Of a DNA stretch of 64,000 nucleotides, positions 1-64,000 are shown piece by piece. This DNA comes from Chryseobacterium phocaeense. Its GTDB lineage: Bacteria > Bacteroidota > Bacteroidia > Flavobacteriales > Weeksellaceae. The notes under the pieces are model-generated. The model made no database searches and was not told where the DNA came from. It was given only the letters and a program-made list of their open reading frames with translations. A program made the translations under genes and the position numbers. The stretch covers positions 3,240,158 to 3,304,157 of the forward strand of contig NZ_LT827015.1 in the NCBI RefSeq assembly GCF_900169075.1, in the 5' to 3' direction. Each line of letters opens with the position of its first letter. Positions within the stretch are counted from its first letter, which is position 1.

Positions 1-688
1 TGTCATCCAAAGTAACTTTAGCATCTACAGCGATAATTTTATTATCAGAAGTTTTCAACACAGGGTTGATCTCGAAAAGAGAAGCATCAATTCCTGTATA
101 AGCATTGTAAAGAGACGCGATGAATTTTGTGAATTCTTTGAACGCATTTCCCTCAAGACCTAAGTTGAAAGCAATTTTTCTGGCCTGGAATCCCTGAAGA
201 CCTAAAGCCGGATCAATAATTTCTTTGTGGATCAAATGAGGAGTAACTTCAGCTACGTGCTCGATATCCATCCCGCCTTCAGTAGAATATACGATGGTAT
301 TTTTACCTTCAGCTCTGTCTAAAAGAATGGAAACATAGAATTCCTTTGTTTCAGATTCTCCCGGATAATATACATCCTCTGCAACCAAAACAGAATTTAC
401 TTTTTTACCTTCAGCAGAAGTCTGAGGGGTAATAAGCTGCATTCCGATGATGTTCTGAGCGTTTTCTTTTAATTTATCCATGTTTGGAGAAAACTTTACA
501 CCACCACCTTTACCACGTCCACCTGCGTGGATCTGTGCTTTTACAACCCATCCCTGAGCTCCGGTTTCAGCAGTCAGCTTTTCAGCAGCAGCTACAGCTT
601 CGTCTACGTTATTTGCAACGAAACCACGTTGGATAGCTACTCCATACTTTGATAAAATCTCTTTTGATTGATACTCGTGAAGATTCAT
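1..688 (-). CDS. sucC: Succinyl-CoA synthetase (ADP-forming) beta subunit, 3' end cut off by the window
   Basis: TCA-cycle enzyme subunit that, with SucD, converts succinyl-CoA to succinate with NTP formation in the cytoplasm. The frame opens at ATG 686-688 with MNLHEYQSKEILSKYGV, the typical SucC N-terminus, and runs off the left edge, so about 229 of the usual ~390-400 residues are visible. The ATP-grasp glycine-rich segment GGRGKGGGVK lies near residues 56-65, and YNAYTGIDASLFEINP follows near the visible end. No partner gene is visible, since sucD is not upstream within the window. Identity rests on unmistakable family sequence; only the truncation by the window limits it. Confidence 0.95.
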   Translation of the reverse strand, partial: MNLHEYQSKEILSKYGVAIQRGFVANNVDEAVAAAEKLTAETGAQGWVVKAQIHAGGRGKGGGVKFSPNMDKLKENAQNIIGMQLITPQTSAEGKKVNSVLVAEDVYYPGESETKEFYVSILLDRAEGKNTIVYSTEGGMDIEHVAEVTPHLIHKEIIDPALGLQGFQARKIAFNLGLEGNAFKEFTKFIASLYNAYTGIDASLFEINPVLKTSDNKIIAVDAKVTLDD

Positions 689-819
689 ATTATTTTTATT
701 ATTTTATTTTAAAATTTAAAGGTTGACAAATTTACTAAAAAGACATGGAAGTTCAAGTTTATTGACTTAAAAATTAAAGTGGAAGAAACTTGATTTTTAA
801 CATGTCTGCGAAATCTGCC

Positions 820-2097
820 TTATTCTTCGGATAATTTCTCAGACTGCGAGCCGATAAACGGAATTTTCGGAGCAAGGAAATAGCCGGTTAAGCTCGCGAA
901 CAGGATCGGCACAAAATAAGTAAATCCCGTTAAAGTTCCCAGAATAATGGTAGTACTCATCGGAGTTCTTGTTACGCAGGCATTAATAGCGGCCATACAG
1001 CTTACAATCGCCAGAGTGGTATCTACATTGGGAAATAACTGATGAATGATTAATCCTAAAGTAGTTCCCACGAAAAACAAAGGAATAATGAAACCGCCTC
1101 TCCATCCGGAAGTTACCGTGACAGCAATAGCAATGATTTTAAACACCAGAATCAGAATCAAAAAGTTCAGCGCAAAATTCCCGTTGATCAGTTCATTGAT
1201 TTCGTGATGCCCGAAGTATCTGGTAAGCGGGAAATAATAGGCAATAATTCCCAGAATAATTCCTCCGGTCAGGGTTTTAATGTAAATCGGGAATGATCTG
1301 TATTCAAAAACTTTTTTGAAAAATTTTACCACAAAAATAAAGATCCATCCAAAAACAGTAGCTACTACCCCGAATAAAAATGCATAGATGAAATCATACA
1401 CTCCTGAGTAATGATAGGCTTTCAGATTCCATGTGGCACCTATCCCCAGATGAATGATCAGCGCAAACATCACATAGCTGAAACAGCTGGCTACTAAGGC
1501 AGGGATAATGGCTTTATAATATTCCACCGCATGCTTGTGGTGAAGGATTTCAAGTGAAAAAAGACTTCCCCCCAGCGGCGCTCCAAAAAGAGCGGTGAAG
1601 CCAGAAGCCATCCCGGCAATACTCAACGAACGGAGCTCTTCTCCTTTCAACCTGAATAATTTCCCGAGATAGGTCCCCGTAGAACCTGTGACCTGAACCA
1701 ATGGAGCTTCCGGCCCAAGGCTTCCTCCCGATGCCACACAAAATAGTGACGAAAGAATCATCGAAGGATTATTTTTAGGGTCTAATTTCCCTTTATTAAA
1801 ACGGATATTGTTAACAATCAGGTGAATTTCCCCGGGATCTCCGATAAAATGAATCACCAGCCCGGCCATCAGACCACAAATGGCCATGGTTGGAATCACC
1901 ATCCAGCCCTGAAACTCCGTTAAAAACTCAGTAAAATGTTCCAGCACAATCCAGTAGCCACCCGCAATAGCACCGCCTACAAGACCGGTGAAGGCCCACA
2001 TGAAAAAGGTACGGCTGAATACAAAAGGATTAAATCTTATAGGTTGATCCAGAAGATTGAATGTTCTTATTAACCGTCTTCTTCTATTGATTTTCAT
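820..2097 (-). CDS. Voltage-gated (ClC-type) chloride channel family protein
   Basis: A 425-aa inner-membrane anion channel or H+/Cl- exchanger. Multiple hydrophobic helices span nearly the whole length after a basic N-terminus. The ClC signature GSLGPEAP (residues 125-132) carries the glutamate at the gating-Glu position, and GWRGGFIIP in the C-terminal third matches the GxFxP chloride-binding loop. There is no cytoplasmic CBS pair, so this is a short prokaryotic form. Start ATG 2095-2097 (MKINRRRR) is preceded by non-coding DNA. The gene stands alone: the downstream neighbour is sucC after a 131-bp gap. Channel versus exchanger mode cannot be told from sequence alone. Confidence 0.9.
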   Translation of the reverse strand: MKINRRRRLIRTFNLLDQPIRFNPFVFSRTFFMWAFTGLVGGAIAGGYWIVLEHFTEFLTEFQGWMVIPTMAICGLMAGLVIHFIGDPGEIHLIVNNIRFNKGKLDPKNNPSMILSSLFCVASGGSLGPEAPLVQVTGSTGTYLGKLFRLKGEELRSLSIAGMASGFTALFGAPLGGSLFSLEILHHKHAVEYYKAIIPALVASCFSYVMFALIIHLGIGATWNLKAYHYSGVYDFIYAFLFGVVATVFGWIFIFVVKFFKKVFEYRSFPIYIKTLTGGIILGIIAYYFPLTRYFGHHEINELINGNFALNFLILILVFKIIAIAVTVTSGWRGGFIIPLFFVGTTLGLIIHQLFPNVDTTLAIVSCMAAINACVTRTPMSTTIILGTLTGFTYFVPILFASLTGYFLAPKIPFIGSQSEKLSEE

Positions 2098-2333
2098 TTA
2101 AATTGATTTTGAATGTGGTCATCATTTGTGCCTTAATTTCTGACCCTTATGTATGTTTCAAAACACTAATGCCACTAGTTTTTTCACAAATTCCACAAAT
2201 ATGCTGTCTCTTAATAGTGATCGTAGTGAATTATTTGTGCTATTTGTGTTTTAAAAACATCAGTATTTTAGGTCTAAATACAATACTTCCCGAATAGTTT
2301 ACAAACAGGAAGTTTTATATTTTATTTTAAATT

Positions 2334-2714
2334 TTATTTTTTAGCAAAATAGAGAATAAGCATTCCCCAGCTCAGGATCATCAAAAGACCTCCCAGCGGG
2401 GTGATTGGCCCTAAAAATTTCAGGTTTGCACCCAGATAATCCTGCAGACTCAGAAAATAAATACTGAAAGAAAACAGCATGGTTCCTGCAATCATCAGAA
2501 TGGATGTCCATTTTTCAGATGAAGTTTCAAATTTTAAAATATACCCGATAATGAGTAGAAAAAATGCAGCGTACATCTGATATCGTACTCCCGTTTCAAA
2601 ACTTTCCAGTCTTTCCACCGAAAGGATCTTTTTTAAAGCATGTGCCCCGAAAGCTCCTAAAATAACAGACAGCATTCCATATGCAGCACCAAAAATTAAA
2701 GTAATTGTTTTCAT
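2334..2714 (-). CDS. DUF423 family small membrane protein
   Basis: A 126-aa protein with four predicted transmembrane helices. The N-terminal block GAAYGMLSVILGAFGAHALK is the hallmark of DUF423 (YgdD-like) proteins, whose function is unknown. It is the last gene of the minus-strand operon that begins with the HMG-CoA reductase at 5290; one base separates it from the stop of the gene at 2716-3795. Length is normal for the family. No functional inference beyond inner-membrane location is justified. Confidence 0.9.
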   Translation of the reverse strand: MKTITLIFGAAYGMLSVILGAFGAHALKKILSVERLESFETGVRYQMYAAFFLLIIGYILKFETSSEKWTSILMIAGTMLFSFSIYFLSLQDYLGANLKFLGPITPLGGLLMILSWGMLILYFAKK

Positions 2715-2715
2715 T

Positions 2716-3795
2716 TTATAATTCTTCTAATTCGAGATTTAAATATTTTTTTGTTTTATAATCCTGCCAGGTACCGGTGATCTTTTTTCCATTAATATCG
2801 GCTTCTACAAGACCTGTCACCATCCACTGTCTGGCTTCCTCGCTGTAGTATTCACTTTCGGTAGCAGAGATATGATTTCCTTTTATATTCCCGTTCCATT
2901 CTATCAGCTTTTTGTTTTTATCATACCAGTACGATGCGCTGAAGCTGGCCTCACCATCTTTTTCATCATACAAACGCTTAATCAAAACTGTAACCGGGTA
3001 TTTTCCATCAATTTTCCCTTTGTACAGCTTATTCCTGACGCTTGTCTGATCTGTCTGCTCAGAACCGGACACTAAATTTTTTGCATACGGACTCCAGTAT
3101 TTTTCCAGGGTCTGATAATGAAATTCAACCACATGACTATCCAGCTCATCCAGTGCTCTCATGGCGTGATTGGCACATCGTGGGGCAATAAACTTCAGCT
3201 TACCATTTCCGAAATAATATTCCATAGAGTCTAAACCATAATCCGTATAGCAGCCCTCGTAAAGACCAATCTGCCCCAGCACCTCATTTGAAGGATTCTT
3301 TTCCGCTTTTAGAATGGCCAGAAAGTCAGCAACCTGCTTCCTGATTTCTTTCTTAATGAGATCCTGAATTACTTTTAAGGCATCCGGTTTGAAAAGATCC
3401 TGTACATTGATGTAATTTCCGGTCCTCAGGTCAAAATTCCTGGCAATAAAAAAACTCTCAGGATACGCTCCTGAAGCTTCCCCCTCCATTGTAATACTCA
3501 GAATATTCTTTGGACTGTCCATCTTTTCCCAGCTATAAAAATGCACATAGCTGGAATACGAGGTGTTTCCTGCAGAAACCTTCTTAAAAGGATTTCCGCC
3601 TGATTCCGGGACAAATTCCAGCTGATCAACCTGTAAAAAAGCATTGATCTTTTTTCCTACCAGAGGATTTCCCGAGGAGGTAACCACAGGGAAAACAGTA
3701 TCTCCGGATTCCGGCAGCAGATTCGTGATTTTTACATTTTTCTGCTGGGAAAAACTTAATCCTGAAATCAAAAGGAAGAATACTATTTTTTTCAT
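2716..3795 (-). CDS. Secreted DUF3298/RsiV-like protein of unknown function
   Basis: A 359-aa exported protein. Residues 1-16 (MKKIVFFLLISGLSFS, then QQ) form a signal peptide ending in the SxS/Q pattern common in Flavobacteria. The central part, with ARNFDLRTGNYINVQDLF, resembles DUF3298, a domain found in RsiV and periplasmic proteins, followed by a region with two cysteines (GCYTDYG and APRCANH). The C-terminal third (SFSASYWYDKNKKLIEWNG) looks beta-rich. The start ATG at 3793-3795 overlaps the stop of the upstream small gene by one base (TAATG), so translation is probably coupled. The domain call is by eye and tentative. Confidence 0.75.
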   Translation of the reverse strand: MKKIVFFLLISGLSFSQQKNVKITNLLPESGDTVFPVVTSSGNPLVGKKINAFLQVDQLEFVPESGGNPFKKVSAGNTSYSSYVHFYSWEKMDSPKNILSITMEGEASGAYPESFFIARNFDLRTGNYINVQDLFKPDALKVIQDLIKKEIRKQVADFLAILKAEKNPSNEVLGQIGLYEGCYTDYGLDSMEYYFGNGKLKFIAPRCANHAMRALDELDSHVVEFHYQTLEKYWSPYAKNLVSGSEQTDQTSVRNKLYKGKIDGKYPVTVLIKRLYDEKDGEASFSASYWYDKNKKLIEWNGNIKGNHISATESEYYSEEARQWMVTGLVEADINGKKITGTWQDYKTKKYLNLELEEL

Positions 3796-3962
3796 TATTT
3801 CGAATGCATGTAGATTAAAATCATTTTTGCCACCAGTGTTGATATTCCCAATATGATAAACATTGTGGAAAATCTTTTTGATCCCTGAAAGCCTCTTAGG
3901 GTGGTCTTCTTTAAAAAGACTCCAAAGATGATGAAGATAACGGGTAAAATAATCTGCAGCAT
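3795..3962 (-). CDS. 55-aa conserved-looking small membrane protein
   Basis: A short frame inside the operon. It starts MLQIILPVIFIIFGVFLKK and ends LIYMHSK, with two hydrophobic stretches (about residues 1-16 and 34-50) separated by a basic loop (KKTTLRGFQGSKR). Its ATG at 3960-3962 shares one base with the reductase stop, and its own stop shares one base with the next ATG. Both junctions have the TAATG form expected of translationally coupled genes, which is the main reason to call it real. No family was recognised. Confidence 0.75.
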   Translation of the reverse strand: MLQIILPVIFIIFGVFLKKTTLRGFQGSKRFSTMFIILGISTLVAKMILIYMHSK

Positions 3963-5290
3963 TACTGGCCTCTTAATCTGTTAAACTCACTGATCACCTC
4001 ATGGTGGCTCACCGTTTTATCTTTAAAATACGTTACAAAGTGCTGTTTTTCGTCTTCTGTAGCGCCCATCTGGTTGAGAATATTCAGCAGGTGCATTTTC
4101 ATGTGGCCTTTTTGAATCCCTGTAGTGACCAGAGAACGAAGTGCACCAAAGTTCTGAGCCAGACCGGAAACGGCAAGAATACTCATCAGTTCCTGCGCGG
4201 AAGGCTTTCCAAGAAGCGCCAGAGAAAATTTTACAAGAGGATGGAGATTCGTAAGCCCTCCTACTACCCCGACAGAAATCGGAAGATCGATCCAGAATCT
4301 GAAAATTCCGTTATCTATGGTACAGTGCGTAAGTGATCTATACTGTCCGTCTCTCGCTGCATAGGCATGGGCACAGGCTTCCGTTGCCCTGAAATCATTT
4401 CCTGTTGCAATCACTACGGCATCTACTCCATTCATGATTCCTTTATTATGGGTCGTTGCACGGAAAGGCTCGATTTCAGCGATGGTCACTGCCTGTTTGA
4501 ATTTTGCGGCAAATTCTTCATTGGAAATTCCGCTGTCATCCTTTAAATCTTCAATTTTACAGGATACCTCAGCTCTTACAAGACAATCGGGCGTAAAATT
4601 GGAAAGGATATTCATTACAATCTGCAGTGAGTTTTTTTCTTCCTGTGTGAAATCTTCACTGACAGCAATTTCCTGCTTCATGGTTTTACCGAACTGTTCC
4701 AGACATGAATTGATAAAATTCGCACCCATGGAATCTACGGTATCAAAACTTGCTTTAAGCTGATAATAGTTAGGCATTTCAGCAGTTTTATCCACTAATT
4801 TAATGTCTAAAATCCCGCCGCCACGTTTTCTCATATTGGCCGTAATATCTTCAGTAGCGCTCAGTAATTTCTTCTTTAAATTGAAATTAAAGAAATGAAG
4901 AAGCTTATGGGATTCCACATTGAATATAAAATGGGTATGGCCCAGTTTTTCATTGTTGATGATGGTTGTTTTAAAACCGCCTTTATCGATCCAGAATTTA
5001 GCAGCCTTTGAAGCGGCAGCCACTACTGAACTTTCTTCAACCGCCATCGGAAGGGCAAATAATTTCCCGTCAATCAGGAAATTCGGGGCAATTCCGTAAG
5101 GCATATAGAAATTGGAAATTGTGTTCTCAGAAAATTCCTCATGAAGCTTCTGAAGCTCAGCATTTTCGTTCCAGTATTGTTTTAATATATTTTGATATTC
5201 CTCGTTTCCTTCAAGATATTCGTTGACAAGCCAATCTATTTTCCCCTGCTTGGTCAGCTTGGAGAAACCTTCTACCGGTTTATGATTCAT
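3962..5290 (-). CDS. Hydroxymethylglutaryl-CoA reductase, class II type
   Basis: Interconverts HMG-CoA and mevalonate; in Flavobacteria this enzyme feeds the mevalonate route to isoprenoids, although class II enzymes are often named degradative. The catalytic set is visible: PMAVEESSVVAAAS (Glu, residues 81-94), NKGIMNGVDAVVIATGND (Lys and Asp), and QKGHMKMHL (His) near the C-terminus. GVVGGLTNLHPLVKFSL is also characteristic. I place the start at ATG 5288-5290 (MNHKPVEGF, 442 aa); an in-frame extension to 5347 has no family character. It heads a four-gene minus-strand operon with one-base TAATG overlaps. Confidence 0.92.
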   Translation of the reverse strand: MNHKPVEGFSKLTKQGKIDWLVNEYLEGNEEYQNILKQYWNENAELQKLHEEFSENTISNFYMPYGIAPNFLIDGKLFALPMAVEESSVVAAASKAAKFWIDKGGFKTTIINNEKLGHTHFIFNVESHKLLHFFNFNLKKKLLSATEDITANMRKRGGGILDIKLVDKTAEMPNYYQLKASFDTVDSMGANFINSCLEQFGKTMKQEIAVSEDFTQEEKNSLQIVMNILSNFTPDCLVRAEVSCKIEDLKDDSGISNEEFAAKFKQAVTIAEIEPFRATTHNKGIMNGVDAVVIATGNDFRATEACAHAYAARDGQYRSLTHCTIDNGIFRFWIDLPISVGVVGGLTNLHPLVKFSLALLGKPSAQELMSILAVSGLAQNFGALRSLVTTGIQKGHMKMHLLNILNQMGATEDEKQHFVTYFKDKTVSHHEVISEFNRLRGQ

Positions 5291-5488
5291 ACAGATAAGT
5301 TTATTTTGTATTACAGGTAAGAGGTCACCGCAGATTTGCGATTTCACTCATAAATTAATATGCGTAAAGATAGTAATTTTGTAAGTGTTAATTGTTGATA
5401 ACTTCAATCGAAAAAGGTTGATATTTATCAATTTTGGAACTATTTTTGACATCAATTTAGATACAAATTATAACATCCTCCAAAAAAC

Positions 5489-6748
5489 ATGAACTTTGAA
5501 CGTCTGAAAGAAAAGCTTGAGATCCTTGCTGATGCCGCGAAATATGATGTTTCCTGTTCATCCAGCGGAGGAACCAGAAAGAACAAAAAAGGTGGCCTGG
5601 GAGACAGCTCTGCAAGCGGGATTTGTCATACCTATACGGAAGACGGGCGGTGTGTTTCCCTGCTTAAAATACTCCTGACCAATCACTGCATCTACGATTG
5701 CGCCTATTGTGTATCAAGAAGCTCCAATGATATCAAAAGAGCAGCTTTCACAGTAGAAGAAGTGGTGGATTTAACGATTAATTTTTACAGAAGGAATTAT
5801 ATTGAAGGACTTTTCCTGAGTTCCGGTATTTTCAAAAATGCGGACACCACGATGGAACGTCTCGTGAGGGTAGCCAAAAAACTTAGGCTGGAAGAAAATT
5901 TCAACGGTTACATTCACTTAAAATCTATTCCCGGAGCCAGCGATGAGCTGATGCAGGAGGCTGCTTTGTATGCAGACCGGCTCTCCGTAAACCTTGAGAT
6001 CCCTACGGAAAGCGGACTGAAACTACTGGCTCCTGAAAAAAACCGTCAGGATATGCTGAACCCTATGAAGTATATCCAAAACGGAATTGCCCAATATAAA
6101 GATGAAAAGAAAATTTTCCGAAAAGTTCCGAAGTTCGCTCCGGCAGGACAATCTACACAGGTGATTGTGGGAGCCACCCAGGAAAACGATCTGCAGATCA
6201 TCAAAGTAGCGGATCATTTTTACAAAAACTTCAGCCTGAAAAGAGTCTATTACTCCGGGTATGTTCCTGTTCTGGAAGATAAAAGACTGCCCGCCCTGAC
6301 AACAGAGGTTCCCATGCTTCGTGAAAACCGGCTGTATCAATCGGACTGGCTGATGAGATTTTACGGTTTTAAAGCAGAGGAAATCCTGGATCCGGATATG
6401 CCGTTCCTGGATCTGGAAGTTGATCCCAAACTCAGCTGGGCACTGAGACATCTCCATCAGTTTCCGGTTAACCTTCAGACCGCCGATTATCAGATGATTT
6501 TAAGAATTCCGGGCATCGGGGTAAAAACCGCGCAAAAGATCGTTCAGGCCAGACGTTTCCAGGTTTTAAATATGGATCATTTGAAAAAACTGGGCGCCGC
6601 TGTCAACCGTGCAAAATATTTTATTGATTTTAATGCCGGGAATGCCTATTTGAAATATTTAACGGATAAAAATTTCAGAAAGCTCCTGGTAGGTGGAAGC
6701 TCTTCTAAATTTCACAATCAGTTTTCACAACAGCTGAGTTTGTTTTAA
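5489..6748 (+). CDS. Putative DNA modification/repair radical SAM protein (TIGR03916 type)
   Basis: A 419-aa radical SAM enzyme. The cluster motif CIYDCAYC gives C67-x3-C71-x2-C74, the canonical 4Fe-4S ligands. Extra cysteines lie at residues 23, 46 and 55. A C-terminal helix-hairpin-helix (RIPGIGVKTAQKIVQARR) indicates DNA binding. This architecture matches the family seen next to uracil-DNA-glycosylase-like genes, thought to act in DNA repair or modification, though the reaction is unknown. It lies 163 bp upstream of, and co-directional with, its usual partner at 6912. Start ATG 5489 follows a divergent intergenic region shared with the HMG-CoA reductase. Confidence 0.9.
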   Translation: MNFERLKEKLEILADAAKYDVSCSSSGGTRKNKKGGLGDSSASGICHTYTEDGRCVSLLKILLTNHCIYDCAYCVSRSSNDIKRAAFTVEEVVDLTINFYRRNYIEGLFLSSGIFKNADTTMERLVRVAKKLRLEENFNGYIHLKSIPGASDELMQEAALYADRLSVNLEIPTESGLKLLAPEKNRQDMLNPMKYIQNGIAQYKDEKKIFRKVPKFAPAGQSTQVIVGATQENDLQIIKVADHFYKNFSLKRVYYSGYVPVLEDKRLPALTTEVPMLRENRLYQSDWLMRFYGFKAEEILDPDMPFLDLEVDPKLSWALRHLHQFPVNLQTADYQMILRIPGIGVKTAQKIVQARRFQVLNMDHLKKLGAAVNRAKYFIDFNAGNAYLKYLTDKNFRKLLVGGSSSKFHNQFSQQLSLF

Positions 6749-6868
6749 ATTAATTAAAAAATTTGAAGATTAAAAGATTCAGAAATTTAGAAATTATGGG
6801 CCGAAAATTTATTGACCTGACCATCATTTCATTTTCAAATTAATTCATTTTCAAATTTTCAAATTCAC

Positions 6869-6900
6869 CCATCAACGCATCGACAAATCATCTCATCACC
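6869..6900. repeat. Low-complexity CATC-rich stretch; left half of an inverted repeat
   Basis: A run rich in CATC/CACC units just before the TIGR03915 gene. Positions 6883-6900 are, with one mismatch, the reverse complement of 7680-7697 just after that gene, so the gene sits between imperfect inverted copies of a minisatellite-like sequence. The preceding 6820-6868 is also low-complexity (repeated CATTTTCAAATT). Confidence 0.55.
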
Positions 6901-6911
6901 CCATCATCACC

Positions 6912-7670
6912 ATGACTACACTCCTCTACGACGGAAGTTTTGACGGCCTTTTCACCGCGATATTTGAAGTTTTCGAATACCGTTATAAAGATGTGGACAT
7001 TGTAAGCAAGGACAGATTCCATCAGGAAAATATATTTGCAGACATTCACGAAGTTATTACCCAACATGAAAAAGCAGAACGTGTTTTAAATAAACTGGAA
7101 CAGAATATAGGCAGACAGGGAATTCATCAGCTGCTGAAAGTTTATTTGTCTGAAGATTCCGAACTGGAACAGTTGATTTTATCCGCAGTGAAACAGTCTG
7201 TTCAGCATCCGGGAGAAAATATTCTTCAAAACTATGCAGATCCGGATATGCTGAAAATTTCAAAAATCAATAAATCTGTGGGCCGGGAAAGCCACAGAAT
7301 GACCGCATTTGTAAGGTTTGAAAAAATGCAGGACGGTGTTTACTTTGCAAAAACAGATCCGGACTTTGATGTTCTTCCACTCATCCGGAAACATTTCAAA
7401 GACCGCTACCGGGATCAGAAATGGATGATTTATGACCTCAGAAGAAATTACGGAATACTTTATGACATGGAAAACTGCGATTTCTTTTATCCTGAGAAAA
7501 AACTGGATCTTCACCAGTACCGGCAGAAGTTCCATGATGAGGAACAAAATTACCAGACGCTGTGGCAACGGTATTTTACCCGGACCAATATCACAGAAAG
7601 AAAAAATTTAAAACTGCATACCCAGCATGTCCCGAAACGGTACTGGAAGTATCTGACGGAGAAATGGTGA
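6912..7670 (+). CDS. TIGR03915 family putative DNA metabolism protein
   Basis: A 252-aa protein beginning MTTLLYDGSFDGLFTAIFEVFE and ending PKRYWKYLTEKW; both ends are hallmarks of the TIGR03915 family (N-terminal YDGSFDGLL-type block and PxRYWxxLxE tail). Members are encoded with the radical SAM protein upstream, and some are fused to uracil-DNA-glycosylase-like domains. Here the protein is of the short, unfused type. A role in DNA repair or modification with the radical SAM partner is inference from family context. The gene is bracketed by inverted low-complexity repeats. Confidence 0.88.
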   Translation: MTTLLYDGSFDGLFTAIFEVFEYRYKDVDIVSKDRFHQENIFADIHEVITQHEKAERVLNKLEQNIGRQGIHQLLKVYLSEDSELEQLILSAVKQSVQHPGENILQNYADPDMLKISKINKSVGRESHRMTAFVRFEKMQDGVYFAKTDPDFDVLPLIRKHFKDRYRDQKWMIYDLRRNYGILYDMENCDFFYPEKKLDLHQYRQKFHDEEQNYQTLWQRYFTRTNITERKNLKLHTQHVPKRYWKYLTEKW

Positions 7671-7679
7671 ATTTGATGT

Positions 7680-7697
7680 GATGATGAGATGATTTGT
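7680..7697. repeat. Right half of the inverted repeat around the TIGR03915 gene
   Basis: Reverse complement of 6883-6900 with one mismatch, starting nine bases after the TIGR03915 stop codon. Further GATG/TTGATG-rich sequence continues to about 7735. There is no T tract, so a terminator role is not supported. Confidence 0.55.
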
Positions 7698-7734
7698 TAA
7701 TGTGACGATTTGATGGTACGTTAATGTATTGATG

Positions 7735-7977
7735 TCCATGAAGGAAAAAAACGTCCCAGTGAATTTCTGCGTGGCATTGCAAAATTAGACCGGAGGGCTT
7801 TAAACCAGCAACTGAGTGAAATGGTGAATGATGGGATTTTAATAAAAGCATCTTTCAACGAACTGCTACCGAGAGTGGAATTATACGCTGACGGAGCCTG
7901 GTGAAAAACTGGAACAGATTCTTTGGAAGCTGAACGATTGGGGAAAGCTTTTGATTCCGGAAAATACTGAAGTTTAA
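7735..7977 (+). pseudogene. Broken HxlR-family transcriptional regulator remnant
   Basis: One frame reads KKRPSEFLRGIAKLDRRALN then QQLSEMVNDGILIKASFNE and LPRVEL before a stop; the +1 frame continues YTLTEPGEKLEQILWKLNDW to a TAA at 7975-7977. Together they match the winged-helix and C-terminal part of HxlR/MarR-like regulators (GxxRFSELxxxI, LxxQLxxLxxDGL, PRVEYxLTxxG). One extra T near 7892 (GAATTATAC where GAATATAC would keep frame) causes the break. The N-terminal third with the usual Cys-Pro and GKW motifs is missing, replaced by low-complexity sequence. It is almost certainly non-functional. Confidence 0.75.
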
Positions 7978-8341
7978 TCTTTCTTCTAAGCACAGACTGT
8001 TTATAAAAATGTTGATGACAGAATGTTTTTTCTCGCTGATCAGGCAGATAGCGCAGATTTTCCAAATGTTGAATATAAGGTCTGATCTGATTAAAAATCT
8101 TTGATTTTTTCTAAAGCTTATGTGAACTTTTATGCACTCTAATATTAAACTTCAAATTACTAAAGTGTTTAAAAACTTTTGTCACTTTTGTGGTTAATAA
8201 TTTTATCTCCAACGGGATTGTTCAGATTTTCACAGATAATTGTGAAAAAAACGTAAACATCTGTGGGAATTTGTGTTATCTGTGAGAAAATTTATTGTTT
8301 ACAGAAGAAAAACCCGGATATTTATAGTCCAATATAATCAC
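7978..8341. other. Intergenic region without a recognised gene
   Basis: 364 bp of AT-rich DNA. It contains short repeated phrases such as CACAGAT, ATCTGTGG and TTATCTGTGAG around 8230-8290, which look like degraded dispersed repeat debris. The promoter of the following lipoprotein gene must lie here but no clear TAnnTTTG box was found. Confidence 0.5.
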
Positions 8342-9214
8342 ATGAAAAAAACTATTTCCATCCTCACGGTTGCCTTCATGACCTCAGCCTGCAGCAATGA
8401 CAAAGCCGTGTCAGGAAGTAAAACTACAATGGCCGGCGTAGCTGTTGCTGAAAAACATGTTCAGATCAATAAAGATAAAAATACTTTAAAAGAAAGATTT
8501 TCTACACCTGAAGGCTACACCTGGAGTGAGGAAAAACCTGATTCCTTTGGATATTTCATTGAAAACTTTAAACTGAAACCTTACGGCAGCCAGATCCTGA
8601 AATACGACGGGACACCTATCGCTACACAGGACCTTCATGAAGCTGTATTTGATATTGATACAGGAACCAAAGACCTGCAGCAGTGTGCTGATGCCGCCAT
8701 CCGCCTGAGAGCGGAATACCTGTATAAAGCCAAAAGGTTTGATGAGATTAAATTTCATTTTACAAGCGGAGATCTGGTTTCATGGAACGATTACAAGAGC
8801 GGTATCCGGGCTTTCGTCAAGGGAAATTCCGTCAGTTTCAGAAAGACGGCCGGTTTTGATGATTCTTACCCGAGTTTCAGGAATTATCTTGATCTGATCT
8901 TTAATTATGCCGGAACCATTTCATTAAACAAAGAAACAAAACCGGTCACCAAAACTTCAGATCTTAAAACGGGTGATATTCTCATCACACCGGGAAGTCC
9001 CGGGCATATTGTTTTTATTTCCGGGGTATGCAGGAATCAACAAGGGGAAAAGTTATTTTTATTAAGCGAAGGCTTTACTCCTGCCCAATCTATCCATACT
9101 CTTTCCAATCCTTTTGATAAAAATATTTCGCCGTGGTACGATCTAGATGTAAATGAGGATGAAACAAAAACTGCGAGATATTTTTTCAAGCCTACAAATT
9201 TCAGGAGCTTTTAA
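8342..9214 (+). CDS. DUF4846 domain lipoprotein
   Basis: A 290-aa predicted lipoprotein. The start ATG at 8342 (MKKTISILTVAFMTSAC) gives a short signal peptide with a lipobox TSAC and lipidated Cys17; the upstream in-frame extension to 8273 would bury the signal and is rejected. The body matches DUF4846: DSFGYFIENFKLKPYGSQIL, then TGTKDLQQCADAAIRLRAEY and FHFTSGD. The function is unknown; late motifs DLKTGDILITPGSPGHIVFI suggest an NlpC/P60-like or amidase-like fold, but a catalytic set was not established. It stands alone before pfkA. Confidence 0.82.
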   Translation: MKKTISILTVAFMTSACSNDKAVSGSKTTMAGVAVAEKHVQINKDKNTLKERFSTPEGYTWSEEKPDSFGYFIENFKLKPYGSQILKYDGTPIATQDLHEAVFDIDTGTKDLQQCADAAIRLRAEYLYKAKRFDEIKFHFTSGDLVSWNDYKSGIRAFVKGNSVSFRKTAGFDDSYPSFRNYLDLIFNYAGTISLNKETKPVTKTSDLKTGDILITPGSPGHIVFISGVCRNQQGEKLFLLSEGFTPAQSIHTLSNPFDKNISPWYDLDVNEDETKTARYFFKPTNFRSF

Positions 9215-9269
9215 TTATATATATTCAAAACTCTTCTCAACTTACTGCCATTATCTGAACTTGTTTTTG

Positions 9270-9277
9270 TAAATTTG
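9270..9277 (+). promoter_or_regulatory. -7 box (TAAATTTG) in front of pfkA
   Basis: A perfect TAnnTTTG Bacteroidota -7 element. Transcription would start about 6 nt downstream, after the GTG at 9277, which argues that the GTG is not the start codon and that ATG 9298 is. No clear -33 TTG at the usual distance. Confidence 0.6.
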
Positions 9278-9297
9278 TGATCGAAACTTTTTACTTG

Positions 9298-11320
<2,023 letters not shown>

Positions 11321-11351
11321 TCAGTAATGAGCGATAAGCAATGAGTAATAT

Positions 11352-11382
11352 AAAACCTTCCCGATGGGAAGGTTTTTTGTTG
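11352..11382 (+). terminator. Rho-independent terminator after gapA
   Basis: Stem AAAACCTTCCC / GGGAAGGTTTT with loop GAT, followed directly by a T run, 31 bp after the gapA stop. Confidence 0.88.
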
Positions 11383-11405
11383 TTATATCGTAGTGAAATC
11401 AGGGT

Positions 11406-12686
11406 CTAGAAAAGTTGATTCAAAGGAACTCCGAATTTCACGCCCCAGAAACTTTCTTCTTTTCCTTCATCATAATTGGTAAAAGATGTATTTCTCCAGA
11501 AAGGTTCTATATTGATCGTAGTTTTTCCATTCTTATCCCGCAACGGGAACATAATGCCTACACTGAGAATATTTTTGTTGCTTGTAAAAGTGGTGGTCCC
11601 CGGTGTAATAAATTCTTTATTCTGGTAGCCTATATCCAAACCTATTAAATTATTCTGGCCCAGAGGTATAAACCCCAAAATCTGCACAGATATATCCCTT
11701 TTATACTTTTGTTTAAGCGTATTCATATTGATAATATATACACTCTGCTCTTCCACATCATAATAAACGGTATTGTTGGTTCCGCTTTCATATTGAACCT
11801 TATTCCATTCTACTGTTGAAAATATTTCCGAAAGAGAAGTTTTTTTCGAGTAAGAAAGCTGGGCGTTAATATAAACTCCAAACCCATTTCTCAGCCCATA
11901 AAAAAGATTTCCTGATAATGAAAAGTAACCTCCGCTTATACCTTTTGTCATAGGTTCAACAACTGAATTTTGGACATTAATGCTATCTATTATTTTAAGT
12001 CTATCTTCGGCATATCCAATATCAAGTTTTGTCCAGATGAGAAATTTCGAAGTCCAGATACTTTTATAGGCTTCATTTTCATATTTTTCTGCTTCCTGAT
12101 GATATAGTTTTTTATAATAGACTGTATCTGTTTCTTTTTTTTGAATGTCCCTGAATTTTTTATCACTATTAAATTGGCCTGTTACTTTATCCTTCGCTAG
12201 ATCAAATATCTCCAGGTAAGGAGTGAATTTAGTAGGAAAATTATATCCTGAGAACCATAAAGCTGTCCAGCTCCCTCCTACCTGTAATTTTTTTCTATCA
12301 GAAAAATCAAAAAAACCATTATTGTTTAGTTTGCCACTGGCATTAATTGCCAATACATGCCTAAACGGTTTTGTTGGATTATTCTCATTAACAATAAAAT
12401 TAATGGGACTAAATGCGAAGCTTTGTTCATTTCTATCAACAGAAAGTGCTGCATATTTTCCCACTTGGGTGTTTTCCGCAGACCCTGTTACCAGCAAAGA
12501 AAAATCTTTTTTTACCAGTTGTGTAAATGTATAGGTAGACACAAGAGACTCACTGGTTGTAATATATTCCTTATCCGCTTTCACCAGTCTCTCAAGAACA
12601 TTGTTAAGATTTATTGTATCTTTTTTCTGTTGTCCATTTGCCATCCCCATCCAAAGCAGGAACAGCAGTAATACATAAGTTTTCAT
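11406..12686 (-). CDS. Exported outer-membrane-like protein of unknown function
   Basis: A 426-aa protein starting MKTYVLLLFLLWMGMANG (signal peptide, then QQKKD). ATG 12684-12686 is chosen because the signal peptide begins there; the 14-residue extension to 12728 is not signal-like. After about residue 100 it shows alternating polar/hydrophobic, aromatic-rich strands (FSLSGNLFYGLRNGFGVYIN, IGLDIGYQNKEF) and ends with Phe (FGVPLNQLF), a pattern of outer-membrane beta-barrels. No family was recognised. It diverges from the LuxR-type gene at 13109 across a 422-bp gap. Confidence 0.65.
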   Translation of the reverse strand: MKTYVLLLFLLWMGMANGQQKKDTINLNNVLERLVKADKEYITTSESLVSTYTFTQLVKKDFSLLVTGSAENTQVGKYAALSVDRNEQSFAFSPINFIVNENNPTKPFRHVLAINASGKLNNNGFFDFSDRKKLQVGGSWTALWFSGYNFPTKFTPYLEIFDLAKDKVTGQFNSDKKFRDIQKKETDTVYYKKLYHQEAEKYENEAYKSIWTSKFLIWTKLDIGYAEDRLKIIDSINVQNSVVEPMTKGISGGYFSLSGNLFYGLRNGFGVYINAQLSYSKKTSLSEIFSTVEWNKVQYESGTNNTVYYDVEEQSVYIINMNTLKQKYKRDISVQILGFIPLGQNNLIGLDIGYQNKEFITPGTTTFTSNKNILSVGIMFPLRDKNGKTTINIEPFWRNTSFTNYDEGKEESFWGVKFGVPLNQLF

Positions 12687-13108
12687 GGTTATTAGTTTTG
12701 TACAAAGTTTGGAAATATATAAAGACAAGTAAATTACCCTTTCGGGTGATTTTGATGCTCAAAAGAGGGTTGTTCTGTAAAAAGAAAATGCCTCCACAGC
12801 AACGGGAGGCAATTCGTTTATCATTTTCAAACAACTAAAAAGAAAAAGAGTAAACTGATTTTATAACATTCATTAATAAATTTACGGTAAGAACTGTCTG
12901 TACGGACAGTTTCCAATTATCTGGTGATCAATATCCTTCTTAGTAGCAGAGTAAAATATTAAATCATAAAAACAAAACGGGACAGATTAAAATGAGCGTT
13001 TCATGGTTATTAGTTACTACAAAGTTTGGAATTTTATCAAAGTAAAAAAATCCCCCTTTTGTGGTATTTTGTAAGTATTTTGGTTATTTTAGCATAAAAC
13101 TATTATCC
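12687..13108. other. Divergent intergenic region holding a probable short minus-strand transcription unit
   Basis: 422 bp between divergent genes. The leader of the gene ending at 11406 (12682-12716) is partly repeated at 13001-13035: TTTCATGGTTATTAGTT and ACAAAGTTTGGAA are identical in both. The second copy's ATG (13003-13005) opens only a five-codon frame. Further along the minus strand lies an inverted repeat AACTGTC...GACAGTT (12892-12911) and then a terminator hairpin at 12789-12811. A short untranslated RNA of about 220 nt is one reading; a decayed gene copy is the other. Confidence 0.45.
12777..12811 (-). terminator. Minus-strand rho-independent terminator
   Basis: On the minus strand TGCCTCC, a 9-nt loop, GGAGGCA, then TTTTCTTTTT. 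It lies 100 bp upstream of the gene starting at 12686, so it must end a transcript that begins further right, near 13010-13040. Confidence 0.65.
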
Positions 13109-13882
13109 ATGGAAAATTCAGAAAAAAAGCACCCTCTTATTGAGGTCTGGAATACGTACCCTGGTACAAGAAGAGACAGAAAGATTCTGGATAAACCACC
13201 TGTAGAAAGGATTATTGGTGAAATGTTCGCCATCGGCGAGTTTTATTATTATGCTTTAAACCTTACCAACAGTACCCTTTCCCACCATCATGAAAATATT
13301 CTCAGGCTCCATGGACTGTCTTCCTATCCTGAAAATTTAAAGGAGGTGATTGATCTTACCCACCCTGATGATATTGAATTTGTAATAAAAGCCGAACAGA
13401 CCCTGATTGACAAAATGACAGAGATAGGTCTTGAGCACCAGCTTTATATCAAATGCAGCTACTGCTTCAGAATGAGAACTGCAGAAGGAAAATACGAGCT
13501 CTTCCACCATCAGTCGGTCATCACGATGGAAGATGAGACCGGCATCCCGATACAGGCCATAAATATACATACCAACATTAACCATATTACAAAAATAAAT
13601 CCGTATACCGTTCTGGTTTCCGGGATAGGTCCGAGAAATGATTTTCACCAGGTGAAATTCGACTGCTTTTCAGAGCCTGAGAATTTTTCTGAACATTTAA
13701 CCAAAAGAGAAATGGAAATTCTTGCCCTGATCGCCAAAGGCTACTCCGCTCCCGAAATAGCCCAGGCCCTCATTCTGTCTGAACATACCATACGTACACA
13801 CAGGAAAAATATCCTCCGGAAAACAGATTCCAGAAACAGTAAAGAGCTGGTAAAAAAAGCTTTTGAAAAAGGGCTTATTTAA
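13109..13882 (+). CDS. LuxR-type helix-turn-helix transcriptional regulator
   Basis: A 257-aa regulator. The C-terminal domain reads LTKREMEILALIAKGYSAPE followed by IAQALILSEHTIRTHRKNIL, a clear LuxR/GerE HTH. The N-terminal 180 residues (YYYALNLTNSTLSHHHENIL; YCFRMRTAEGKYELFHHQS) resemble a PAS-like sensor fold, as in many single-protein flavobacterial regulators without a receiver domain. ATG 13109 (MENSEKKHPL) is preferred over the upstream frame opening at 13061. It diverges from the exported protein gene at 12686, which is a possible target. Confidence 0.85.
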   Translation: MENSEKKHPLIEVWNTYPGTRRDRKILDKPPVERIIGEMFAIGEFYYYALNLTNSTLSHHHENILRLHGLSSYPENLKEVIDLTHPDDIEFVIKAEQTLIDKMTEIGLEHQLYIKCSYCFRMRTAEGKYELFHHQSVITMEDETGIPIQAINIHTNINHITKINPYTVLVSGIGPRNDFHQVKFDCFSEPENFSEHLTKREMEILALIAKGYSAPEIAQALILSEHTIRTHRKNILRKTDSRNSKELVKKAFEKGLI

Positions 13883-14114
13883 GAGTATCAGGATGGAAGC
13901 CGGAAGAAGGAGGCTGGAAGTTAGTATTTGTCAATCATATTTATTGAATCCGTTTCAATAAAGCCAGCCTGCATCTCAATCTTTGAACTTCTATACTTCC
14001 CTCATCATGCTTCAGACGTCCTGGCTCTTTGTTGCTTCGTTTTTTTCAGTTCCGATGAAAGACTGATAAATCTCACCAGGGAATTCCGGCGCAAAACTTG
14101 TATTTTTATAATCC

Positions 14115-15311
14115 ATGGAACGAATACCCATACAACCCCGTTTTAAAGATGCGCCCCACTTCAGAAGTTTTTGGGAAAATGGTAATGGAAAACAGCTGAT
14201 TGATTTTTCCGGTGCCGAAGTAAGCTTCAAAGACTTTGAAAAATTTTCATCCTATTTTTACCATGTAGACGAGATGGGTGATCAGGTAGTGAAGGACGTC
14301 TACTTTGTCAAAAAATTCCACGAAGCATCCAGAGAAATTGAGGGCTATATACGAAATGGAGTTACAGAAGCAGATCAGGTTCCAGACAGTGTAAAAAAGC
14401 TTTTTGCCCAAACAGAAAATGTTCCCGACTGGCTTGATTACAATCTCCTGAAAAGCGGTGCCGAGCTGTGCATGCGAAGCAACCTGGACTCACTGATCTC
14501 ACTAAGAGATTACTGTCTCATGGGAGGTTACGATTACTCTTACCTCAATAAACCGCTTACAGCTACGGAAGCCCTGAAAAAAGGCGCGGTGAAACGCCTT
14601 TCCGAAACGCTGGACTTTTGGGTGAATGCCACCCGTTATAATGCCTTGGAGCTCCATGCAAAAGGGTATGAATTTGCCATAAAAACACGGCTTATCCATT
14701 CCTATGCGAGGCTTTCCATTAAGAAGCATTATAAGCAGTGGGACACGGAAAACTGGGGCGAGCCCATCAATTCATGGGATATGATGGCTACTTATATCGG
14801 ATTCAGTCTGGTTTTTCTTCACAGCCTTCAAAAGCTGGGCAATACGTTCTCCATTGAGGAGGAACAAGGAATTTTTCACCTATGGAAATATGTGGGATAC
14901 TTACTGGGAATTCCTGAACATATTCTTCCGGACAACAAAAAACAAGCAACGGAATATTTTTATCTTTGGACATCGGTACAGCCGCCTTCGGATAAAGATT
15001 CTATTCTGCTGGCTCATTCATTGTTGGATGAATCTCTGGAAAATCCAATTTTAAAATTTAAATTTCAAAGAAAAAATTTAAGGTATCTCCACATTTGCTG
15101 TACATGGTTTCTTCTGGACGATGAAGTATGCAAAAGATTACAGATTCCTGAAGTCTCCAACAAGAACCTGTTTCCAAAAACAAAGATTTTCATCAATACA
15201 ATTTATGACCGTCTGGTAAGCCGCGATGCCCGGATAAGAAAAGGAGATAAAGACCAGATGAAAGTACTGGAAGACTATCTGAAGATCACAAAAAATTCAA
15301 ATTTCCATTAA
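14115..15311 (+). CDS. Oxygenase MpaB family protein (DUF2236-like)
   Basis: A 398-aa protein matching the MpaB/latex-clearing-protein fold: an all-alpha, haem-b oxygenase family. Visible family features include GAELCMRSNLDSLISLRDYC, ETLDFWVNAT, and the basic block KTRLIHSYARLSIKKHY, where Lcp-type enzymes carry the Arg/His residues around haem. A second patch WDMMATYIGFSLVFLHSLQK follows. There is no signal peptide, so it is probably cytoplasmic. The substrate is unknown. The gene stands alone between the LuxR-type gene and recA. Confidence 0.75.
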   Translation: MERIPIQPRFKDAPHFRSFWENGNGKQLIDFSGAEVSFKDFEKFSSYFYHVDEMGDQVVKDVYFVKKFHEASREIEGYIRNGVTEADQVPDSVKKLFAQTENVPDWLDYNLLKSGAELCMRSNLDSLISLRDYCLMGGYDYSYLNKPLTATEALKKGAVKRLSETLDFWVNATRYNALELHAKGYEFAIKTRLIHSYARLSIKKHYKQWDTENWGEPINSWDMMATYIGFSLVFLHSLQKLGNTFSIEEEQGIFHLWKYVGYLLGIPEHILPDNKKQATEYFYLWTSVQPPSDKDSILLAHSLLDESLENPILKFKFQRKNLRYLHICCTWFLLDDEVCKRLQIPEVSNKNLFPKTKIFINTIYDRLVSRDARIRKGDKDQMKVLEDYLKITKNSNFH

Positions 15312-15487
15312 TCAATACTGAATAAAAAATATACTGAGGAGCAAAAAATTTCGTTTTTATGTTCAGGATCATAAAATCCTGCATCCCGTTAGTAATGAAT
15401 AATATCAGTTGTAAAATTTTATTATTTTTTAACTCTAAAAACCTGTTTTCACTCCAAATAATATTAGCTTTTGATCTTAAAATTATG

Positions 15488-15495
15488 TATTTTTG
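15488..15495 (+). promoter_or_regulatory. -7 box (TATTTTTG) in front of recA
   Basis: Matches TAnnTTTG, 20 bp before the recA ATG at 15515, leaving a short leader. No SOS-box-like palindrome was recognised nearby. Confidence 0.5.
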
Positions 15496-15514
15496 AGAAA
15501 TTATTTTAATAGAG

Positions 15515-16519
15515 ATGAGTAACATTGATGATAAGAAAAAAGCACTGGCACTGGTGCTTGACAAGCTAGATAAAACATACGGAAAGGGAACTGTAATGAC
15601 GCTGGGAGATGACTCTGTAGACAATACGATAGAGGTAATTCCTTCAGGATCTTTAGGACTTGACATCGCATTAGGCGTTGGCGGTTACCCGAGAGGAAGA
15701 ATCATTGAAATATATGGTCCTGAATCTTCCGGTAAAACAACATTAACCCTTCACGCTATTGCTGAAGCTCAGAAAGCAGGGGGTATTGCGGCATTTATTG
15801 ATGCGGAGCACGCTTTCGACAGAACGTATGCTGCCAAGCTGGGAATTGATCTGGAAAACCTTATTATTTCACAACCGGACAACGGAGAGCAGGCATTGGA
15901 AATTGCCGATAACCTGATCCGTTCGGGCGCTATTGATATCGTGGTTATTGACTCGGTAGCTGCTCTTACGCCAAAGGCAGAAATTGAAGGGGAAATGGGA
16001 GATTCCAAAATGGGTCTTCACGCCAGATTAATGTCACAGGCACTAAGAAAGCTTACCGCTACTATTTCAAGAACAAAATGTACGGTAATCTTCATCAACC
16101 AGCTGAGAGAGAAAATCGGGGTAATGTTCGGGAATCCGGAAACTACAACCGGTGGTAATGCCCTGAAATTCTATGCTTCTGTAAGACTGGATATCAGAAA
16201 AGCAAGTGCACCTATTAAAAACGGTGATGAAGCTATCGGAAGCCGCGTGAAAGTGAAGATTGTGAAAAACAAAGTAGCTCCTCCATTCAAACAGGCAGAA
16301 TTTGACATTATGTACGGTGAAGGGGTTTCAAAAGTAGGAGAAATCCTTGATACTGCTGTGGACATGGGCGTTGTGAAGAAAAGCGGTTCATGGTTCAGCT
16401 ATGAAGAGACTAAATTAGGTCAGGGACGTGATGCAGTGAAGGATGTTTTAAGAGATAATCCTGAACTTGCTGAGGAACTGGAAAACAAAATCAAAGAAGA
16501 AATGAAGAATAAGAAATAA
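15515..16519 (+). CDS. recA: Recombinase RecA
   Basis: A 334-aa DNA strand-exchange protein and SOS co-protease. Walker A is GPESSGKTT; Walker B lies in [12 protein letters not shown]; loop L2 region [20 protein letters not shown] and [17 protein letters not shown] are diagnostic. The length is normal and the C-terminus is acidic/lysine-rich ([18 protein letters not shown]). It is transcribed alone, from a TATTTTTG box, and ends in a terminator at 16542. Confidence 0.98.
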
Positions 16520-16541
16520 TTCTTCAGATTCTACAATATTA

Positions 16542-16570
16542 AAAGGCAGCTTTCGGGCTGTCTTTTTTTG
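16542..16570 (+). terminator. Rho-independent terminator after recA
   Basis: Stem AAAGGCAGC / GCTGTCTTT (one G-T pair) with a short loop, running into a T tract ending near 16569. Confidence 0.82.
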
Positions 16571-16879
16571 TTGAACTGAATCTCTAAATTATATAAATCC
16601 GAATAATACGCTGAAACATTTGTGAAGTTTGAGCTTTTCAACTTAAGTTTCGGCTAAAACTTGTCGAAATTGTATTTGTGAAGTCGGACTAAAGCCCGCC
16701 CCGATTGAATTTTATGACAGTGATTTAATCATTTAATCATTTAATCTTTTAATCTTTTAATCTTTTAATCTTTTAATCTTTTAATCTTTTAATTAAAAAA
16801 ACTCTTATGCCATTCTGTCACATTCTCCTGCATGGTATTTTTTTTGAGCTGGAATAGAAAATTAAAAACAAAAATTATT
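16571..16879. other. Intergenic region with a possible dispersed motif and an 8-bp minisatellite
   Basis: 309 bp between recA and htpG. Positions 16685-16709 (ACTAAAGCCCGCCCCGATTG) have the look of a dispersed intergenic motif. This is followed by the tandem repeat at 16722-16794. The htpG promoter was not identified. Confidence 0.5.
16722..16794. repeat. 8-bp tandem repeat (CATTTAAT then CTTTTAAT)
   Basis: About three units ending TTTAAT (two of them CATTTAAT) followed by six exact CTTTTAAT units. It is non-coding and lies about 85 bp before htpG; slippage-prone. Confidence 0.9.
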
Positions 16880-18772
16880 ATGACTAAAGGAAATATTAAT
16901 GTATCGGTGGAAAACATTTTCCCACTTATTAAAAAATTTCTTTACAGTGATCACGAAATATTTTTAAGAGAACTGATCTCCAACGCTACTGACGCTACTT
17001 TAAAATTAAAACATCTGACCAGCATCGGGGAAGCTCAACTGGAATACGGAAATCCTAAACTTGAGGTGAAAATCGATAAAGAGCAGAAAACGCTACGTAT
17101 TATCGACCAGGGAATCGGGATGACAGGTGAAGAAGTTGAAAAGTACATCAACCAGGTTGCTTTTTCCGGAGCTGAAGAATTCCTTGAAAAGTATAAAGAT
17201 ACGGCCAAAGACTCTGGAATTATCGGTCATTTCGGCCTTGGGTTCTACTCCGCGTTTATGGTAGCGGAAAAAGTGGAAATTCTTACCAAGTCTTATAAAG
17301 ATGAGCCGGCAGTTCGTTGGATCTGCGACGGAAGCCCTGAATTCACACTTGAGGAAACAACGGATAAAACAGACAGAGGAACGGAAATCATTCTTCATAT
17401 TGCAGAAGATTCTACAGAATTTTTAGAAGAAACGAAGATCCGTGAGCTGCTTTCAAAATATAATAAATTTATGCCTGTTCCTATTAAATTCGGAACAAAA
17501 ACACATACGCTTCCATTACCTGAGGACGCACCGGAAGATGCAGTTGCAGAAACTGAGGAAGTAGACAATATCATCAACAATCCTACACCGGCATGGACGA
17601 TTGCGCCAAGCGAACTGAACAGTGAGGATTATATGAAGTTCTATCACGAGCTTTATCCAATGCAATTTGAGGAGCCTTTATTCAATATTCATCTGAATGT
17701 GGACTATCCTTTCAACCTTACCGGAATTCTATTCTTCCCTAAACTGAGCAATAATCTGAATATCGATAAGGATAAAATCCAGCTGTACCAGAACCAGGTA
17801 TTCGTAACGGATGAAGTGAAAGGCATTGTTCCTGACTTCCTGATGCTTTTAAGAGGGGTAATTGATTCTCCGGATATTCCGCTGAATGTTTCCCGTTCTT
17901 ATCTTCAGGCAGACGGCGCAGTGAAAAAGATCTCTTCTTACATCACTAAAAAAGTGGCTGATAAAATGTCTTCCCTGATCAACGAAAACCGTGAGGATTA
18001 TGAGAAAAAATGGAATGACATTAAGATTGTCATTGAATATGGAATCATCACTGAAGAGAAATTCGCTGAAAAAGCTGATAAGTTCACGCTATATCCTACT
18101 ACAGACGGAAAATACTTCCTGTGGAATGAATTAATGGAAAAAATCCAGCCTTTGCACACCGATAAAGACGGTAATACGGTCATCCTGTATGCCACCAATG
18201 CGGATGAACAACACAGCTACATTCAGGCAGCGAATGATAAAGGTTATGACGTTCTGTTGTTGGATTCCCCGGTAATTTCCCACGTGATCCAGAAGCTGGA
18301 AACTACAAAAGAGAAGATCTCATTTGCAAGAGTAGATGCAGACCACATCAATAATCTGATCAAAAAAGACGAACCCGTAATTTCAAAATTAACCGAAACT
18401 GAAAAAGAATCTTTAAAGAAAGATGTGGAAGATGCTGTGAAAGACGCAAAATTCACGGTACAGCTTGAAGACCTTGACAGCAGTGATGCTCCGTTTACCA
18501 TTACCCAGCCCGAATTCATGAGAAGAATGAAAGAGATGCAGGCAACCGGCGGCGGCGGAATGTTCGGAATGGGAGGATTCCCGGAAATGTACAACCTGGT
18601 GGTGAATTCCAACAGTGAACTTTCCAACCAGATCTTAAAGACAGAAAATTCTGAAGAAAAGGAAACGCTGATCAAACACGCTTTGGATCTTGCCAAGCTT
18701 TCCCAAAACCTATTGAAAGGAAAAGACCTGACAGATTTTATCCAGAGAAGCTATAAGCAGCTGGAGAAATAA
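16880..18772 (+). CDS. htpG: Molecular chaperone HtpG (Hsp90)
   Basis: A 630-aa ATP-dependent cytoplasmic chaperone. The N-terminal GHKL ATPase is evident: FLRELISNATDATLKL (canonical LISNASDA with Thr), IIDQGIGMTGEEVEKYINQV, and IGHFGLGFYSAFMVAE. The middle domain has LNVSRSYLQAD. The C-terminal part has a Gly/Met-rich insertion (GGGGMFGMGGFPEMYN). ATG 16880 (MTKGNINVSVENIFPL) is the usual start; the upstream in-frame Met at 16832 is rejected. A terminator follows at 18792. Confidence 0.97.
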   Translation: MTKGNINVSVENIFPLIKKFLYSDHEIFLRELISNATDATLKLKHLTSIGEAQLEYGNPKLEVKIDKEQKTLRIIDQGIGMTGEEVEKYINQVAFSGAEEFLEKYKDTAKDSGIIGHFGLGFYSAFMVAEKVEILTKSYKDEPAVRWICDGSPEFTLEETTDKTDRGTEIILHIAEDSTEFLEETKIRELLSKYNKFMPVPIKFGTKTHTLPLPEDAPEDAVAETEEVDNIINNPTPAWTIAPSELNSEDYMKFYHELYPMQFEEPLFNIHLNVDYPFNLTGILFFPKLSNNLNIDKDKIQLYQNQVFVTDEVKGIVPDFLMLLRGVIDSPDIPLNVSRSYLQADGAVKKISSYITKKVADKMSSLINENREDYEKKWNDIKIVIEYGIITEEKFAEKADKFTLYPTTDGKYFLWNELMEKIQPLHTDKDGNTVILYATNADEQHSYIQAANDKGYDVLLLDSPVISHVIQKLETTKEKISFARVDADHINNLIKKDEPVISKLTETEKESLKKDVEDAVKDAKFTVQLEDLDSSDAPFTITQPEFMRRMKEMQATGGGGMFGMGGFPEMYNLVVNSNSELSNQILKTENSEEKETLIKHALDLAKLSQNLLKGKDLTDFIQRSYKQLEK

Positions 18773-18791
18773 TACATCATACAGTAAAAAT

Positions 18792-18826
18792 AAGACTGTT
18801 CTCATTATGGGAGCAGTCTTTTTTGT
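18792..18826 (+). terminator. Rho-independent terminator after htpG
   Basis: Stem AAGACTGTTCTC / GGGAGCAGTCTT (imperfect) with loop ATTAT, followed by TTTTTT. Confidence 0.75.
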
Positions 18827-18867
18827 GTACTGTTTTTTAGGACGAATAGATTGTATCCCGACGAATT

Positions 18868-19063
18868 TGTACACGGTAAGTCAATATGGCAAAGAGAAGA
18901 AATATCATAATATTCTTAACCTCTAAACTATTTTTTAATGGTTTTTATTTTAAATGATAAATCTTTAATTTAAAAATTTAAATATAATCCCGGATAAAAT
19001 TTCTGTTATTACTTAAATACTCCAGGGTTTTAGTGTACATTTTTTATGTTTTTTATTGTACAC
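18868..19063. promoter_or_regulatory. Three TGTACA(C) half-palindromes upstream of the XRE gene
   Basis: TGTACAC at 18868-18874 and 19057-19063, and its complement GTGTACA at 19033-19039, all within 230 bp upstream of the HTH gene at 19093. The two proximal copies face each other. They are a candidate operator for that regulator. The rest of this 320-bp gap is AT-rich with no gene seen. Confidence 0.4.
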
Positions 19064-19092
19064 ATTGTGCTTTTTTTCCATTTTTGTATAAA

Positions 19093-19491
19093 ATGCCGGA
19101 TATGCAAAAAGAAAAACTACGCACTATTAGAAAACAAAAAGGCTATACCCAGCAGCAGATCGCTGATATTATCGCAACGGATGTATCCAACTACAGCAGA
19201 AAGGAAAGCGGTGATGTAAAGATCGTCCGGGATGAATGGGATAAAATTGCCCGTTTTCTGGAAGTTCCCGTGGAGGAAATTTATGAAGATGAAGAAGCAA
19301 AGGTTGTGGTTAATTATGATCATCCTGTTTTTAATGACAAGTCTATTTCCGCGGGATCAATCACCAACCAGAATAATTATGATAATATTCCGGGAGATGT
19401 TATTGAAAATCTTCAAGGCTACATCGCTTTATTAAAAGAAGAAAATGACAGACTTAAAGAAGAACTGAAAAGTTTAAAAAGCAAAAAGTAG
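19093..19491 (+). CDS. Small XRE-type helix-turn-helix regulator
   Basis: A 132-aa regulator. Residues 4-65 form an XRE HTH (LRTIRKQKGYTQQQIADIIA, then TDVSNYSRKESGDVKIVRDEW), followed by EVPVEEIYEDEE, a common linker. The C-terminal 30 residues (VIENLQGYIALLKEENDRLK) are a probable coiled coil for dimerisation. ATG 19093 (MPDMQKEKL) is chosen; ATG 19102 is possible. The gene is alone. The TGTACA repeats upstream suggest autoregulation. Confidence 0.85.
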   Translation: MPDMQKEKLRTIRKQKGYTQQQIADIIATDVSNYSRKESGDVKIVRDEWDKIARFLEVPVEEIYEDEEAKVVVNYDHPVFNDKSISAGSITNQNNYDNIPGDVIENLQGYIALLKEENDRLKEELKSLKSKK

Positions 19492-19602
19492 CAGATTAAA
19501 CCCTGCCCTTTTATTATGTCGATAATCAATGTCATCATGAGAAAAACATGAATGGCATTTTTTGTTGATGGAAACCAATGAAATTGCAATTACAAACCCG
19601 CA

Positions 19603-19626
19603 ACTCATAACTCATAACTCATAACC
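19603..19626. repeat. Short tandem AACTCATA repeat
   Basis: Three consecutive AACTCATA units between the XRE gene and the alkyltransferase-like gene. Non-coding. Confidence 0.7.
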
Positions 19627-19664
19627 AGAATTACAAACACTCCTTCCCTTAAGCCCTCTCACTC

Positions 19665-19961
19665 TCACAGCTCTTCCATCGGGTCCCAGAACCGTTTTTT
19701 AAAGTTTTTTATCCTCAGATTTTCTACAACAATTCCTTCTGCTTCCAATCTTTTCTGGAATTCAGGAACGGACAAAACCCCGGAACTGGATATGACGCGG
19801 TGTGCGGGCACATCTTCAGGGCATCCTCCCATAGCTTTTCCAACATGGCGGGAGTGGTTCGGGTATCCCACAGCTTTTGCAATGGCTCCGTAAGAGGAAA
19901 CCCGGCCTTTGGGAATCAGCCTTGAGACCTCGTATACCTGTTGTTTGAAAATTTCATCCAT
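19665..19961 (-). CDS. Alkyltransferase-like (ATL) protein, MGMT family without the reactive cysteine
   Basis: A 98-aa protein with the O6-alkylguanine-DNA alkyltransferase C-terminal fold: IPKGRVSSYGAIAKAVGYP, SRHVGKAMGGCP (with the likely Arg finger R38), and VPAHRVISSSG. Active alkyltransferases have PCHR; here it is PAHR (residues 52-55), so the methyl-accepting Cys is Ala. Such ATL proteins bind O6-alkylguanine and hand the lesion to nucleotide excision repair. ATG 19959-19961 (MDEIFKQQV) is used; the frame extends upstream to 20027 without family character. Confidence 0.88.
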   Translation of the reverse strand: MDEIFKQQVYEVSRLIPKGRVSSYGAIAKAVGYPNHSRHVGKAMGGCPEDVPAHRVISSSGVLSVPEFQKRLEAEGIVVENLRIKNFKKRFWDPMEEL

Positions 19962-20051
19962 TGTTCTGTAACCTGTTTTTGTTATTGAAACACTGTTTTT
20001 CTGAATTGATAAGCAGTTCTGCATCATTTTTGGATTCTAAACCGCTCAATG

Positions 20052-20222
20052 ATGTTTCATTTTAAATATAAAGATATGAAAAAATCATTTTTCAAACTGC
20101 TGAATACAGTGAATAAAAAGGTGCTTCCCAAGCTTAGTAACAAAGATCCGAACCATCTAACTAAAATTGAAAAGGGAATTCTGGCTTACCGGTATTTCGT
20201 GCTGGTGAATTCTCTAGACTGA
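20052..20222 (+). CDS. 56-aa conserved-looking small protein
   Basis: A short frame, MFHFKYKDMKKSFFKLLNTV to YRYFVLVNSLD, with internal Met at residue 9 as the more likely start (MKKSFFKLLNTVNKKVLPKL). It is lysine-rich, with a C-terminal AYRYFVLVNSLD. I recall small flavobacterial proteins of this shape, sometimes mislabelled SsrA-binding protein; that label is not supported here. The composition looks coding. It ends ten bases before the structured element at 20232. Confidence 0.6.
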   Translation: MFHFKYKDMKKSFFKLLNTVNKKVLPKLSNKDPNHLTKIEKGILAYRYFVLVNSLD

Positions 20223-20231
20223 CCTTCGCGT

Positions 20232-20343
20232 TAGGGATATGGAGGGCGCGAGCGTAAGCAAGCGGTACTGTGTACCGGAACGAAGTGGAGCCCGGAACAG
20301 CCCGACCCGGGATGTGGGAGATAAGATGGCGAGGGACACGCCC
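20232..20343 (+). ncRNA. GC-rich structured element, possibly a Flavo-1-type RNA
   Basis: A sharply GC-rich block in AT-rich surroundings. It opens AGGGATATGGAGGGCGCGAG, contains the hairpin CGGTAC-TGT-GTACCG, then GGAACGAAGTGGAGCCCGG, AGCCCGACCCGGG and ends GAGGGACACGCCC. This order of blocks resembles the Flavo-1 RNA motif described in Flavobacteria. The assignment is from memory of the motif; no covariance search could be run. No open frame of note exists on either strand. Confidence 0.4.
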
Positions 20344-20442
20344 AACATGGTTATTATCTGTGTAAATGTACCATCCGTGGTGAAAAACAAAAGCGCTCCA
20401 ACTCAATTGAAACGCTTTGTATTTTAATAAGAAATTAAATTC

Positions 20443-21417
20443 TTAAGAATTTTCTAAAATGTAAGAGAACATCAATGGAGCACAGATGGTTGCATCACTC
20501 TCAACGATGAATTTCGGTGTGGTGATATCCAGTTTACCCCAGGTAATTTTCTCATTGGGAACTGCTCCTGAATAAGAACCGTATGATGTTGTAGAATCAG
20601 AAATCTGGCAGAAATAAGACCAGAAAGGAACATCATGCATTTCCATATCCTGATAAAGCATCGGTACCACACAGATAGGGAAATCTCCTGCAATTCCTCC
20701 CCCGATCTGGAAGAAACCAACTCCTTTTCCAGCTGAATTCTTAGTATACCAGTCTGCAAGATACATCATATATTCGATCCCTGATTTCATCGTGGTTGCT
20801 TTCAGTTCCCCTTTGATACAGTAAGAAGCGAAGATATTACCCATGGTAGAATCTTCCCAGCCCGGAACTACAATCGGAAGGTTTTTCTCTGCTGCTGCAA
20901 TCATCCAGGAATTTTCTCTTGGAATTTCGTAATACTGCTCAAGCACCCCTGAAAGGATCATTTTGTACATAAATTCGTGTGGGAAATAACGCTCACCTTT
21001 GGCTTCCGCATCTTTCCAGATATCCACAATATGCTTCTGAAGTCTTCTGAATGCTTCTTCTTCAGGAATACATGTATCTGTAACCCTGTTCAGGCCTCTT
21101 TCTAAAAGGTCCCACTCATCCTGGGCTGTAAGGTCTCTGTAATGAGGAACTCTTTCGTAGTGAGAGTGTGCCACAAGGTTCATCAGGTCTTCCTCAAGGT
21201 TGGCTCCTGTACAAGAGATAAAATCAACTTTTCCCTGACGGATCATTTCTGCAAGAATCTTTCCCAATTCGGCAGTAGACATTGCTCCCGCCAAAGTGAT
21301 CATCATTTTTCCGCCATCTTTAAGATGTGCAACATACCCCTTAGATGCATCCACCAATGCAGCCGCATTGAAGTGCAGGTAATATTTCTCTATAAATTCA
21401 GAAATCGGTTTGCTCAT
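20443..21417 (-). CDS. Deoxyhypusine synthase family protein
   Basis: A 324-aa homologue of deoxyhypusine synthase, the NAD-dependent enzyme that transfers aminobutyl from spermidine to eIF5A in eukaryotes. Bacterial members lack eIF5A as substrate and may be homospermidine-synthase-like. Visible: GGKMMITLAGAMSTAELG, DFISCTGANLEEDLMN, VVPGWEDSTMGN, and PNEKITWGKL, whose Lys aligns with the catalytic lysine (SWGK). The gene ends 20 bp after the minus-strand T-rich tail and is transcribed alone, opposite to the RNA element. Confidence 0.88.
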   Translation of the reverse strand: MSKPISEFIEKYYLHFNAAALVDASKGYVAHLKDGGKMMITLAGAMSTAELGKILAEMIRQGKVDFISCTGANLEEDLMNLVAHSHYERVPHYRDLTAQDEWDLLERGLNRVTDTCIPEEEAFRRLQKHIVDIWKDAEAKGERYFPHEFMYKMILSGVLEQYYEIPRENSWMIAAAEKNLPIVVPGWEDSTMGNIFASYCIKGELKATTMKSGIEYMMYLADWYTKNSAGKGVGFFQIGGGIAGDFPICVVPMLYQDMEMHDVPFWSYFCQISDSTTSYGSYSGAVPNEKITWGKLDITTPKFIVESDATICAPLMFSYILENS

Positions 21418-21443
21418 TATTTTATTTTTTGCAAAGATAAAAC

Positions 21444-22091
21444 TTAAAAACGGAATGAGACAGCCGCACTTAAAGAAACTCTGTGTAAACCTTCTTTTTG
21501 ATCTTCCGGAAACTCAACTTTCGTACCATTGAATGTCATGCTGGATAAAGTTCCGGCCGTAAATCCAAGTTTCGGCCCAATTAGAATATTGTCTGTCACA
21601 GCATACTGATACCCGAAATCGGCTTCCAAACCTAAGCTGGATCCTTTTCCGTTAACAGATCCGGTAACGGTCTTATAAGAAATGACACCCAGCCCGAAAT
21701 CCATAAATAATTTATGCCTTGTATCCTCATTGTAGTTGGAATACATTATTGAAGGCCCAAAAAAGGTAATATGATCTTTTGTGCTTACATTAGCTGAAAC
21801 TGTATTTCCATTCTGTCCCTGCACCCTTAATATGCCGTCGCTTGAAGCACTGTAATTGGAATATCTGAAACCAATTCCAATATTTTTCAGATTATAGTAG
21901 GCCGCAACATCGAAGTTCACTCCACTTTTCAGCCCCTTAATATACTCTCTTTCTTCTCTGCTGATTCCTTTAGGCATAGAAGCTGTTCTCCAGGCATAGC
22001 CTACAGACGGTACAATTGAAAATTTTTGCTGGGCAAAAGACATTACAGAGAAAGAAAAGAATACGAATGTTAGTGTTTTTTTAATCATCAT
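21444..22091 (-). CDS. Outer-membrane beta-barrel protein
   Basis: A 215-aa small porin-like protein. It has a signal peptide (MMIKKTLTFVFFSFSVMSFA, then QQ) and about eight amphipathic strands with aromatic girdles (SIVPSVGYAWR, IGFRYSNYSASS, HKLFMDFGLGVISYK), ending in the C-terminal Phe of barrel proteins (LSAAVSFRF). ATG 22089-22091 or 22086-22088 can serve; the longer frame to 22151 is not signal-like. The function is unknown. Its stop lies 26 bp from the start of the deoxyhypusine-synthase-like gene, so the two may be co-transcribed. Confidence 0.82.
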   Translation of the reverse strand: MMIKKTLTFVFFSFSVMSFAQQKFSIVPSVGYAWRTASMPKGISREEREYIKGLKSGVNFDVAAYYNLKNIGIGFRYSNYSASSDGILRVQGQNGNTVSANVSTKDHITFFGPSIMYSNYNEDTRHKLFMDFGLGVISYKTVTGSVNGKGSSLGLEADFGYQYAVTDNILIGPKLGFTAGTLSSMTFNGTKVEFPEDQKEGLHRVSLSAAVSFRF

Positions 22092-22272
22092 TTGAAATTT
22101 TCGCCCAAAAATAAGATTTTTATTGATCAAAAAAATACAACCAGAAAACAAACTCTATTTTGATTATTTTTATCCACCTAAAATCATCAAAAAAGAAATA
22201 TAATTTTACCAAACGAAGCAGCTATAGTTGATAATTCTCTAATTCTTAACCCTAATTCCTCATATCTCTTCC

Positions 22273-22665
22273 CTAAAACCTAAACTTCCTGTTCTCTTTC
22301 TTCTCAGAAATTTTCTTTTTGGTATCCAGCCGTTTCTGTTTTTGCCCTTTTGAAGGTTTGGTAGGCACTCTTTTCTTGGGAACGATTAAAGCTTTGTCTA
22401 CAAGTTCCAGTATCTTTTCAGTGGCTTTATTCTTGTTCATCAGCTGGGTTCTGCTCTCTGAAACCGTTAGAAATAAGTAGCCTTCAGCATTGATCCTGTT
22501 TTTTAATTTATTCAGAATTAATTCCTTCTGGTGTTCATTGAAAAACTCAGATGCTGCAACAGGCCACAGCACGGTAACAGAAGTTTCCACTTTATTGACA
22601 TTCTGCCCTCCTGCCCCGCTGCTCCGGGAAGTTCTGAAACTAAGTTCCTTTGAAAAATCTTTCAT
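22273..22665 (-). CDS. arfB: Peptidyl-tRNA hydrolase ArfB (alternative ribosome rescue)
   Basis: A 130-aa protein that releases stalled ribosomes lacking a stop codon. It has the release-factor catalytic motif in SSGAGGQNVNKVETSVTV (GGQ) and a basic C-terminal tail (TKPSKGQKQKRLDTKKKISE) that enters the mRNA channel, as in ArfB/YaeJ. It lacks the codon-recognition domains of RF1/RF2. It lies just downstream of menE on the same strand. Confidence 0.93.
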   Translation of the reverse strand: MKDFSKELSFRTSRSSGAGGQNVNKVETSVTVLWPVAASEFFNEHQKELILNKLKNRINAEGYLFLTVSESRTQLMNKNKATEKILELVDKALIVPKKRVPTKPSKGQKQKRLDTKKKISEKKENRKFRF

Positions 22666-22719
22666 GTTTTTTTATTTGAGAATCAAGAATCAAGAACCAA
22701 GATACAACTTAGGTAATAA

Positions 22720-23754
22720 TTATGAACCATGGGCTATTATTTTATGGAGTTCCATCCTACTTACTTTTCCGTTTGGGGTTCTGGGAATTTTCTCGATGAA
22801 AATTATTTCTTTCGGCTTGTGAAATTTTTTCTCAAATGGAATGGCTGATATTCTTTCTGCTATATCCCCGGACTCTTCACCTTCAATAACCAGTATCAAT
22901 TTCTGGCCCAAACTTTCATCCTTTATTCCCACAAAAACGGCTTCATTGGGAATTTCTTTTTTTACTAAATTTTCCAGACTTTCAGGGAAAATTTTCACGC
23001 CTCCTGAATTAATGACATTATCAATGCGCCCCAGGAATTTAAACTGGTTTTCATTTTTAATTTCAACTAAATCATTAGTCTGCAGAACCTCAGCATTCAG
23101 ATCGGGAGCATAAATTTTCAGGCATCCCCTTTCATCCAGACTAATGGAAACGTTTTCAAAAACGGTGAATACTTCCTCAGGTTCCGGCATCAGCTTCTTG
23201 AGGGCAATGTGGGAAAGTGTTTCAGACATTCCGTATGTTTCAAAAAAACGGTTTGCGGTGCCGGACAATTGTTTATTATCGATCATTTTCTGCTTCAGAC
23301 TTTCGGAAACCGCTGCTCCCCCGATGATAAGATTTTTAATCAAGTGTAATTTATCCAGTGAATGTTCCACCTGAAGGGGCGTCATCGCACAGAAGTCTAT
23401 TTCCTCATTTAAATGTTCAAGCGGTTTCAAAGAGGGATTTGTAATCTGTAATTTTAATTTTCTTTCCGCGGAACGTACAATCATCATTTTTCCCGCAATA
23501 TATTCTACCGGCAGGCATAGCAATGCTTTATCTCCTTCCTTTAACCCCAGAAAATTACAGGTCATCACAGCTGAATTGATCATTCTCTTTTTCTCAATTT
23601 CAAAAATTTTCGGAGTGCCGGTAGAACCCGAAGTCTGCACTTTTACCCGATCACCATTAGAAAACCATTCCTCTAAAAAATTTTTGATACTATATTCAAA
23701 ATCGGTTTGAAAAGATAAATTATTAATATTGAGATTATTGAAGTCTAGCAGCAT
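22720..23754 (-). CDS. menE: AMP-binding enzyme, probable o-succinylbenzoate-CoA ligase
   Basis: A 344-aa acyl-adenylate-forming enzyme. The P-loop motif is TSGSTGTPKIFEIEKKRM; then FETYGMSETLSHIALK, IKIYAPDL-like block and FLGRIDNVINSGGVKIFPES, ending PRTPNGKVSRMELHKI with the catalytic Lys. The short length and GMSE motif fit MenE of menaquinone synthesis, though no other men genes are near. ATG 23752-23754 (MLLDFNNLN) is chosen: the longer frame to 23898 overlaps the tRNA-Gln gene on the opposite strand. Confidence 0.82.
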   Translation of the reverse strand: MLLDFNNLNINNLSFQTDFEYSIKNFLEEWFSNGDRVKVQTSGSTGTPKIFEIEKKRMINSAVMTCNFLGLKEGDKALLCLPVEYIAGKMMIVRSAERKLKLQITNPSLKPLEHLNEEIDFCAMTPLQVEHSLDKLHLIKNLIIGGAAVSESLKQKMIDNKQLSGTANRFFETYGMSETLSHIALKKLMPEPEEVFTVFENVSISLDERGCLKIYAPDLNAEVLQTNDLVEIKNENQFKFLGRIDNVINSGGVKIFPESLENLVKKEIPNEAVFVGIKDESLGQKLILVIEGEESGDIAERISAIPFEKKFHKPKEIIFIEKIPRTPNGKVSRMELHKIIAHGS

Positions 23755-23806
23755 GATTGTGTAAAATAAAAACCAGTGTAAATTTAAAAAAAAGTTTAAA
23801 AAGTTC

Positions 23807-23836
23807 TTGTATCTAGAGAAAAAAGCTGTAAATTTG
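23807..23836 (+). promoter_or_regulatory. Promoter of tRNA-Gln copy 1
   Basis: TTG at 23807-23809, a 19-nt spacer, then TAAATTTG at 23829-23836: a perfect Bacteroidota sigma-ABfr promoter. The same layout stands before tRNA-Gln copy 2. Confidence 0.85.
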
Positions 23837-23853
23837 CCCCACTGAAATAACAA

Positions 23854-23924
23854 AGACCCATGGTGTAGCGGTAACACTACTGATTTTGGTTCAGTCATCT
23901 GGGGTTCGAATCCCTATGGGTCTA
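23854..23924 (+). tRNA. tRNA-Gln (anticodon TTG), copy 1, island integration target
   Basis: 71 nt. Acceptor stem AGACCCA / TGGGTCT with discriminator A; anticodon stem ACTGA/TCAGT enclosing TTTTGGT with anticodon TTG; T-loop TTCGAAT. It differs from copy 2 (58965) only at 23916, where it has A instead of G. CCA is not encoded. The 3' end is the attachment site of the island, and the base at 23916 is probably island-derived, because the displaced host end at 53555 has G like copy 2. Confidence 0.96.
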
Positions 23925-23928
23925 CAAA
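23911..23928 (+). other. Left attachment site of the island (within tRNA-Gln)
   Basis: TCCCTATGGGTCTACAAA. It matches 53555-53572 at 17 of 18 positions. The match starts in the T stem and extends four bases past the tRNA. Confidence 0.82.
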
Positions 23929-23968
23929 AGTCTTGTTAATCATTTGATTTTCAAGGCTTTTTTATTTT
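23927..23968 (+). terminator. Island-supplied terminator after tRNA-Gln
   Basis: Stem AAAGTCTTG / CAAGGCTTT (one G-T pair) around a 16-nt loop, then TTTATTTTT. It replaces the host terminator displaced to 53570. Confidence 0.7.
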
Positions 23969-24023
23969 TCTAGTCAACACATAGTCAATAAGTTTATTTT
24001 TGAGATGATTTTAATAAATTCAA

Positions 24024-24070
24024 AATTTACATTACAGTCTTTTTAAGAATTTGCTTATCTTGGTCACAAC
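24024..24070 (+). repeat. Possible fossil CRISPR repeat beyond the degenerate end
   Basis: TTGCTTATCTTGGTCACAAC (24051-24070) keeps TTATCTT and GTCACA of the repeat with about 7 bases deleted between. It ends in TCACAAC exactly like the degenerate repeat at 24101-24147, and exactly 30 bases, one spacer length, separate the two. Confidence 0.4.
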
Positions 24071-24100
24071 AAAACATTAGATGACAGAACTTGACGCATT

Positions 24101-27100
24101 ATTTTGAATTGCTTTCAAAGATTATTATCTTAGTGATCAATCACAACTGCTCTGTCCACCTGTAACGAGTGCATGGCGTTGTGAATTGCTTTCAAAAATT
24201 ATTATCTTAGTAATCAGTCACAGCAGCAGTACAGCTATTTCGTTGAGTATTTAAGTTGTGAATTGCTTTCAAAAATTATTATCTTAGTGATCAGTCACAG
24301 CGTGTCGTTAAAATCCCAGTCTATATAGGGCGTTGTGAATTGCTTTCAAAAATTATTATCTTAGTGATCAGTCACAGCTATCAGCTGGAAAGATGAATAA
24401 AAGAGGTGGTTGTGAATTGCTTTCAAAAATTATTATCTTAGTGATCAGTCACAGCTTTTTACCTTGTTTTGTGACGTTATAATTAGTTGTGAATTGCTTT
24501 CAAAAATTATTATCTTAGTGATCAGTCACAGCTAACCAACTGTGTAGTTGTGAAATCTCCTAGTTGTGAATTGCTTTCAAAAATTATTATCTTAGTGATC
24601 AGTCACAGCTTTATTAATAGACATATGTCAATTAGTTTTGTTGTGAATTGCTTTCAAAAATTATTATCTTAGTGATCAGTCACAGCAAACCGGAAAATTA
24701 GATGAAGATGACGACTGTTGTGAATTGCTTTCAAAAATTATTATCTTAGTGATCAGTCACAGCATAAAATGAAATTTAATATCGGCGACTTAGGTTGTGA
24801 ATTGCTTTCAAAAATTATTATCTTAGTGATCAGTCACAGCGAATAGTCTCCTCGGAATTTTAATCGTTCTGTTGTGAATTGCTTTCAAAAATTATTATCT
24901 TAGTGATCAGTCACAGCTATTTACATCTATACTGTTTACTGTATTGTGTTGTGAATTGCTTTCAAAAATTATTATCTTAGTGATCAGTCACAGCACTTTG
25001 TTTTAGTCTCAATTGCCAACATGGGTTGTGAATTGCTTTCAAAAATTATTATCTTAGTGATCAGTCACAGCTGTTTTTCCTGAGTACAAAGACAAATTAG
25101 TGTTGTGAATTGCTTTCAAAAATTATTATCTTAGTGATCAGTCACAGCAAGATTAATTGTCATCTGGCCGTCCAGAGAGTTGTGAATTGCTTTCAAAAAT
25201 TATTATCTTAGTGATCAGTCACAGCAAAGCGGAAACCCGGACCGCAATCTTCCGGGTTGTGAATTGCTTTCAAAAATTATTATCTTAGTGATCAGTCACA
25301 GCTTTTAGTTTCATATTCCTTCATCGCTTCATGTTGTGAATTGCTTTCAAAAATTATTATCTTAGTGATCAGTCACAGCTCCCCCATAGAATTATATGGC
25401 AAGATTGGGGTTGTGAATTGCTTTCAAAAATTATTATCTTAGTGATCAGTCACAGCACGGCCTCGGCGTTTGAATCTTGCCATAACGTTGTGAATTGCTT
25501 TCAAAAATTATTATCTTAGTGATCAGTCACAGCCTTGCCATATAATTCTATGGGGGACAAAGAGTTGTGAATTGCTTTCAAAAATTATTATCTTAGTGAT
25601 CAGTCACAGCTAATCATGTTGCCAAGCTCTATTTCTGAGTGTTGTGAATTGCTTTCAAAAATTATTATCTTAGTGATCAGTCACAGCCTACATGGGATAT
25701 ATCTGTGGAGGACTTACGTTGTGAATTGCTTTCAAAAATTATTATCTTAGTGATCAGTCACAGCTTTCTAAAACACGTCTTGCGGACGGATCTGGTTGTG
25801 AATTGCTTTCAAAAATTATTATCTTAGTGATCAGTCACAGCCACAAAGGGAAACATGGAAACCTTCATTCCGTTGTGAATTGCTTTCAAAAATTATTATC
25901 TTAGTGATCAGTCACAGCGAACTGGAATTATCCCTATTACTGGAAACTGTTGTGAATTGCTTTCAAAAATTATTATCTTAGTGATCAGTCACAGCTGACG
26001 ACTGAGCCAGGTCTTACCACCAATAGTTGTGAATTGCTTTCAAAAATTATTATCTTAGTGATCAGTCACAGCACAATGAAAGCCCATTTATAGGGTTTCA
26101 TTGTTGTGAATTGCTTTCAAAAATTATTATCTTAGTGATCAGTCACAGCTTAATGTAAGTTGTGGTATTCTCACATGTCGTTGTGAATTGCTTTCAAAAA
26201 TTATTATCTTAGTGATCAGTCACAGCTTAAAATTTTTCTAATGCTTGTTCTTTTGTGTTGTGAATTGCTTTCAAAAATTATTATCTTAGTGATCAGTCAC
26301 AGCCCATACATCTGCAGTACGGTAAAGCCTTTAGTTGTGAATTGCTTTCAAAAATTATTATCTTAGTGATCAGTCACAGCTTTTGAGAATAAATATTGCT
26401 TTCAGGAAACGTTGTGAATTGCTTTCAAAAATTATTATCTTAGTGATCAGTCACAGCACATCCCCAGGAGGGGTAGGATCTCCAAACGTTGTGAATTGCT
26501 TTCAAAAATTATTATCTTAGTGATCAGTCACAGCCTAACTTTCCGCCGTATGTATCTACTTTGGGTTGTGAATTGCTTTCAAAAATTATTATCTTAGTGA
26601 TCAGTCACAGCTTATGGGTAGCATGGAGTATAGCAGCGTTAGTTGTGAATTGCTTTCAAAAATTATTATCTTAGTGATCAGTCACAGCTTAATGTATTTA
26701 GATTCCGGTTCTCCTGCTGTTGTGAATTGCTTTCAAAAATTATTATCTTAGTGATCAGTCACAGCCTGATCCCCCGGCGTCCTCTCCTGCACCTTGTTGT
26801 GAATTGCTTTCAAAAATTATTATCTTAGTGATCAGTCACAGCTTACTTCCCATTCAGGTAGTATGTTTTCTAGTTGTGAATTGCTTTCAAAAATTATTAT
26901 CTTAGTGATCAGTCACAGCATTCGAGCTGCTTATTAGCAGGCTACGATGGTTGTGAATTGCTTTCAAAAATTATTATCTTAGTGATCAGTCACAGCTGGA
27001 ATCTATCGCTGTACTCCTCTGATACTGTTGTGAATTGCTTTCAAAAATTATTATCTTAGTGATCAGTCACAGCAATGGTACAGTAGTTGTTTTAGTAGAT

Positions 27101-30100
27101 GTTGTTGTGAATTGCTTTCAAAAATTATTATCTTAGTGATCAGTCACAGCTCCAGATCTACTAATTCATCTGTATCTCTAGTTGTGAATTGCTTTCAAAA
27201 ATTATTATCTTAGTGATCAGTCACAGCTAAGGAAAAAAGCTGCCAAAACTTCTATTAGTTGTGAATTGCTTTCAAAAATTATTATCTTAGTGATCAGTCA
27301 CAGCTAATAGGAATACCGTGGAACGCCAATTTATGTTGTGAATTGCTTTCAAAAATTATTATCTTAGTGATCAGTCACAGCGTTCTTTTTGCTTGTTTGC
27401 CCTTTCGATGTGTTGTGAATTGCTTTCAAAAATTATTATCTTAGTGATCAGTCACAGCTTGGAAACGATTGAATGGTACATTAAGCATGTTGTGAATTGC
27501 TTTCAAAAATTATTATCTTAGTGATCAGTCACAGCCATTCGTCCAGTTATCAATCGGCGTAATTAGTTGTGAATTGCTTTCAAAAATTATTATCTTAGTG
27601 ATCAGTCACAGCCATGCGATTATGCTCAAACTAATCAGTATCGTTGTGAATTGCTTTCAAAAATTATTATCTTAGTGATCAGTCACAGCCGTCTTCGGCT
27701 CGCTTTCCCATAAACATCGGTTGTGAATTGCTTTCAAAAATTATTATCTTAGTGATCAGTCACAGCGCGAAGGAAGAAGCACAGCTTCAATTCGACGTTG
27801 TGAATTGCTTTCAAAAATTATTATCTTAGTGATCAGTCACAGCATGGAAGACGCACAGGATAAGCGAACCGCCGTTGTGAATTGCTTTCAAAAATTATTA
27901 TCTTAGTGATCAGTCACAGCAGAAATTCAGATCAGAAGGAACGGAAAATGGTTGTGAATTGCTTTCAAAAATTATTATCTTAGTGATCAGTCACAGCAAT
28001 AATTTCTTCGGATTGCAGCCGTACACGGTTGTGAATTGCTTTCAAAAATTATTATCTTAGTGATCAGTCACAGCTTTTTTTAAGTTTTTCAGCGATGTCC
28101 ATTGGTTGTGAATTGCTTTCAAAAATTATTATCTTAGTGATCAGTCACAGCCATCCCATAACCCATTAACATATCGTGAAAGTTGTGAATTGCTTTCAAA
28201 AATTATTATCTTAGTGATCAGTCACAGCTTGGATTACTGTCAGATGCTCTTCGAGATAGTTGTGAATTGCTTTCAAAAATTATTATCTTAGTGATCAGTC
28301 ACAGCTTGAAATGCCAGTAGATAAGCCCGCCCCGGGTTGTGAATTGCTTTCAAAAATTATTATCTTAGTGATCAGTCACAGCAATGTTGACATTATGCCA
28401 AACCATCATATTGTTGTGAATTGCTTTCAAAAATTATTATCTTAGTGATCAGTCACAGCATGGTTTTTTATTTTATCATGGGAAAGATTGTTGTGAATTG
28501 CTTTCAAAAATTATTATCTTAGTGATCAGTCACAGCAATATTGGCACGTCTACAGTGTCGCAAATTGTTGTGAATTGCTTTCAAAAATTATTATCTTAGT
28601 GATCAGTCACAGCTGCCTGTCCAGATATATCGCTCTCCATGCTGTTGTGAATTGCTTTCAAAAATTATTATCTTAGTGATCAGTCACAGCTTTCAGCACA
28701 AAACCATTTAAAAAGGGTGTGTTGTGAATTGCTTTCAAAAATTATTATCTTAGTGATCAGTCACAGCTTACATTAGCGAGTGTCTGAGCTTGTTCCAGTT
28801 GTGAATTGCTTTCAAAAATTATTATCTTAGTGATCAGTCACAGCACCCTGTACGCTTCTACGTAATCCTCCTGCGTTGTGAATTGCTTTCAAAAATTATT
28901 ATCTTAGTGATCAGTCACAGCTGATGGCGTTGCGGATTGGTATGAGTGCGTGTTGTGAATTGCTTTCAAAAATTATTATCTTAGTGATCAGTCACAGCCG
29001 AAATAACCCGCATTGGAAGTACACTACCGTTGTGAATTGCTTTCAAAAATTATTATCTTAGTGATCAGTCACAGCATAGCTTGTATTGTCTTGCTTATCA
29101 AAATGGTTGTGAATTGCTTTCAAAAATTATTATCTTAGTGATCAGTCACAGCAGAATTTTCTGATAAATACCCGGAAACAGCGTTGTGAATTGCTTTCAA
29201 AAATTATTATCTTAGTGATCAGTCACAGCCGATGTGGTCTACAAATATGAGCGATGCCTGTTGTGAATTGCTTTCAAAAATTATTATCTTAGTGATCAGT
29301 CACAGCAATGAATATCAATAGGTATATGAATTTTGTGTTGTGAATTGCTTTCAAAAATTATTATCTTAGTGATCAGTCACAGCAGTGGCTGAAGGTTTAT
29401 ATGCCGAAAGGGAGTTGTGAATTGCTTTCAAAAATTATTATCTTAGTGATCAGTCACAGCTTATTTCAGATATGAAAAATATATAAATCTGTTGTGAATT
29501 GCTTTCAAAAATTATTATCTTAGTGATCAGTCACAGCGCTTCTTTTTCGGTTCCCGGATGCGTTCCAGTTGTGAATTGCTTTCAAAAATTATTATCTTAG
29601 TGATCAGTCACAGCTCACAAACCTTGCACCAGCATTCATTCTATGTTGTGAATTGCTTTCAAAAATTATTATCTTAGTGATCAGTCACAGCTTGAACTTC
29701 TGTTTATAGGTATACTTTCACGTTGTGAATTGCTTTCAAAAATTATTATCTTAGTGATCAGTCACAGCTGAAGCTTAAATTTCGTGACGTAAAATTGTGT
29801 TGTGAATTGCTTTCAAAAATTATTATCTTAGTGATCAGTCACAGCTTTTCATAAAAATTAACGGTCAAAATATTAGTTGTGAATTGCTTTCAAAAATTAT
29901 TATCTTAGTGATCAGTCACAGCTTGAGGTTAAAAAGCTGCAAAATGAAGAATGTTGTGAATTGCTTTCAAAAATTATTATCTTAGTGATCAGTCACAGCA
30001 TTGATTGTTTTCGGGTGTGCTGGAATTCAGTTGTGAATTGCTTTCAAAAATTATTATCTTAGTGATCAGTCACAGCATCGCCATAATTCTTTGATACGCT

Positions 30101-30153
30101 TCTTTGGTTGTGAATTGCTTTCAAAAATTATTATCTTAGTGATCAGTCACAGC
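24101..30153 (+). CRISPR. Type II-C CRISPR array, 79 repeats (47 bp) and 78 spacers (30 bp)
   Basis: The repeat starts GTTGTGAATTGCTTTCAAAA and ends TTAGTGATCAGTCACAGC (47 bp). With a 77-bp period, 24101 + 78 x 77 = 30107 is exactly the start of the last repeat, so all spacers are 30 bp. The first repeat (24101) has five mismatches, the second (24178) one (TTAGTAATC); the others read as identical. Plus is the crRNA-sense strand: the tracrRNA anti-repeat pairs with the 5' half, and a terminator follows the last repeat. The degenerate, oldest end is therefore at the transcription-upstream side, as known for type II-C. Each repeat holds TTG-N21-TATCTTAG, a near-consensus promoter. Confidence 0.98.
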
Positions 30154-30163
30154 CTCAAAACAC

Positions 30164-30192
30164 AACCCACTGTTATTCAGTGGGTTTATTTC
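30164..30192 (+). terminator. Terminator between array and cas2
   Basis: Stem AACCCACTG / CAGTGGGTT (9 bp) with loop TTATT and tail TATTTCTT, 11 bp after the last repeat and 19 bp beyond the cas2 stop. It can end both the + strand pre-crRNA and, less well, the - strand cas mRNA. Confidence 0.8.
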
Positions 30193-30210
30193 TTATTTAG
30201 GATTTGAAAA

Positions 30211-31435
<1,225 letters not shown>

Positions 31436-31439
<4 letters not shown>

Positions 31440-34400
31440 TTATTATGTTTTGAGATATTACCAAGACGATCTATTCTCAGCTTAATACAATTCTCTTTAA
31501 TCATTGATCCGTCGATTGCACGTTCCATTTTATTTAAAGTTGAGAATTCTAACTTGTTAGCAATAGATGTGGCAACATCTTGTCTAATAAAAAATATTTG
31601 ACTTCCTGAAAAACTGACTACTTTATAAATGTTCTTTTGCTTCTCTTTTACTAAATTCTTAAAATCGATATTATGCATATTTTCAAACTCATCTTCCGAA
31701 GGAATATAGACCAAATCATTTGGAGAAAGTAAAAAATCTTCTTTATTCTTAAATGAAACAGGAGCCAACCCTTGCTTTTGCCTTTCAATGACTTCATTCA
31801 GAGGTATGGTTTCATAGCTTCTTTTTCCTCTATCATCTGTATATACAGCAAAAAAAAGATTTGTCCCTTTGGCTGCTTCTACGTATTTAGCCTTTTTATT
31901 TCCTGTTTGGCCTACAGGAAATTTGCTTCCCAATTCAAAAACCCTAACTTTATTAATGGGCTGATGTGGTTTGCCATCATTAAATTTTTCAATGTTCTTA
32001 TTCAGATCTTCAATTCCTTCCGGCGAGAATGCTACTTCAGAGCTCCCTTTAAATTCTAAATAATTCTTTAGAATCTTTTGAATTCCGGTATCTGTAATTG
32101 AATTGATTGTTTTCACATCAAATGAAGTATCCAAACTCCTTCTTGTTGCTGTTAATATTTTTCCTTTGGGAACTTTAACCCAAGGTAAATATACCTTTCC
32201 CGAAACAGTTTCTTTATGCATGGGCTTTCGTACTGCCCAATTTATTCCTTCCTGTTTTATTAATTCTTTTGTTTTTCTTCCCTCTCTTTCAACCCATTTT
32301 TCGTAATAATTAGTAGCTTTATTAATCACTCTTAAGTTCTGTTTAAAACTGATAATTATGGCCTCTAATTTATTTTTAGCATCAACAGTAAAATTATCCC
32401 AAGGTTTCCAAAACTGCTTAGGAACTTCTTTCTCCGTTTTTTTGCCAGTTTGAGGATGATTATAAATTACTTTTTCAAACTTCATCAGCTTTCTTTTTAA
32501 ATCATATCTTTTTATATCAGATTTAGCTGATTGGTTATTAAGGAGATTAATATGATCTTTGGTTGCACATGCAATTATCAAAGCATCCATGGCATGATGA
32601 CGATGGTCTATTCTTTTCTTAGAGAAACCTTTTGAAAGCTCAATAGGAACAGTAGGTAAGAATTTCTGGTGGCTTTCATTCCACGCTGTAAAATTATTGG
32701 AATTAGTCAATTGATTCATCCTTTCAAAACGAGGAAGTATTAATTCGTTCCATATATCATTCAAACCCCAATCTTGTTTCAGTTGTGTTGTAATCTTTCC
32801 ATTTCCTGGAATAATATTTTTAGAATTTACACTCTCATCAGTTCCATCTTCTACCCGAACAATATTGGAAAGTACGCCTGAAATATATTTACTGATATGT
32901 CGTGTATCATTTAATTGACGCTCAATCATTTTTTCAGGAATTTCCTCTAAAAGAAGCTTGGTTCTTTTACTCCGGTTTTTAGCATAATGCTTCTTTACAA
33001 AATCTTCATAAGCTTCCACTTCAAATACCCTCACAGTTTTTCCAAAGCCACATTCTACAGTAACTCCATGAAATTGTTTTATAAAACCTAGTCCGATATA
33101 GTTATCTTTTAATTTATTAACTGCAGATTCGCAGATAATTTTATTGTTAAAGCTATCATCGAAATAACGACTTTGGGGGATAATATGCTCAATTTCATAT
33201 TCCGTTGTAAATAATTTATTCAATGGAATAATTTCTCCAGTGTAGGGCGAACGATATTTTTGCTCGAGCCAAAGCTTATACCTTTTTAAATCTGACGAAG
33301 ATGGCTGTGCTGTTTTACTTATCTTTAAATACTCATCTTCAATTTCAATTTCAGAATTTAAAACTCCTTCCTCATAAATTTTAAGGATTTCCTGTTGCAT
33401 TGGTGAAAAAGGACGAACATTTTCCACATCACTATCATTCATCATTTCGGCTAACAAAGCTTTGATACGAAGATTGGTACTTTCATTTTCCGTAACTATG
33501 TTAGTCAATCTTTTACGTTCTTCCGCGGTATTTTTCATTTCCCTGCCTAATTCAATATGAATCTCACTGAAGAAGTCTTTTGTTCCATTCCCATATTTAA
33601 CCCAAATATCTTTTACAACACGAAGGGTCTCTATAATTACCTGCTCTACAATTGGATTACGAAGTGAATGTTGTTTGAATCCTTTTAAAAATTCTTCCAA
33701 ATCATCTGCAGAATTCCATTTTCCTAAAACAGAAGCTTCTGAATGATGACCGTAAACTACATATTGGGCCAGCCATAGTGGCAAACCCTGAAAATGATTT
33801 TCTTGTGTAAGATGTAATGCCTTTTCTCTGACCTTATCTTTAATATTTTCATCAAATTCACCTGTAATTATTTTCTCAATTCTTTTCTGAGATTCTCCAG
33901 CAATACTTTCCCAATTCCAATATTTTCCTAAACGCATCAAGGGCAAGAGTTTCTTGATGGCTTTTTCTGAAAAAGAACCATATTCACTTTTAAAAGGAGG
34001 AAACTTTTTAAAAGATTCAAAAAATGATGTTCCATCCAAGTTCTTCTTACGAGCAAATGATTTTAATGCTTTTTCATATTCTGTTTTATCATTGACAGAA
34101 TAGATCATGTGCCAAATACTCTGTTCTATTTCTCTTGTCATAAAATCGACCGGACAATTTTCGACCTTTTCCAACCTCGTTGAAATCATTGTTCTAGTTT
34201 CATTGCAGGGATATTTTTTGTCTTCTACATAATTCCATCGATGTGTTTTTTCATTTAACTTAAAATGTTTCAGCAATGCTTTCTGATCAACTTCCTTCCT
34301 GTTATTTAAAAAACTAAACAGAACTTCATAGTCTTTGGTATTACTCAGAAACTCTTGTGTAACATTCGTATCATCATCTTTTTTGTAAATGTTCAAATTA

Positions 34401-35740
34401 AATATCCACTGCCAGATACGGAATTCCTGATAATAAGGATTTGATTTTGGGATCGTTTTCAAATATTGTATCTGTTCCACTTCATTTTCATCTTTATATT
34501 TTCTGAACTCTAAAGTACAGTTGGAAACAGATGATTTCTGGCTTCTCAAAGGTCTTTGGTAGAAAATAATGTCATCCAAAAACAAATGAACAAAATCTTT
34601 TTTGCTTAATGTAAGCTGATGAGCCTCATTATTACGGTATAATTCTCTTATACAGTCATCATATAAATCAGTATTCTGAAATTCCGAATGAAATTCTTTC
34701 TGTTTTTCCAAGATTTGTTTTAGTTCAGCTTTATAGAATTTTCTTTCAATCGTACGAACTAGTTTTCCATTGATTTTTTGCTTGGGGTTTTGAATCAAAG
34801 TATCATAAATATAGGTTCCGACAGTTTTATGAGATTTATCGATTTCCTGTTCTGTTCTCTTTTTAACAAGCGTCCAGTCATTTTCACTTGGTGCTCGAAA
34901 ACTCCTTTTCTCATTTCCTTCCTTATCTGTTTTGACACTTCCATCATCATTTAGATCAGTAGTTACAATAAAATCTCTTGTCTTATCTTTCCAATTAAAT
35001 AAAGGGATTTTACTCGAACGTCTATAGATCCATCCGTTCTCTAAAATCAATGAATACCAGATGTCTGATTTTCCTCTTTGAGGTTCATCAGCTAAAACAT
35101 TCACAATTGTTAAAGAATAAAATTCTACCAACTTATTAGGATTTTCTTCCTCTTCCTCACCACGTAATTGGTAATATCCTCGCTTTTGATTAAAGTTCAA
35201 AAGAATCCAAGCCAGTTCTTCTTTCTCTATTTTTTGAATAAGTGACTTTTTTCGAAGATAATAAATTGTCCAGTCATAAGGGATTTTCTTACTATTTTCT
35301 AAAAGCAGAGGCTGATACTTTTTGAAATCTGACAGCATCTCTTCAAAAGAATTTTCAAAAATAAATCTACTCCTATCATAAACCAATTTTGGCTCTGTTT
35401 CGGCTTTAAATTTCCCAAATCTCTTTTCAAAATCTATTTGAGCAGCATAATGTTCCGGCAAAAATCCTAAGACATTTAAAATCCGATGAAGTCTTTCTCT
35501 ACGTAATAGAAATCTTTCGCGAAGCCTTCTTACCCCTCTATAACCTGTACGCTCTGCCGTTTGGGACACAGAATTTCCTTTTCCAAATTCACCTAAAATA
35601 TCCTGAGACATGGGAATAATTCTGCTTCCCATTCCAAGAATTTCCCCTTGCTTATTTTCAAAATCCTGTTGAATTAATGCCCATCCAATTGAGTTTGTTC
35701 CTAAATCCAATCCAAGTATAGTCTTCATATGATTATTCAT
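31436..35740 (-). CDS. cas9: Type II-C CRISPR RNA-guided endonuclease Cas9
   Basis: A 1434-aa effector that cuts DNA matching the crRNA. All nuclease parts are intact: RuvC-I LGLDLGTNSIGWAL (D12), the arginine-rich bridge helix GYRGVRRLRERFLLRRERLH (residues about 66-85), RuvC-II HIELGREMKN (E730), HNH EHIIPQSRYFDDSFNNKI (H852), and RuvC-III DHRHHAMDALIIA (D1052). The length is typical for Bacteroidota II-C Cas9, larger than the ~1080-aa Neisseria type. ATG 35738-35740 or the in-frame ATG 35726-35728 (MKTILGLDLG) may be the start. It heads the cas9-cas1-cas2 operon and diverges from the tracrRNA. The PAM is unknown. Confidence 0.98.
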
Positions 35741-35824
35741 TTAGTTTTCATAGTCTTATAAAAATAGAAAGAAAAAAGTTATCCAAATTATGGGTTTCCG
35801 TAAATCAACTAATAATTTTTAATT

Positions 35825-35832
35825 TATATTTG
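35825..35832 (+). promoter_or_regulatory. -7 box (TATATTTG) of the tracrRNA
   Basis: A perfect TAnnTTTG element four bases before the anti-repeat homology begins, predicting a start near 35838. Confidence 0.65.
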
Positions 35833-35837
35833 TATTA

Positions 35838-35918
35838 ATAATTTTGAAAAGCAATTCACAATAAGGATTATACCGTTGTGAAAACATTTAGCGCCTCGAC
35901 TATCTTCGGGGCATTTTT
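35838..35918 (+). ncRNA. tracrRNA
   Basis: Trans-activating RNA that pairs with the crRNA repeat and is bound by Cas9. Positions 35836-35861 are the reverse complement of repeat bases 2-27 apart from a shifted A/T, giving a bulged duplex; the core AAAAGCAATTCACAA is clear. A short nexus-like region (AAGGATTATACC) follows, then a terminator hairpin GCCTCGA / TCGGGGC with loop CTATCT and TTTTT. It is transcribed on the same strand as the array and divergently from cas9, 97 bp from the cas9 start. Confidence 0.88.
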
Positions 35919-36000
35919 CATATAACTTCATCTTCTATTACTTCCTTAAGATAAGAGTTTTTCAGGAATTCTAAAACTTCTAAAGTATCTATACTATTTT

Positions 36001-36585
36001 TTACGCCAACAAAAACTTTTCAATATCTTCAAAATCTATAAGTTGTCTGGAGTTCAGCCTTTTCATCAGTTGTTTATATTTTTTCGTAGGCTTACCTTTG
36101 TAATATTTCTTAAAATTCTTTTTATATATTTTCTCATAAATTCCATCATCTAAAGGACCAAAAACTTTCCCCCACTCCCTCCATTTTTTAGATTCCAGCT
36201 GCTTTTCATAATAGACATCATTAAATGCTGTCCTGTGCAGAAAGTACCCACTGTTTAAATGTAGCTTTCTACATACCTTCTGGGTATTTGGACATACAAA
36301 GAACCATAACAGTCCGTTTCCAAGATTGGAAGGTCTTGTTATAAGTCGTACTTTATAGTTAATATGAGACTGTTGCCAGGTATAATCAAATGTAACTATA
36401 CCTTCTGTGTCTGTGGTTTCAATTATAACGGTAATAGAACTGGTCTTTTCTCCATTCCGATCTGTCCAGAAAACATTTTGATTAAGATGCACATTGGGTT
36501 TTAAGTAACCCAGCTTTTTCAAATCATTAATAGTTATGCGTTTCAAACTTTCAACCTCATCGGGATTGCTGCTCCATCTTCCCAT
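36001..36585 (-). CDS. Uncharacterised island protein, possibly frameshifted at its end
   Basis: A 194-aa protein beginning MGRWSSNPDEVESLKRITIN. The block LLWFFVCPNTQKVCRKLHLN, then SGYFLHRTAFNDVYYEKQLES, resembles proteins found on Bacteroidota mobile elements, with a degraded Cys pair. The lysine-rich C-terminus may bind nucleic acid. After the stop at 36001 another frame continues protein-like for about 30 codons (VGVKNSIDTLEVLEFLKNSY...) to a TGA near 35926, so the annotated end may result from a frameshift. It lies next to the tracrRNA but is not a known Cas protein. Confidence 0.6.
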   Translation of the reverse strand: MGRWSSNPDEVESLKRITINDLKKLGYLKPNVHLNQNVFWTDRNGEKTSSITVIIETTDTEGIVTFDYTWQQSHINYKVRLITRPSNLGNGLLWFFVCPNTQKVCRKLHLNSGYFLHRTAFNDVYYEKQLESKKWREWGKVFGPLDDGIYEKIYKKNFKKYYKGKPTKKYKQLMKRLNSRQLIDFEDIEKFLLA

Positions 36586-36859
36586 AATTTATATTTTTTG
36601 TTATTCTTTTTATCACTGCTTTTATATTCACATTATTAAATTTTGCTGAAGCTCAATAAAATTTCCATCTCTTTCCCAACTAAAATTAATAACCTAAATT
36701 ATTAAGGAACTTTTTAAATCTATTACTTGGCTTTCATTTCAAACTCCCTATTCATAATACTTCTGAGACATTTTGGAACATATCCAAAAATAACAACTAC
36801 TTAAAACAGCTATTTTTCCTAATTCTATTTCTAAAACACCCTATTAATCGGCAATAAAG

Positions 36860-37078
36860 TCAAAATACAATTTCAATATCAAAGTTTAATACAACTCGTA
36901 AAGCCATTAAGTCTATATCCATGTTTGAGAATTCTACACCAGGAAAATTATTACTCAATTCCGGCAGTTCCATATTTAATTCCTGTAGATCTATATTTGG
37001 TATATTCCTTTCCGCGTCTACCAAAAACAAAAAATCAACTTCTAAATCTGAAAACTCAGTTTCATTTTTTTCAATCAT
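36860..37078 (-). CDS. Small acidic protein of unknown function
   Basis: A 72-aa acidic frame with repeated hydrophobic-acidic periodicity (DLEVDFLFLVD, IDLQELNMELPEL, FSNMDIDLMAL). It has the same direction as its neighbours, with an ATG start. No family was recognised. Gaps of 119 bp above and 274 bp below hold nothing else recognisable. It may be a real small element protein or chance. Confidence 0.35.
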   Translation of the reverse strand: MIEKNETEFSDLEVDFLFLVDAERNIPNIDLQELNMELPELSNNFPGVEFSNMDIDLMALRVVLNFDIEIVF

Positions 37079-37197
37079 ATATTTCTATTTGTGGTCTTTA
37101 CTATTTTCATGCATATTTTTAGATGAATCATAATTCCCAGCACCTTTATTTTGTTCCTCTTTTCGTTACTGAAATTGTCTTTTTCATTTCCTTCAAT

Positions 37198-38241
37198 TCA
37201 GACTATTATATTTGGACTTTTCGACCCTATATCTGAACGGTAAAAAAGTCCAAACTTTTGTTTTTTGTTTTCGTTGAAATTATCGGTAAAAAAGTCTAAA
37301 CTTTTTCCTGTTAATTCTTCCATTTTTTGTTTTATTAATTCCGAAACCTTGCCTTTTAAATTTTGAGAATATTTCAATGTCATTCCCGCAAATCTATTCT
37401 TGTGGTAGTATTTGTCTTTCTTGCTGAGATTTATCCAGTAATTAGGGTTTCTATAATCTTTGAGCTTGTTCCTCTCCAGGGGCTTCATCTTTGCTTCATC
37501 CATTGTATAATCATAGAAATAAACTTCATGAAATTCTTTTAATAAAAGCTTTTTGAGGGGTTTAATTATTTCAGGCTTTAAAACATCCGGTAAATGCATA
37601 ATCCCTAAATCATTTAGTATATTCATTTTTAAAAACTTAATCTCAAACCGTAAAATATTAGGCTTTAATTGTTTTTCTATCGTTGTTTTCAAAAAGTTGA
37701 TTTCTTTCTGTTCCTGCTTATTTTTTATATTTGGTTTTGGGGCAATCTTCTTTAATTTCTTTTCATACTGAGCAGTTTTATTGTAAATTTTAATGATATA
37801 TTCTGTTTTGGCTGACTGGTAATAAAAAGACCCCGAAATGGTTTTATTAAATTCTACGGATCGGTGAAACAAAAGGTTTTGAAGGATTTTATTCGGATCA
37901 AAAGGTAACTCAATGTTTACACCTATTTCAATATTTTCCAGTCTGCAATACCCAGGCTTTAATCTGAGTTCTGTTTCAAGATTTTGTAATGCTGAGGAAA
38001 AGTTTTGCAAATCAAAATCATTTCCGTTAAAATCTGTCCGGTTAAAAAATTTATGAATGCTACCCTTTACGATTATCCGTCCGGAAGGATATTTAATGAT
38101 CTGCATTCCAAAATATTCACCCTCCTTTTTATTGTCGGTTTCTCCGGTTTCATTATTGACAGTAATAATAAAATCAGTTTTGTCTGTGGGCAGATCATAA
38201 TTCTTATCTGTATATTGGAGTTTTACAAAGTCGATCGGCAT
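37198..38241 (-). CDS. Putative plasmid/phage-type replication protein
   Basis: A 347-aa protein. TEYIIKIYNKTAQYEKKLKK and NILRFEIKFLKMNILNDLGI resemble the KIYDKG and RFE-hR.LR.LGI blocks of gene II/X-type (phage/plasmid) replication proteins, which nick DNA to start rolling-circle replication. A catalytic Tyr was not assigned. ATG 38239-38241 (MPIDFVKLQY) is chosen over the TTG at 38265. A near-perfect palindrome lies 24 bp upstream. On an integrated island such a protein could support a replicating excised circle. The call is tentative. Confidence 0.45.
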   Translation of the reverse strand: MPIDFVKLQYTDKNYDLPTDKTDFIITVNNETGETDNKKEGEYFGMQIIKYPSGRIIVKGSIHKFFNRTDFNGNDFDLQNFSSALQNLETELRLKPGYCRLENIEIGVNIELPFDPNKILQNLLFHRSVEFNKTISGSFYYQSAKTEYIIKIYNKTAQYEKKLKKIAPKPNIKNKQEQKEINFLKTTIEKQLKPNILRFEIKFLKMNILNDLGIMHLPDVLKPEIIKPLKKLLLKEFHEVYFYDYTMDEAKMKPLERNKLKDYRNPNYWINLSKKDKYYHKNRFAGMTLKYSQNLKGKVSELIKQKMEELTGKSLDFFTDNFNENKKQKFGLFYRSDIGSKSPNIIV

Positions 38242-38264
38242 AATTTCATTTCCTTGTAAAGACA

Positions 38265-38279
38265 AAAGGTTAAACCTTT
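38265..38279. promoter_or_regulatory. Palindrome AAAGGTT-A-AACCTTT before the Rep-like gene
   Basis: 7-bp arms around one base, 24 bp upstream of the Rep-like ATG. It could be an operator or part of an origin. Confidence 0.45.
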
Positions 38280-38316
38280 GTCAGGTTTGAATAACGAAAA
38301 GGCATATAATATCTTC

Positions 38317-38751
38317 TTATATCCCTTTTTTATGGGCTACACTTTGAACAATCCGTATTATCTTTTCCTTAAAAACGGATTTCTCACACGGATAAAATTC
38401 AGGAAAAATACTGAGTTCAATAAACTGATTATCTTTAGAATAATAGACAATACATAAAAGTTTTCTCTCTTCTATAATTACATCTGTACAATAGAAATTA
38501 CCTACTCCGGTAGGTCTTAATCCCAGGCGTGTACAGACAGACCAGCTGGAGGCATCCCGCAGCCTCAAAAGGTTATTGAAGCCACTAAAGGTATTGTAAC
38601 CATTATTCTTTTCAATGCGCAGCAATTCTGGCAGGAAATGATCTTTTCTGGTTGAGTTCAGATCTTTTCTTCTATATTGCCTGAAGGTCTTTTTAACCTC
38701 ATCAAGACTATAGATAATAGTTTGATAGCGATTCTTTGTTAAGTATGGCAT
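38317..38751 (-). CDS. Uncharacterised island protein following the HTH gene
   Basis: A 144-aa protein, MPYLTKNRYQTIIYSLDEVK onwards, with a basic N-terminal third, a central LLRLRDASSWSVCTRLGLRP block and a C-terminal hydrophobic strand pattern. ATG 38749-38751 begins 11 bases past the stop of the HTH gene at 38762; earlier in-frame Met codons overlap that gene. No family was recognised. Position suggests co-transcription with the HTH protein. Confidence 0.55.
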   Translation of the reverse strand: MPYLTKNRYQTIIYSLDEVKKTFRQYRRKDLNSTRKDHFLPELLRIEKNNGYNTFSGFNNLLRLRDASSWSVCTRLGLRPTGVGNFYCTDVIIEERKLLCIVYYSKDNQFIELSIFPEFYPCEKSVFKEKIIRIVQSVAHKKGI

Positions 38752-38761
38752 GAGAGAAAAT

Positions 38762-39040
38762 TTAATCATTAACAATCATTGCATTTTCTATCTCATCCAG
38801 TCTATAGTAAACTCTGGAGCCGAGTTTATGGGGTTTCAGAATTCCACGCTTACGCCACTCATGAATAGTAGGTTTAGACACACCAAAACGCTCACATACT
38901 TCATCAGCAGAGAGATAGCGTTTGGGTTCATTTTCTTTGAAGGTTTTCTCCAAATCAGTAAGTAAGGATTCTTTTACTTTACTTACGATTTCATTGATGA
39001 AGTTTTCGGGTTCTACTCCGATAAAATTAATTTGTTCCAT
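38762..39040 (-). CDS. Excisionase-like helix-turn-helix protein
   Basis: A 92-aa protein with a C-terminal HTH_17/MerR-like domain: YLSADEVCERFGVSKPTIHE then WRKRGILKPHKLGSRVYYRL. This is the common DNA-binding protein of Bacteroidota integrative elements, acting as excisionase or regulator. The N-terminal 40 residues (EIVSKVKESLLTDLEKTFKE) are helical. ATG 39038-39040 (MEQINFIGV) is used; an in-frame Met at 39076 is less likely. It supports the mobile nature of the island. Confidence 0.78.
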   Translation of the reverse strand: MEQINFIGVEPENFINEIVSKVKESLLTDLEKTFKENEPKRYLSADEVCERFGVSKPTIHEWRKRGILKPHKLGSRVYYRLDEIENAMIVND

Positions 39041-39172
39041 TGTATTGTGATTTTTTATCGCTGTTTCACAATACAAAGATTAAAATTATGCTTACTGTAT
39101 TTTACTTGATAGGGGTAGATCTGAGGTAGTGTTGCGGTAGTAGATGGATTAATATAATTTCAGAATATAGCT

Positions 39173-40060
39173 TCAGTAGCTCTTTGAGTTATAGAAATTT
39201 TTGATCTTCATTCTATGTTTTTCGGTTATCTGATAATCTTTGGAAGATTTATTATTGCTCCTTCTGTTAAGACAGTATTTTTTTACATTGGTATAGCTTC
39301 CTCCAATCAGATTATAAATAATTTTATATTCATTTTCGGAGCTTACTCCATCCTTAACAAGTTTGGCAAACATGCCCAAGTGCTCCAGAAGAGCTATTTT
39401 TTCAGGAATTGTCAGGTTACTTTTCATCTCTGCTTCTTCCTTAATTTCAGGAGTGATCTTTTCTAAAATAAATGTATTGATGAGTTTCATTTCATTTAAA
39501 AAAGCAAAGTATTGATCGTAATCAAAGAGTATAACACCCATTTTAAATCTTCCTTCTTCAAACATCGTATTTCCTTCACCATCTTTGACAGGTTCATTAT
39601 TATCGTCATACACAACTCTTGCTTCTACTATCTCCTTACCTATCTTAAAGAATGGAAGCAGCTGATAAATGGTATTATTAAAATAAAACCTTTCATGCCG
39701 AACAAAATTAATAAAATCATCTTCAAAATCGTAAATAAACTCTACCAGCCGATTATCATTACATAAATTGAACTTTTTCCTAAAATTGCTTTCAAGAACA
39801 CCTATACAGATAGATACATAATTCTGAATATCATATTCTGTTGTAATGCCTTCAACACCAAATGACATATCTATTACAGCATATTTGGGGTCTTTGAATT
39901 TAAATTCTCTGTAGCCTACTAAAAAGCCTGCCCTGGAATAAAGGATTTTAAGATATTTTATTTCATTCCTCTCCTTGTTCCCTCTTAACCAATATTTTAG
40001 GTCAGCTTTATAATGATCTGTAAATTCTCTGAAGGAATAATAAAATGGTATATTCATCAT
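39173..40060 (-). CDS. Uncharacterised island protein
   Basis: A 295-aa protein without signal peptide or membrane helix, rich in Phe/Tyr in its first half (FVRHERFYFNNTIYQLLPFF). It has a C-terminal segment NLIGGSYTNVKKYCLNRRSN and KDYQITEKHRMKIKNFYNSK, similar in style to tails of proteins found with HTH genes on Bacteroidota elements; RteC was considered but the body does not match what I know of it. It is the first gene of the element block, with start MM at 40060/40057. Confidence 0.55.
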   Translation of the reverse strand: MMNIPFYYSFREFTDHYKADLKYWLRGNKERNEIKYLKILYSRAGFLVGYREFKFKDPKYAVIDMSFGVEGITTEYDIQNYVSICIGVLESNFRKKFNLCNDNRLVEFIYDFEDDFINFVRHERFYFNNTIYQLLPFFKIGKEIVEARVVYDDNNEPVKDGEGNTMFEEGRFKMGVILFDYDQYFAFLNEMKLINTFILEKITPEIKEEAEMKSNLTIPEKIALLEHLGMFAKLVKDGVSSENEYKIIYNLIGGSYTNVKKYCLNRRSNNKSSKDYQITEKHRMKIKNFYNSKSY

Positions 40061-40093
40061 ATTTAATTTTTAGAATACTAAATTAAATAGCTG

Positions 40094-40114
40094 ATGCGAC
40101 AAACTGTGTCGCAT
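40094..40114. promoter_or_regulatory. Palindrome ATGCGACA-AACTG-TGTCGCAT
   Basis: Perfect 8-bp arms, 34 bp upstream of the gene starting at 40060. A near-copy (TGCGACA-AAGCA-TGTCGTA) lies at 49951-49969, on the other side of the RHS operon. Confidence 0.6.
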
Positions 40115-40418
40115 TAAAAGTTTTCAAAAGTATTTGGATCCGGTTAACATAATTTGAACTGTGTTAATGTTTTCTAGTTCCTTTTTAGATTGCGGTTCAA
40201 TCCTCGACTCAGTTTGTGCTATCCAAGATTCTAAATCGATTTATTTTGTAAGTATTTATTTTTTCGAAATGCTCTTTATACTAAAGAAAAAGGAATCATT
40301 CAGAGTATATAACGAAAAGTGAACAACCTAGATAATCTCATAATCGAATTTTTTTAGAACACTAAATCTTATAAAAAAAAATTAACAAAGATCGAAGAGT
40401 TTAAAAAGAAGTAAAAGG

Positions 40419-40447
40419 AAAGAGCCCGGTGGAATACCGAACTCTTT
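40419..40447 (-). terminator. Terminator after the RHS operon
   Basis: Arms AAAGAG / CTCTTT plus inner CGGT / ACCG around GGAAT, 44 bp beyond the lipoprotein stop, with a moderately T-rich tail on the minus strand. Confidence 0.55.
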
Positions 40448-40490
40448 TCTGTCAAAATATTGTTTAATTTGTCTAAACTTTTGGTGCAGT

Positions 40491-40856
40491 CTATTTTTGT
40501 GAAGAGTTTGTTTTATTTTTTAAAACTAAATAACATTTTTCATTTAGAGGATTAATTAATTTTTTTCTTTTTAAAATAAATTTTTTTTCCTCTACATAAG
40601 CAATACTATCACTTCCTTTCAATGAACTCTGATATTGGGAACTCAAAAATAAAGTGTCCTTTTTAATCATCCAAATTCCTGACAACCTCTCGATAGAACT
40701 CGGATAGGTTAATACAAATACATTATTTTTTTTTAGTGATAAGATATTACTTGGTGCATCCGTAGAATAACATATATTCTCATATTTTCCTAATTTTAAC
40801 TGTGAACTACAATTAACTAGGAAAATGCACAATAATATAAAAATTAGTTTTCTCAT
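40491..40856 (-). CDS. Small lipoprotein, candidate immunity protein of the RHS toxin
   Basis: A 121-aa lipoprotein: signal peptide MRKLIFILLCIFLVNC with lipobox VNC at Cys16. The remainder is beta-rich (GIWMIKKDTLFLSSQYQ; KKFILKRKK), reminiscent of small lipocalin-like folds. Its ATG overlaps the stop of the RHS gene (40853-40856), so production is coupled to the toxin. A cognate small membrane or periplasmic protein directly after an RHS/polymorphic toxin is usually its immunity protein; here that is inferred from position only. Confidence 0.6.
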   Translation of the reverse strand: MRKLIFILLCIFLVNCSSQLKLGKYENICYSTDAPSNILSLKKNNVFVLTYPSSIERLSGIWMIKKDTLFLSSQYQSSLKGSDSIAYVEEKKFILKRKKLINPLNEKCYLVLKNKTNSSQK

Positions 40857-43800
40857 TTTTTATAATAGGTTTGCCCCTCAACACGAAATGCTTTTCCTTG
40901 ATTCGCTATATTTTGTAAAGCTACTTTTCGTTGAGCAGGTGGTAGTTTCATAGCTCGGGATATTTCTGGGTGATTAGTTGTATTTATTGGACCAGTAGGA
41001 AGATTTTTATATGCATCTGGTAGACTTCCTGTACTATATGAATCATTTTGCCCAAACAACTTACCTCTCTGATAACCAACAACTTCATCTGTCTTATCAT
41101 GTAAAAAAGCAACACCTTTTTCGTCTTGATCTCTTGTTACACTTCCGCTTTCTCCTGTTTCAAATTGATAACCATGTTTTAATTCATGGGCAAACATTGC
41201 AAGACCAGAATTTTTTGGGAGTACCATATAAGCTTTTCCATTATTATAATTAAATCCAAAGGCTCCAGTTTTAAAACTAGAATCACTCAAGTCATCATTT
41301 TCAATTACATCATAAATTTGATTTGAAGCTGCCATAGTTGCCGTTTCACCTCTAACTGACTCTAAATCAGCATTATTTGCTTTTAAATCAGCTATATTGC
41401 TTTTCCATCTCTTAATTTGTCCAGCTTTTCCTCCAGCAGCTATTTTAGATTCAAAATCTGTTATTTTAACATTATTTTTGGCTTGCCTAGAATTAATATC
41501 AGCAATTAATCTATTAACCCATATCCAAGCATCTTCTGTGAATTCATTACCATCAATATCAAAATACATTATTGGATTATTACCCGCATAATGGTAGGGA
41601 GATAATGAAAAATATTTTTCTGCTTTATTGTCAACAACTCCCCATCTACCCAAATCCGGCATATAAAATCTCGCCCCATAATCATACATCCCAGTTTCTT
41701 GTAGTTCTTTTCCATTATACTTGTAACTATAATAACTTCCAAGATTAGCTCCTTCGAAAATCCCCTGAATATGGTTCAATCCAAAAGGGTAATAGTCATT
41801 CTTATCCGTTACTTCCAGAAGTCCTTCGCTGTTTTTTGCAAAGCTTACCCTGGCATTTCCAAGGTGATCTCTGTATTGGTAAATATAACGGTTTTCCGTG
41901 AAACTGTAAAATCCTTCTGCTGTTGGAACAAAATCCAGCTTCCATTGTGGTGTTAAGTCAATATCAGGAAAAGTTTTTGCTACGTTGGTGTACGCCTGCT
42001 CTTCAAAAGCATTATCCGTTTTACAGGTCAGGCATATTCCTCCGCCTTCTAAATAGCTGTATTGAAAACCATCCAGATAATCTGTAATATGGGTGGAGCC
42101 TGAGGCGCCTCTACGGCCTTGCTTGTAATAATTCTTACGAAGCTTTGTTCCATCGGCACGGTAAAGATAAGTTAACGTGGCACTTGAAGGCTGTCCCAAC
42201 ATGAATGGGTCGGGAAGGATAATGGAAAAGCTATCCGGCAGGTTAAGATAATTGTACACAATACTCTGGATTCCTTTGTCTTTCATATTGATCATATTAC
42301 CATTCAGGTCATAATCAATGGTGTTATTTCCGCCCTCATATCCGGTGTCATTAAGCGCACTTTCGGTTACTTTATCCAATCTGTTTCCTGTATACTGATA
42401 GGTTAGGTTATCCACTGTTGTGGCAGTTGTGCCGGAAACAGGAACTGCATTTCTTTTTAAGGAAGCAATATTTCCGTTTACATCATAGGTTAAACGCTCG
42501 TCATAATTTTTATTATGCGGGTTGGTAGTCTCTGGCTCTGCATATTCAGCATCAGTTAATCTGTTAAGTTTATCATAAGTATAATTATATCTTTTGAGAT
42601 TATTGAGAGTAGACACATTCCAGTCTATTTCAGCAATACTTCCATTGTATCTGCCGGGAGCAATTGTCGAATAAACAGGATCAGTATATCTTAGTGTATA
42701 TCCAAATAATTTTCCGTTAAGGTTAGCCGGATCATTGATCTGGGACATCCAACCCCTGATATTGTATTTGTAATCAATGCTTTGAAGTGTGGCAGAAGCT
42801 GTAATACCTCCCAGTTTCTTATTAGAAATCTGAGAAAGCTCATTATAGGTATTCTGTACCAGGATTTCTTCAGGATTGCTGTCTACTTTATGTTTGTGGA
42901 CAAGAAGCCTGTTCTGATGGTCATATGTAAAGTTTTCAGTAATCACTCTTTCGGTGTCCGCATCCAGCCTTTTATGTTTTGTAACCATAGTTTGTGCTAC
43001 CCCGGTAAAATCCAGTTTCGATTCTGTTTTGGTATAACCTCCCAGATGATTAATGGAATAAGTACCAATTCCACGGCCTTTTTTATCATAGTAGTTATAG
43101 TTCTTTGTCCAGTTGTCATCTTCAAGATTCTTTATAAAACTCATAACTGGAAGATTATTTGTGCTGACATCTGCTGTAGGGCTATCCGTAGACGATAACT
43201 GGCCTAAAACAGATGTTGGGAAAGTCGGGTTAAAGCTGTATGGTGGGTAAGAATCATAATAATTTAAAGAAAGTAATGTAACCCATTTAGAAGAATTGGG
43301 ATATGTATTATCTGGATTTCCGTAGTATACTGGCATACCCTGTCTTTCAAAAAGAGCGGTGCTCAATCTATTGACGTTATTAAACGCTAGACCGTCTGCA
43401 ATTTCTTGCTCTGCAATTCTTGATCCACCAGTATTAATTCCCACAATAGCTATTCTTCCAAACTGATCATACTTCGAATACTGCCATTGCCCCTTTTCCC
43501 TTAAATTAGCATCTTGTGTAGCAACTAATCTATCCTGCCTGTCATAAACAAAGGATTCTAAACCTTTATTTGGCAGTTTTCGCTCAACGAGTCTGAGTCT
43601 TTTATCATAACGATACTGATAGCATAGTTCATTTAAAACAGCATCTGGAACTACAGTTCCGGGACTCAAACTTTTGATCATATCTGAAGCCTTGGGAGGA
43701 ATTACAAATGCGATTTGGTTCTGCTCATTATAAACATAATAAGTATCTGCATTTTCTGTTTGGCTTAAGACATTTCTACTAAGTAACGTCTGCCCTTCCA

Positions 43801-44449
43801 GATTTTTAAATTCTATTCTAATATTTCCATCTTCATCTGTGGTGATATTTTTATATAATTGTTGAGCTATAAAAAATCCGTTTGATGAATTTGTCACAGC
43901 TACTTTCAAAATAGAGCTGGTTCTGTTTTCTACCCATGTAGTTGTGGTAAAGTACTTTCTGACTTCTCCATCTGTATTTGTATCATAATCGAATTTTACA
44001 GGTTTTGAAGACCAATCATTTCCAACATTGATCTGCTGAAGCATTTTGTCTAGTGGAGAACTTTCTAACCTTTTCTCGGAATAAATCTTTTCCGATCCAT
44101 ATATATCGGATTGTGTTGCGTTACTCAAAGGATTAGAATAAAGCTCTCCGTCTTGCGTCAGCGACTGTGGTACCGGAAGGTAAAATTTCACCTGCCTTCC
44201 GAACTCATCATATTCTAAATGATTAACTACATCTCTTCCTAAAGGGGATGCTTTTACATTAACCACTTGTTTCGGTCTTCCCAAACCATCAAAATACTGA
44301 ACCGTATTAATTTGTTTAGCGGTTGTACTTGTAGCGGTTACAGGTTCAAGATAACTTCTTGATTGTATATAATTTTCTGTTGCTGTTTGCCCATAACTTT
44401 GTACAATAACAGAGAGTAAAATGAGCGTACTTAATAATTTTTTCATCAT
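40853..44449 (-). CDS. DUF6443 RHS-repeat protein with C-terminal HExxH metallopeptidase-like toxin domain
   Basis: A 1198-aa exported protein. Signal peptide MMKKLLSTLILLSVIVQSYG; DUF6443 (LGRPKQVVNVKASPLGRDVV, residues about 55-75); many YD repeats; and the RHS core end YGARFYMPDLGRWGVVDNKA near residue 930, followed by YHYAGNNPIMYFDIDGNE. After the core the sequence changes to a ~250-aa variable tip with AHELKHGYQF near residue 1090, an HExxH zinc motif, and DEVVGYQ about 30 residues on as possible third ligand. This is the layout of polymorphic toxins with a peptidase warhead. It is third of a four-gene operon, four bases after the previous stop. Confidence 0.85.
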   Translation of the reverse strand: MMKKLLSTLILLSVIVQSYGQTATENYIQSRSYLEPVTATSTTAKQINTVQYFDGLGRPKQVVNVKASPLGRDVVNHLEYDEFGRQVKFYLPVPQSLTQDGELYSNPLSNATQSDIYGSEKIYSEKRLESSPLDKMLQQINVGNDWSSKPVKFDYDTNTDGEVRKYFTTTTWVENRTSSILKVAVTNSSNGFFIAQQLYKNITTDEDGNIRIEFKNLEGQTLLSRNVLSQTENADTYYVYNEQNQIAFVIPPKASDMIKSLSPGTVVPDAVLNELCYQYRYDKRLRLVERKLPNKGLESFVYDRQDRLVATQDANLREKGQWQYSKYDQFGRIAIVGINTGGSRIAEQEIADGLAFNNVNRLSTALFERQGMPVYYGNPDNTYPNSSKWVTLLSLNYYDSYPPYSFNPTFPTSVLGQLSSTDSPTADVSTNNLPVMSFIKNLEDDNWTKNYNYYDKKGRGIGTYSINHLGGYTKTESKLDFTGVAQTMVTKHKRLDADTERVITENFTYDHQNRLLVHKHKVDSNPEEILVQNTYNELSQISNKKLGGITASATLQSIDYKYNIRGWMSQINDPANLNGKLFGYTLRYTDPVYSTIAPGRYNGSIAEIDWNVSTLNNLKRYNYTYDKLNRLTDAEYAEPETTNPHNKNYDERLTYDVNGNIASLKRNAVPVSGTTATTVDNLTYQYTGNRLDKVTESALNDTGYEGGNNTIDYDLNGNMINMKDKGIQSIVYNYLNLPDSFSIILPDPFMLGQPSSATLTYLYRADGTKLRKNYYKQGRRGASGSTHITDYLDGFQYSYLEGGGICLTCKTDNAFEEQAYTNVAKTFPDIDLTPQWKLDFVPTAEGFYSFTENRYIYQYRDHLGNARVSFAKNSEGLLEVTDKNDYYPFGLNHIQGIFEGANLGSYYSYKYNGKELQETGMYDYGARFYMPDLGRWGVVDNKAEKYFSLSPYHYAGNNPIMYFDIDGNEFTEDAWIWVNRLIADINSRQAKNNVKITDFESKIAAGGKAGQIKRWKSNIADLKANNADLESVRGETATMAASNQIYDVIENDDLSDSSFKTGAFGFNYNNGKAYMVLPKNSGLAMFAHELKHGYQFETGESGSVTRDQDEKGVAFLHDKTDEVVGYQRGKLFGQNDSYSTGSLPDAYKNLPTGPINTTNHPEISRAMKLPPAQRKVALQNIANQGKAFRVEGQTYYKK

Positions 44450-44452
44450 TAA

Positions 44453-47400
44453 TTAATTTATAGAGAAGGTAAAGTCAAAAACCATATTCATGTCGTTAAC
44501 CAGAGAGGGAGATGCAGAACTGATCTTAGCCGTGATATTTCCGTTAGGATCAATTGTTAACAACCAAACTCCATTAGCAAAAGTACTACTGGAACGCTGC
44601 CCTGAAGGTATACAGTTTCCACTAATCTTTCCTACTACAACTCCTGTGCTCCAAGGAAGATTACTAAAATATCTGAATCCCATCTGCACTCTGAACTCAT
44701 TTGTATTATTTAGAAAAATTGATCCATAATGAAATTGGTTGATCCCGCTTCCCTTAGTTACAGAGCAATTCATCGTAGTACAGGTACCATACAGATTTGC
44801 AGCTGCTTGCCCGTTGCTATTAACATCATTTTGAGCCTGTTGATTTGCATCATCCTGATTGATAATCGAGGTATACTGACCCTCTGGTACAATATAGGTA
44901 TAGTTACCACCTATAGCATTGGGACCACAATTATTACGTGTAAAAGTCCCACTCTTTATTGAACTATAATGCTTGGTTGGTGTAAAATTGTATTTATTAT
45001 CTTTGAGGATATTACCTTCTTTATCTAATACCCTTATAAGCCTGTTGGATGCATCATACTTATAGAATTCTCTGAAGCCAGATGGGGAAGTGATTGTTTT
45101 AACTCCAATTAAAGGGTCATAAGTATACACGGTAATTTTGAAATCTTTAAACTCCACCCTCTTTCTAAAATTATCTAATTCAGCAATTAGACTAGATTCA
45201 GTAGATTCATCTGTATCCAGATCTGATTTTTTAACGATATTTAATTGCAGGTATGAATTGTTATCATTAGTATCTAATCCAAAAGCCTGCATAACCTGTG
45301 AATAAGTTCCTCCTTCTATTTTTGCAATTGGATGGGTTTGCTTATATCCCCAGATAACTGTAACTGGTGACCCTTCTTTGGTAGTATACTGCAAGATTTT
45401 GCCCTTTGAGTTATATTTATCAAAAGTTCCGTCTACAGGGGTGTTTATATTTGGATCATTTAAATTATATGTAGTTACTGAAGTGGGATTGAAATGAGTT
45501 AGATTATCAAATTTAATTGAACGGTTAAGAATTTGGACCCCATTCTTAAACATACTGGTTCCTGTATTGTCGGATAAAATATTAGCCTGAAGAAATCTAC
45601 TCATTGAACTGGATTGCCCGGCGGATTCACTAATTAAATCTGAATCAGGTGTCAGAGTCTCTGTCTTCCATAACAAATTGTAATTATTATAAATATAATC
45701 TACTTTTGTTAAAAGTAATTTATTATTTAAATAATCTTTTGTTTGCGTTTTTTTCAACAAGGATTGTTTTGAAAAAACAGGATAAAAGCTGAATGCTGTG
45801 ACTGGATTATCTACAAGATCAGGCTGATAAACCCCGTTGTTATTACATGAACTCGCTATTACACAGGCATTTGTGTATGCAGTGCTGTAATAAATATTAA
45901 GTGATGAGCCATAGAATAAGCTGGAAAGTGAATTTGAATATTCATTCTCAATTTCTCTAACTAAGGTATCATTAGAATCAAATAACTTTATTCTGTTTAC
46001 TAGTCCATTCTCTGGATTATCCTTAGATTTAATTTTAGGGAAATATACTGGCACTTTATCATCTTTGAATTGATATTCAGTTTCAGGATTATTATAATAA
46101 TAGGTTACTGTTTTCCCCTTAGAAGTGTTATTATTATCCACCTCCTTCTTCGTTACAGAAGAATAAGCAACCATATTTCCTGCTGAAAGTGGAGACGAAG
46201 TATTATCTGAAACGGCAAGAAGGGAAAGGGTTGTAAAATTGTATGTAGTAAAACTATTATAACTACCGTTCACTCCGGAAATAAGCCTTGTGGTTGTTTT
46301 CTTAAAAAGATCCAATGGGTTATGAGATTTACCGCCCTCATATTCAAATATAGTTTGCGTTAATATATTATCGTTAGAGTCATAATTTATTTGTTTCTTT
46401 AATCGTATGCCATTACCATTAGTAATTGCTGACGGATACTCATTAACAAAGAGATTGTCGGCACTATTAAGCTCGTAATCAAACTTTGCATATCCTGTAG
46501 TTGGATATGTTATTTTTTCCAAAATCCCCGCTTTTGCAAACTCCAGATTAGCTTTTCTTTCATTATTATTTTTATCATTTAAAGGGACATTTGTTCCTCC
46601 GTTCAGCGTAAAATTAAAGTCCAGAGGATTTGGAAAAAGGGTTTTGTTTTCCAGATTTCCATTAAAATACCCCCAATAGTCAACGGCAAAGGAGTCTTTT
46701 TCCGGAAGTAACACAGCATTATATTTAAAAGAATAGTGATCAACATCATTTATTACAATGGCATTGAGTTTTAATCTTTTGTTAAAACGATTAACATCGG
46801 TAATGGGAAAAGCGGTCGCCGGAATATTTAAATTCCCGGCTTCGGAACGTACAGTTTTAGTATTCTGCGCCGTAAAATATGAGTAATTAAAATCAATCTT
46901 TTGGGCTATTTGAGCTATATTATTTTTAACTACTATTTTATCAAGCTTGCTATTTTTTGACCAGTCTTCCCTTTCGGAATATTCAAAACTTACCGTACCA
47001 AAATCCCCGCTAATATCTTGTACCAGCAAAACGTTTTTTGTATAATATCCCAAGTGAAAACCTACTGGAATTAAGTATTCTCCAACAGTTTGTGAAGTCA
47101 AATAGGGTACGCTTGAATAATTCGGTCCGTTAAACGAGCCATTGTATTCCCCTCCGTATCCATTTGTCGGTTTACAAGCACCACTATAGTAAGTATTGGC
47201 AGGAAAGAGGCTGTCATTGTGTGTATAGTAATTAGAAGCTAATGAGAGATTCATGTGCTGTGCATAAGCCGGTATTGAACCCGGTTCTAAGCTCTCCTTA
47301 TAATTAATAGTAACTGTCCTATTATTTTTATCGATGATTTTAGTCACAACATAATTTCTTCCCTGTACATTTGACATAGTGGTTGTTCCATTAGAATTTA

Positions 47401-48193
47401 TTGAAGCAACTCCAAATTCTTCAGCTTTACTGAAGTAGTATCTAATCCCTGCAGGGCTTGTAATAATAAATAAATCAGATGTATTATACTCTATTTTATA
47501 TCCTCTTTTATTAATGCTTTCAAATGTAGGAGCGAAACTCAAATTCGGATAGAGATTGGTCTTAAAATTCTTAGTTATGAATTCTATTTTCTCTCCAAAT
47601 AAATTGCATATAAAAATATCGGGGGCAGTATCATACTCGGTGAGTCCATGGTTATAATTTTTAAAATATCCTCCAATAGGAAGCATTGCTTTCATTGACT
47701 TATAATAAGTATATTTATCATACCCCAATTGATTAAGATACTGAGAAGGGATAGCCGAATTTTCACAAGCTTCAAAATTATTTCTTGTAAAGGGCGGAGT
47801 ACTGTCATATAAAAAATCTAATTTTAATTTATTGTACTCACTGAAGTCATCAAACCCTCCGGAAACATACTGTGTTATTGTTGCCATTGGAATTCCCCAA
47901 CCTAATCCTACATGGGAAGCTTCATCACGAACTTTGATACCATTGCCTGAAATATAATTTAGATTTAAAGGAATGTTAATGTCTCCTTCCTCCACGTTAT
48001 ACAATGGAATAGAAGGTGAATTTGCTCCGATATATTCTGAGTTTTGTATTTCACCATAACGTTGAAAAGTCTGAGTTGAAGGAGTTTTAGGAAAATCATT
48101 AAAATAGTAGGCTCTATTTTTATCTGCTTGAGCGTATAATTTAACAAACGATAAAATTAAGGTTGTTATAAATGTAATCTTTCTTTTCATCAT
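44453..48193 (-). CDS. DUF5977 / YD-repeat-like large exported protein
   Basis: A 1246-aa protein with signal peptide (MMKRKITFITTLILSFVKLY, then AQ). The N-terminal block SPSIPLYNVEEGDINIPLNL, then HVGLGWGIP, is typical of flavobacterial RHS-associated/SpvB-like surface proteins. YD-like segments follow (FREFYKYDASNRLIRVLDKE). Near residues 1065-1130 DUF5977 is visible (QDDANQQAQNDVNSNGQAAA, ANLYGTC). There is no T9SS C-terminal domain. It lies between the T9SS protein and the DUF6443 RHS protein with four-base gaps on both sides; a joint role in building or exporting the toxin shell is inference. Confidence 0.75.
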   Translation of the reverse strand: MMKRKITFITTLILSFVKLYAQADKNRAYYFNDFPKTPSTQTFQRYGEIQNSEYIGANSPSIPLYNVEEGDINIPLNLNYISGNGIKVRDEASHVGLGWGIPMATITQYVSGGFDDFSEYNKLKLDFLYDSTPPFTRNNFEACENSAIPSQYLNQLGYDKYTYYKSMKAMLPIGGYFKNYNHGLTEYDTAPDIFICNLFGEKIEFITKNFKTNLYPNLSFAPTFESINKRGYKIEYNTSDLFIITSPAGIRYYFSKAEEFGVASINSNGTTTMSNVQGRNYVVTKIIDKNNRTVTINYKESLEPGSIPAYAQHMNLSLASNYYTHNDSLFPANTYYSGACKPTNGYGGEYNGSFNGPNYSSVPYLTSQTVGEYLIPVGFHLGYYTKNVLLVQDISGDFGTVSFEYSEREDWSKNSKLDKIVVKNNIAQIAQKIDFNYSYFTAQNTKTVRSEAGNLNIPATAFPITDVNRFNKRLKLNAIVINDVDHYSFKYNAVLLPEKDSFAVDYWGYFNGNLENKTLFPNPLDFNFTLNGGTNVPLNDKNNNERKANLEFAKAGILEKITYPTTGYAKFDYELNSADNLFVNEYPSAITNGNGIRLKKQINYDSNDNILTQTIFEYEGGKSHNPLDLFKKTTTRLISGVNGSYNSFTTYNFTTLSLLAVSDNTSSPLSAGNMVAYSSVTKKEVDNNNTSKGKTVTYYYNNPETEYQFKDDKVPVYFPKIKSKDNPENGLVNRIKLFDSNDTLVREIENEYSNSLSSLFYGSSLNIYYSTAYTNACVIASSCNNNGVYQPDLVDNPVTAFSFYPVFSKQSLLKKTQTKDYLNNKLLLTKVDYIYNNYNLLWKTETLTPDSDLISESAGQSSSMSRFLQANILSDNTGTSMFKNGVQILNRSIKFDNLTHFNPTSVTTYNLNDPNINTPVDGTFDKYNSKGKILQYTTKEGSPVTVIWGYKQTHPIAKIEGGTYSQVMQAFGLDTNDNNSYLQLNIVKKSDLDTDESTESSLIAELDNFRKRVEFKDFKITVYTYDPLIGVKTITSPSGFREFYKYDASNRLIRVLDKEGNILKDNKYNFTPTKHYSSIKSGTFTRNNCGPNAIGGNYTYIVPEGQYTSIINQDDANQQAQNDVNSNGQAAANLYGTCTTMNCSVTKGSGINQFHYGSIFLNNTNEFRVQMGFRYFSNLPWSTGVVVGKISGNCIPSGQRSSSTFANGVWLLTIDPNGNITAKISSASPSLVNDMNMVFDFTFSIN

Positions 48194-48196
48194 AAT

Positions 48197-49771
48197 TTAT
48201 TTCTTAATTAATTTTGCAGTTGCCGTTTTATTTGTATCCGTCTTTATCGTCACCAGATAAGCCCCCTGAACTAAATTCTGGCTATTTATCTTCGTCACCT
48301 TATTCTTAGTCTTCAAGCTCTGAAGCTGCCTTCCGCCCATGTCGTATAATAGAATATCAGCTTCCTTGAATTCAAAGCCGATTTCTACATAAGCAAAATC
48401 TGAAACCGGGTTTGGATAGATTTTTATGTCTTGTTTTTCAATCAGCTTATTAATCTGGCTGTCTCCAAGTTTCACAATCTTCCAGTTTTCCTTTCCTAAT
48501 TCTTCTGCGCTGGTTCCGGCCAGAATAATAGATCCATCCCGGTTCAGCTTAATATCTGAAAGCCTCTCTTCTCTTTTTCTGGATTCTCCTTTTACATGTT
48601 TTCTCCACTTCTCATTACCATCCTTATCTAAATACAGCATCCAGAAGGTTTCATCCTCTGCTTCAATCCTTCCTTCTGCCTGAGTGTAGCCACCTAACAA
48701 AACTCCTTTTGAAGTTTTATCATCTGCGGAATGCAGAACACTTGCTCCCATCAGAATATCTCTGTTTCCGAAATTGTAAGATTTTTGCCAGATTTCTTCA
48801 CCTCTTTCGTTCAATGAAATTAGCCACAGGTCTGTTCCTTCTTCTATTCCTATGGTTTTATTCCCTGATCGTTCCGACCTGGATTCGCCACCGATTAAAA
48901 ATCCGTTGGATGTTAAGGCTAATGTTCTTAGATGGTCATCTCCTTTTCCTCCGAAGTTCTTTTCCCATTCTACCTTATTATCCTTTGAAATCTTGATGAC
49001 CCAAAAATCCCCTTCACCATAGTTGTCTGTTTTCTTTGATCCGCCCAGGCCACTTCTGGAGTACATCCCAACCAAAACACCTCCATCCTTAGAAGGAATC
49101 ATTTTCTCTACCTCATCTAATCCCTTTCCTCCTAAAATAAGTTGAGAAAGCTCCTTTGCATCTTTATCCAGTTTAATAATCAGGGCATCTTTAGATCCGT
49201 AGCCTTTAGTAGAGCCCTGAACATTTCCTGCTACAAAGAATCCCATGTCTGTAGTCTGTACTACGGCACGGGCTTCCTCAGAAGAAGAGCTTCCCAAGGT
49301 TTTCTGCCATAATTCATCCCCAAATTCATTTAGTCTGATGAGCCAAATATCTGATCCTCCCTTGGAATCTTCCTTTTTATCCAGACCTTTTCCTGAATAT
49401 GAAGTTCCTGCAAGAAGATTTCCTCCATCCTGAGTGTTTACGGAGGCAGACAGATAGTCATGGTTATTTCCTGAGAAATATTTTTCCCAGACATCTTCTC
49501 CCTGCTGGTTAAGCTTCACGAGGTGGAAGTCATAACCACAATTTTGTTTCTTGGCTCCTGAGCCTGTAGAAGGAGAAGTTGTAGCAGAGCTGCTACGTGA
49601 TTGGATGCTGCTTCCCGTAATTAAATACTGACCATCTATGGTTGTTGTGACCTGGCTTAGGAAATCCTGAGTGCCGGATTTAATATCCCGTTGCCATGCT
49701 ACCTCTGTTTCCTGGGCTGATACTCCCAGAAATGCACACAAGACCAGTGCACCTAAGTAATTTTTTTTCAT
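48197..49771 (-). CDS. T9SS type A sorting domain protein, first gene of the RHS operon
   Basis: A 524-aa secreted protein. Signal peptide MKKNYLGALVLCAFLGVSA, then QE. The middle consists of ~50-residue propeller-like repeats (GGSDIWLIRLNEFGDELWQK, GEGDFWVIKISKDNKVEWEK, EGTDLWLISLNERGEEIWQK). The C-terminal 80 residues form a type A sorting signal (DIKIYPNPVSDFAYVEIGFE ... GAYLVTIKTDTNKTATAKLI KK), directing export by the type IX system and anchoring or release at the surface. It starts the operon that continues with the DUF5977 and RHS genes. Confidence 0.88.
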   Translation of the reverse strand: MKKNYLGALVLCAFLGVSAQETEVAWQRDIKSGTQDFLSQVTTTIDGQYLITGSSIQSRSSSATTSPSTGSGAKKQNCGYDFHLVKLNQQGEDVWEKYFSGNNHDYLSASVNTQDGGNLLAGTSYSGKGLDKKEDSKGGSDIWLIRLNEFGDELWQKTLGSSSSEEARAVVQTTDMGFFVAGNVQGSTKGYGSKDALIIKLDKDAKELSQLILGGKGLDEVEKMIPSKDGGVLVGMYSRSGLGGSKKTDNYGEGDFWVIKISKDNKVEWEKNFGGKGDDHLRTLALTSNGFLIGGESRSERSGNKTIGIEEGTDLWLISLNERGEEIWQKSYNFGNRDILMGASVLHSADDKTSKGVLLGGYTQAEGRIEAEDETFWMLYLDKDGNEKWRKHVKGESRKREERLSDIKLNRDGSIILAGTSAEELGKENWKIVKLGDSQINKLIEKQDIKIYPNPVSDFAYVEIGFEFKEADILLYDMGGRQLQSLKTKNKVTKINSQNLVQGAYLVTIKTDTNKTATAKLIKK

Positions 49772-49950
49772 AATTGTTATTTTTTGCGCGAATTTAAAGA
49801 TTATATTCTGATTCTCAGATAAGAAACCGTAAATTATAACGGTTATGTATAGAGCTAGCTCTTTATCCCGATAAACAAAGTGTTTTCATAATGTGTTGTT
49901 TTTTAAATGTTTATACTCTATTTTTCTGTAATGCAAAGCTATTACAGGGG

Positions 49951-49969
49951 TGCGACAAAGCATGTCGTA
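49951..49969. promoter_or_regulatory. Palindrome TGCGACA-AAGCA-TGTCGTA
   Basis: Near-copy of 40094-40114, about 180 bp upstream of the first gene of the T9SS/RHS operon. Both copies bracket that operon. Confidence 0.5.
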
Positions 49970-50043
49970 TTTTATCGCGAATGATCGCAAACGCGATAAA
50001 TTTTCAAAATATTTATTTTTTATACTGTTTTTATATAAGGAAA

Positions 50044-50201
50044 GGCACGGAGCAAAAGTCAATCCGTATTAGAGGTACTAGGATACCCAAAGACCAGAAA
50101 GACTCCGCCCGTGCCCAATATAGGACATGGGCGTAAGCCTATCAAATTTGGTCTTTTAAGAAGATTCCTAGTTTTCTAATACCATTGATAGAAGCTTACG
50201 C
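50044..50201. other. Strongly structured non-coding element with two competing folds
   Basis: Fold 1 is a long nested hairpin: GTATTAG/CTAATAC (50066-50072 with 50176-50182), ACTAGGA/TCCTAGT (50077-50083 with 50166-50172), AAAGACCA/TGGTCTTT (50089-50096 with 50149-50156), and CGCCC/GGGCG (50106-50110 with 50129-50133). Fold 2 pairs 50131-50145 with 50185-50201 (GCGTAAGC and CTATCAA blocks) and GGCACGG 50044-50050 with CCGTGCC 50109-50115. The block is more GC-rich than its surroundings. A structured RNA, an att-like or mobile-element end are all possible; no known motif was recognised. Confidence 0.6.
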
Positions 50202-50351
50202 TTGTTTCGTTAAAATTATTGTTGCGAAGATAAAAATATTTTTGAAACTGAATTATTAAATTCACAGAAAGAAGAAATATATTTTAAAGCAGCCTTCTAC
50301 TTTATGAACAATCCCTTTATTGTCTTGTAATAATAATTCACTATTAAATTA

Positions 50352-51518
50352 TTATTTAATCCTTTTTTTCTCAGTAAAAAAACTCTTGCATAATAAAAGT
50401 TTTGAAAAATCCATATCCCATAGTGGCTCATTTTTATTAATTACAATCAGTGTTTCATCATTGAGATCAAAAGGTTCTACAAAGCAATAATAAAGTAATC
50501 GCCCTACAATTGCTTTAATAATCTTACCCTTATTATTCAATTCACAATATAGATAGCAGGGAGTATTTTTTCTATTGATATTAAATTGAAAGAGGATATG
50601 TTCTTTCACTATTCTTTTTTTTCCAGAGAAAGACCATCCACTTAGTCGTTTCACTCTTCCTTTATTAGATATTACATATTGGTCTTCAAAACCTATTATA
50701 GGGATTGGCTTCCAATATTCACCGGGAAGATTCTCTACAGATAGGTTCATACATGGCGGTGGATTGTTTTTATTAATCCTGGGTCTCCCAAGGTTTTTCC
50801 AGAGTGCTTCATTAAACAACTTTCCAGATGTAGCTTTTATTCCATTTATCAGAAACTCTTCCTTACTTGGTGGATCGCTTTGCAAAAACCACCGAAATGC
50901 TCCGGCTGTTAAAAATATTTTATTGATTACATTTATAATTCTTTCGCAGGAAATGCCAAGTTCTTTTTCGGCAGCATAAATACTATCAAATTGATTGATT
51001 AGTACACCTTCTAAATTATATTGGCTAACAGGTTGCAGATATATGACGTGTATATTTTTAGCCCTGTTTGAATGATACATTCTAAGGCTTTCTTCTTTTA
51101 CTGAAATTTTCTCCAGATTATTACAATGCATATGAAGTCTATTATTATCCTTGGGTATAATAACGACAGTACGATCTTCCAAATCAAATTCTTCAATAAA
51201 ATGATAATACACAATACGGCCTAAAGACTTTGTATGAGCTTTACCGTTTCGTGAAAGTTTACATTGTAAATTATAAGTATAGCTTTGGAGATAATTATTG
51301 AAATTTTTAGAGAAAAGTGGTTGTAAAATCAATTCTTCCAACATGTATCTGTACCCCAGAGGAGATTGAAACCAACGCTTACATCTTTTTACCCGCCCAT
51401 AGTTCGAGATTTCATAATTCTCAAAACCTTCAATAGGTTTCCACTCTTCATCAGGAAGGTTTTTAAGTGATTTATTATAAAGCACATTCTTTAAATATTG
51501 ATCTTCCAGTTCATTCAT
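50352..51518 (-). CDS. Tandem NUMOD4 protein with degenerate HNH-like segments
   Basis: A 388-aa protein made of two similar halves. Each opens with a NUMOD4 block (EWKPIEGFENYEISNYGRVK and YWKPIPIIGFEDQYVISNKG), a DNA-binding module of homing endonucleases, followed by a segment where HNH nucleases would have their catalytic His (VVIIPKDNNRLHMHCNNLE; TLIVINKNEPLWDMDF), but the NHxD-type His is not seen. Between them ENLYGV..FDSIYAAEKELGIS-type sequence resembles NUMOD1. It may be a DNA-binding protein rather than a nuclease. ATG 51516-51518 is used; the upstream TTG at 51545 is less likely. Confidence 0.7.
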   Translation of the reverse strand: MNELEDQYLKNVLYNKSLKNLPDEEWKPIEGFENYEISNYGRVKRCKRWFQSPLGYRYMLEELILQPLFSKNFNNYLQSYTYNLQCKLSRNGKAHTKSLGRIVYYHFIEEFDLEDRTVVIIPKDNNRLHMHCNNLEKISVKEESLRMYHSNRAKNIHVIYLQPVSQYNLEGVLINQFDSIYAAEKELGISCERIINVINKIFLTAGAFRWFLQSDPPSKEEFLINGIKATSGKLFNEALWKNLGRPRINKNNPPPCMNLSVENLPGEYWKPIPIIGFEDQYVISNKGRVKRLSGWSFSGKKRIVKEHILFQFNINRKNTPCYLYCELNNKGKIIKAIVGRLLYYCFVEPFDLNDETLIVINKNEPLWDMDFSKLLLCKSFFTEKKRIK

Positions 51519-52029
51519 AAATTGAAGATTTCTTTTTGTATACAAATTATATAATATTTATATGGAATATTGGACGTAAGTAATTGACAAAATATAATGA
51601 TTTTGAGAATATTTAAAAGTGTTCAAATATAAATTTAATGCTCTATAAGCTTTCTCACATGCAAACAGATAGCGAGATACGCTAGATATGCATAAATTCA
51701 GCAACTGATTCTATTAATTATATTTTCAAAAATTCTGGAATAGGAAAACAGGTAAGATTGTAATTACGTAGTCCCTATTTTTAAAGTAAATTCATTGATT
51801 CTTTTTACCTATAATGGTTTGAAGTGCCTTTTATTACTACAGAAATCTAATACAGTTCTTTTAAAGCTCTTGTGTTCACCTTGTGTGTCTGTGTGAACCG
51901 CATTTTTATTATTCACATAAATATTTATTGACTCTAAAAATACGGTGTAATTAAAATATTAGCAGAAAAATCTAAATTTTCCTGTTCAAAATTCCAAATG
52001 TATTTATAGGATTATCTTATCGATCATCA
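51519..52029. other. Intergenic region between NUMOD4 gene and integrase
   Basis: 511 bp, AT-rich. No frame on either strand looks coding. It contains a short CTTGTGTTCACC...GTGTGAACCGC stretch that looks like repeat debris. Nothing else was recognised. Confidence 0.6.
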
Positions 52030-53355
52030 TTAATTCACATTTTTGATCGCTAGATCGTCTTTGTTTTCATTATGATCTAATTGCTGCCAATAGGAATACA
52101 TCTGCTCTGAAAGGGTACTGTTATCAATTCCGATATATCCTAAAAATTCAGTTTCGGTCTTGTGGCCTGTAACACTCATGATAATAGCAGTAGGAATCTT
52201 ACTATAATACATGGTTGCGAAGGTTCTTCTACAAATATGTGATGAGATTAAATCGTGGAGAGGATAGCTTCCAAAGACATAGTGTTTTTCAACCTCATCA
52301 TATACTCTTCCATATTCAGCGCGATCTATAGCTGCCAGCTTAGATATTTTTTTCAGATTCTCATTAAAAATAGTCTTTGCACTCTCCAGATTTGTTGAAA
52401 ACTGTGCTGGAAAAGATCCCTTCCTTTTGTCAAGGATTTTCTTTACTTCCACATGAATAGGAACCAAGACAGGAGTTTTGGTTTTCTTTTGGCTTAAATT
52501 GATGAATTCTTTGCCATTGATCGAGACAATTTTTTCAGGGGTCATTCTAAACAAATCCGATGCTCTTTGCCCGGTATAACAACCAATAATCAGCCAGTCA
52601 CGCGTTTGTTCCAGCTTTTCATTGACTATTAATAATTCTTGTATTCTTTGCAGTTCTTCCGGCTTTAAATACGGAGTGGGAGTATCAACAGTAAATCCTT
52701 TTATTTCGCTCAACTGGTCATGGACCTCAATATTATCTATTTTGGCATCTTTGAAAATTGTCTTGGTATATTTCAAATACTTCCCAACTGTATTATCACT
52801 CAGATGCTGCCCCCGAAGAAAGATAACAAACCTGTTTCCAGCAGAAATATTATAATCTGAAACTTTAAGCCTAGTTTTTTCTGTCTTTAAAAATTCCTGG
52901 AACTTATCAACAATCGTTAAATGCTTTTGTCTGGTTCCTTTTGTAATTGGCTTTCCCTTATATTTTCTAAAGGGCAAAATATCAGTCTTATAATGTTCCA
53001 AATAGTTTTCTATAAAATCAAGCTTTTCAATTTTGCGCCCTCCGGAATAGTAAGCATCAATAATTTCAGCCAACCATTCTCCACCTATAATTTCAGTTTC
53101 ATTTCTTTTCCTATACTGTTCTAAAATAAATGATTCCAGTTTTGTTAAGGTATTGATCTGTTCAGTTTGATTCTGTAGTGCCTCTCTGGTTAACGCCGTC
53201 CTCTGCACTACCATGCCTTTTTTAGCATTCCAGTTTTCTGGATTCACTGTTTCGCGGGTTTTTCGTTTATAAACCTGATTGCTGCCTATCGAAAAGCGGA
53301 CATAGATTACTGCACTTTGTTTCTTTGACTGAATAATAAATTTTACCGTAGCCAT
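52030..53355 (-). CDS. Tyrosine-type site-specific recombinase (island integrase)
   Basis: A 441-aa integrase. The N-terminal Arm-binding region (VIYVRFSIGSNQVYKRKTRE) and SAM-like core-binding domain (KFQEFLKTEKTRLKVSDYN) precede the catalytic domain: R264 (YTGQRASDLF), H373-x-x-R376 (SSHICRRTFAT), H398 (VTGHKTETEF) and Y407 (LGYIGID). All key residues are present, so it should be active. It ends the element interior, with its start 200 bp from the right att copy, the usual position of an integrase beside its attachment site. Confidence 0.93.
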   Translation of the reverse strand: MATVKFIIQSKKQSAVIYVRFSIGSNQVYKRKTRETVNPENWNAKKGMVVQRTALTREALQNQTEQINTLTKLESFILEQYRKRNETEIIGGEWLAEIIDAYYSGGRKIEKLDFIENYLEHYKTDILPFRKYKGKPITKGTRQKHLTIVDKFQEFLKTEKTRLKVSDYNISAGNRFVIFLRGQHLSDNTVGKYLKYTKTIFKDAKIDNIEVHDQLSEIKGFTVDTPTPYLKPEELQRIQELLIVNEKLEQTRDWLIIGCYTGQRASDLFRMTPEKIVSINGKEFINLSQKKTKTPVLVPIHVEVKKILDKRKGSFPAQFSTNLESAKTIFNENLKKISKLAAIDRAEYGRVYDEVEKHYVFGSYPLHDLISSHICRRTFATMYYSKIPTAIIMSVTGHKTETEFLGYIGIDNSTLSEQMYSYWQQLDHNENKDDLAIKNVN

Positions 53356-53554
53356 AATCTCTACTTAAATCTTTTAGAAAACAAATTTAGTCAATTTTTA
53401 GACAATAATATGCTTTTTTACCTTAAATACATCTTACTTTATTTAACTACGTAAAGAATAAAAAAAACAAATTAAATACTGAATAACAATAATTTAAATA
53501 TTTAAACACTATAAATTAAAATAAAATGAATTTAAATTGATTAAGGAATTACAC

Positions 53555-53572
53555 TCCCTGTGGGTCTACAAA
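53555..53572 (+). other. Right attachment site: displaced tRNA-Gln 3' end
   Basis: TCCCTGTGGGTCTACAAA, differing from 23911-23928 only by G for A at the sixth base, where the intact copy 2 tRNA-Gln also has G. Directly followed by an orphan terminator. Confidence 0.82.
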
Positions 53573-53602
53573 CCATCCTTTTTTAAGGATGGTTTTTGTT
53601 TT
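53570..53602 (+). terminator. Orphan terminator of the original tRNA-Gln locus
   Basis: Stem AAACCATCCTT / AAGGATGGTTT (11 bp) with loop TTTT and tail TTGTTTT. It begins inside the att copy, as the terminator of an uninterrupted tRNA-Gln would. It may also serve the converging minus-strand gene ending at 53601. Confidence 0.82.
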
Positions 53603-56054
53603 AAAATCCTAAGAGTTTAAATTTAAACTGAATCGCAAAATTATCTTTGAATTTAGGTGTATTGTAATAGCCTACCCTGTAGAAAAAGCCTAAATTAAAC
53701 TGCGACGATAAGAAGTTGTTCCATTCAAGACCCACTTCGTTATATAAATGATCCAGTTTTTTGAATTCGAACTGGTGGAATTCCGGATTTTTCATATCCC
53801 CGATGGTTCCTCTGTAGATCAGGTCAAAGCTGGATACGTTCTTCCCGAAACTTTTGAAATACCACGGTAACCTGTGCGTAAGATATGCACCAACGAACTT
53901 ATCGTTGTAATATCTTCCACCTTCCATTGTGGCAAAACCCAGATAAGAAGTCAGATTAAAATTCAGGCCTCCTCTTCCGTTGCCCAATCCATTCATGGTA
54001 AAATTCTTCCAGACAGGCGCATCACCTGTGATCAGTCCTCCGTACAATCTCACTCCCGTTACCCCAAGTTTTGTCTTAAAGTTATGGACAAAAAGCGCAT
54101 CAAACCTGCTGAAATTAAAATCACCGCCCAATGTTTTATAGCCTTGCTCATAATTCAGGTAGAGTTCCGGAAGGTTCTGTTCGTAGGTATACTTCCCACC
54201 GGGTGTCATGATATTCTTTGAGTTGGGGGAGTATTTTAATGTAATTACTGATGAGGTGAAGTCAAAATTATTCCCGAGGCCTTTAAAATTATAGTCAAAC
54301 TTCGATTCTTCCTGTGTTTTTTTGGCAGCAACATTGATGGTTAATCCATTGGTGATATCATTTTCATAGCTCACCTTAAAACCTTCATAGCCATAGAAAA
54401 CTCCATTATTTATCGCCACTCCAGCGTTCATGATTTTCATTCTGAAATTCCATAAATTTTCGGAAAAACGGCCTGCAGCCATCACGTCATTAAAATATTC
54501 AACACGGAAGAAAGAATTTTTTTCCAATGAGGTGCGGATGTCTACTCCTGCACCATATTTAAGCTTTTTATCGTAAATACCATACGCAAAATATGCATCC
54601 GGAGAGATGTAATTGTTGAAATTCTCATTCAGTTTGGCACCAGCCCCAAACCTGAAATGTTCATATTTATTATATCCAATGATCCTGGCAAGATCAAAAT
54701 CCACCATACCTAACCTTATTTTCCCTTTAAGCAATCCTGCGAGCGCTTTCGCTTTTTGATTAAGTTTGTATTTATTGCTTAAACTGTCAATTTTAGTATA
54801 CGTTGCAGCTTCACGGCCGGTCAGATTTTCGGTACGGTACTGGTCGATCAGCTTTCCATCCGAATTTTTCACCCCGATGGTATAGCCTTTAAACTCTTCC
54901 GGATTTTCTTCAATGGGCGTTTTGAAATCAAAATAATCTGCTGTGACAAAAGCATAGCTGCCGAATCTTTGGCGGTTCTGCTTATCTTTTTCTTTTTCTT
55001 CTTTGCTCTGATCTTTATCCTTCTTTTCATCATCATCAAAAGTAGTTGACCCCATTTTCAGCTTGTAATTTTCTTTTACGAGAAACCATTTGTTTTGTAC
55101 CGGCTTCCAGATGCTGGTAATACTGCCTTCACTTTTAATTTTGCTGTTGCTTTCAATTTTTTTCAGGGCATAGGTCTCCTTATCTACATACAGATACCCA
55201 TTGAATTTTCTCTGCTTTACAGGCTGCTTATAATCTACCTGCCTGAAACGGATGATATAGTTCTGCCGTCCTTCAATTTCAATAGAATCAGTAAGGAAGA
55301 AGCGATAGAGATTTCTGTTTTCTTCACGGATTTCTTTTGGAATCTGATTTTTGTTGGAACGGAAGGCCATGAGTTCATAAATCGGATCTTTTATACCGGC
55401 TACTTTATTATCTAAAATATTGATTTTTTCGCCATATTTTTTTGAATACAGGTTTTGAGAAGCCCTTTCCCATAAAAAGATCTTACTCTCCCCTAAAAGT
55501 TTCATAAGGTTCACAGACTCTACAGAATCCTTGACCTCTGCCGCTTTCATAGGGCGCTGCGGAAGTCTTTTAAGCGAATCTATCCGGTTAGCAATATAGG
55601 CGTTATAGGCATTGATACTGTCTTCATCAAAATCCAGGGAAATCTTCTCGTAAGATTTGAACGAATAGGATTCCAAACTTTTTGGTGAATTCTGCTCATA
55701 GTTTTCATTCACTTTTCTTAGGATTTCCAATGCTCTCGGATCACTTTTATCTTCCAGAACAATGGTCTGAATGTTTTTGGTATTAGGATCGGATTTGGTC
55801 AGGAAAACTTCCATCACCTTATCGACAACAGCATCCTCGTCATTGAATCCATGTGAAGAAACCTGTACCTTTCTGCATTTGGTTCTGAAATTCAAAACTC
55901 CTGACCCATCTGTTCTACCAATCTCTCTGTTGTTGCAGGAAATGATTGCACCGGAAACAGGCTGCTGGTTTGCAGAACTTTTAACCATAATTTTCGACTG
56001 TGAGAAAATGCTGATATACCCCAATAATAACAGCAGGACTAATTTTTTTTTCAT
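53601..56054 (-). CDS. DUF5686 family outer-membrane protein with carboxypeptidase-like regulatory domain
   Basis: An 817-aa exported protein. Signal peptide MKKKLVLLLLLGYISIFS, then QS. Residues about 20-80 form a CarboxypepD_reg-like beta sandwich (QQPVSGAIISCNNREIGRTD). The DUF5686 body follows (PRALEILRKVNENYEQNSPK; LYVDKETYALKKIESNSKI). The C-terminal half is a predicted beta-barrel ending in aromatic strands (NLGFFYRVGYYNTPKFKDNF). The function is unknown. ATG 56052-56054 is preferred over 56069. It is the first host gene right of the island. Confidence 0.85.
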   Translation of the reverse strand: MKKKLVLLLLLGYISIFSQSKIMVKSSANQQPVSGAIISCNNREIGRTDGSGVLNFRTKCRKVQVSSHGFNDEDAVVDKVMEVFLTKSDPNTKNIQTIVLEDKSDPRALEILRKVNENYEQNSPKSLESYSFKSYEKISLDFDEDSINAYNAYIANRIDSLKRLPQRPMKAAEVKDSVESVNLMKLLGESKIFLWERASQNLYSKKYGEKINILDNKVAGIKDPIYELMAFRSNKNQIPKEIREENRNLYRFFLTDSIEIEGRQNYIIRFRQVDYKQPVKQRKFNGYLYVDKETYALKKIESNSKIKSEGSITSIWKPVQNKWFLVKENYKLKMGSTTFDDDEKKDKDQSKEEKEKDKQNRQRFGSYAFVTADYFDFKTPIEENPEEFKGYTIGVKNSDGKLIDQYRTENLTGREAATYTKIDSLSNKYKLNQKAKALAGLLKGKIRLGMVDFDLARIIGYNKYEHFRFGAGAKLNENFNNYISPDAYFAYGIYDKKLKYGAGVDIRTSLEKNSFFRVEYFNDVMAAGRFSENLWNFRMKIMNAGVAINNGVFYGYEGFKVSYENDITNGLTINVAAKKTQEESKFDYNFKGLGNNFDFTSSVITLKYSPNSKNIMTPGGKYTYEQNLPELYLNYEQGYKTLGGDFNFSRFDALFVHNFKTKLGVTGVRLYGGLITGDAPVWKNFTMNGLGNGRGGLNFNLTSYLGFATMEGGRYYNDKFVGAYLTHRLPWYFKSFGKNVSSFDLIYRGTIGDMKNPEFHQFEFKKLDHLYNEVGLEWNNFLSSQFNLGFFYRVGYYNTPKFKDNFAIQFKFKLLGF

Positions 56055-56346
56055 ATTTGTTTTGGTCATTAATTAAGCTAACCCGATACTCTTTTATATG
56101 TTTTAGAGATATTTCAGGAATATGCGGGCCTGAAAAACTGTGGCAAAAAAAGTGCCGTCATCTTATTTCTAAGTACCACATTTTTAAACAGCTACCCTGA
56201 AATCCGCTGATATTAACGTTTTTCCGAGCGCAACTTTATTTAAATATACGAAATAATCAAGGCTTTTAACTTATGGAATAAAATTTGAAAAACCTAAAGG
56301 ATGTGCATTGCAAAATTCACTCTTAATCTTCCAAAACACCACTAAC

Positions 56347-58830
56347 ATGAAAAAAAAATTAGAGCGTCCAAAAACACAAAAGAGAAAAAAGATGATTCTG
56401 TTCACTTTGGGAGCATTATGTCTTCTGGGACTTGCTTTCCCATTTCTGCTGAATATTTATCTTAAACATAAGCTCCCGGATTTAATCAATGAGAAAACAC
56501 CTTACCAGATCAGTTTAAAAGACTTTGACCTTAATCTGCTGAAGGGTAATATTTCAGCCCGCTCTATCAGTATCATGACAAAGCAGAAAAATGATCCTGC
56601 CATTACCCAGATTTCCGGCAATATCAAAGCCCTGGAAATCGGAAATATCGGCATATGGAACGCCGTTTTTAATAAATCCTACAAAGTTGGCCATGTGAAA
56701 CTGATTGACCCGAATCTACAGATCGTATCCGGGAAATCCAAAAAGAAAAAAGATTCCACACAAAAGAAAACAGATTTTACCATTGAGAACATTTTGGTTA
56801 CCAATGGCAATATTTCGGTTAAAGGAAATAATAAGAAGGACCTTTTCAAAGGAAAAAATGTCAATATAAACCTTACTGAAATTCATCAGAGCAAGGATGT
56901 ATCTAAAATTCCGGTTGCTTTTAAAGATTTTAAAATCGATGCCCATGATGTCCTGATTACCGTTAATGAGCTCTACAGGATTTCTGCGGGTAAAATCGAT
57001 GCCAAAAACAAACAGCTTCATATTTCAGGATTCCACTTAAAACCTGTTGAAAATCCGGCTTTGTATAATGCAAAAAATATTTTTGACCTGAAGATCAATG
57101 AACTTACCGCCGAAAATTTCACCATTGACAAAGATTCCCTTATTGTAGAAAATGCAAAATTCAGCAAACCCCAACTGATTGTAACGTCTACGGATAAGAA
57201 AACCGTTAAGGAAAATCCTAAAGAAGTCAATCTGAAAATAGGCATCAAGAATCTTGACCTGCAGCAGGGCTCGGTTCTTGTTCAGCAGCAGAATAAAACA
57301 AAAACGGCTTCTGTGGATAACTTCCATGTGGGTCTGCAGGATATTGTTTTTGACAAAAATACCGTGAAAGAAAAAATACCATTTGCTTTTTCTACCCACA
57401 ATATTGAATTTGAAAATATTTATTTCAAGACGGATCCTTTGCAGGCGGTAAGCATTAAAAAAATCAGTTCGGATAATTCGGATATTTTCATCAGTGATGC
57501 ACAATTGAATGCTATTGGAAAAAGCAGTACGAAAGACGTTTTCAACATTAAAACCAAGAAAATAGAAATCCTGAACAATGCTTCAAAATTTGTGGGACAG
57601 CAGTTACAGCTTAAATTTGGTGAAATTAATGTGTACTCTCCGGACATCAACATCATAGCCGCTGGCAATAAAAAGAAAACAGCCGGCAAGACCAAAAATC
57701 AACCACCGGATCTATTGGTCAATCTTGGAGCCCTGAATCTTATCAACGGTACTTTCAGCCAGGAAAAGAACGGCAGCCGGAAACTGAAGGTCGGGAATTT
57801 TAATGTGAAACTCAATTCGGTAACCTCTAACAGAAATATCCTGAAGGAATCGATTCCTTTTCATGTAAAAGATCGTTTGGTTACGGCCAAAACCATAGAC
57901 ATCGATGGAGGAAAATACTATAACCTGAAAATTGGTGATGTAAAAAACACCGGAAAAACAACCCACATCAACCATTTCGCTTTTCTTCCGAAATATTCCA
58001 GAGACCGGCTCAACAAGATGATTGCAGTAGAAGAAGATTTGTATACGATTAAAGTGAAATCCATCAATATTGTTGATCAGAATTCTGTGATCGGGGACAA
58101 AACCAGCATCAATCTGGATCATATTATTTTTGACGGTGTAGACTGTAATATTTACCATGATCTTGCCCCGCCTGATGACATCGGAATCCGGTATATGTTC
58201 AGCAAAAAACTTCGTGATGTGAAATTTCCGCTGTATGTAAAACAGATTGATGTAAAAAACTCAAAACTGACGTATGAAGAGATTGCAGAAAAGGCACAGA
58301 TTCCCGGGAAAATTACGTTTGACCATTTCAATGCAAAAATTGTGAATGTAAACAGTGCGAAAATGAAGGGTAAACCTACACTGGTCAAGGTAGATTCTGA
58401 TTTTAAATTTTTCGGGGATGCCGCAACAGACGTTCACTGGCAGTTTGATGTAGCGAATAAAAATGATGATTATGCAATCAATGGAACCATCAGAGACCTT
58501 TCTGTGGAAAATGCCAACCTGTTTGTACGGCCTTACCTCAACGTGAGTCTGGACGGAAAGATTAATTATCTGAAATTTGATTACAAAGGGAACAGCAAAA
58601 AAATCGGAGGAAATTTTTATTTTAAATACACCGATATGCATGTTAATTTCATGAATAAAAATACAGGTAAGGAAAGAAAACTGCTCACCGCTATCGCTAA
58701 TATTTTTGTAAAAAATGACTCTAAAGGTGAACCGGACCATGTAGAGGTTGACAAAGAACGTGATCCCAATAAAAGTTTTTTCAATACGCTGTGGCAAGGG
58801 ATTATGGAGGGGCTGAAAAAATACCTGATT
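56347..58830 (+). CDS. AsmA/DUF748-like envelope protein
   Basis: An 827-828-aa protein with one N-terminal membrane helix (MILFTLGALCLLGLAFPFLL) after a basic stretch. A long beta-helical region of repeated amphipathic strands follows, with LKDFDLNLLKGNISARSISI and GNIKALEIGNIGIWNAVFNK, as in AsmA/TamB/DUF748 proteins that bridge the periplasm and probably move lipids. The C-terminus ends WQGIMEGLKKYLI. ATG 56347 (MKKKLERPKTQK) is chosen over 56308. It stands alone, divergent from the DUF5686 gene. The stop codon ends at about 58833. Confidence 0.75.
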
Positions 58831-58917
58831 TAAAATTCAGTGAAAACTTAACTTAAAAGTAATTAGCCTTTTAGACAGTTTCACTGAGAAAACCGCTTAC
58901 TTTTTTACGTCAGATCC

Positions 58918-58947
58918 TTGTGAGTAAGGAAAAATTATGTAAATTTG
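58918..58947 (+). promoter_or_regulatory. Promoter of tRNA-Gln copy 2
   Basis: TTG 58918-58920, 19-nt spacer, TAAATTTG 58940-58947; identical layout to copy 1. Confidence 0.85.
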
Positions 58948-58964
58948 CACCACCAAAATAAAAC

Positions 58965-59035
58965 AGACCCATGGTGTAGCGGTAACACTACTGATTTTGG
59001 TTCAGTCATCTGGGGTTCGAATCCCTGTGGGTCTA
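58965..59035 (+). tRNA. tRNA-Gln (anticodon TTG), copy 2
   Basis: 71 nt, identical to copy 1 except G at 59027 in place of A. Acceptor AGACCCA / TGGGTCT plus A; anticodon TTG; CCA not encoded. It shows the unaltered host sequence of the island target. A terminator follows immediately. Confidence 0.96.
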
Positions 59036-59041
59036 CGTATT

Positions 59042-59077
59042 GGGACAAATCTTTTCTTTTGATTTGTCCCTTTTTTA
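59042..59077 (+). terminator. Terminator after tRNA-Gln copy 2
   Basis: Perfect 10-bp stem GGGACAAATC / GATTTGTCCC, 9-nt T-rich loop, then TTTTTT. Confidence 0.9.
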
Positions 59078-59272
59078 TTTCCACAATTTTCCTTTTCTAA
59101 CTGTGTAATTATCTGCAAAATTAACCTTCTCTATGTTTTTGCGCATTAAAACCAGTTTACATACCTATTAAAAGCATCTTTTTACAACATAATAATTTTC
59201 AGCAAACACTAATATTTTTAATACAATTTTCATAAAAAAATTAAATTTATAGCTTAATTATCAACAATTTGA

Positions 59273-59280
59273 TATATTTG
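59273..59280 (+). promoter_or_regulatory. -7 box (TATATTTG) of the TPR/HTH gene
   Basis: TAnnTTTG match 25 bp before ATG 59306. No clear -33 element. Confidence 0.5.
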
Positions 59281-59305
59281 ATTCATTATATATAAACAGA
59301 TTATA

Positions 59306-60730
59306 ATGAGAATTATTCTTTTATTTTTTCCTTTTTTATTGTTCGCACAACAAAAAACAACACCTGAAAACATTGAAGAAAAATTAAAAAAGGCAGAGCA
59401 GCTTGTAATTTCGGGAAAAACAGAGCAGTTTATTACCGCCAATCTTTCTATTCTTAAGGAATCAAAAGCTATTAGGTATTCTCAGGGCTGCACCAAATCA
59501 AGTCTTAATCTTGCTTATGCTTATAACAGGATCAATCAGTACAAAAAAAGTATCCATTATTTGAAATCAATGGAATCAGAAAATGATAATGTGTATGCAG
59601 ACGAATTTAATCAGATTAGTGCAAATACTTTATATAGTAATAACTATTTTGGAATTAAAATGTATGATGAAGCCATAAGTAAACTGAAACAAAACATCAA
59701 ATTATCCGAAAACGTAAAAATAGATTCCACCAGAAAGTATATTAAAACGTTAGCTCTGATAGATTTGGCTACAAATTATACTGAGAAAAAGCGCTATGAT
59801 TCGGCTACCTATTATGGGAAAAAGGCAATAGAAGAGATCAAGGGAGAAAAAATAAAAAACTGCTGTCTTGGTGTCAATCTGAAAGTAGCATTGCTGAATT
59901 TAGCGGGAGTGAAATTTCGTGAAAAAAAAGTTGATTCCACCGAATATTATGTTGGATTAGGAAAAGCATTGCCGGTAGATCTAGGCTATAATGAGTTTAT
60001 TATATTTAAGCTTCAGGGACAAATAAACTACGCCAGGAAAAACTATGACTCTGCTATCAGCAATTATAAGAAAGGAATAGAACTGGCTGAAAAAGCAAAA
60101 AACAACAGGAAATTAGTGGAACTTTATGCCCTGATTGCTGAAGCTTATGACAAAGTGGGAAAGACTGCCGATGAAAAAGAATACCGGAATAAATTTACCA
60201 AACTAAGTGAGAATATGAGAGAAGCAGAGGCTGCTAATTTAAAGGAAACGGTCCAGCTTCTTGTTCAGGAGAAACAAAAACCATTGCAGGAAAAAAACAG
60301 GTATTTACTGTATGCTATAATTCTAGGAAGTTTAAGCTTACTTTTGTTTGTGGTATTTACTGTAGAGAGAATAAAGAGTAAGAATAAACTCTTACACTCA
60401 AAAAACAAAGAAAATAAAGAGCTTAACCAAAAGCTTAACACTGCTTTTGACGAAGTTGTGCAGCTGGCTAAAAACAATGATTCTGAGTTCCTCACCAGAT
60501 TTCAGGAGGTATACCCTGATTTTTTTCCAAAACTATTACAAATTGAGCCTAAACTGGTGGAAAGTGAATTGCGTTTCTGTGCTCTGTTATTTCTTAATTT
60601 CTCATCAAAGGAAATAGCCACCTATACATTTGTACAGCCCCAATCCATACAAACCAGAAAAAACAGACTGAGAAAGAAACTCAATATTGCATCAGACGAT
60701 GACATTTATATCTGGATGAAAAACCTATAG
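59306..60730 (+). CDS. TPR sensor with transmembrane helix and C-terminal HTH
   Basis: A 474-aa membrane regulator. Signal peptide MRIILLFFPFLLFAQQ; periplasmic TPR-like helical repeats (residues about 25-300, e.g. NYDSAISNYKKGIELAEKAK); a coiled segment; one membrane helix (YLLYAIILGSLSLLLFVVFT, about 328-350); a cytoplasmic coiled coil; and a LuxR-like HTH tip (LFLNFSSKEIATYTFVQPQS, then IQTRKNRLRKKLNI). This layout is common in Flavobacteria and couples an envelope signal directly to DNA. Targets are unknown; the T9SS gene downstream is 398 bp away on the same strand. Confidence 0.85.
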   Translation: MRIILLFFPFLLFAQQKTTPENIEEKLKKAEQLVISGKTEQFITANLSILKESKAIRYSQGCTKSSLNLAYAYNRINQYKKSIHYLKSMESENDNVYADEFNQISANTLYSNNYFGIKMYDEAISKLKQNIKLSENVKIDSTRKYIKTLALIDLATNYTEKKRYDSATYYGKKAIEEIKGEKIKNCCLGVNLKVALLNLAGVKFREKKVDSTEYYVGLGKALPVDLGYNEFIIFKLQGQINYARKNYDSAISNYKKGIELAEKAKNNRKLVELYALIAEAYDKVGKTADEKEYRNKFTKLSENMREAEAANLKETVQLLVQEKQKPLQEKNRYLLYAIILGSLSLLLFVVFTVERIKSKNKLLHSKNKENKELNQKLNTAFDEVVQLAKNNDSEFLTRFQEVYPDFFPKLLQIEPKLVESELRFCALLFLNFSSKEIATYTFVQPQSIQTRKNRLRKKLNIASDDDIYIWMKNL

Positions 60731-61128
60731 AACAGCAGGTTTAAATAAATCTACATTTCGGTCACCTTTCTTTTTTTCCAATGTCTCAGAATATGAATTA
60801 ATTAAATTAATCAATAAAAAAACTAAAATGAATTGATTAATTTCTTAAAACTAAATCAAAAGCAAAAACCTGTACAAAGCACTCTTTAAAAACAAAACAA
60901 CGTTTAACAAAAAACCATCGGATATATTAATTTTAACACACTAAACGGTAAATTATATGAGTAAAATTTAAATAAAATCATATATTTACTAAAAAAAATA
61001 ACACAAATGAAAAATGGATAAAAACTACTATTTCACCTCAGAAAAAAAATAAAACTATCCTATCTGAAGAGCTGTAAAATAATAGTTGCCATCCATACAT
61101 ATACGCCAAAAACTTTTTAAAGAATATT
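60731..61128. other. Intergenic region upstream of the repeat-domain T9SS gene
   Basis: 398 bp of very AT-rich sequence with long A runs. No frame looks coding and no clear TAnnTTTG box was found. It should contain the promoter and a long leader of the gene at 61129. Confidence 0.55.
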
Positions 61129-63081
61129 ATGAAAAAACTATTATTTTGTTTGTCATTGTTTGCGACTACGTTGGCATTTGCACAAAATGACGATTGTACA
61201 GGAGCAACAGTGCTCGCTGTAGGCACGGATTTCGCCACCGGTGTGGTTACTTCCACCAATGTGGGAGCAACTACTGACTCACAGTCATCATGTAATGATG
61301 AGGCTGCCGATAATGTTTGGTTTAGTGTAACAGTTCCAGCCAGCGGAAATCTTAAGATAGAAACCCGTGAGCTTTCCGGATCTTTATTTGATGATTCAAT
61401 ACTCACCGTGTACGATGGAACCTGTAGTTCTTTAAATGAGATTGATTGTGATGATGACGGGGGTACCGGCACTTTCTCAATGATCTCATTAACCGGACAA
61501 ACGCCGGGAGCTACCTTATACGTAAGTGTATCTAAATATGATGCCGATACAGATAACGGGGAATTCCAGATTTCAGCATATGATCCTTTACCGCCTGCTA
61601 ATGATAATTGCTCAGGAGCTGTTGCATTAACGGTAGGTTCAGATTTCACTTCGGGAGCAATTAATTCCACAAATTTAGGTGCCACTACCGACGGAACAGA
61701 GCCAAGTTGTAATTCTGACGCGGTGGAGAATGTATGGTTTAGCGTAACGGTTCCCGCAAGCGGAAATCTTAAGATAGAAACCAGAGAATTTTCCGGGTCT
61801 GCATTTGATGATTCATCTATCACGGTATATAGTGGTACCTGTGGTTCTTTAACAGAAGTTGGCTGTTATGGTGACGGAGGATTTTCAGCGGTAACCTTAA
61901 CAGGACAGACTCCGGGAGCAACACTTTACGTAAGTGTATGGAAATATGCCTCTTATATCGATAATGGAGAATTCCAGATTTCAGCGTATGAGTTTGTACC
62001 CATTGCCAATGATGCCTGTTCAGGGGCTACTCCGTTAACGGTAGGAGCTGATTTCGATTCAGGAGCCATTACTTCCACCAACGTAGATGCCAGTACAGAT
62101 GGCACAGAGCCGAGCTGTAATAATGACGCAGCAGACAATGTATGGTTTAGTGTAGTGGTTCCGGCAAGTGGAAATCTTAAGATAGAAACCAGAGAAGTCA
62201 GCGGATCTTTATTTGATGATTCATCAATTACTGTGTATAGTGGAACCTGTGGTTCTTTAACAGAAGTTGGATGTAATGGTGACGGAGGATTCTCAGCGGT
62301 ATCATTAACCGGGCAGACTCCGGGAGCAACGCTTTACGTAAGTGTATGGAAATATGCCTCTTATATCGATAATGGAGAATTCCAGATTTCAGCGTATGAG
62401 TTTGTACCCATTGCCAACGATAACTGTTCAGGGGCTACCCCATTAACAGTAGGAACGGATTTTGATTCAGGAACAATTACTGTGACCAATGTTGATGCCA
62501 GTACAGACGGTGCAGCACCATCCTGCAACACAGATGCTGTGGATAATGTATGGTTTAGTGTAGTGGTTCCGGCAAGCGGAAACATCAGTATAGAAACGAG
62601 AGAAGTTAACGGATCTGAATTTGGAGATACTACCCTTTCCATCTATGGTGGAAGCTGTGGATCTTTAACAGAAATTGAGTGTAATGATGACGGAGGTGAT
62701 GGACTTTTCTCCCTGATCTCATTAACCGGACAGACTCCAGGCGAAACCCTGTATGTAAGTGTAGCGAAATATGATTCGGGCGAAACCAGCGGAGAATTCC
62801 AGGTTTCAGCGTATGACAGTACTCAGCTGTCTACTCATGAAGTGGCTGATAACTCTAAAAAGATCAGCATTGCTCCTAACCCGTTCACAGATCGTATTAC
62901 CATTTCGGATGTATCCGAAGTAAAATCACTTAGCGTTACAGATACTTCAGGAAGACTGGTTAAAACAATTGAAAAACCTTCTGCATCACTCTATCTTGGT
63001 GATTTAAAACAAGGAATGTATTTTATCACCCTTAAAATGAATAACGGTAGTGTAAAAACAGTAAAAGCCATCAAAAAATAA
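61129..63081 (+). CDS. T9SS type A sorting domain protein with four tandem ~136-aa repeats
   Basis: A 650-aa secreted protein. Signal peptide MKKLLFCLSLFATTLAFA, then QND. Four repeats begin with ND.CSGA..L.VG.DF near residues 20, 158, 293 and 429. Each contains VWFSVTVPASGNLKIETRE, DDS.ITVYSGTCGSL and TGQTPGATLYVSVWKY, an immunoglobulin- or pre-peptidase-C-like beta sandwich with conserved Cys pairs. The type A sorting signal follows (ISIAPNPFTDRITISDVSEV ... GMYFITLKMNNGSVKTVKAI). It is a likely surface adhesin or binding protein; the substrate is unknown. Repeats 2 and 3 are nearly identical at DNA level. Confidence 0.88.
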   Translation: MKKLLFCLSLFATTLAFAQNDDCTGATVLAVGTDFATGVVTSTNVGATTDSQSSCNDEAADNVWFSVTVPASGNLKIETRELSGSLFDDSILTVYDGTCSSLNEIDCDDDGGTGTFSMISLTGQTPGATLYVSVSKYDADTDNGEFQISAYDPLPPANDNCSGAVALTVGSDFTSGAINSTNLGATTDGTEPSCNSDAVENVWFSVTVPASGNLKIETREFSGSAFDDSSITVYSGTCGSLTEVGCYGDGGFSAVTLTGQTPGATLYVSVWKYASYIDNGEFQISAYEFVPIANDACSGATPLTVGADFDSGAITSTNVDASTDGTEPSCNNDAADNVWFSVVVPASGNLKIETREVSGSLFDDSSITVYSGTCGSLTEVGCNGDGGFSAVSLTGQTPGATLYVSVWKYASYIDNGEFQISAYEFVPIANDNCSGATPLTVGTDFDSGTITVTNVDASTDGAAPSCNTDAVDNVWFSVVVPASGNISIETREVNGSEFGDTTLSIYGGSCGSLTEIECNDDGGDGLFSLISLTGQTPGETLYVSVAKYDSGETSGEFQVSAYDSTQLSTHEVADNSKKISIAPNPFTDRITISDVSEVKSLSVTDTSGRLVKTIEKPSASLYLGDLKQGMYFITLKMNNGSVKTVKAIKK

Positions 63082-63102
63082 TCAATTTTTGATATCAACA
63101 TA

Positions 63103-63138
63103 AGTAAGGCTGCCATGAATGGCAGCCTTACTCTTTTA
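63103..63138 (+). terminator. Terminator between converging genes
   Basis: Perfect 12-bp stem AGTAAGGCTGCC / GGCAGCCTTACT, loop ATGAAT, tail CTTTTAATT. It serves the + gene and probably also the converging agmatine deiminase. Confidence 0.88.
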
Positions 63139-63154
63139 ATTATTGTGTCCGTTT

Positions 63155-64000
63155 TTAATCTTCAGATTTTAAGATATTCCCTGCGGGCTGCTGCTGCGTC
63201 ACGCAATGGATCATTCCGCCGTTTTCATATAAATTTCTGACGTCTATTCCTACCACTTTTCTATCCGGATAATACTCCTGGATCATTTTATTGGCAATCT
63301 TATCATTGGGATCTCCATAATTCGGAACTAGGACTACGGTATTGGCTACATAAAAGTTGATGTAAGAACCTTTATAATCCAGCTGTTTTCCATACGCGGT
63401 TTTCACTTTGTTTTTGGTGGCCGGCAGATATACTTTTTGATATTCTTTTCCATTTGCATTGGTAGCTTCGTAGAGTGTATTGATATCTTTTTCAGAAAGT
63501 CCCATATCAAAAAGCCCGTCCTCGTCCATGGTGATCATGGTATTGTGATTCATGAATTTTACAAACCCGTCAATATGCATATCGGTTACATCCAGCCCGG
63601 TAGCACCATCCAGCCAGATTACTTTAGAAACTCCGTAATATTGCTTAAACATTTCTTCTGCTTCCTGCTGTGTGATACCTTTTGTTCTGGTAGAACCTTT
63701 TTTCTGACTGATCACCGAACTTTTACAGGCCATCAGAACGCCGTTCCCATCGGTTTCCACAGCACCTCCCTCATTCACCATTTCTTCATTCAGATCTATG
63801 ACTTTAATACCCAGGTCTTTTCCGATACGGGCAGGAATTTTATCACAGTATTTTGAGTCGAATTTTCCTCCCCAGGCATTAAATCCCCAGTTTTCAATCA
63901 ATACACGTCCTTTATCATCCTTCACGAAAATAGGGCCGCTATCCCTGATCCAGACATCGTCGGTAGGATAAATTCTGAAATCCACATTTTTCAAAGGGAT
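63155..64000 (-). CDS. aguA: Agmatine deiminase, 5' end beyond the window
   Basis: Converts agmatine to N-carbamoylputrescine and ammonia in polyamine metabolism. About 281 C-terminal residues are present; the frame is open at the right edge, so the start lies outside (the in-frame TTG at 63994 is internal). Family motifs: YPTDDVWIRDSGPIFV, ENWGFNAWGGKF, NEGGAVETDGNG, TDMHIDGFVKF (catalytic His), and YENGGMIHCVTQQQP with the nucleophilic Cys. The full family length is about 340-370 aa. Confidence 0.92.
   Translation of the reverse strand: MPLKNVDFRIYPTDDVWIRDSGPIFVKDDKGRVLIENWGFNAWGGKFDSKYCDKIPARIGKDLGIKVIDLNEEMVNEGGAVETDGNGVLMACKSSVISQKKGSTRTKGITQQEAEEMFKQYYGVSKVIWLDGATGLDVTDMHIDGFVKFMNHNTMITMDEDGLFDMGLSEKDINTLYEATNANGKEYQKVYLPATKNKVKTAYGKQLDYKGSYINFYVANTVVLVPNYGDPNDKIANKMIQEYYPDRKVVGIDVRNLYENGGMIHCVTQQQPAGNILKSED

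Follow-up and report, generated by a model that had tools for sequence, protein, structure and literature searches.

CRISPR-Cas9 loci on islands at tRNA genes are already published, as type II-B systems in Vibrio and Salinivibrio and as a type II-C system without cas1 and cas2 in Campylobacter, according to the available portions of the two reports. In the first, Vibrio natriegens CCUG 16373 and Salinivibrio are described with type II-B cas9-cas1-cas2-cas4 genes and an array, together with an integrase in one region at a tRNA gene, and the V. natriegens island lies at tRNA-Met and is absent from another strain (PMC6360697). For type I-F/III islands, the authors state in the same portion that arrival with the island and later addition are indistinguishable (PMC6360697). 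In the second, CampyICE1 is presented as an integrative element of 70-129 kb at tRNA-Met, with conjugation genes, a type II-C Cas9 and up to three arrays, and no cas1/cas2 (PMC8743540). The window analysed here, a stretch of 64,000 nucleotides from Chryseobacterium phocaeense, is similar to the Vibrio/Salinivibrio islands as described there in that a complete cas9 system with its array is found together with an integrase and a tRNA gene. Unlike those gammaproteobacterial islands, which are of type II-B with cas4, its locus is of type II-C without cas4. As in the published description of CampyICE1, a type II-C Cas9 is carried by an integrative element associated with a tRNA gene, but the element of the window measures 29.6 kb, has cas1 and cas2 and one 78-spacer array, and carries no recognised transfer genes. 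We consider it very probable that this is a member of a Chryseobacterium family of site-specific integrative elements, carrying CRISPR-Cas9 as cargo at tRNA-Gln.

The 29.6-kb element is bounded by the two copies of the tRNA-Gln 3'-end 17-mer. Its target is a tRNA-Gln(TTG) (23854..23925, + strand, ARAGORN), the 3' end of which is rebuilt by the element. The attL of 18 bp, TCCCTATGGGTCTACAAA, with the core TCCCTATGGGTCTAC (23911..23928, +), was defined from the sequence and the 17-mer count; attR (53555..53572, +), with one mismatch to TCCCTATGGGTCTACAAA, is the original 3' end of the tRNA-Gln, now displaced, and a direct repeat of the tRNA 3' end is present at both borders. The 4.86-Mb genome holds exactly two copies of the 17-mer TCCCTRTGGGTCTACAA and none of its backwards control. 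Beyond the att pair, the sole site in the window with at most 3 mismatches to TCCCTATGGGTCTACAAA is at 59022, in the second tRNA-Gln gene (58965-59036, ARAGORN). The near-duplicate of the tRNA-Gln 3' end 29.6 kb away, from which the sequence-only reading had started, is therefore an att pair unique in the genome. Two nearby tRNA-Gln genes in one window could raise the suspicion that the repeat is due to chance or tRNA-family similarity and that the CRISPR locus is plainly chromosomal. The uniqueness of the pair, the empty sites of relatives and a native terminator displaced by 29.6 kb exclude this explanation, to which we give practically no credence.

The tRNA-Gln adjacent to menE is present in all 30 genomes in which the menE sites were compared. 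An AACCA(T/C)-type hairpin stands directly 3' of it in 21 of the 30, and the nine without it are the window genome, C. lathyri (G050), C. defluvii (G008) and six genomes with other hairpins. A like hairpin is found at attR (53570..53598, +), and the orphan terminator outside the right end is thus the native one of tRNA-Gln, as had been proposed. Just inside the left end, a hairpin followed by a T run (23926..23969, +) serves as the replacement terminator brought by the element, and this assignment also held, since comparable hairpins exist in island B of C. defluvii, in G127 and in the att flank of C. lathyri (n=3), the last being a putative attL on another contig than the integrase. The single base by which the two att copies differ had been taken to separate a resident from an incoming copy. 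The difference is there; an A at attL is found in this genome only, whereas G stands in the other tRNA-Gln and tRNA-Gln-type att copies compared. The "incoming base" could just as well have arisen by later mutation, and that part of the argument is weaker than stated. A repeat pair, TAGTCAAC/TAGTCAAT, 11 bp apart, lies at +60/+71 from the att start (23971..23989, +), at offsets identical in the window genome, C. defluvii island B and G127; it was not found in the C. lathyri att flank. The right end has the pair TAGTCAAT/TAGACAAT, also 11 bp apart (53388..53406, +), and both pairs may be arm-type sites of the integrase.

The tyrosine recombinase (52030..53355, -), recognised by profile match, conserved positions and relatives at tRNA-Gln ends, is intact at 441 aa. 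Its start codon is 199 bp from attR, as expected for the complete enzyme noticed earlier about 200 bp inside the right end. An alignment of 10 integrases shows conservation of R, K, H..R, H and Y, which we take to be the catalytic residues. Integrases at least 75% identical were found in 7 of 173 genomes of the genus, the window's included; the integrase-side border is a tRNA-Gln 3' end in five of these seven and another site in two. The integrase of G127 is broken.

The empty site that had been predicted was observed in G022 and G017, where menE, tRNA-Gln, the terminator and DUF5686 are contiguous; the joined flanks of the window align with G022 across the junction over 905 of 1,060 columns. 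The border repeats, a recombinase with conserved residues beside the border and the empty site in relatives together identify a tRNA-targeted element. It had also been anticipated that close relatives would not carry cas9 at this place without the integrase, and no such case was seen among the 25 contexts examined (148 genomes with 27 Cas9 carriers, G049 and G089 left out). In the mechanism that we propose, the recombinase would insert the element into the tRNA-Gln 3' end; the element would rebuild the tRNA over its final 15-18 bases and bring its own terminator, pushing the native one to the far end. The cargo slot would adjoin attL, filled by the type II-C CRISPR-Cas9 locus here and in C. 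defluvii.

The array (24101..30153, +) consists of 79 repeats of 47 nt and 78 distinct 30-nt spacers, with a degenerate first, att-proximal repeat (the old end). It is followed by cas2 (30211..30549, -; PF09827, TIGR01573), a type II cas1 (30546..31439, -; PF01867, TIGR03639 above cut-off) and cas9 (31436..35740, -; TIGR01865), encoding a 1434-aa relative of CbCas9 with a full-length match of 2410 bits (PDB 8iyq and others). The Cas9 contains the RuvC and HNH catalytic motifs, as LGLDLGTNS, EIHIELGRE, YEIEHIIPQS and HHAMDA. A tracrRNA region with the anti-repeat GAAAAGCAATTCACAATAAGG and a terminator hairpin (35846..35919, +) is predicted from sequence only, and an anti-repeat with at most 2 mismatches is located upstream of cas9 in 25/25 contexts. 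Neither cas4, csn2 nor a further cas gene was detected among the 15 island ORFs (Pfam). Judged by its genes, the locus is a complete type II-C CRISPR-Cas system, comprising cas9, cas1, cas2, the putative tracrRNA region and the array; the earlier call of intact adaptation genes and a 78-spacer array was confirmed. The genes cas9-cas1-cas2, the 30-nt spacers and a tracrRNA upstream of cas9 are common to the window, the home loci of Chryseobacterium and the type II-C system of Riemerella anatipestifer, and the accessible text on the last places the entry of new spacers at the cas2 end (PMC6008519). The partner of CbCas9 is PcrIIC1, a member of the PIN-domain superfamily, according to the part of its report available (PMC13153721); here, by contrast, no PIN domain was seen among the 15 island ORFs scanned (Pfam).

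Besides the integrase, the backbone of the element family comprises an excisionase-like HTH protein, together with four conserved genes without known function. The HTH protein (38762..39076, -; HTH_17), a putative Xis, matches PHROG 66 "excisionase and transcriptional regulator" at 3.7e-12 and TIGR01764 slightly below the cut-off. The four genes, none with a family, encode 194 aa (36001..36585, -; relatives of 43-77% in G008, G072, G129, G127 and the G022 tmRNA element), 355 aa (37198..38265, -) and 152 aa (38317..38775, -), both with relatives in other elements, and 295 aa (39173..40060, -; 61-74% in G127 and G129, 80% over 89 aa in G072, pieces of 32-36% only in G008). The 355-aa protein had 0 Pfam, PHROG or PDB relatives above cut-off, and these searches do not support a relaxase or replication role for it. 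Two single-sequence structure models for family-less proteins were poor (mean pLDDT 42 and 46). No relaxase or conjugation genes were recognised on the island by Pfam, PHROG or TIGR models, the four backbone genes being without family. Excision of the element may involve the HTH protein as well as the paired repeats, and the integrase may still carry it out today.

The elements of G072, G129 and G127 have the backbone but no CRISPR, and CRISPR is therefore cargo. The window's backbone genes resemble those of G072/G129 about as closely as they do those of C. defluvii. Among nine further genomes of the family (eight of other genera with an excisionase relative of at least 38%, and G044), the Cas9 search gave weak matches only, in 2/9. 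The other genes of the element comprise a variable cassette with an RHS-repeat protein (DUF6443; 40853..44449, -; 43-56% relatives in other elements) and a large DUF5977 protein (44453..48193, -), a protein with a Por secretion C-terminal sorting tail (48197..49771, -; 66-80% relatives in other elements), all three assigned by domain match, and a NUMOD4/HNH homing-endonuclease-like protein (50352..51545, -; profile matches), of which an 84% relative adjoins the C. lathyri integrase and relatives of 48-50% are found in G072 and G044. In G107 and G131, an RHS/Por-tail module of similar kind accompanies a cas9 that has no such integrase next to it; together with the CRISPR-free siblings, this would fit a composite origin, in which a CRISPR-free island came first and CRISPR-Cas joined it later through recombination in the chromosome, not travelling with the integrase. 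We judge this unlikely, since the CRISPR locus is entirely within the att pair and C. defluvii has the same order.

In C. defluvii, the same arfB-menE is followed by tRNA-Gln, a 52-kb island, an att copy, the CRISPR island, attR and the terminator. This CRISPR island, in tandem with the other, is 23.7 kb long with the gene order of the window, and the succession attL, paired repeats, array, cas genes and backbone is common to both. The shared chromosomal site and order are also what would be expected of an old resident, which entered once in a common ancestor with C. defluvii, descended vertically, was lost precisely several times and is now a relic. At fourfold sites the two genomes are 51.3% identical over nine island genes and 47.4% over 16 core genes; the divergence of the islands matches that of their hosts, and a recent transfer between the two is unsupported. 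The C. lathyri integrase, 95% identical to that of the window, comes from the same species clade. Because the relationship between the two CRISPR islands is old, a single early insertion followed by several losses is possible, if less likely: one gain needs about five losses on the species tree, which would have to return the native terminator to its place after the tRNA. Sibling elements, moreover, occupy different targets. In G127 the element lies near 742 kb at a tRNA-Gln other than the one by menE, which is near 916 kb; those of G072 and G129 have other sites again, and the distant G022 element is at tmRNA. The age of the islands likewise tempers the claim of the sequence-only reading that Cas9, array and cargo arrived jointly, for which the empty sites, the C. 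defluvii island and the CRISPR-free backbones speak.

The chromosomal home region of this CRISPR-Cas type in Chryseobacterium is mostly tex-typA. One or both of these genes are near cas9 in 21 of the 25 contexts examined, and neither in the window genome, C. defluvii, G102 and G107. The position on an element, in contrast to the home loci, had been called unusual; this applies within the genus, and not beyond it, such islands being described elsewhere in the accessible portions of PMC6360697 and PMC8743540. The window genome and C. defluvii have a single Cas9 match each, and their tex-typA regions are without cas genes or repeats. The Cas9 tree places the window genome with C. defluvii and G034, in conflict with the species tree (AU p = 0.004). 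In the best tree the first two do not form a pair of their own, although the AU test does not reject such a pair (p = 0.073), and a single capture is therefore possible rather than proven. The element would most likely have captured its CRISPR-Cas locus from a tex-typA-type home region, the direction of capture probably being from chromosome to element. That the family took up the whole immune locus with its array from the home site, and that immune memory moves between species as cargo, is a possible extension of the integrative-element reading, though somewhat less likely than not. The genus offers a clean contrast, in that most species examined keep the locus in the home region while two, whose home region is without cas genes, carry it on an element. 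This makes testable the change of address of CRISPR-Cas, the element's gain from immunity and the horizontal inheritance of immune memory. Integrase, putative xis, att sites, paired repeats and empty sites together provide a workable test case.

When the spacers were compared with 167 loci, the longest match was 19 nt, the array itself aside, and there is thus no sign of element-versus-element targeting there. Searches of the array against plasmids gave nothing convincing, and those against named phages weak matches only, apart from repeat-like pieces in Riemerella phages; the best was spacer 20 with a Microviridae capsid gene (E 0.5), and spacer 39 matched Flavobacterium phage 11b at E 6. Viral contigs were scanned with 8 patterns covering 9/78 spacers, of which 1 pattern matched and 7 did not. 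Spacers 28 and 29, which are adjacent in the array, match a single phage contig at 29/30 and 30/30, the spacer 28 match having been found afterwards on the contig already matched in the pattern scan. For these two of the 78 spacers, the matches indicate an origin from mobile DNA.

The tRNA-Gln, the att pair (attL 23911..23928, attR 53555..53572), the integrase, the terminators, the array and the cas genes were all found where the sequence-only reading had placed them. The 17-mer TCCCTRTGGGTCTACAA has exactly two copies in the 4.86-Mb genome, one at each proposed border. The empty site predicted by that reading was observed in the two genomes whose DUF5686 is closest, G022 and G017; there menE, tRNA-Gln, the AAACCATCC hairpin and DUF5686 follow each other with no gene intervening. 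When the flanks of the window were joined computationally and aligned with G022, 905 of 1,060 columns were alike and the alignment ran across the junction. A tRNA-Gln lies by menE in all 30 genomes examined, directly followed by the native-type hairpin in 21 of them. The single base difference between the att copies had been taken as a mark of the incoming sequence. The window's first tRNA-Gln has A, the other tRNA-Gln copies compared have G, and the tRNA-Gln bodies of G022 and G017 are unlike that of the window, so this base is insufficient alone as proof of what came in.

The contexts of related cas9 genes were compared. Cas9 of at least 74% identity was found in 27 of the 148 genomes searched, and 25 contexts (the window and 24 fetched loci, two of them ended by contig ends) were examined. 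The chromosomal genes tex and/or typA were near cas9 in 21 contexts (typA only in two, tex only in two, tex 8-17 kb off in three); the exceptions were C. phocaeense, C. defluvii, G102 and G107. Element-type integrases were near cas9 solely in C. phocaeense and C. defluvii, and the tex-typA region (the chromosomal home region), present in both, harbors neither a cas gene nor a repeat. CRISPR-Cas9 on tRNA islands is already known in other bacteria, since complete type II-B systems on Vibrio and Salinivibrio tRNA islands (PMC6360697) and a type II-C Cas9 lacking cas1 and cas2 on CampyICE1 at tRNA-Met (PMC8743540) have been described. No precedent in Chryseobacterium, Flavobacteria or Bacteroidetes was found in a literature search of titles and abstract openings. 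The present case shows an unusually clear genus-level contrast between the home region and the element. The home region also hosts another Cas9 lineage, since a distant Cas9 (about 30% identity) directly adjoins tex in G127 (C1:4529602-4534251). In G034 (loci L063/L064), cas9-cas1-cas2 lie at the home region and no repeat of the usual pattern was found in 38 kb.

At the arfB-menE-tRNA-Gln site of C. defluvii, a 52-kb island (C1, about 294200-346076), an internal att copy, a 23.7-kb CRISPR island, attR and a terminator follow in order, the 52-kb island being stacked between the tRNA-Gln and the CRISPR island and carrying an integrase-like gene of 27% identity. The 23.7-kb island matches the window in cas2 (95%), cas1 (92%), cas9 (87%) and integrase (83%), and also has the backbone, the RHS cassette and an array of 17 repeats (pattern count). 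The gene 3' of attR is not DUF5686. In a species tree built from two genes near the site, C. phocaeense groups with G022, a genome lacking such a cas9; in the Cas9 tree it clusters with C. defluvii and also with G034, a genome that carries its cas9 at the home region. Constraining its Cas9 with those of G012, G017, G070, G141 and G048 (the last absent from the species tree) was rejected (AU, p = 0.004), and the same constraint plus G067 gave p of about 1e-100. The two CRISPR islands are old relatives, since fourfold-site identity between C. phocaeense and C. defluvii is 51.3% over nine island genes (890 sites) versus 47.4% over 16 core genes (1,661 sites). A single old insertion, later lost about five times, is a possible alternative.

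Integrases with 75% identity or more are present in 7 of 173 genus genomes, the window's included, with one further at 54%; the G127 copy is broken. On the integrase side, the element borders on the tRNA-Gln 3' end in the window, C. lathyri, C. defluvii, C. sp. MYb7 and G127, and on TCCTTTCAGGATGAC in G072 and C. limigenitum, where no tRNA was found at this border. A distant element in G022 uses the tmRNA 3' end. A similar terminator lies inside attL in the window, C. defluvii island B, G127 and C. lathyri, and paired TAGTCAAY repeats (offsets 60 and 71), putative arm-type integrase sites, were observed in the first three; in the window and C. defluvii, a comparable pair adjoins the start of the integrase. 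The order of genes 36001, 37198, 38317, 38762 (excisionase-like) and 39173, the RHS cassette, gene 48197 and the integrase (numbers are window starts) recurs in the elements of G072, C. limigenitum and G127, none of which carries a cas gene; the attL slot of the G127 element holds two other genes without family (L148:17474-18929). No transfer genes were recognised in the element of the window, and four backbone genes are without family. A second, distant element of the same kind is present in C. phocaeense (C4:2855720-2858518; integrase 35%, excisionase-like protein 43% identical). RHS and Por-tail genes resembling those of the element adjoin cas9 in G107 and G131 (L083/L084, L069/L070), without the element integrase.

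The Cas9 of the window is a full-length relative of CbCas9 with its catalytic motifs present. Array growth at the cas2 end, shown in Riemerella (PMC6008519), would be expected here too, since the att-proximal repeat is degenerate. The adjacent spacers 29 and 28 match one phage contig, which codes for a head maturation protease and a primase-like protein, at 30/30 and 29/30 bases. Spacers 17 and 19 (within window 24148-30106) have a 24-nt site in common on opposite strands, which points to two acquisitions from one target; the site had no exact match in the viral contigs searched. Riemerella phage RAP44 (HQ396194.1, L228:1501-1613) carries one spacer and one full repeat, the repeat being near-identical to that of the window, with a similar terminator behind it. 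This unit, read in RAP44 only, is a mini-CRISPR, possibly an RNA anti-CRISPR or a means of inter-phage targeting. Its spacer recurs at 29-30 of 30 bases in 12 phage records (RAP44 counted twice) and matches the tape-measure gene of another record, named GDF21, at 27/30.
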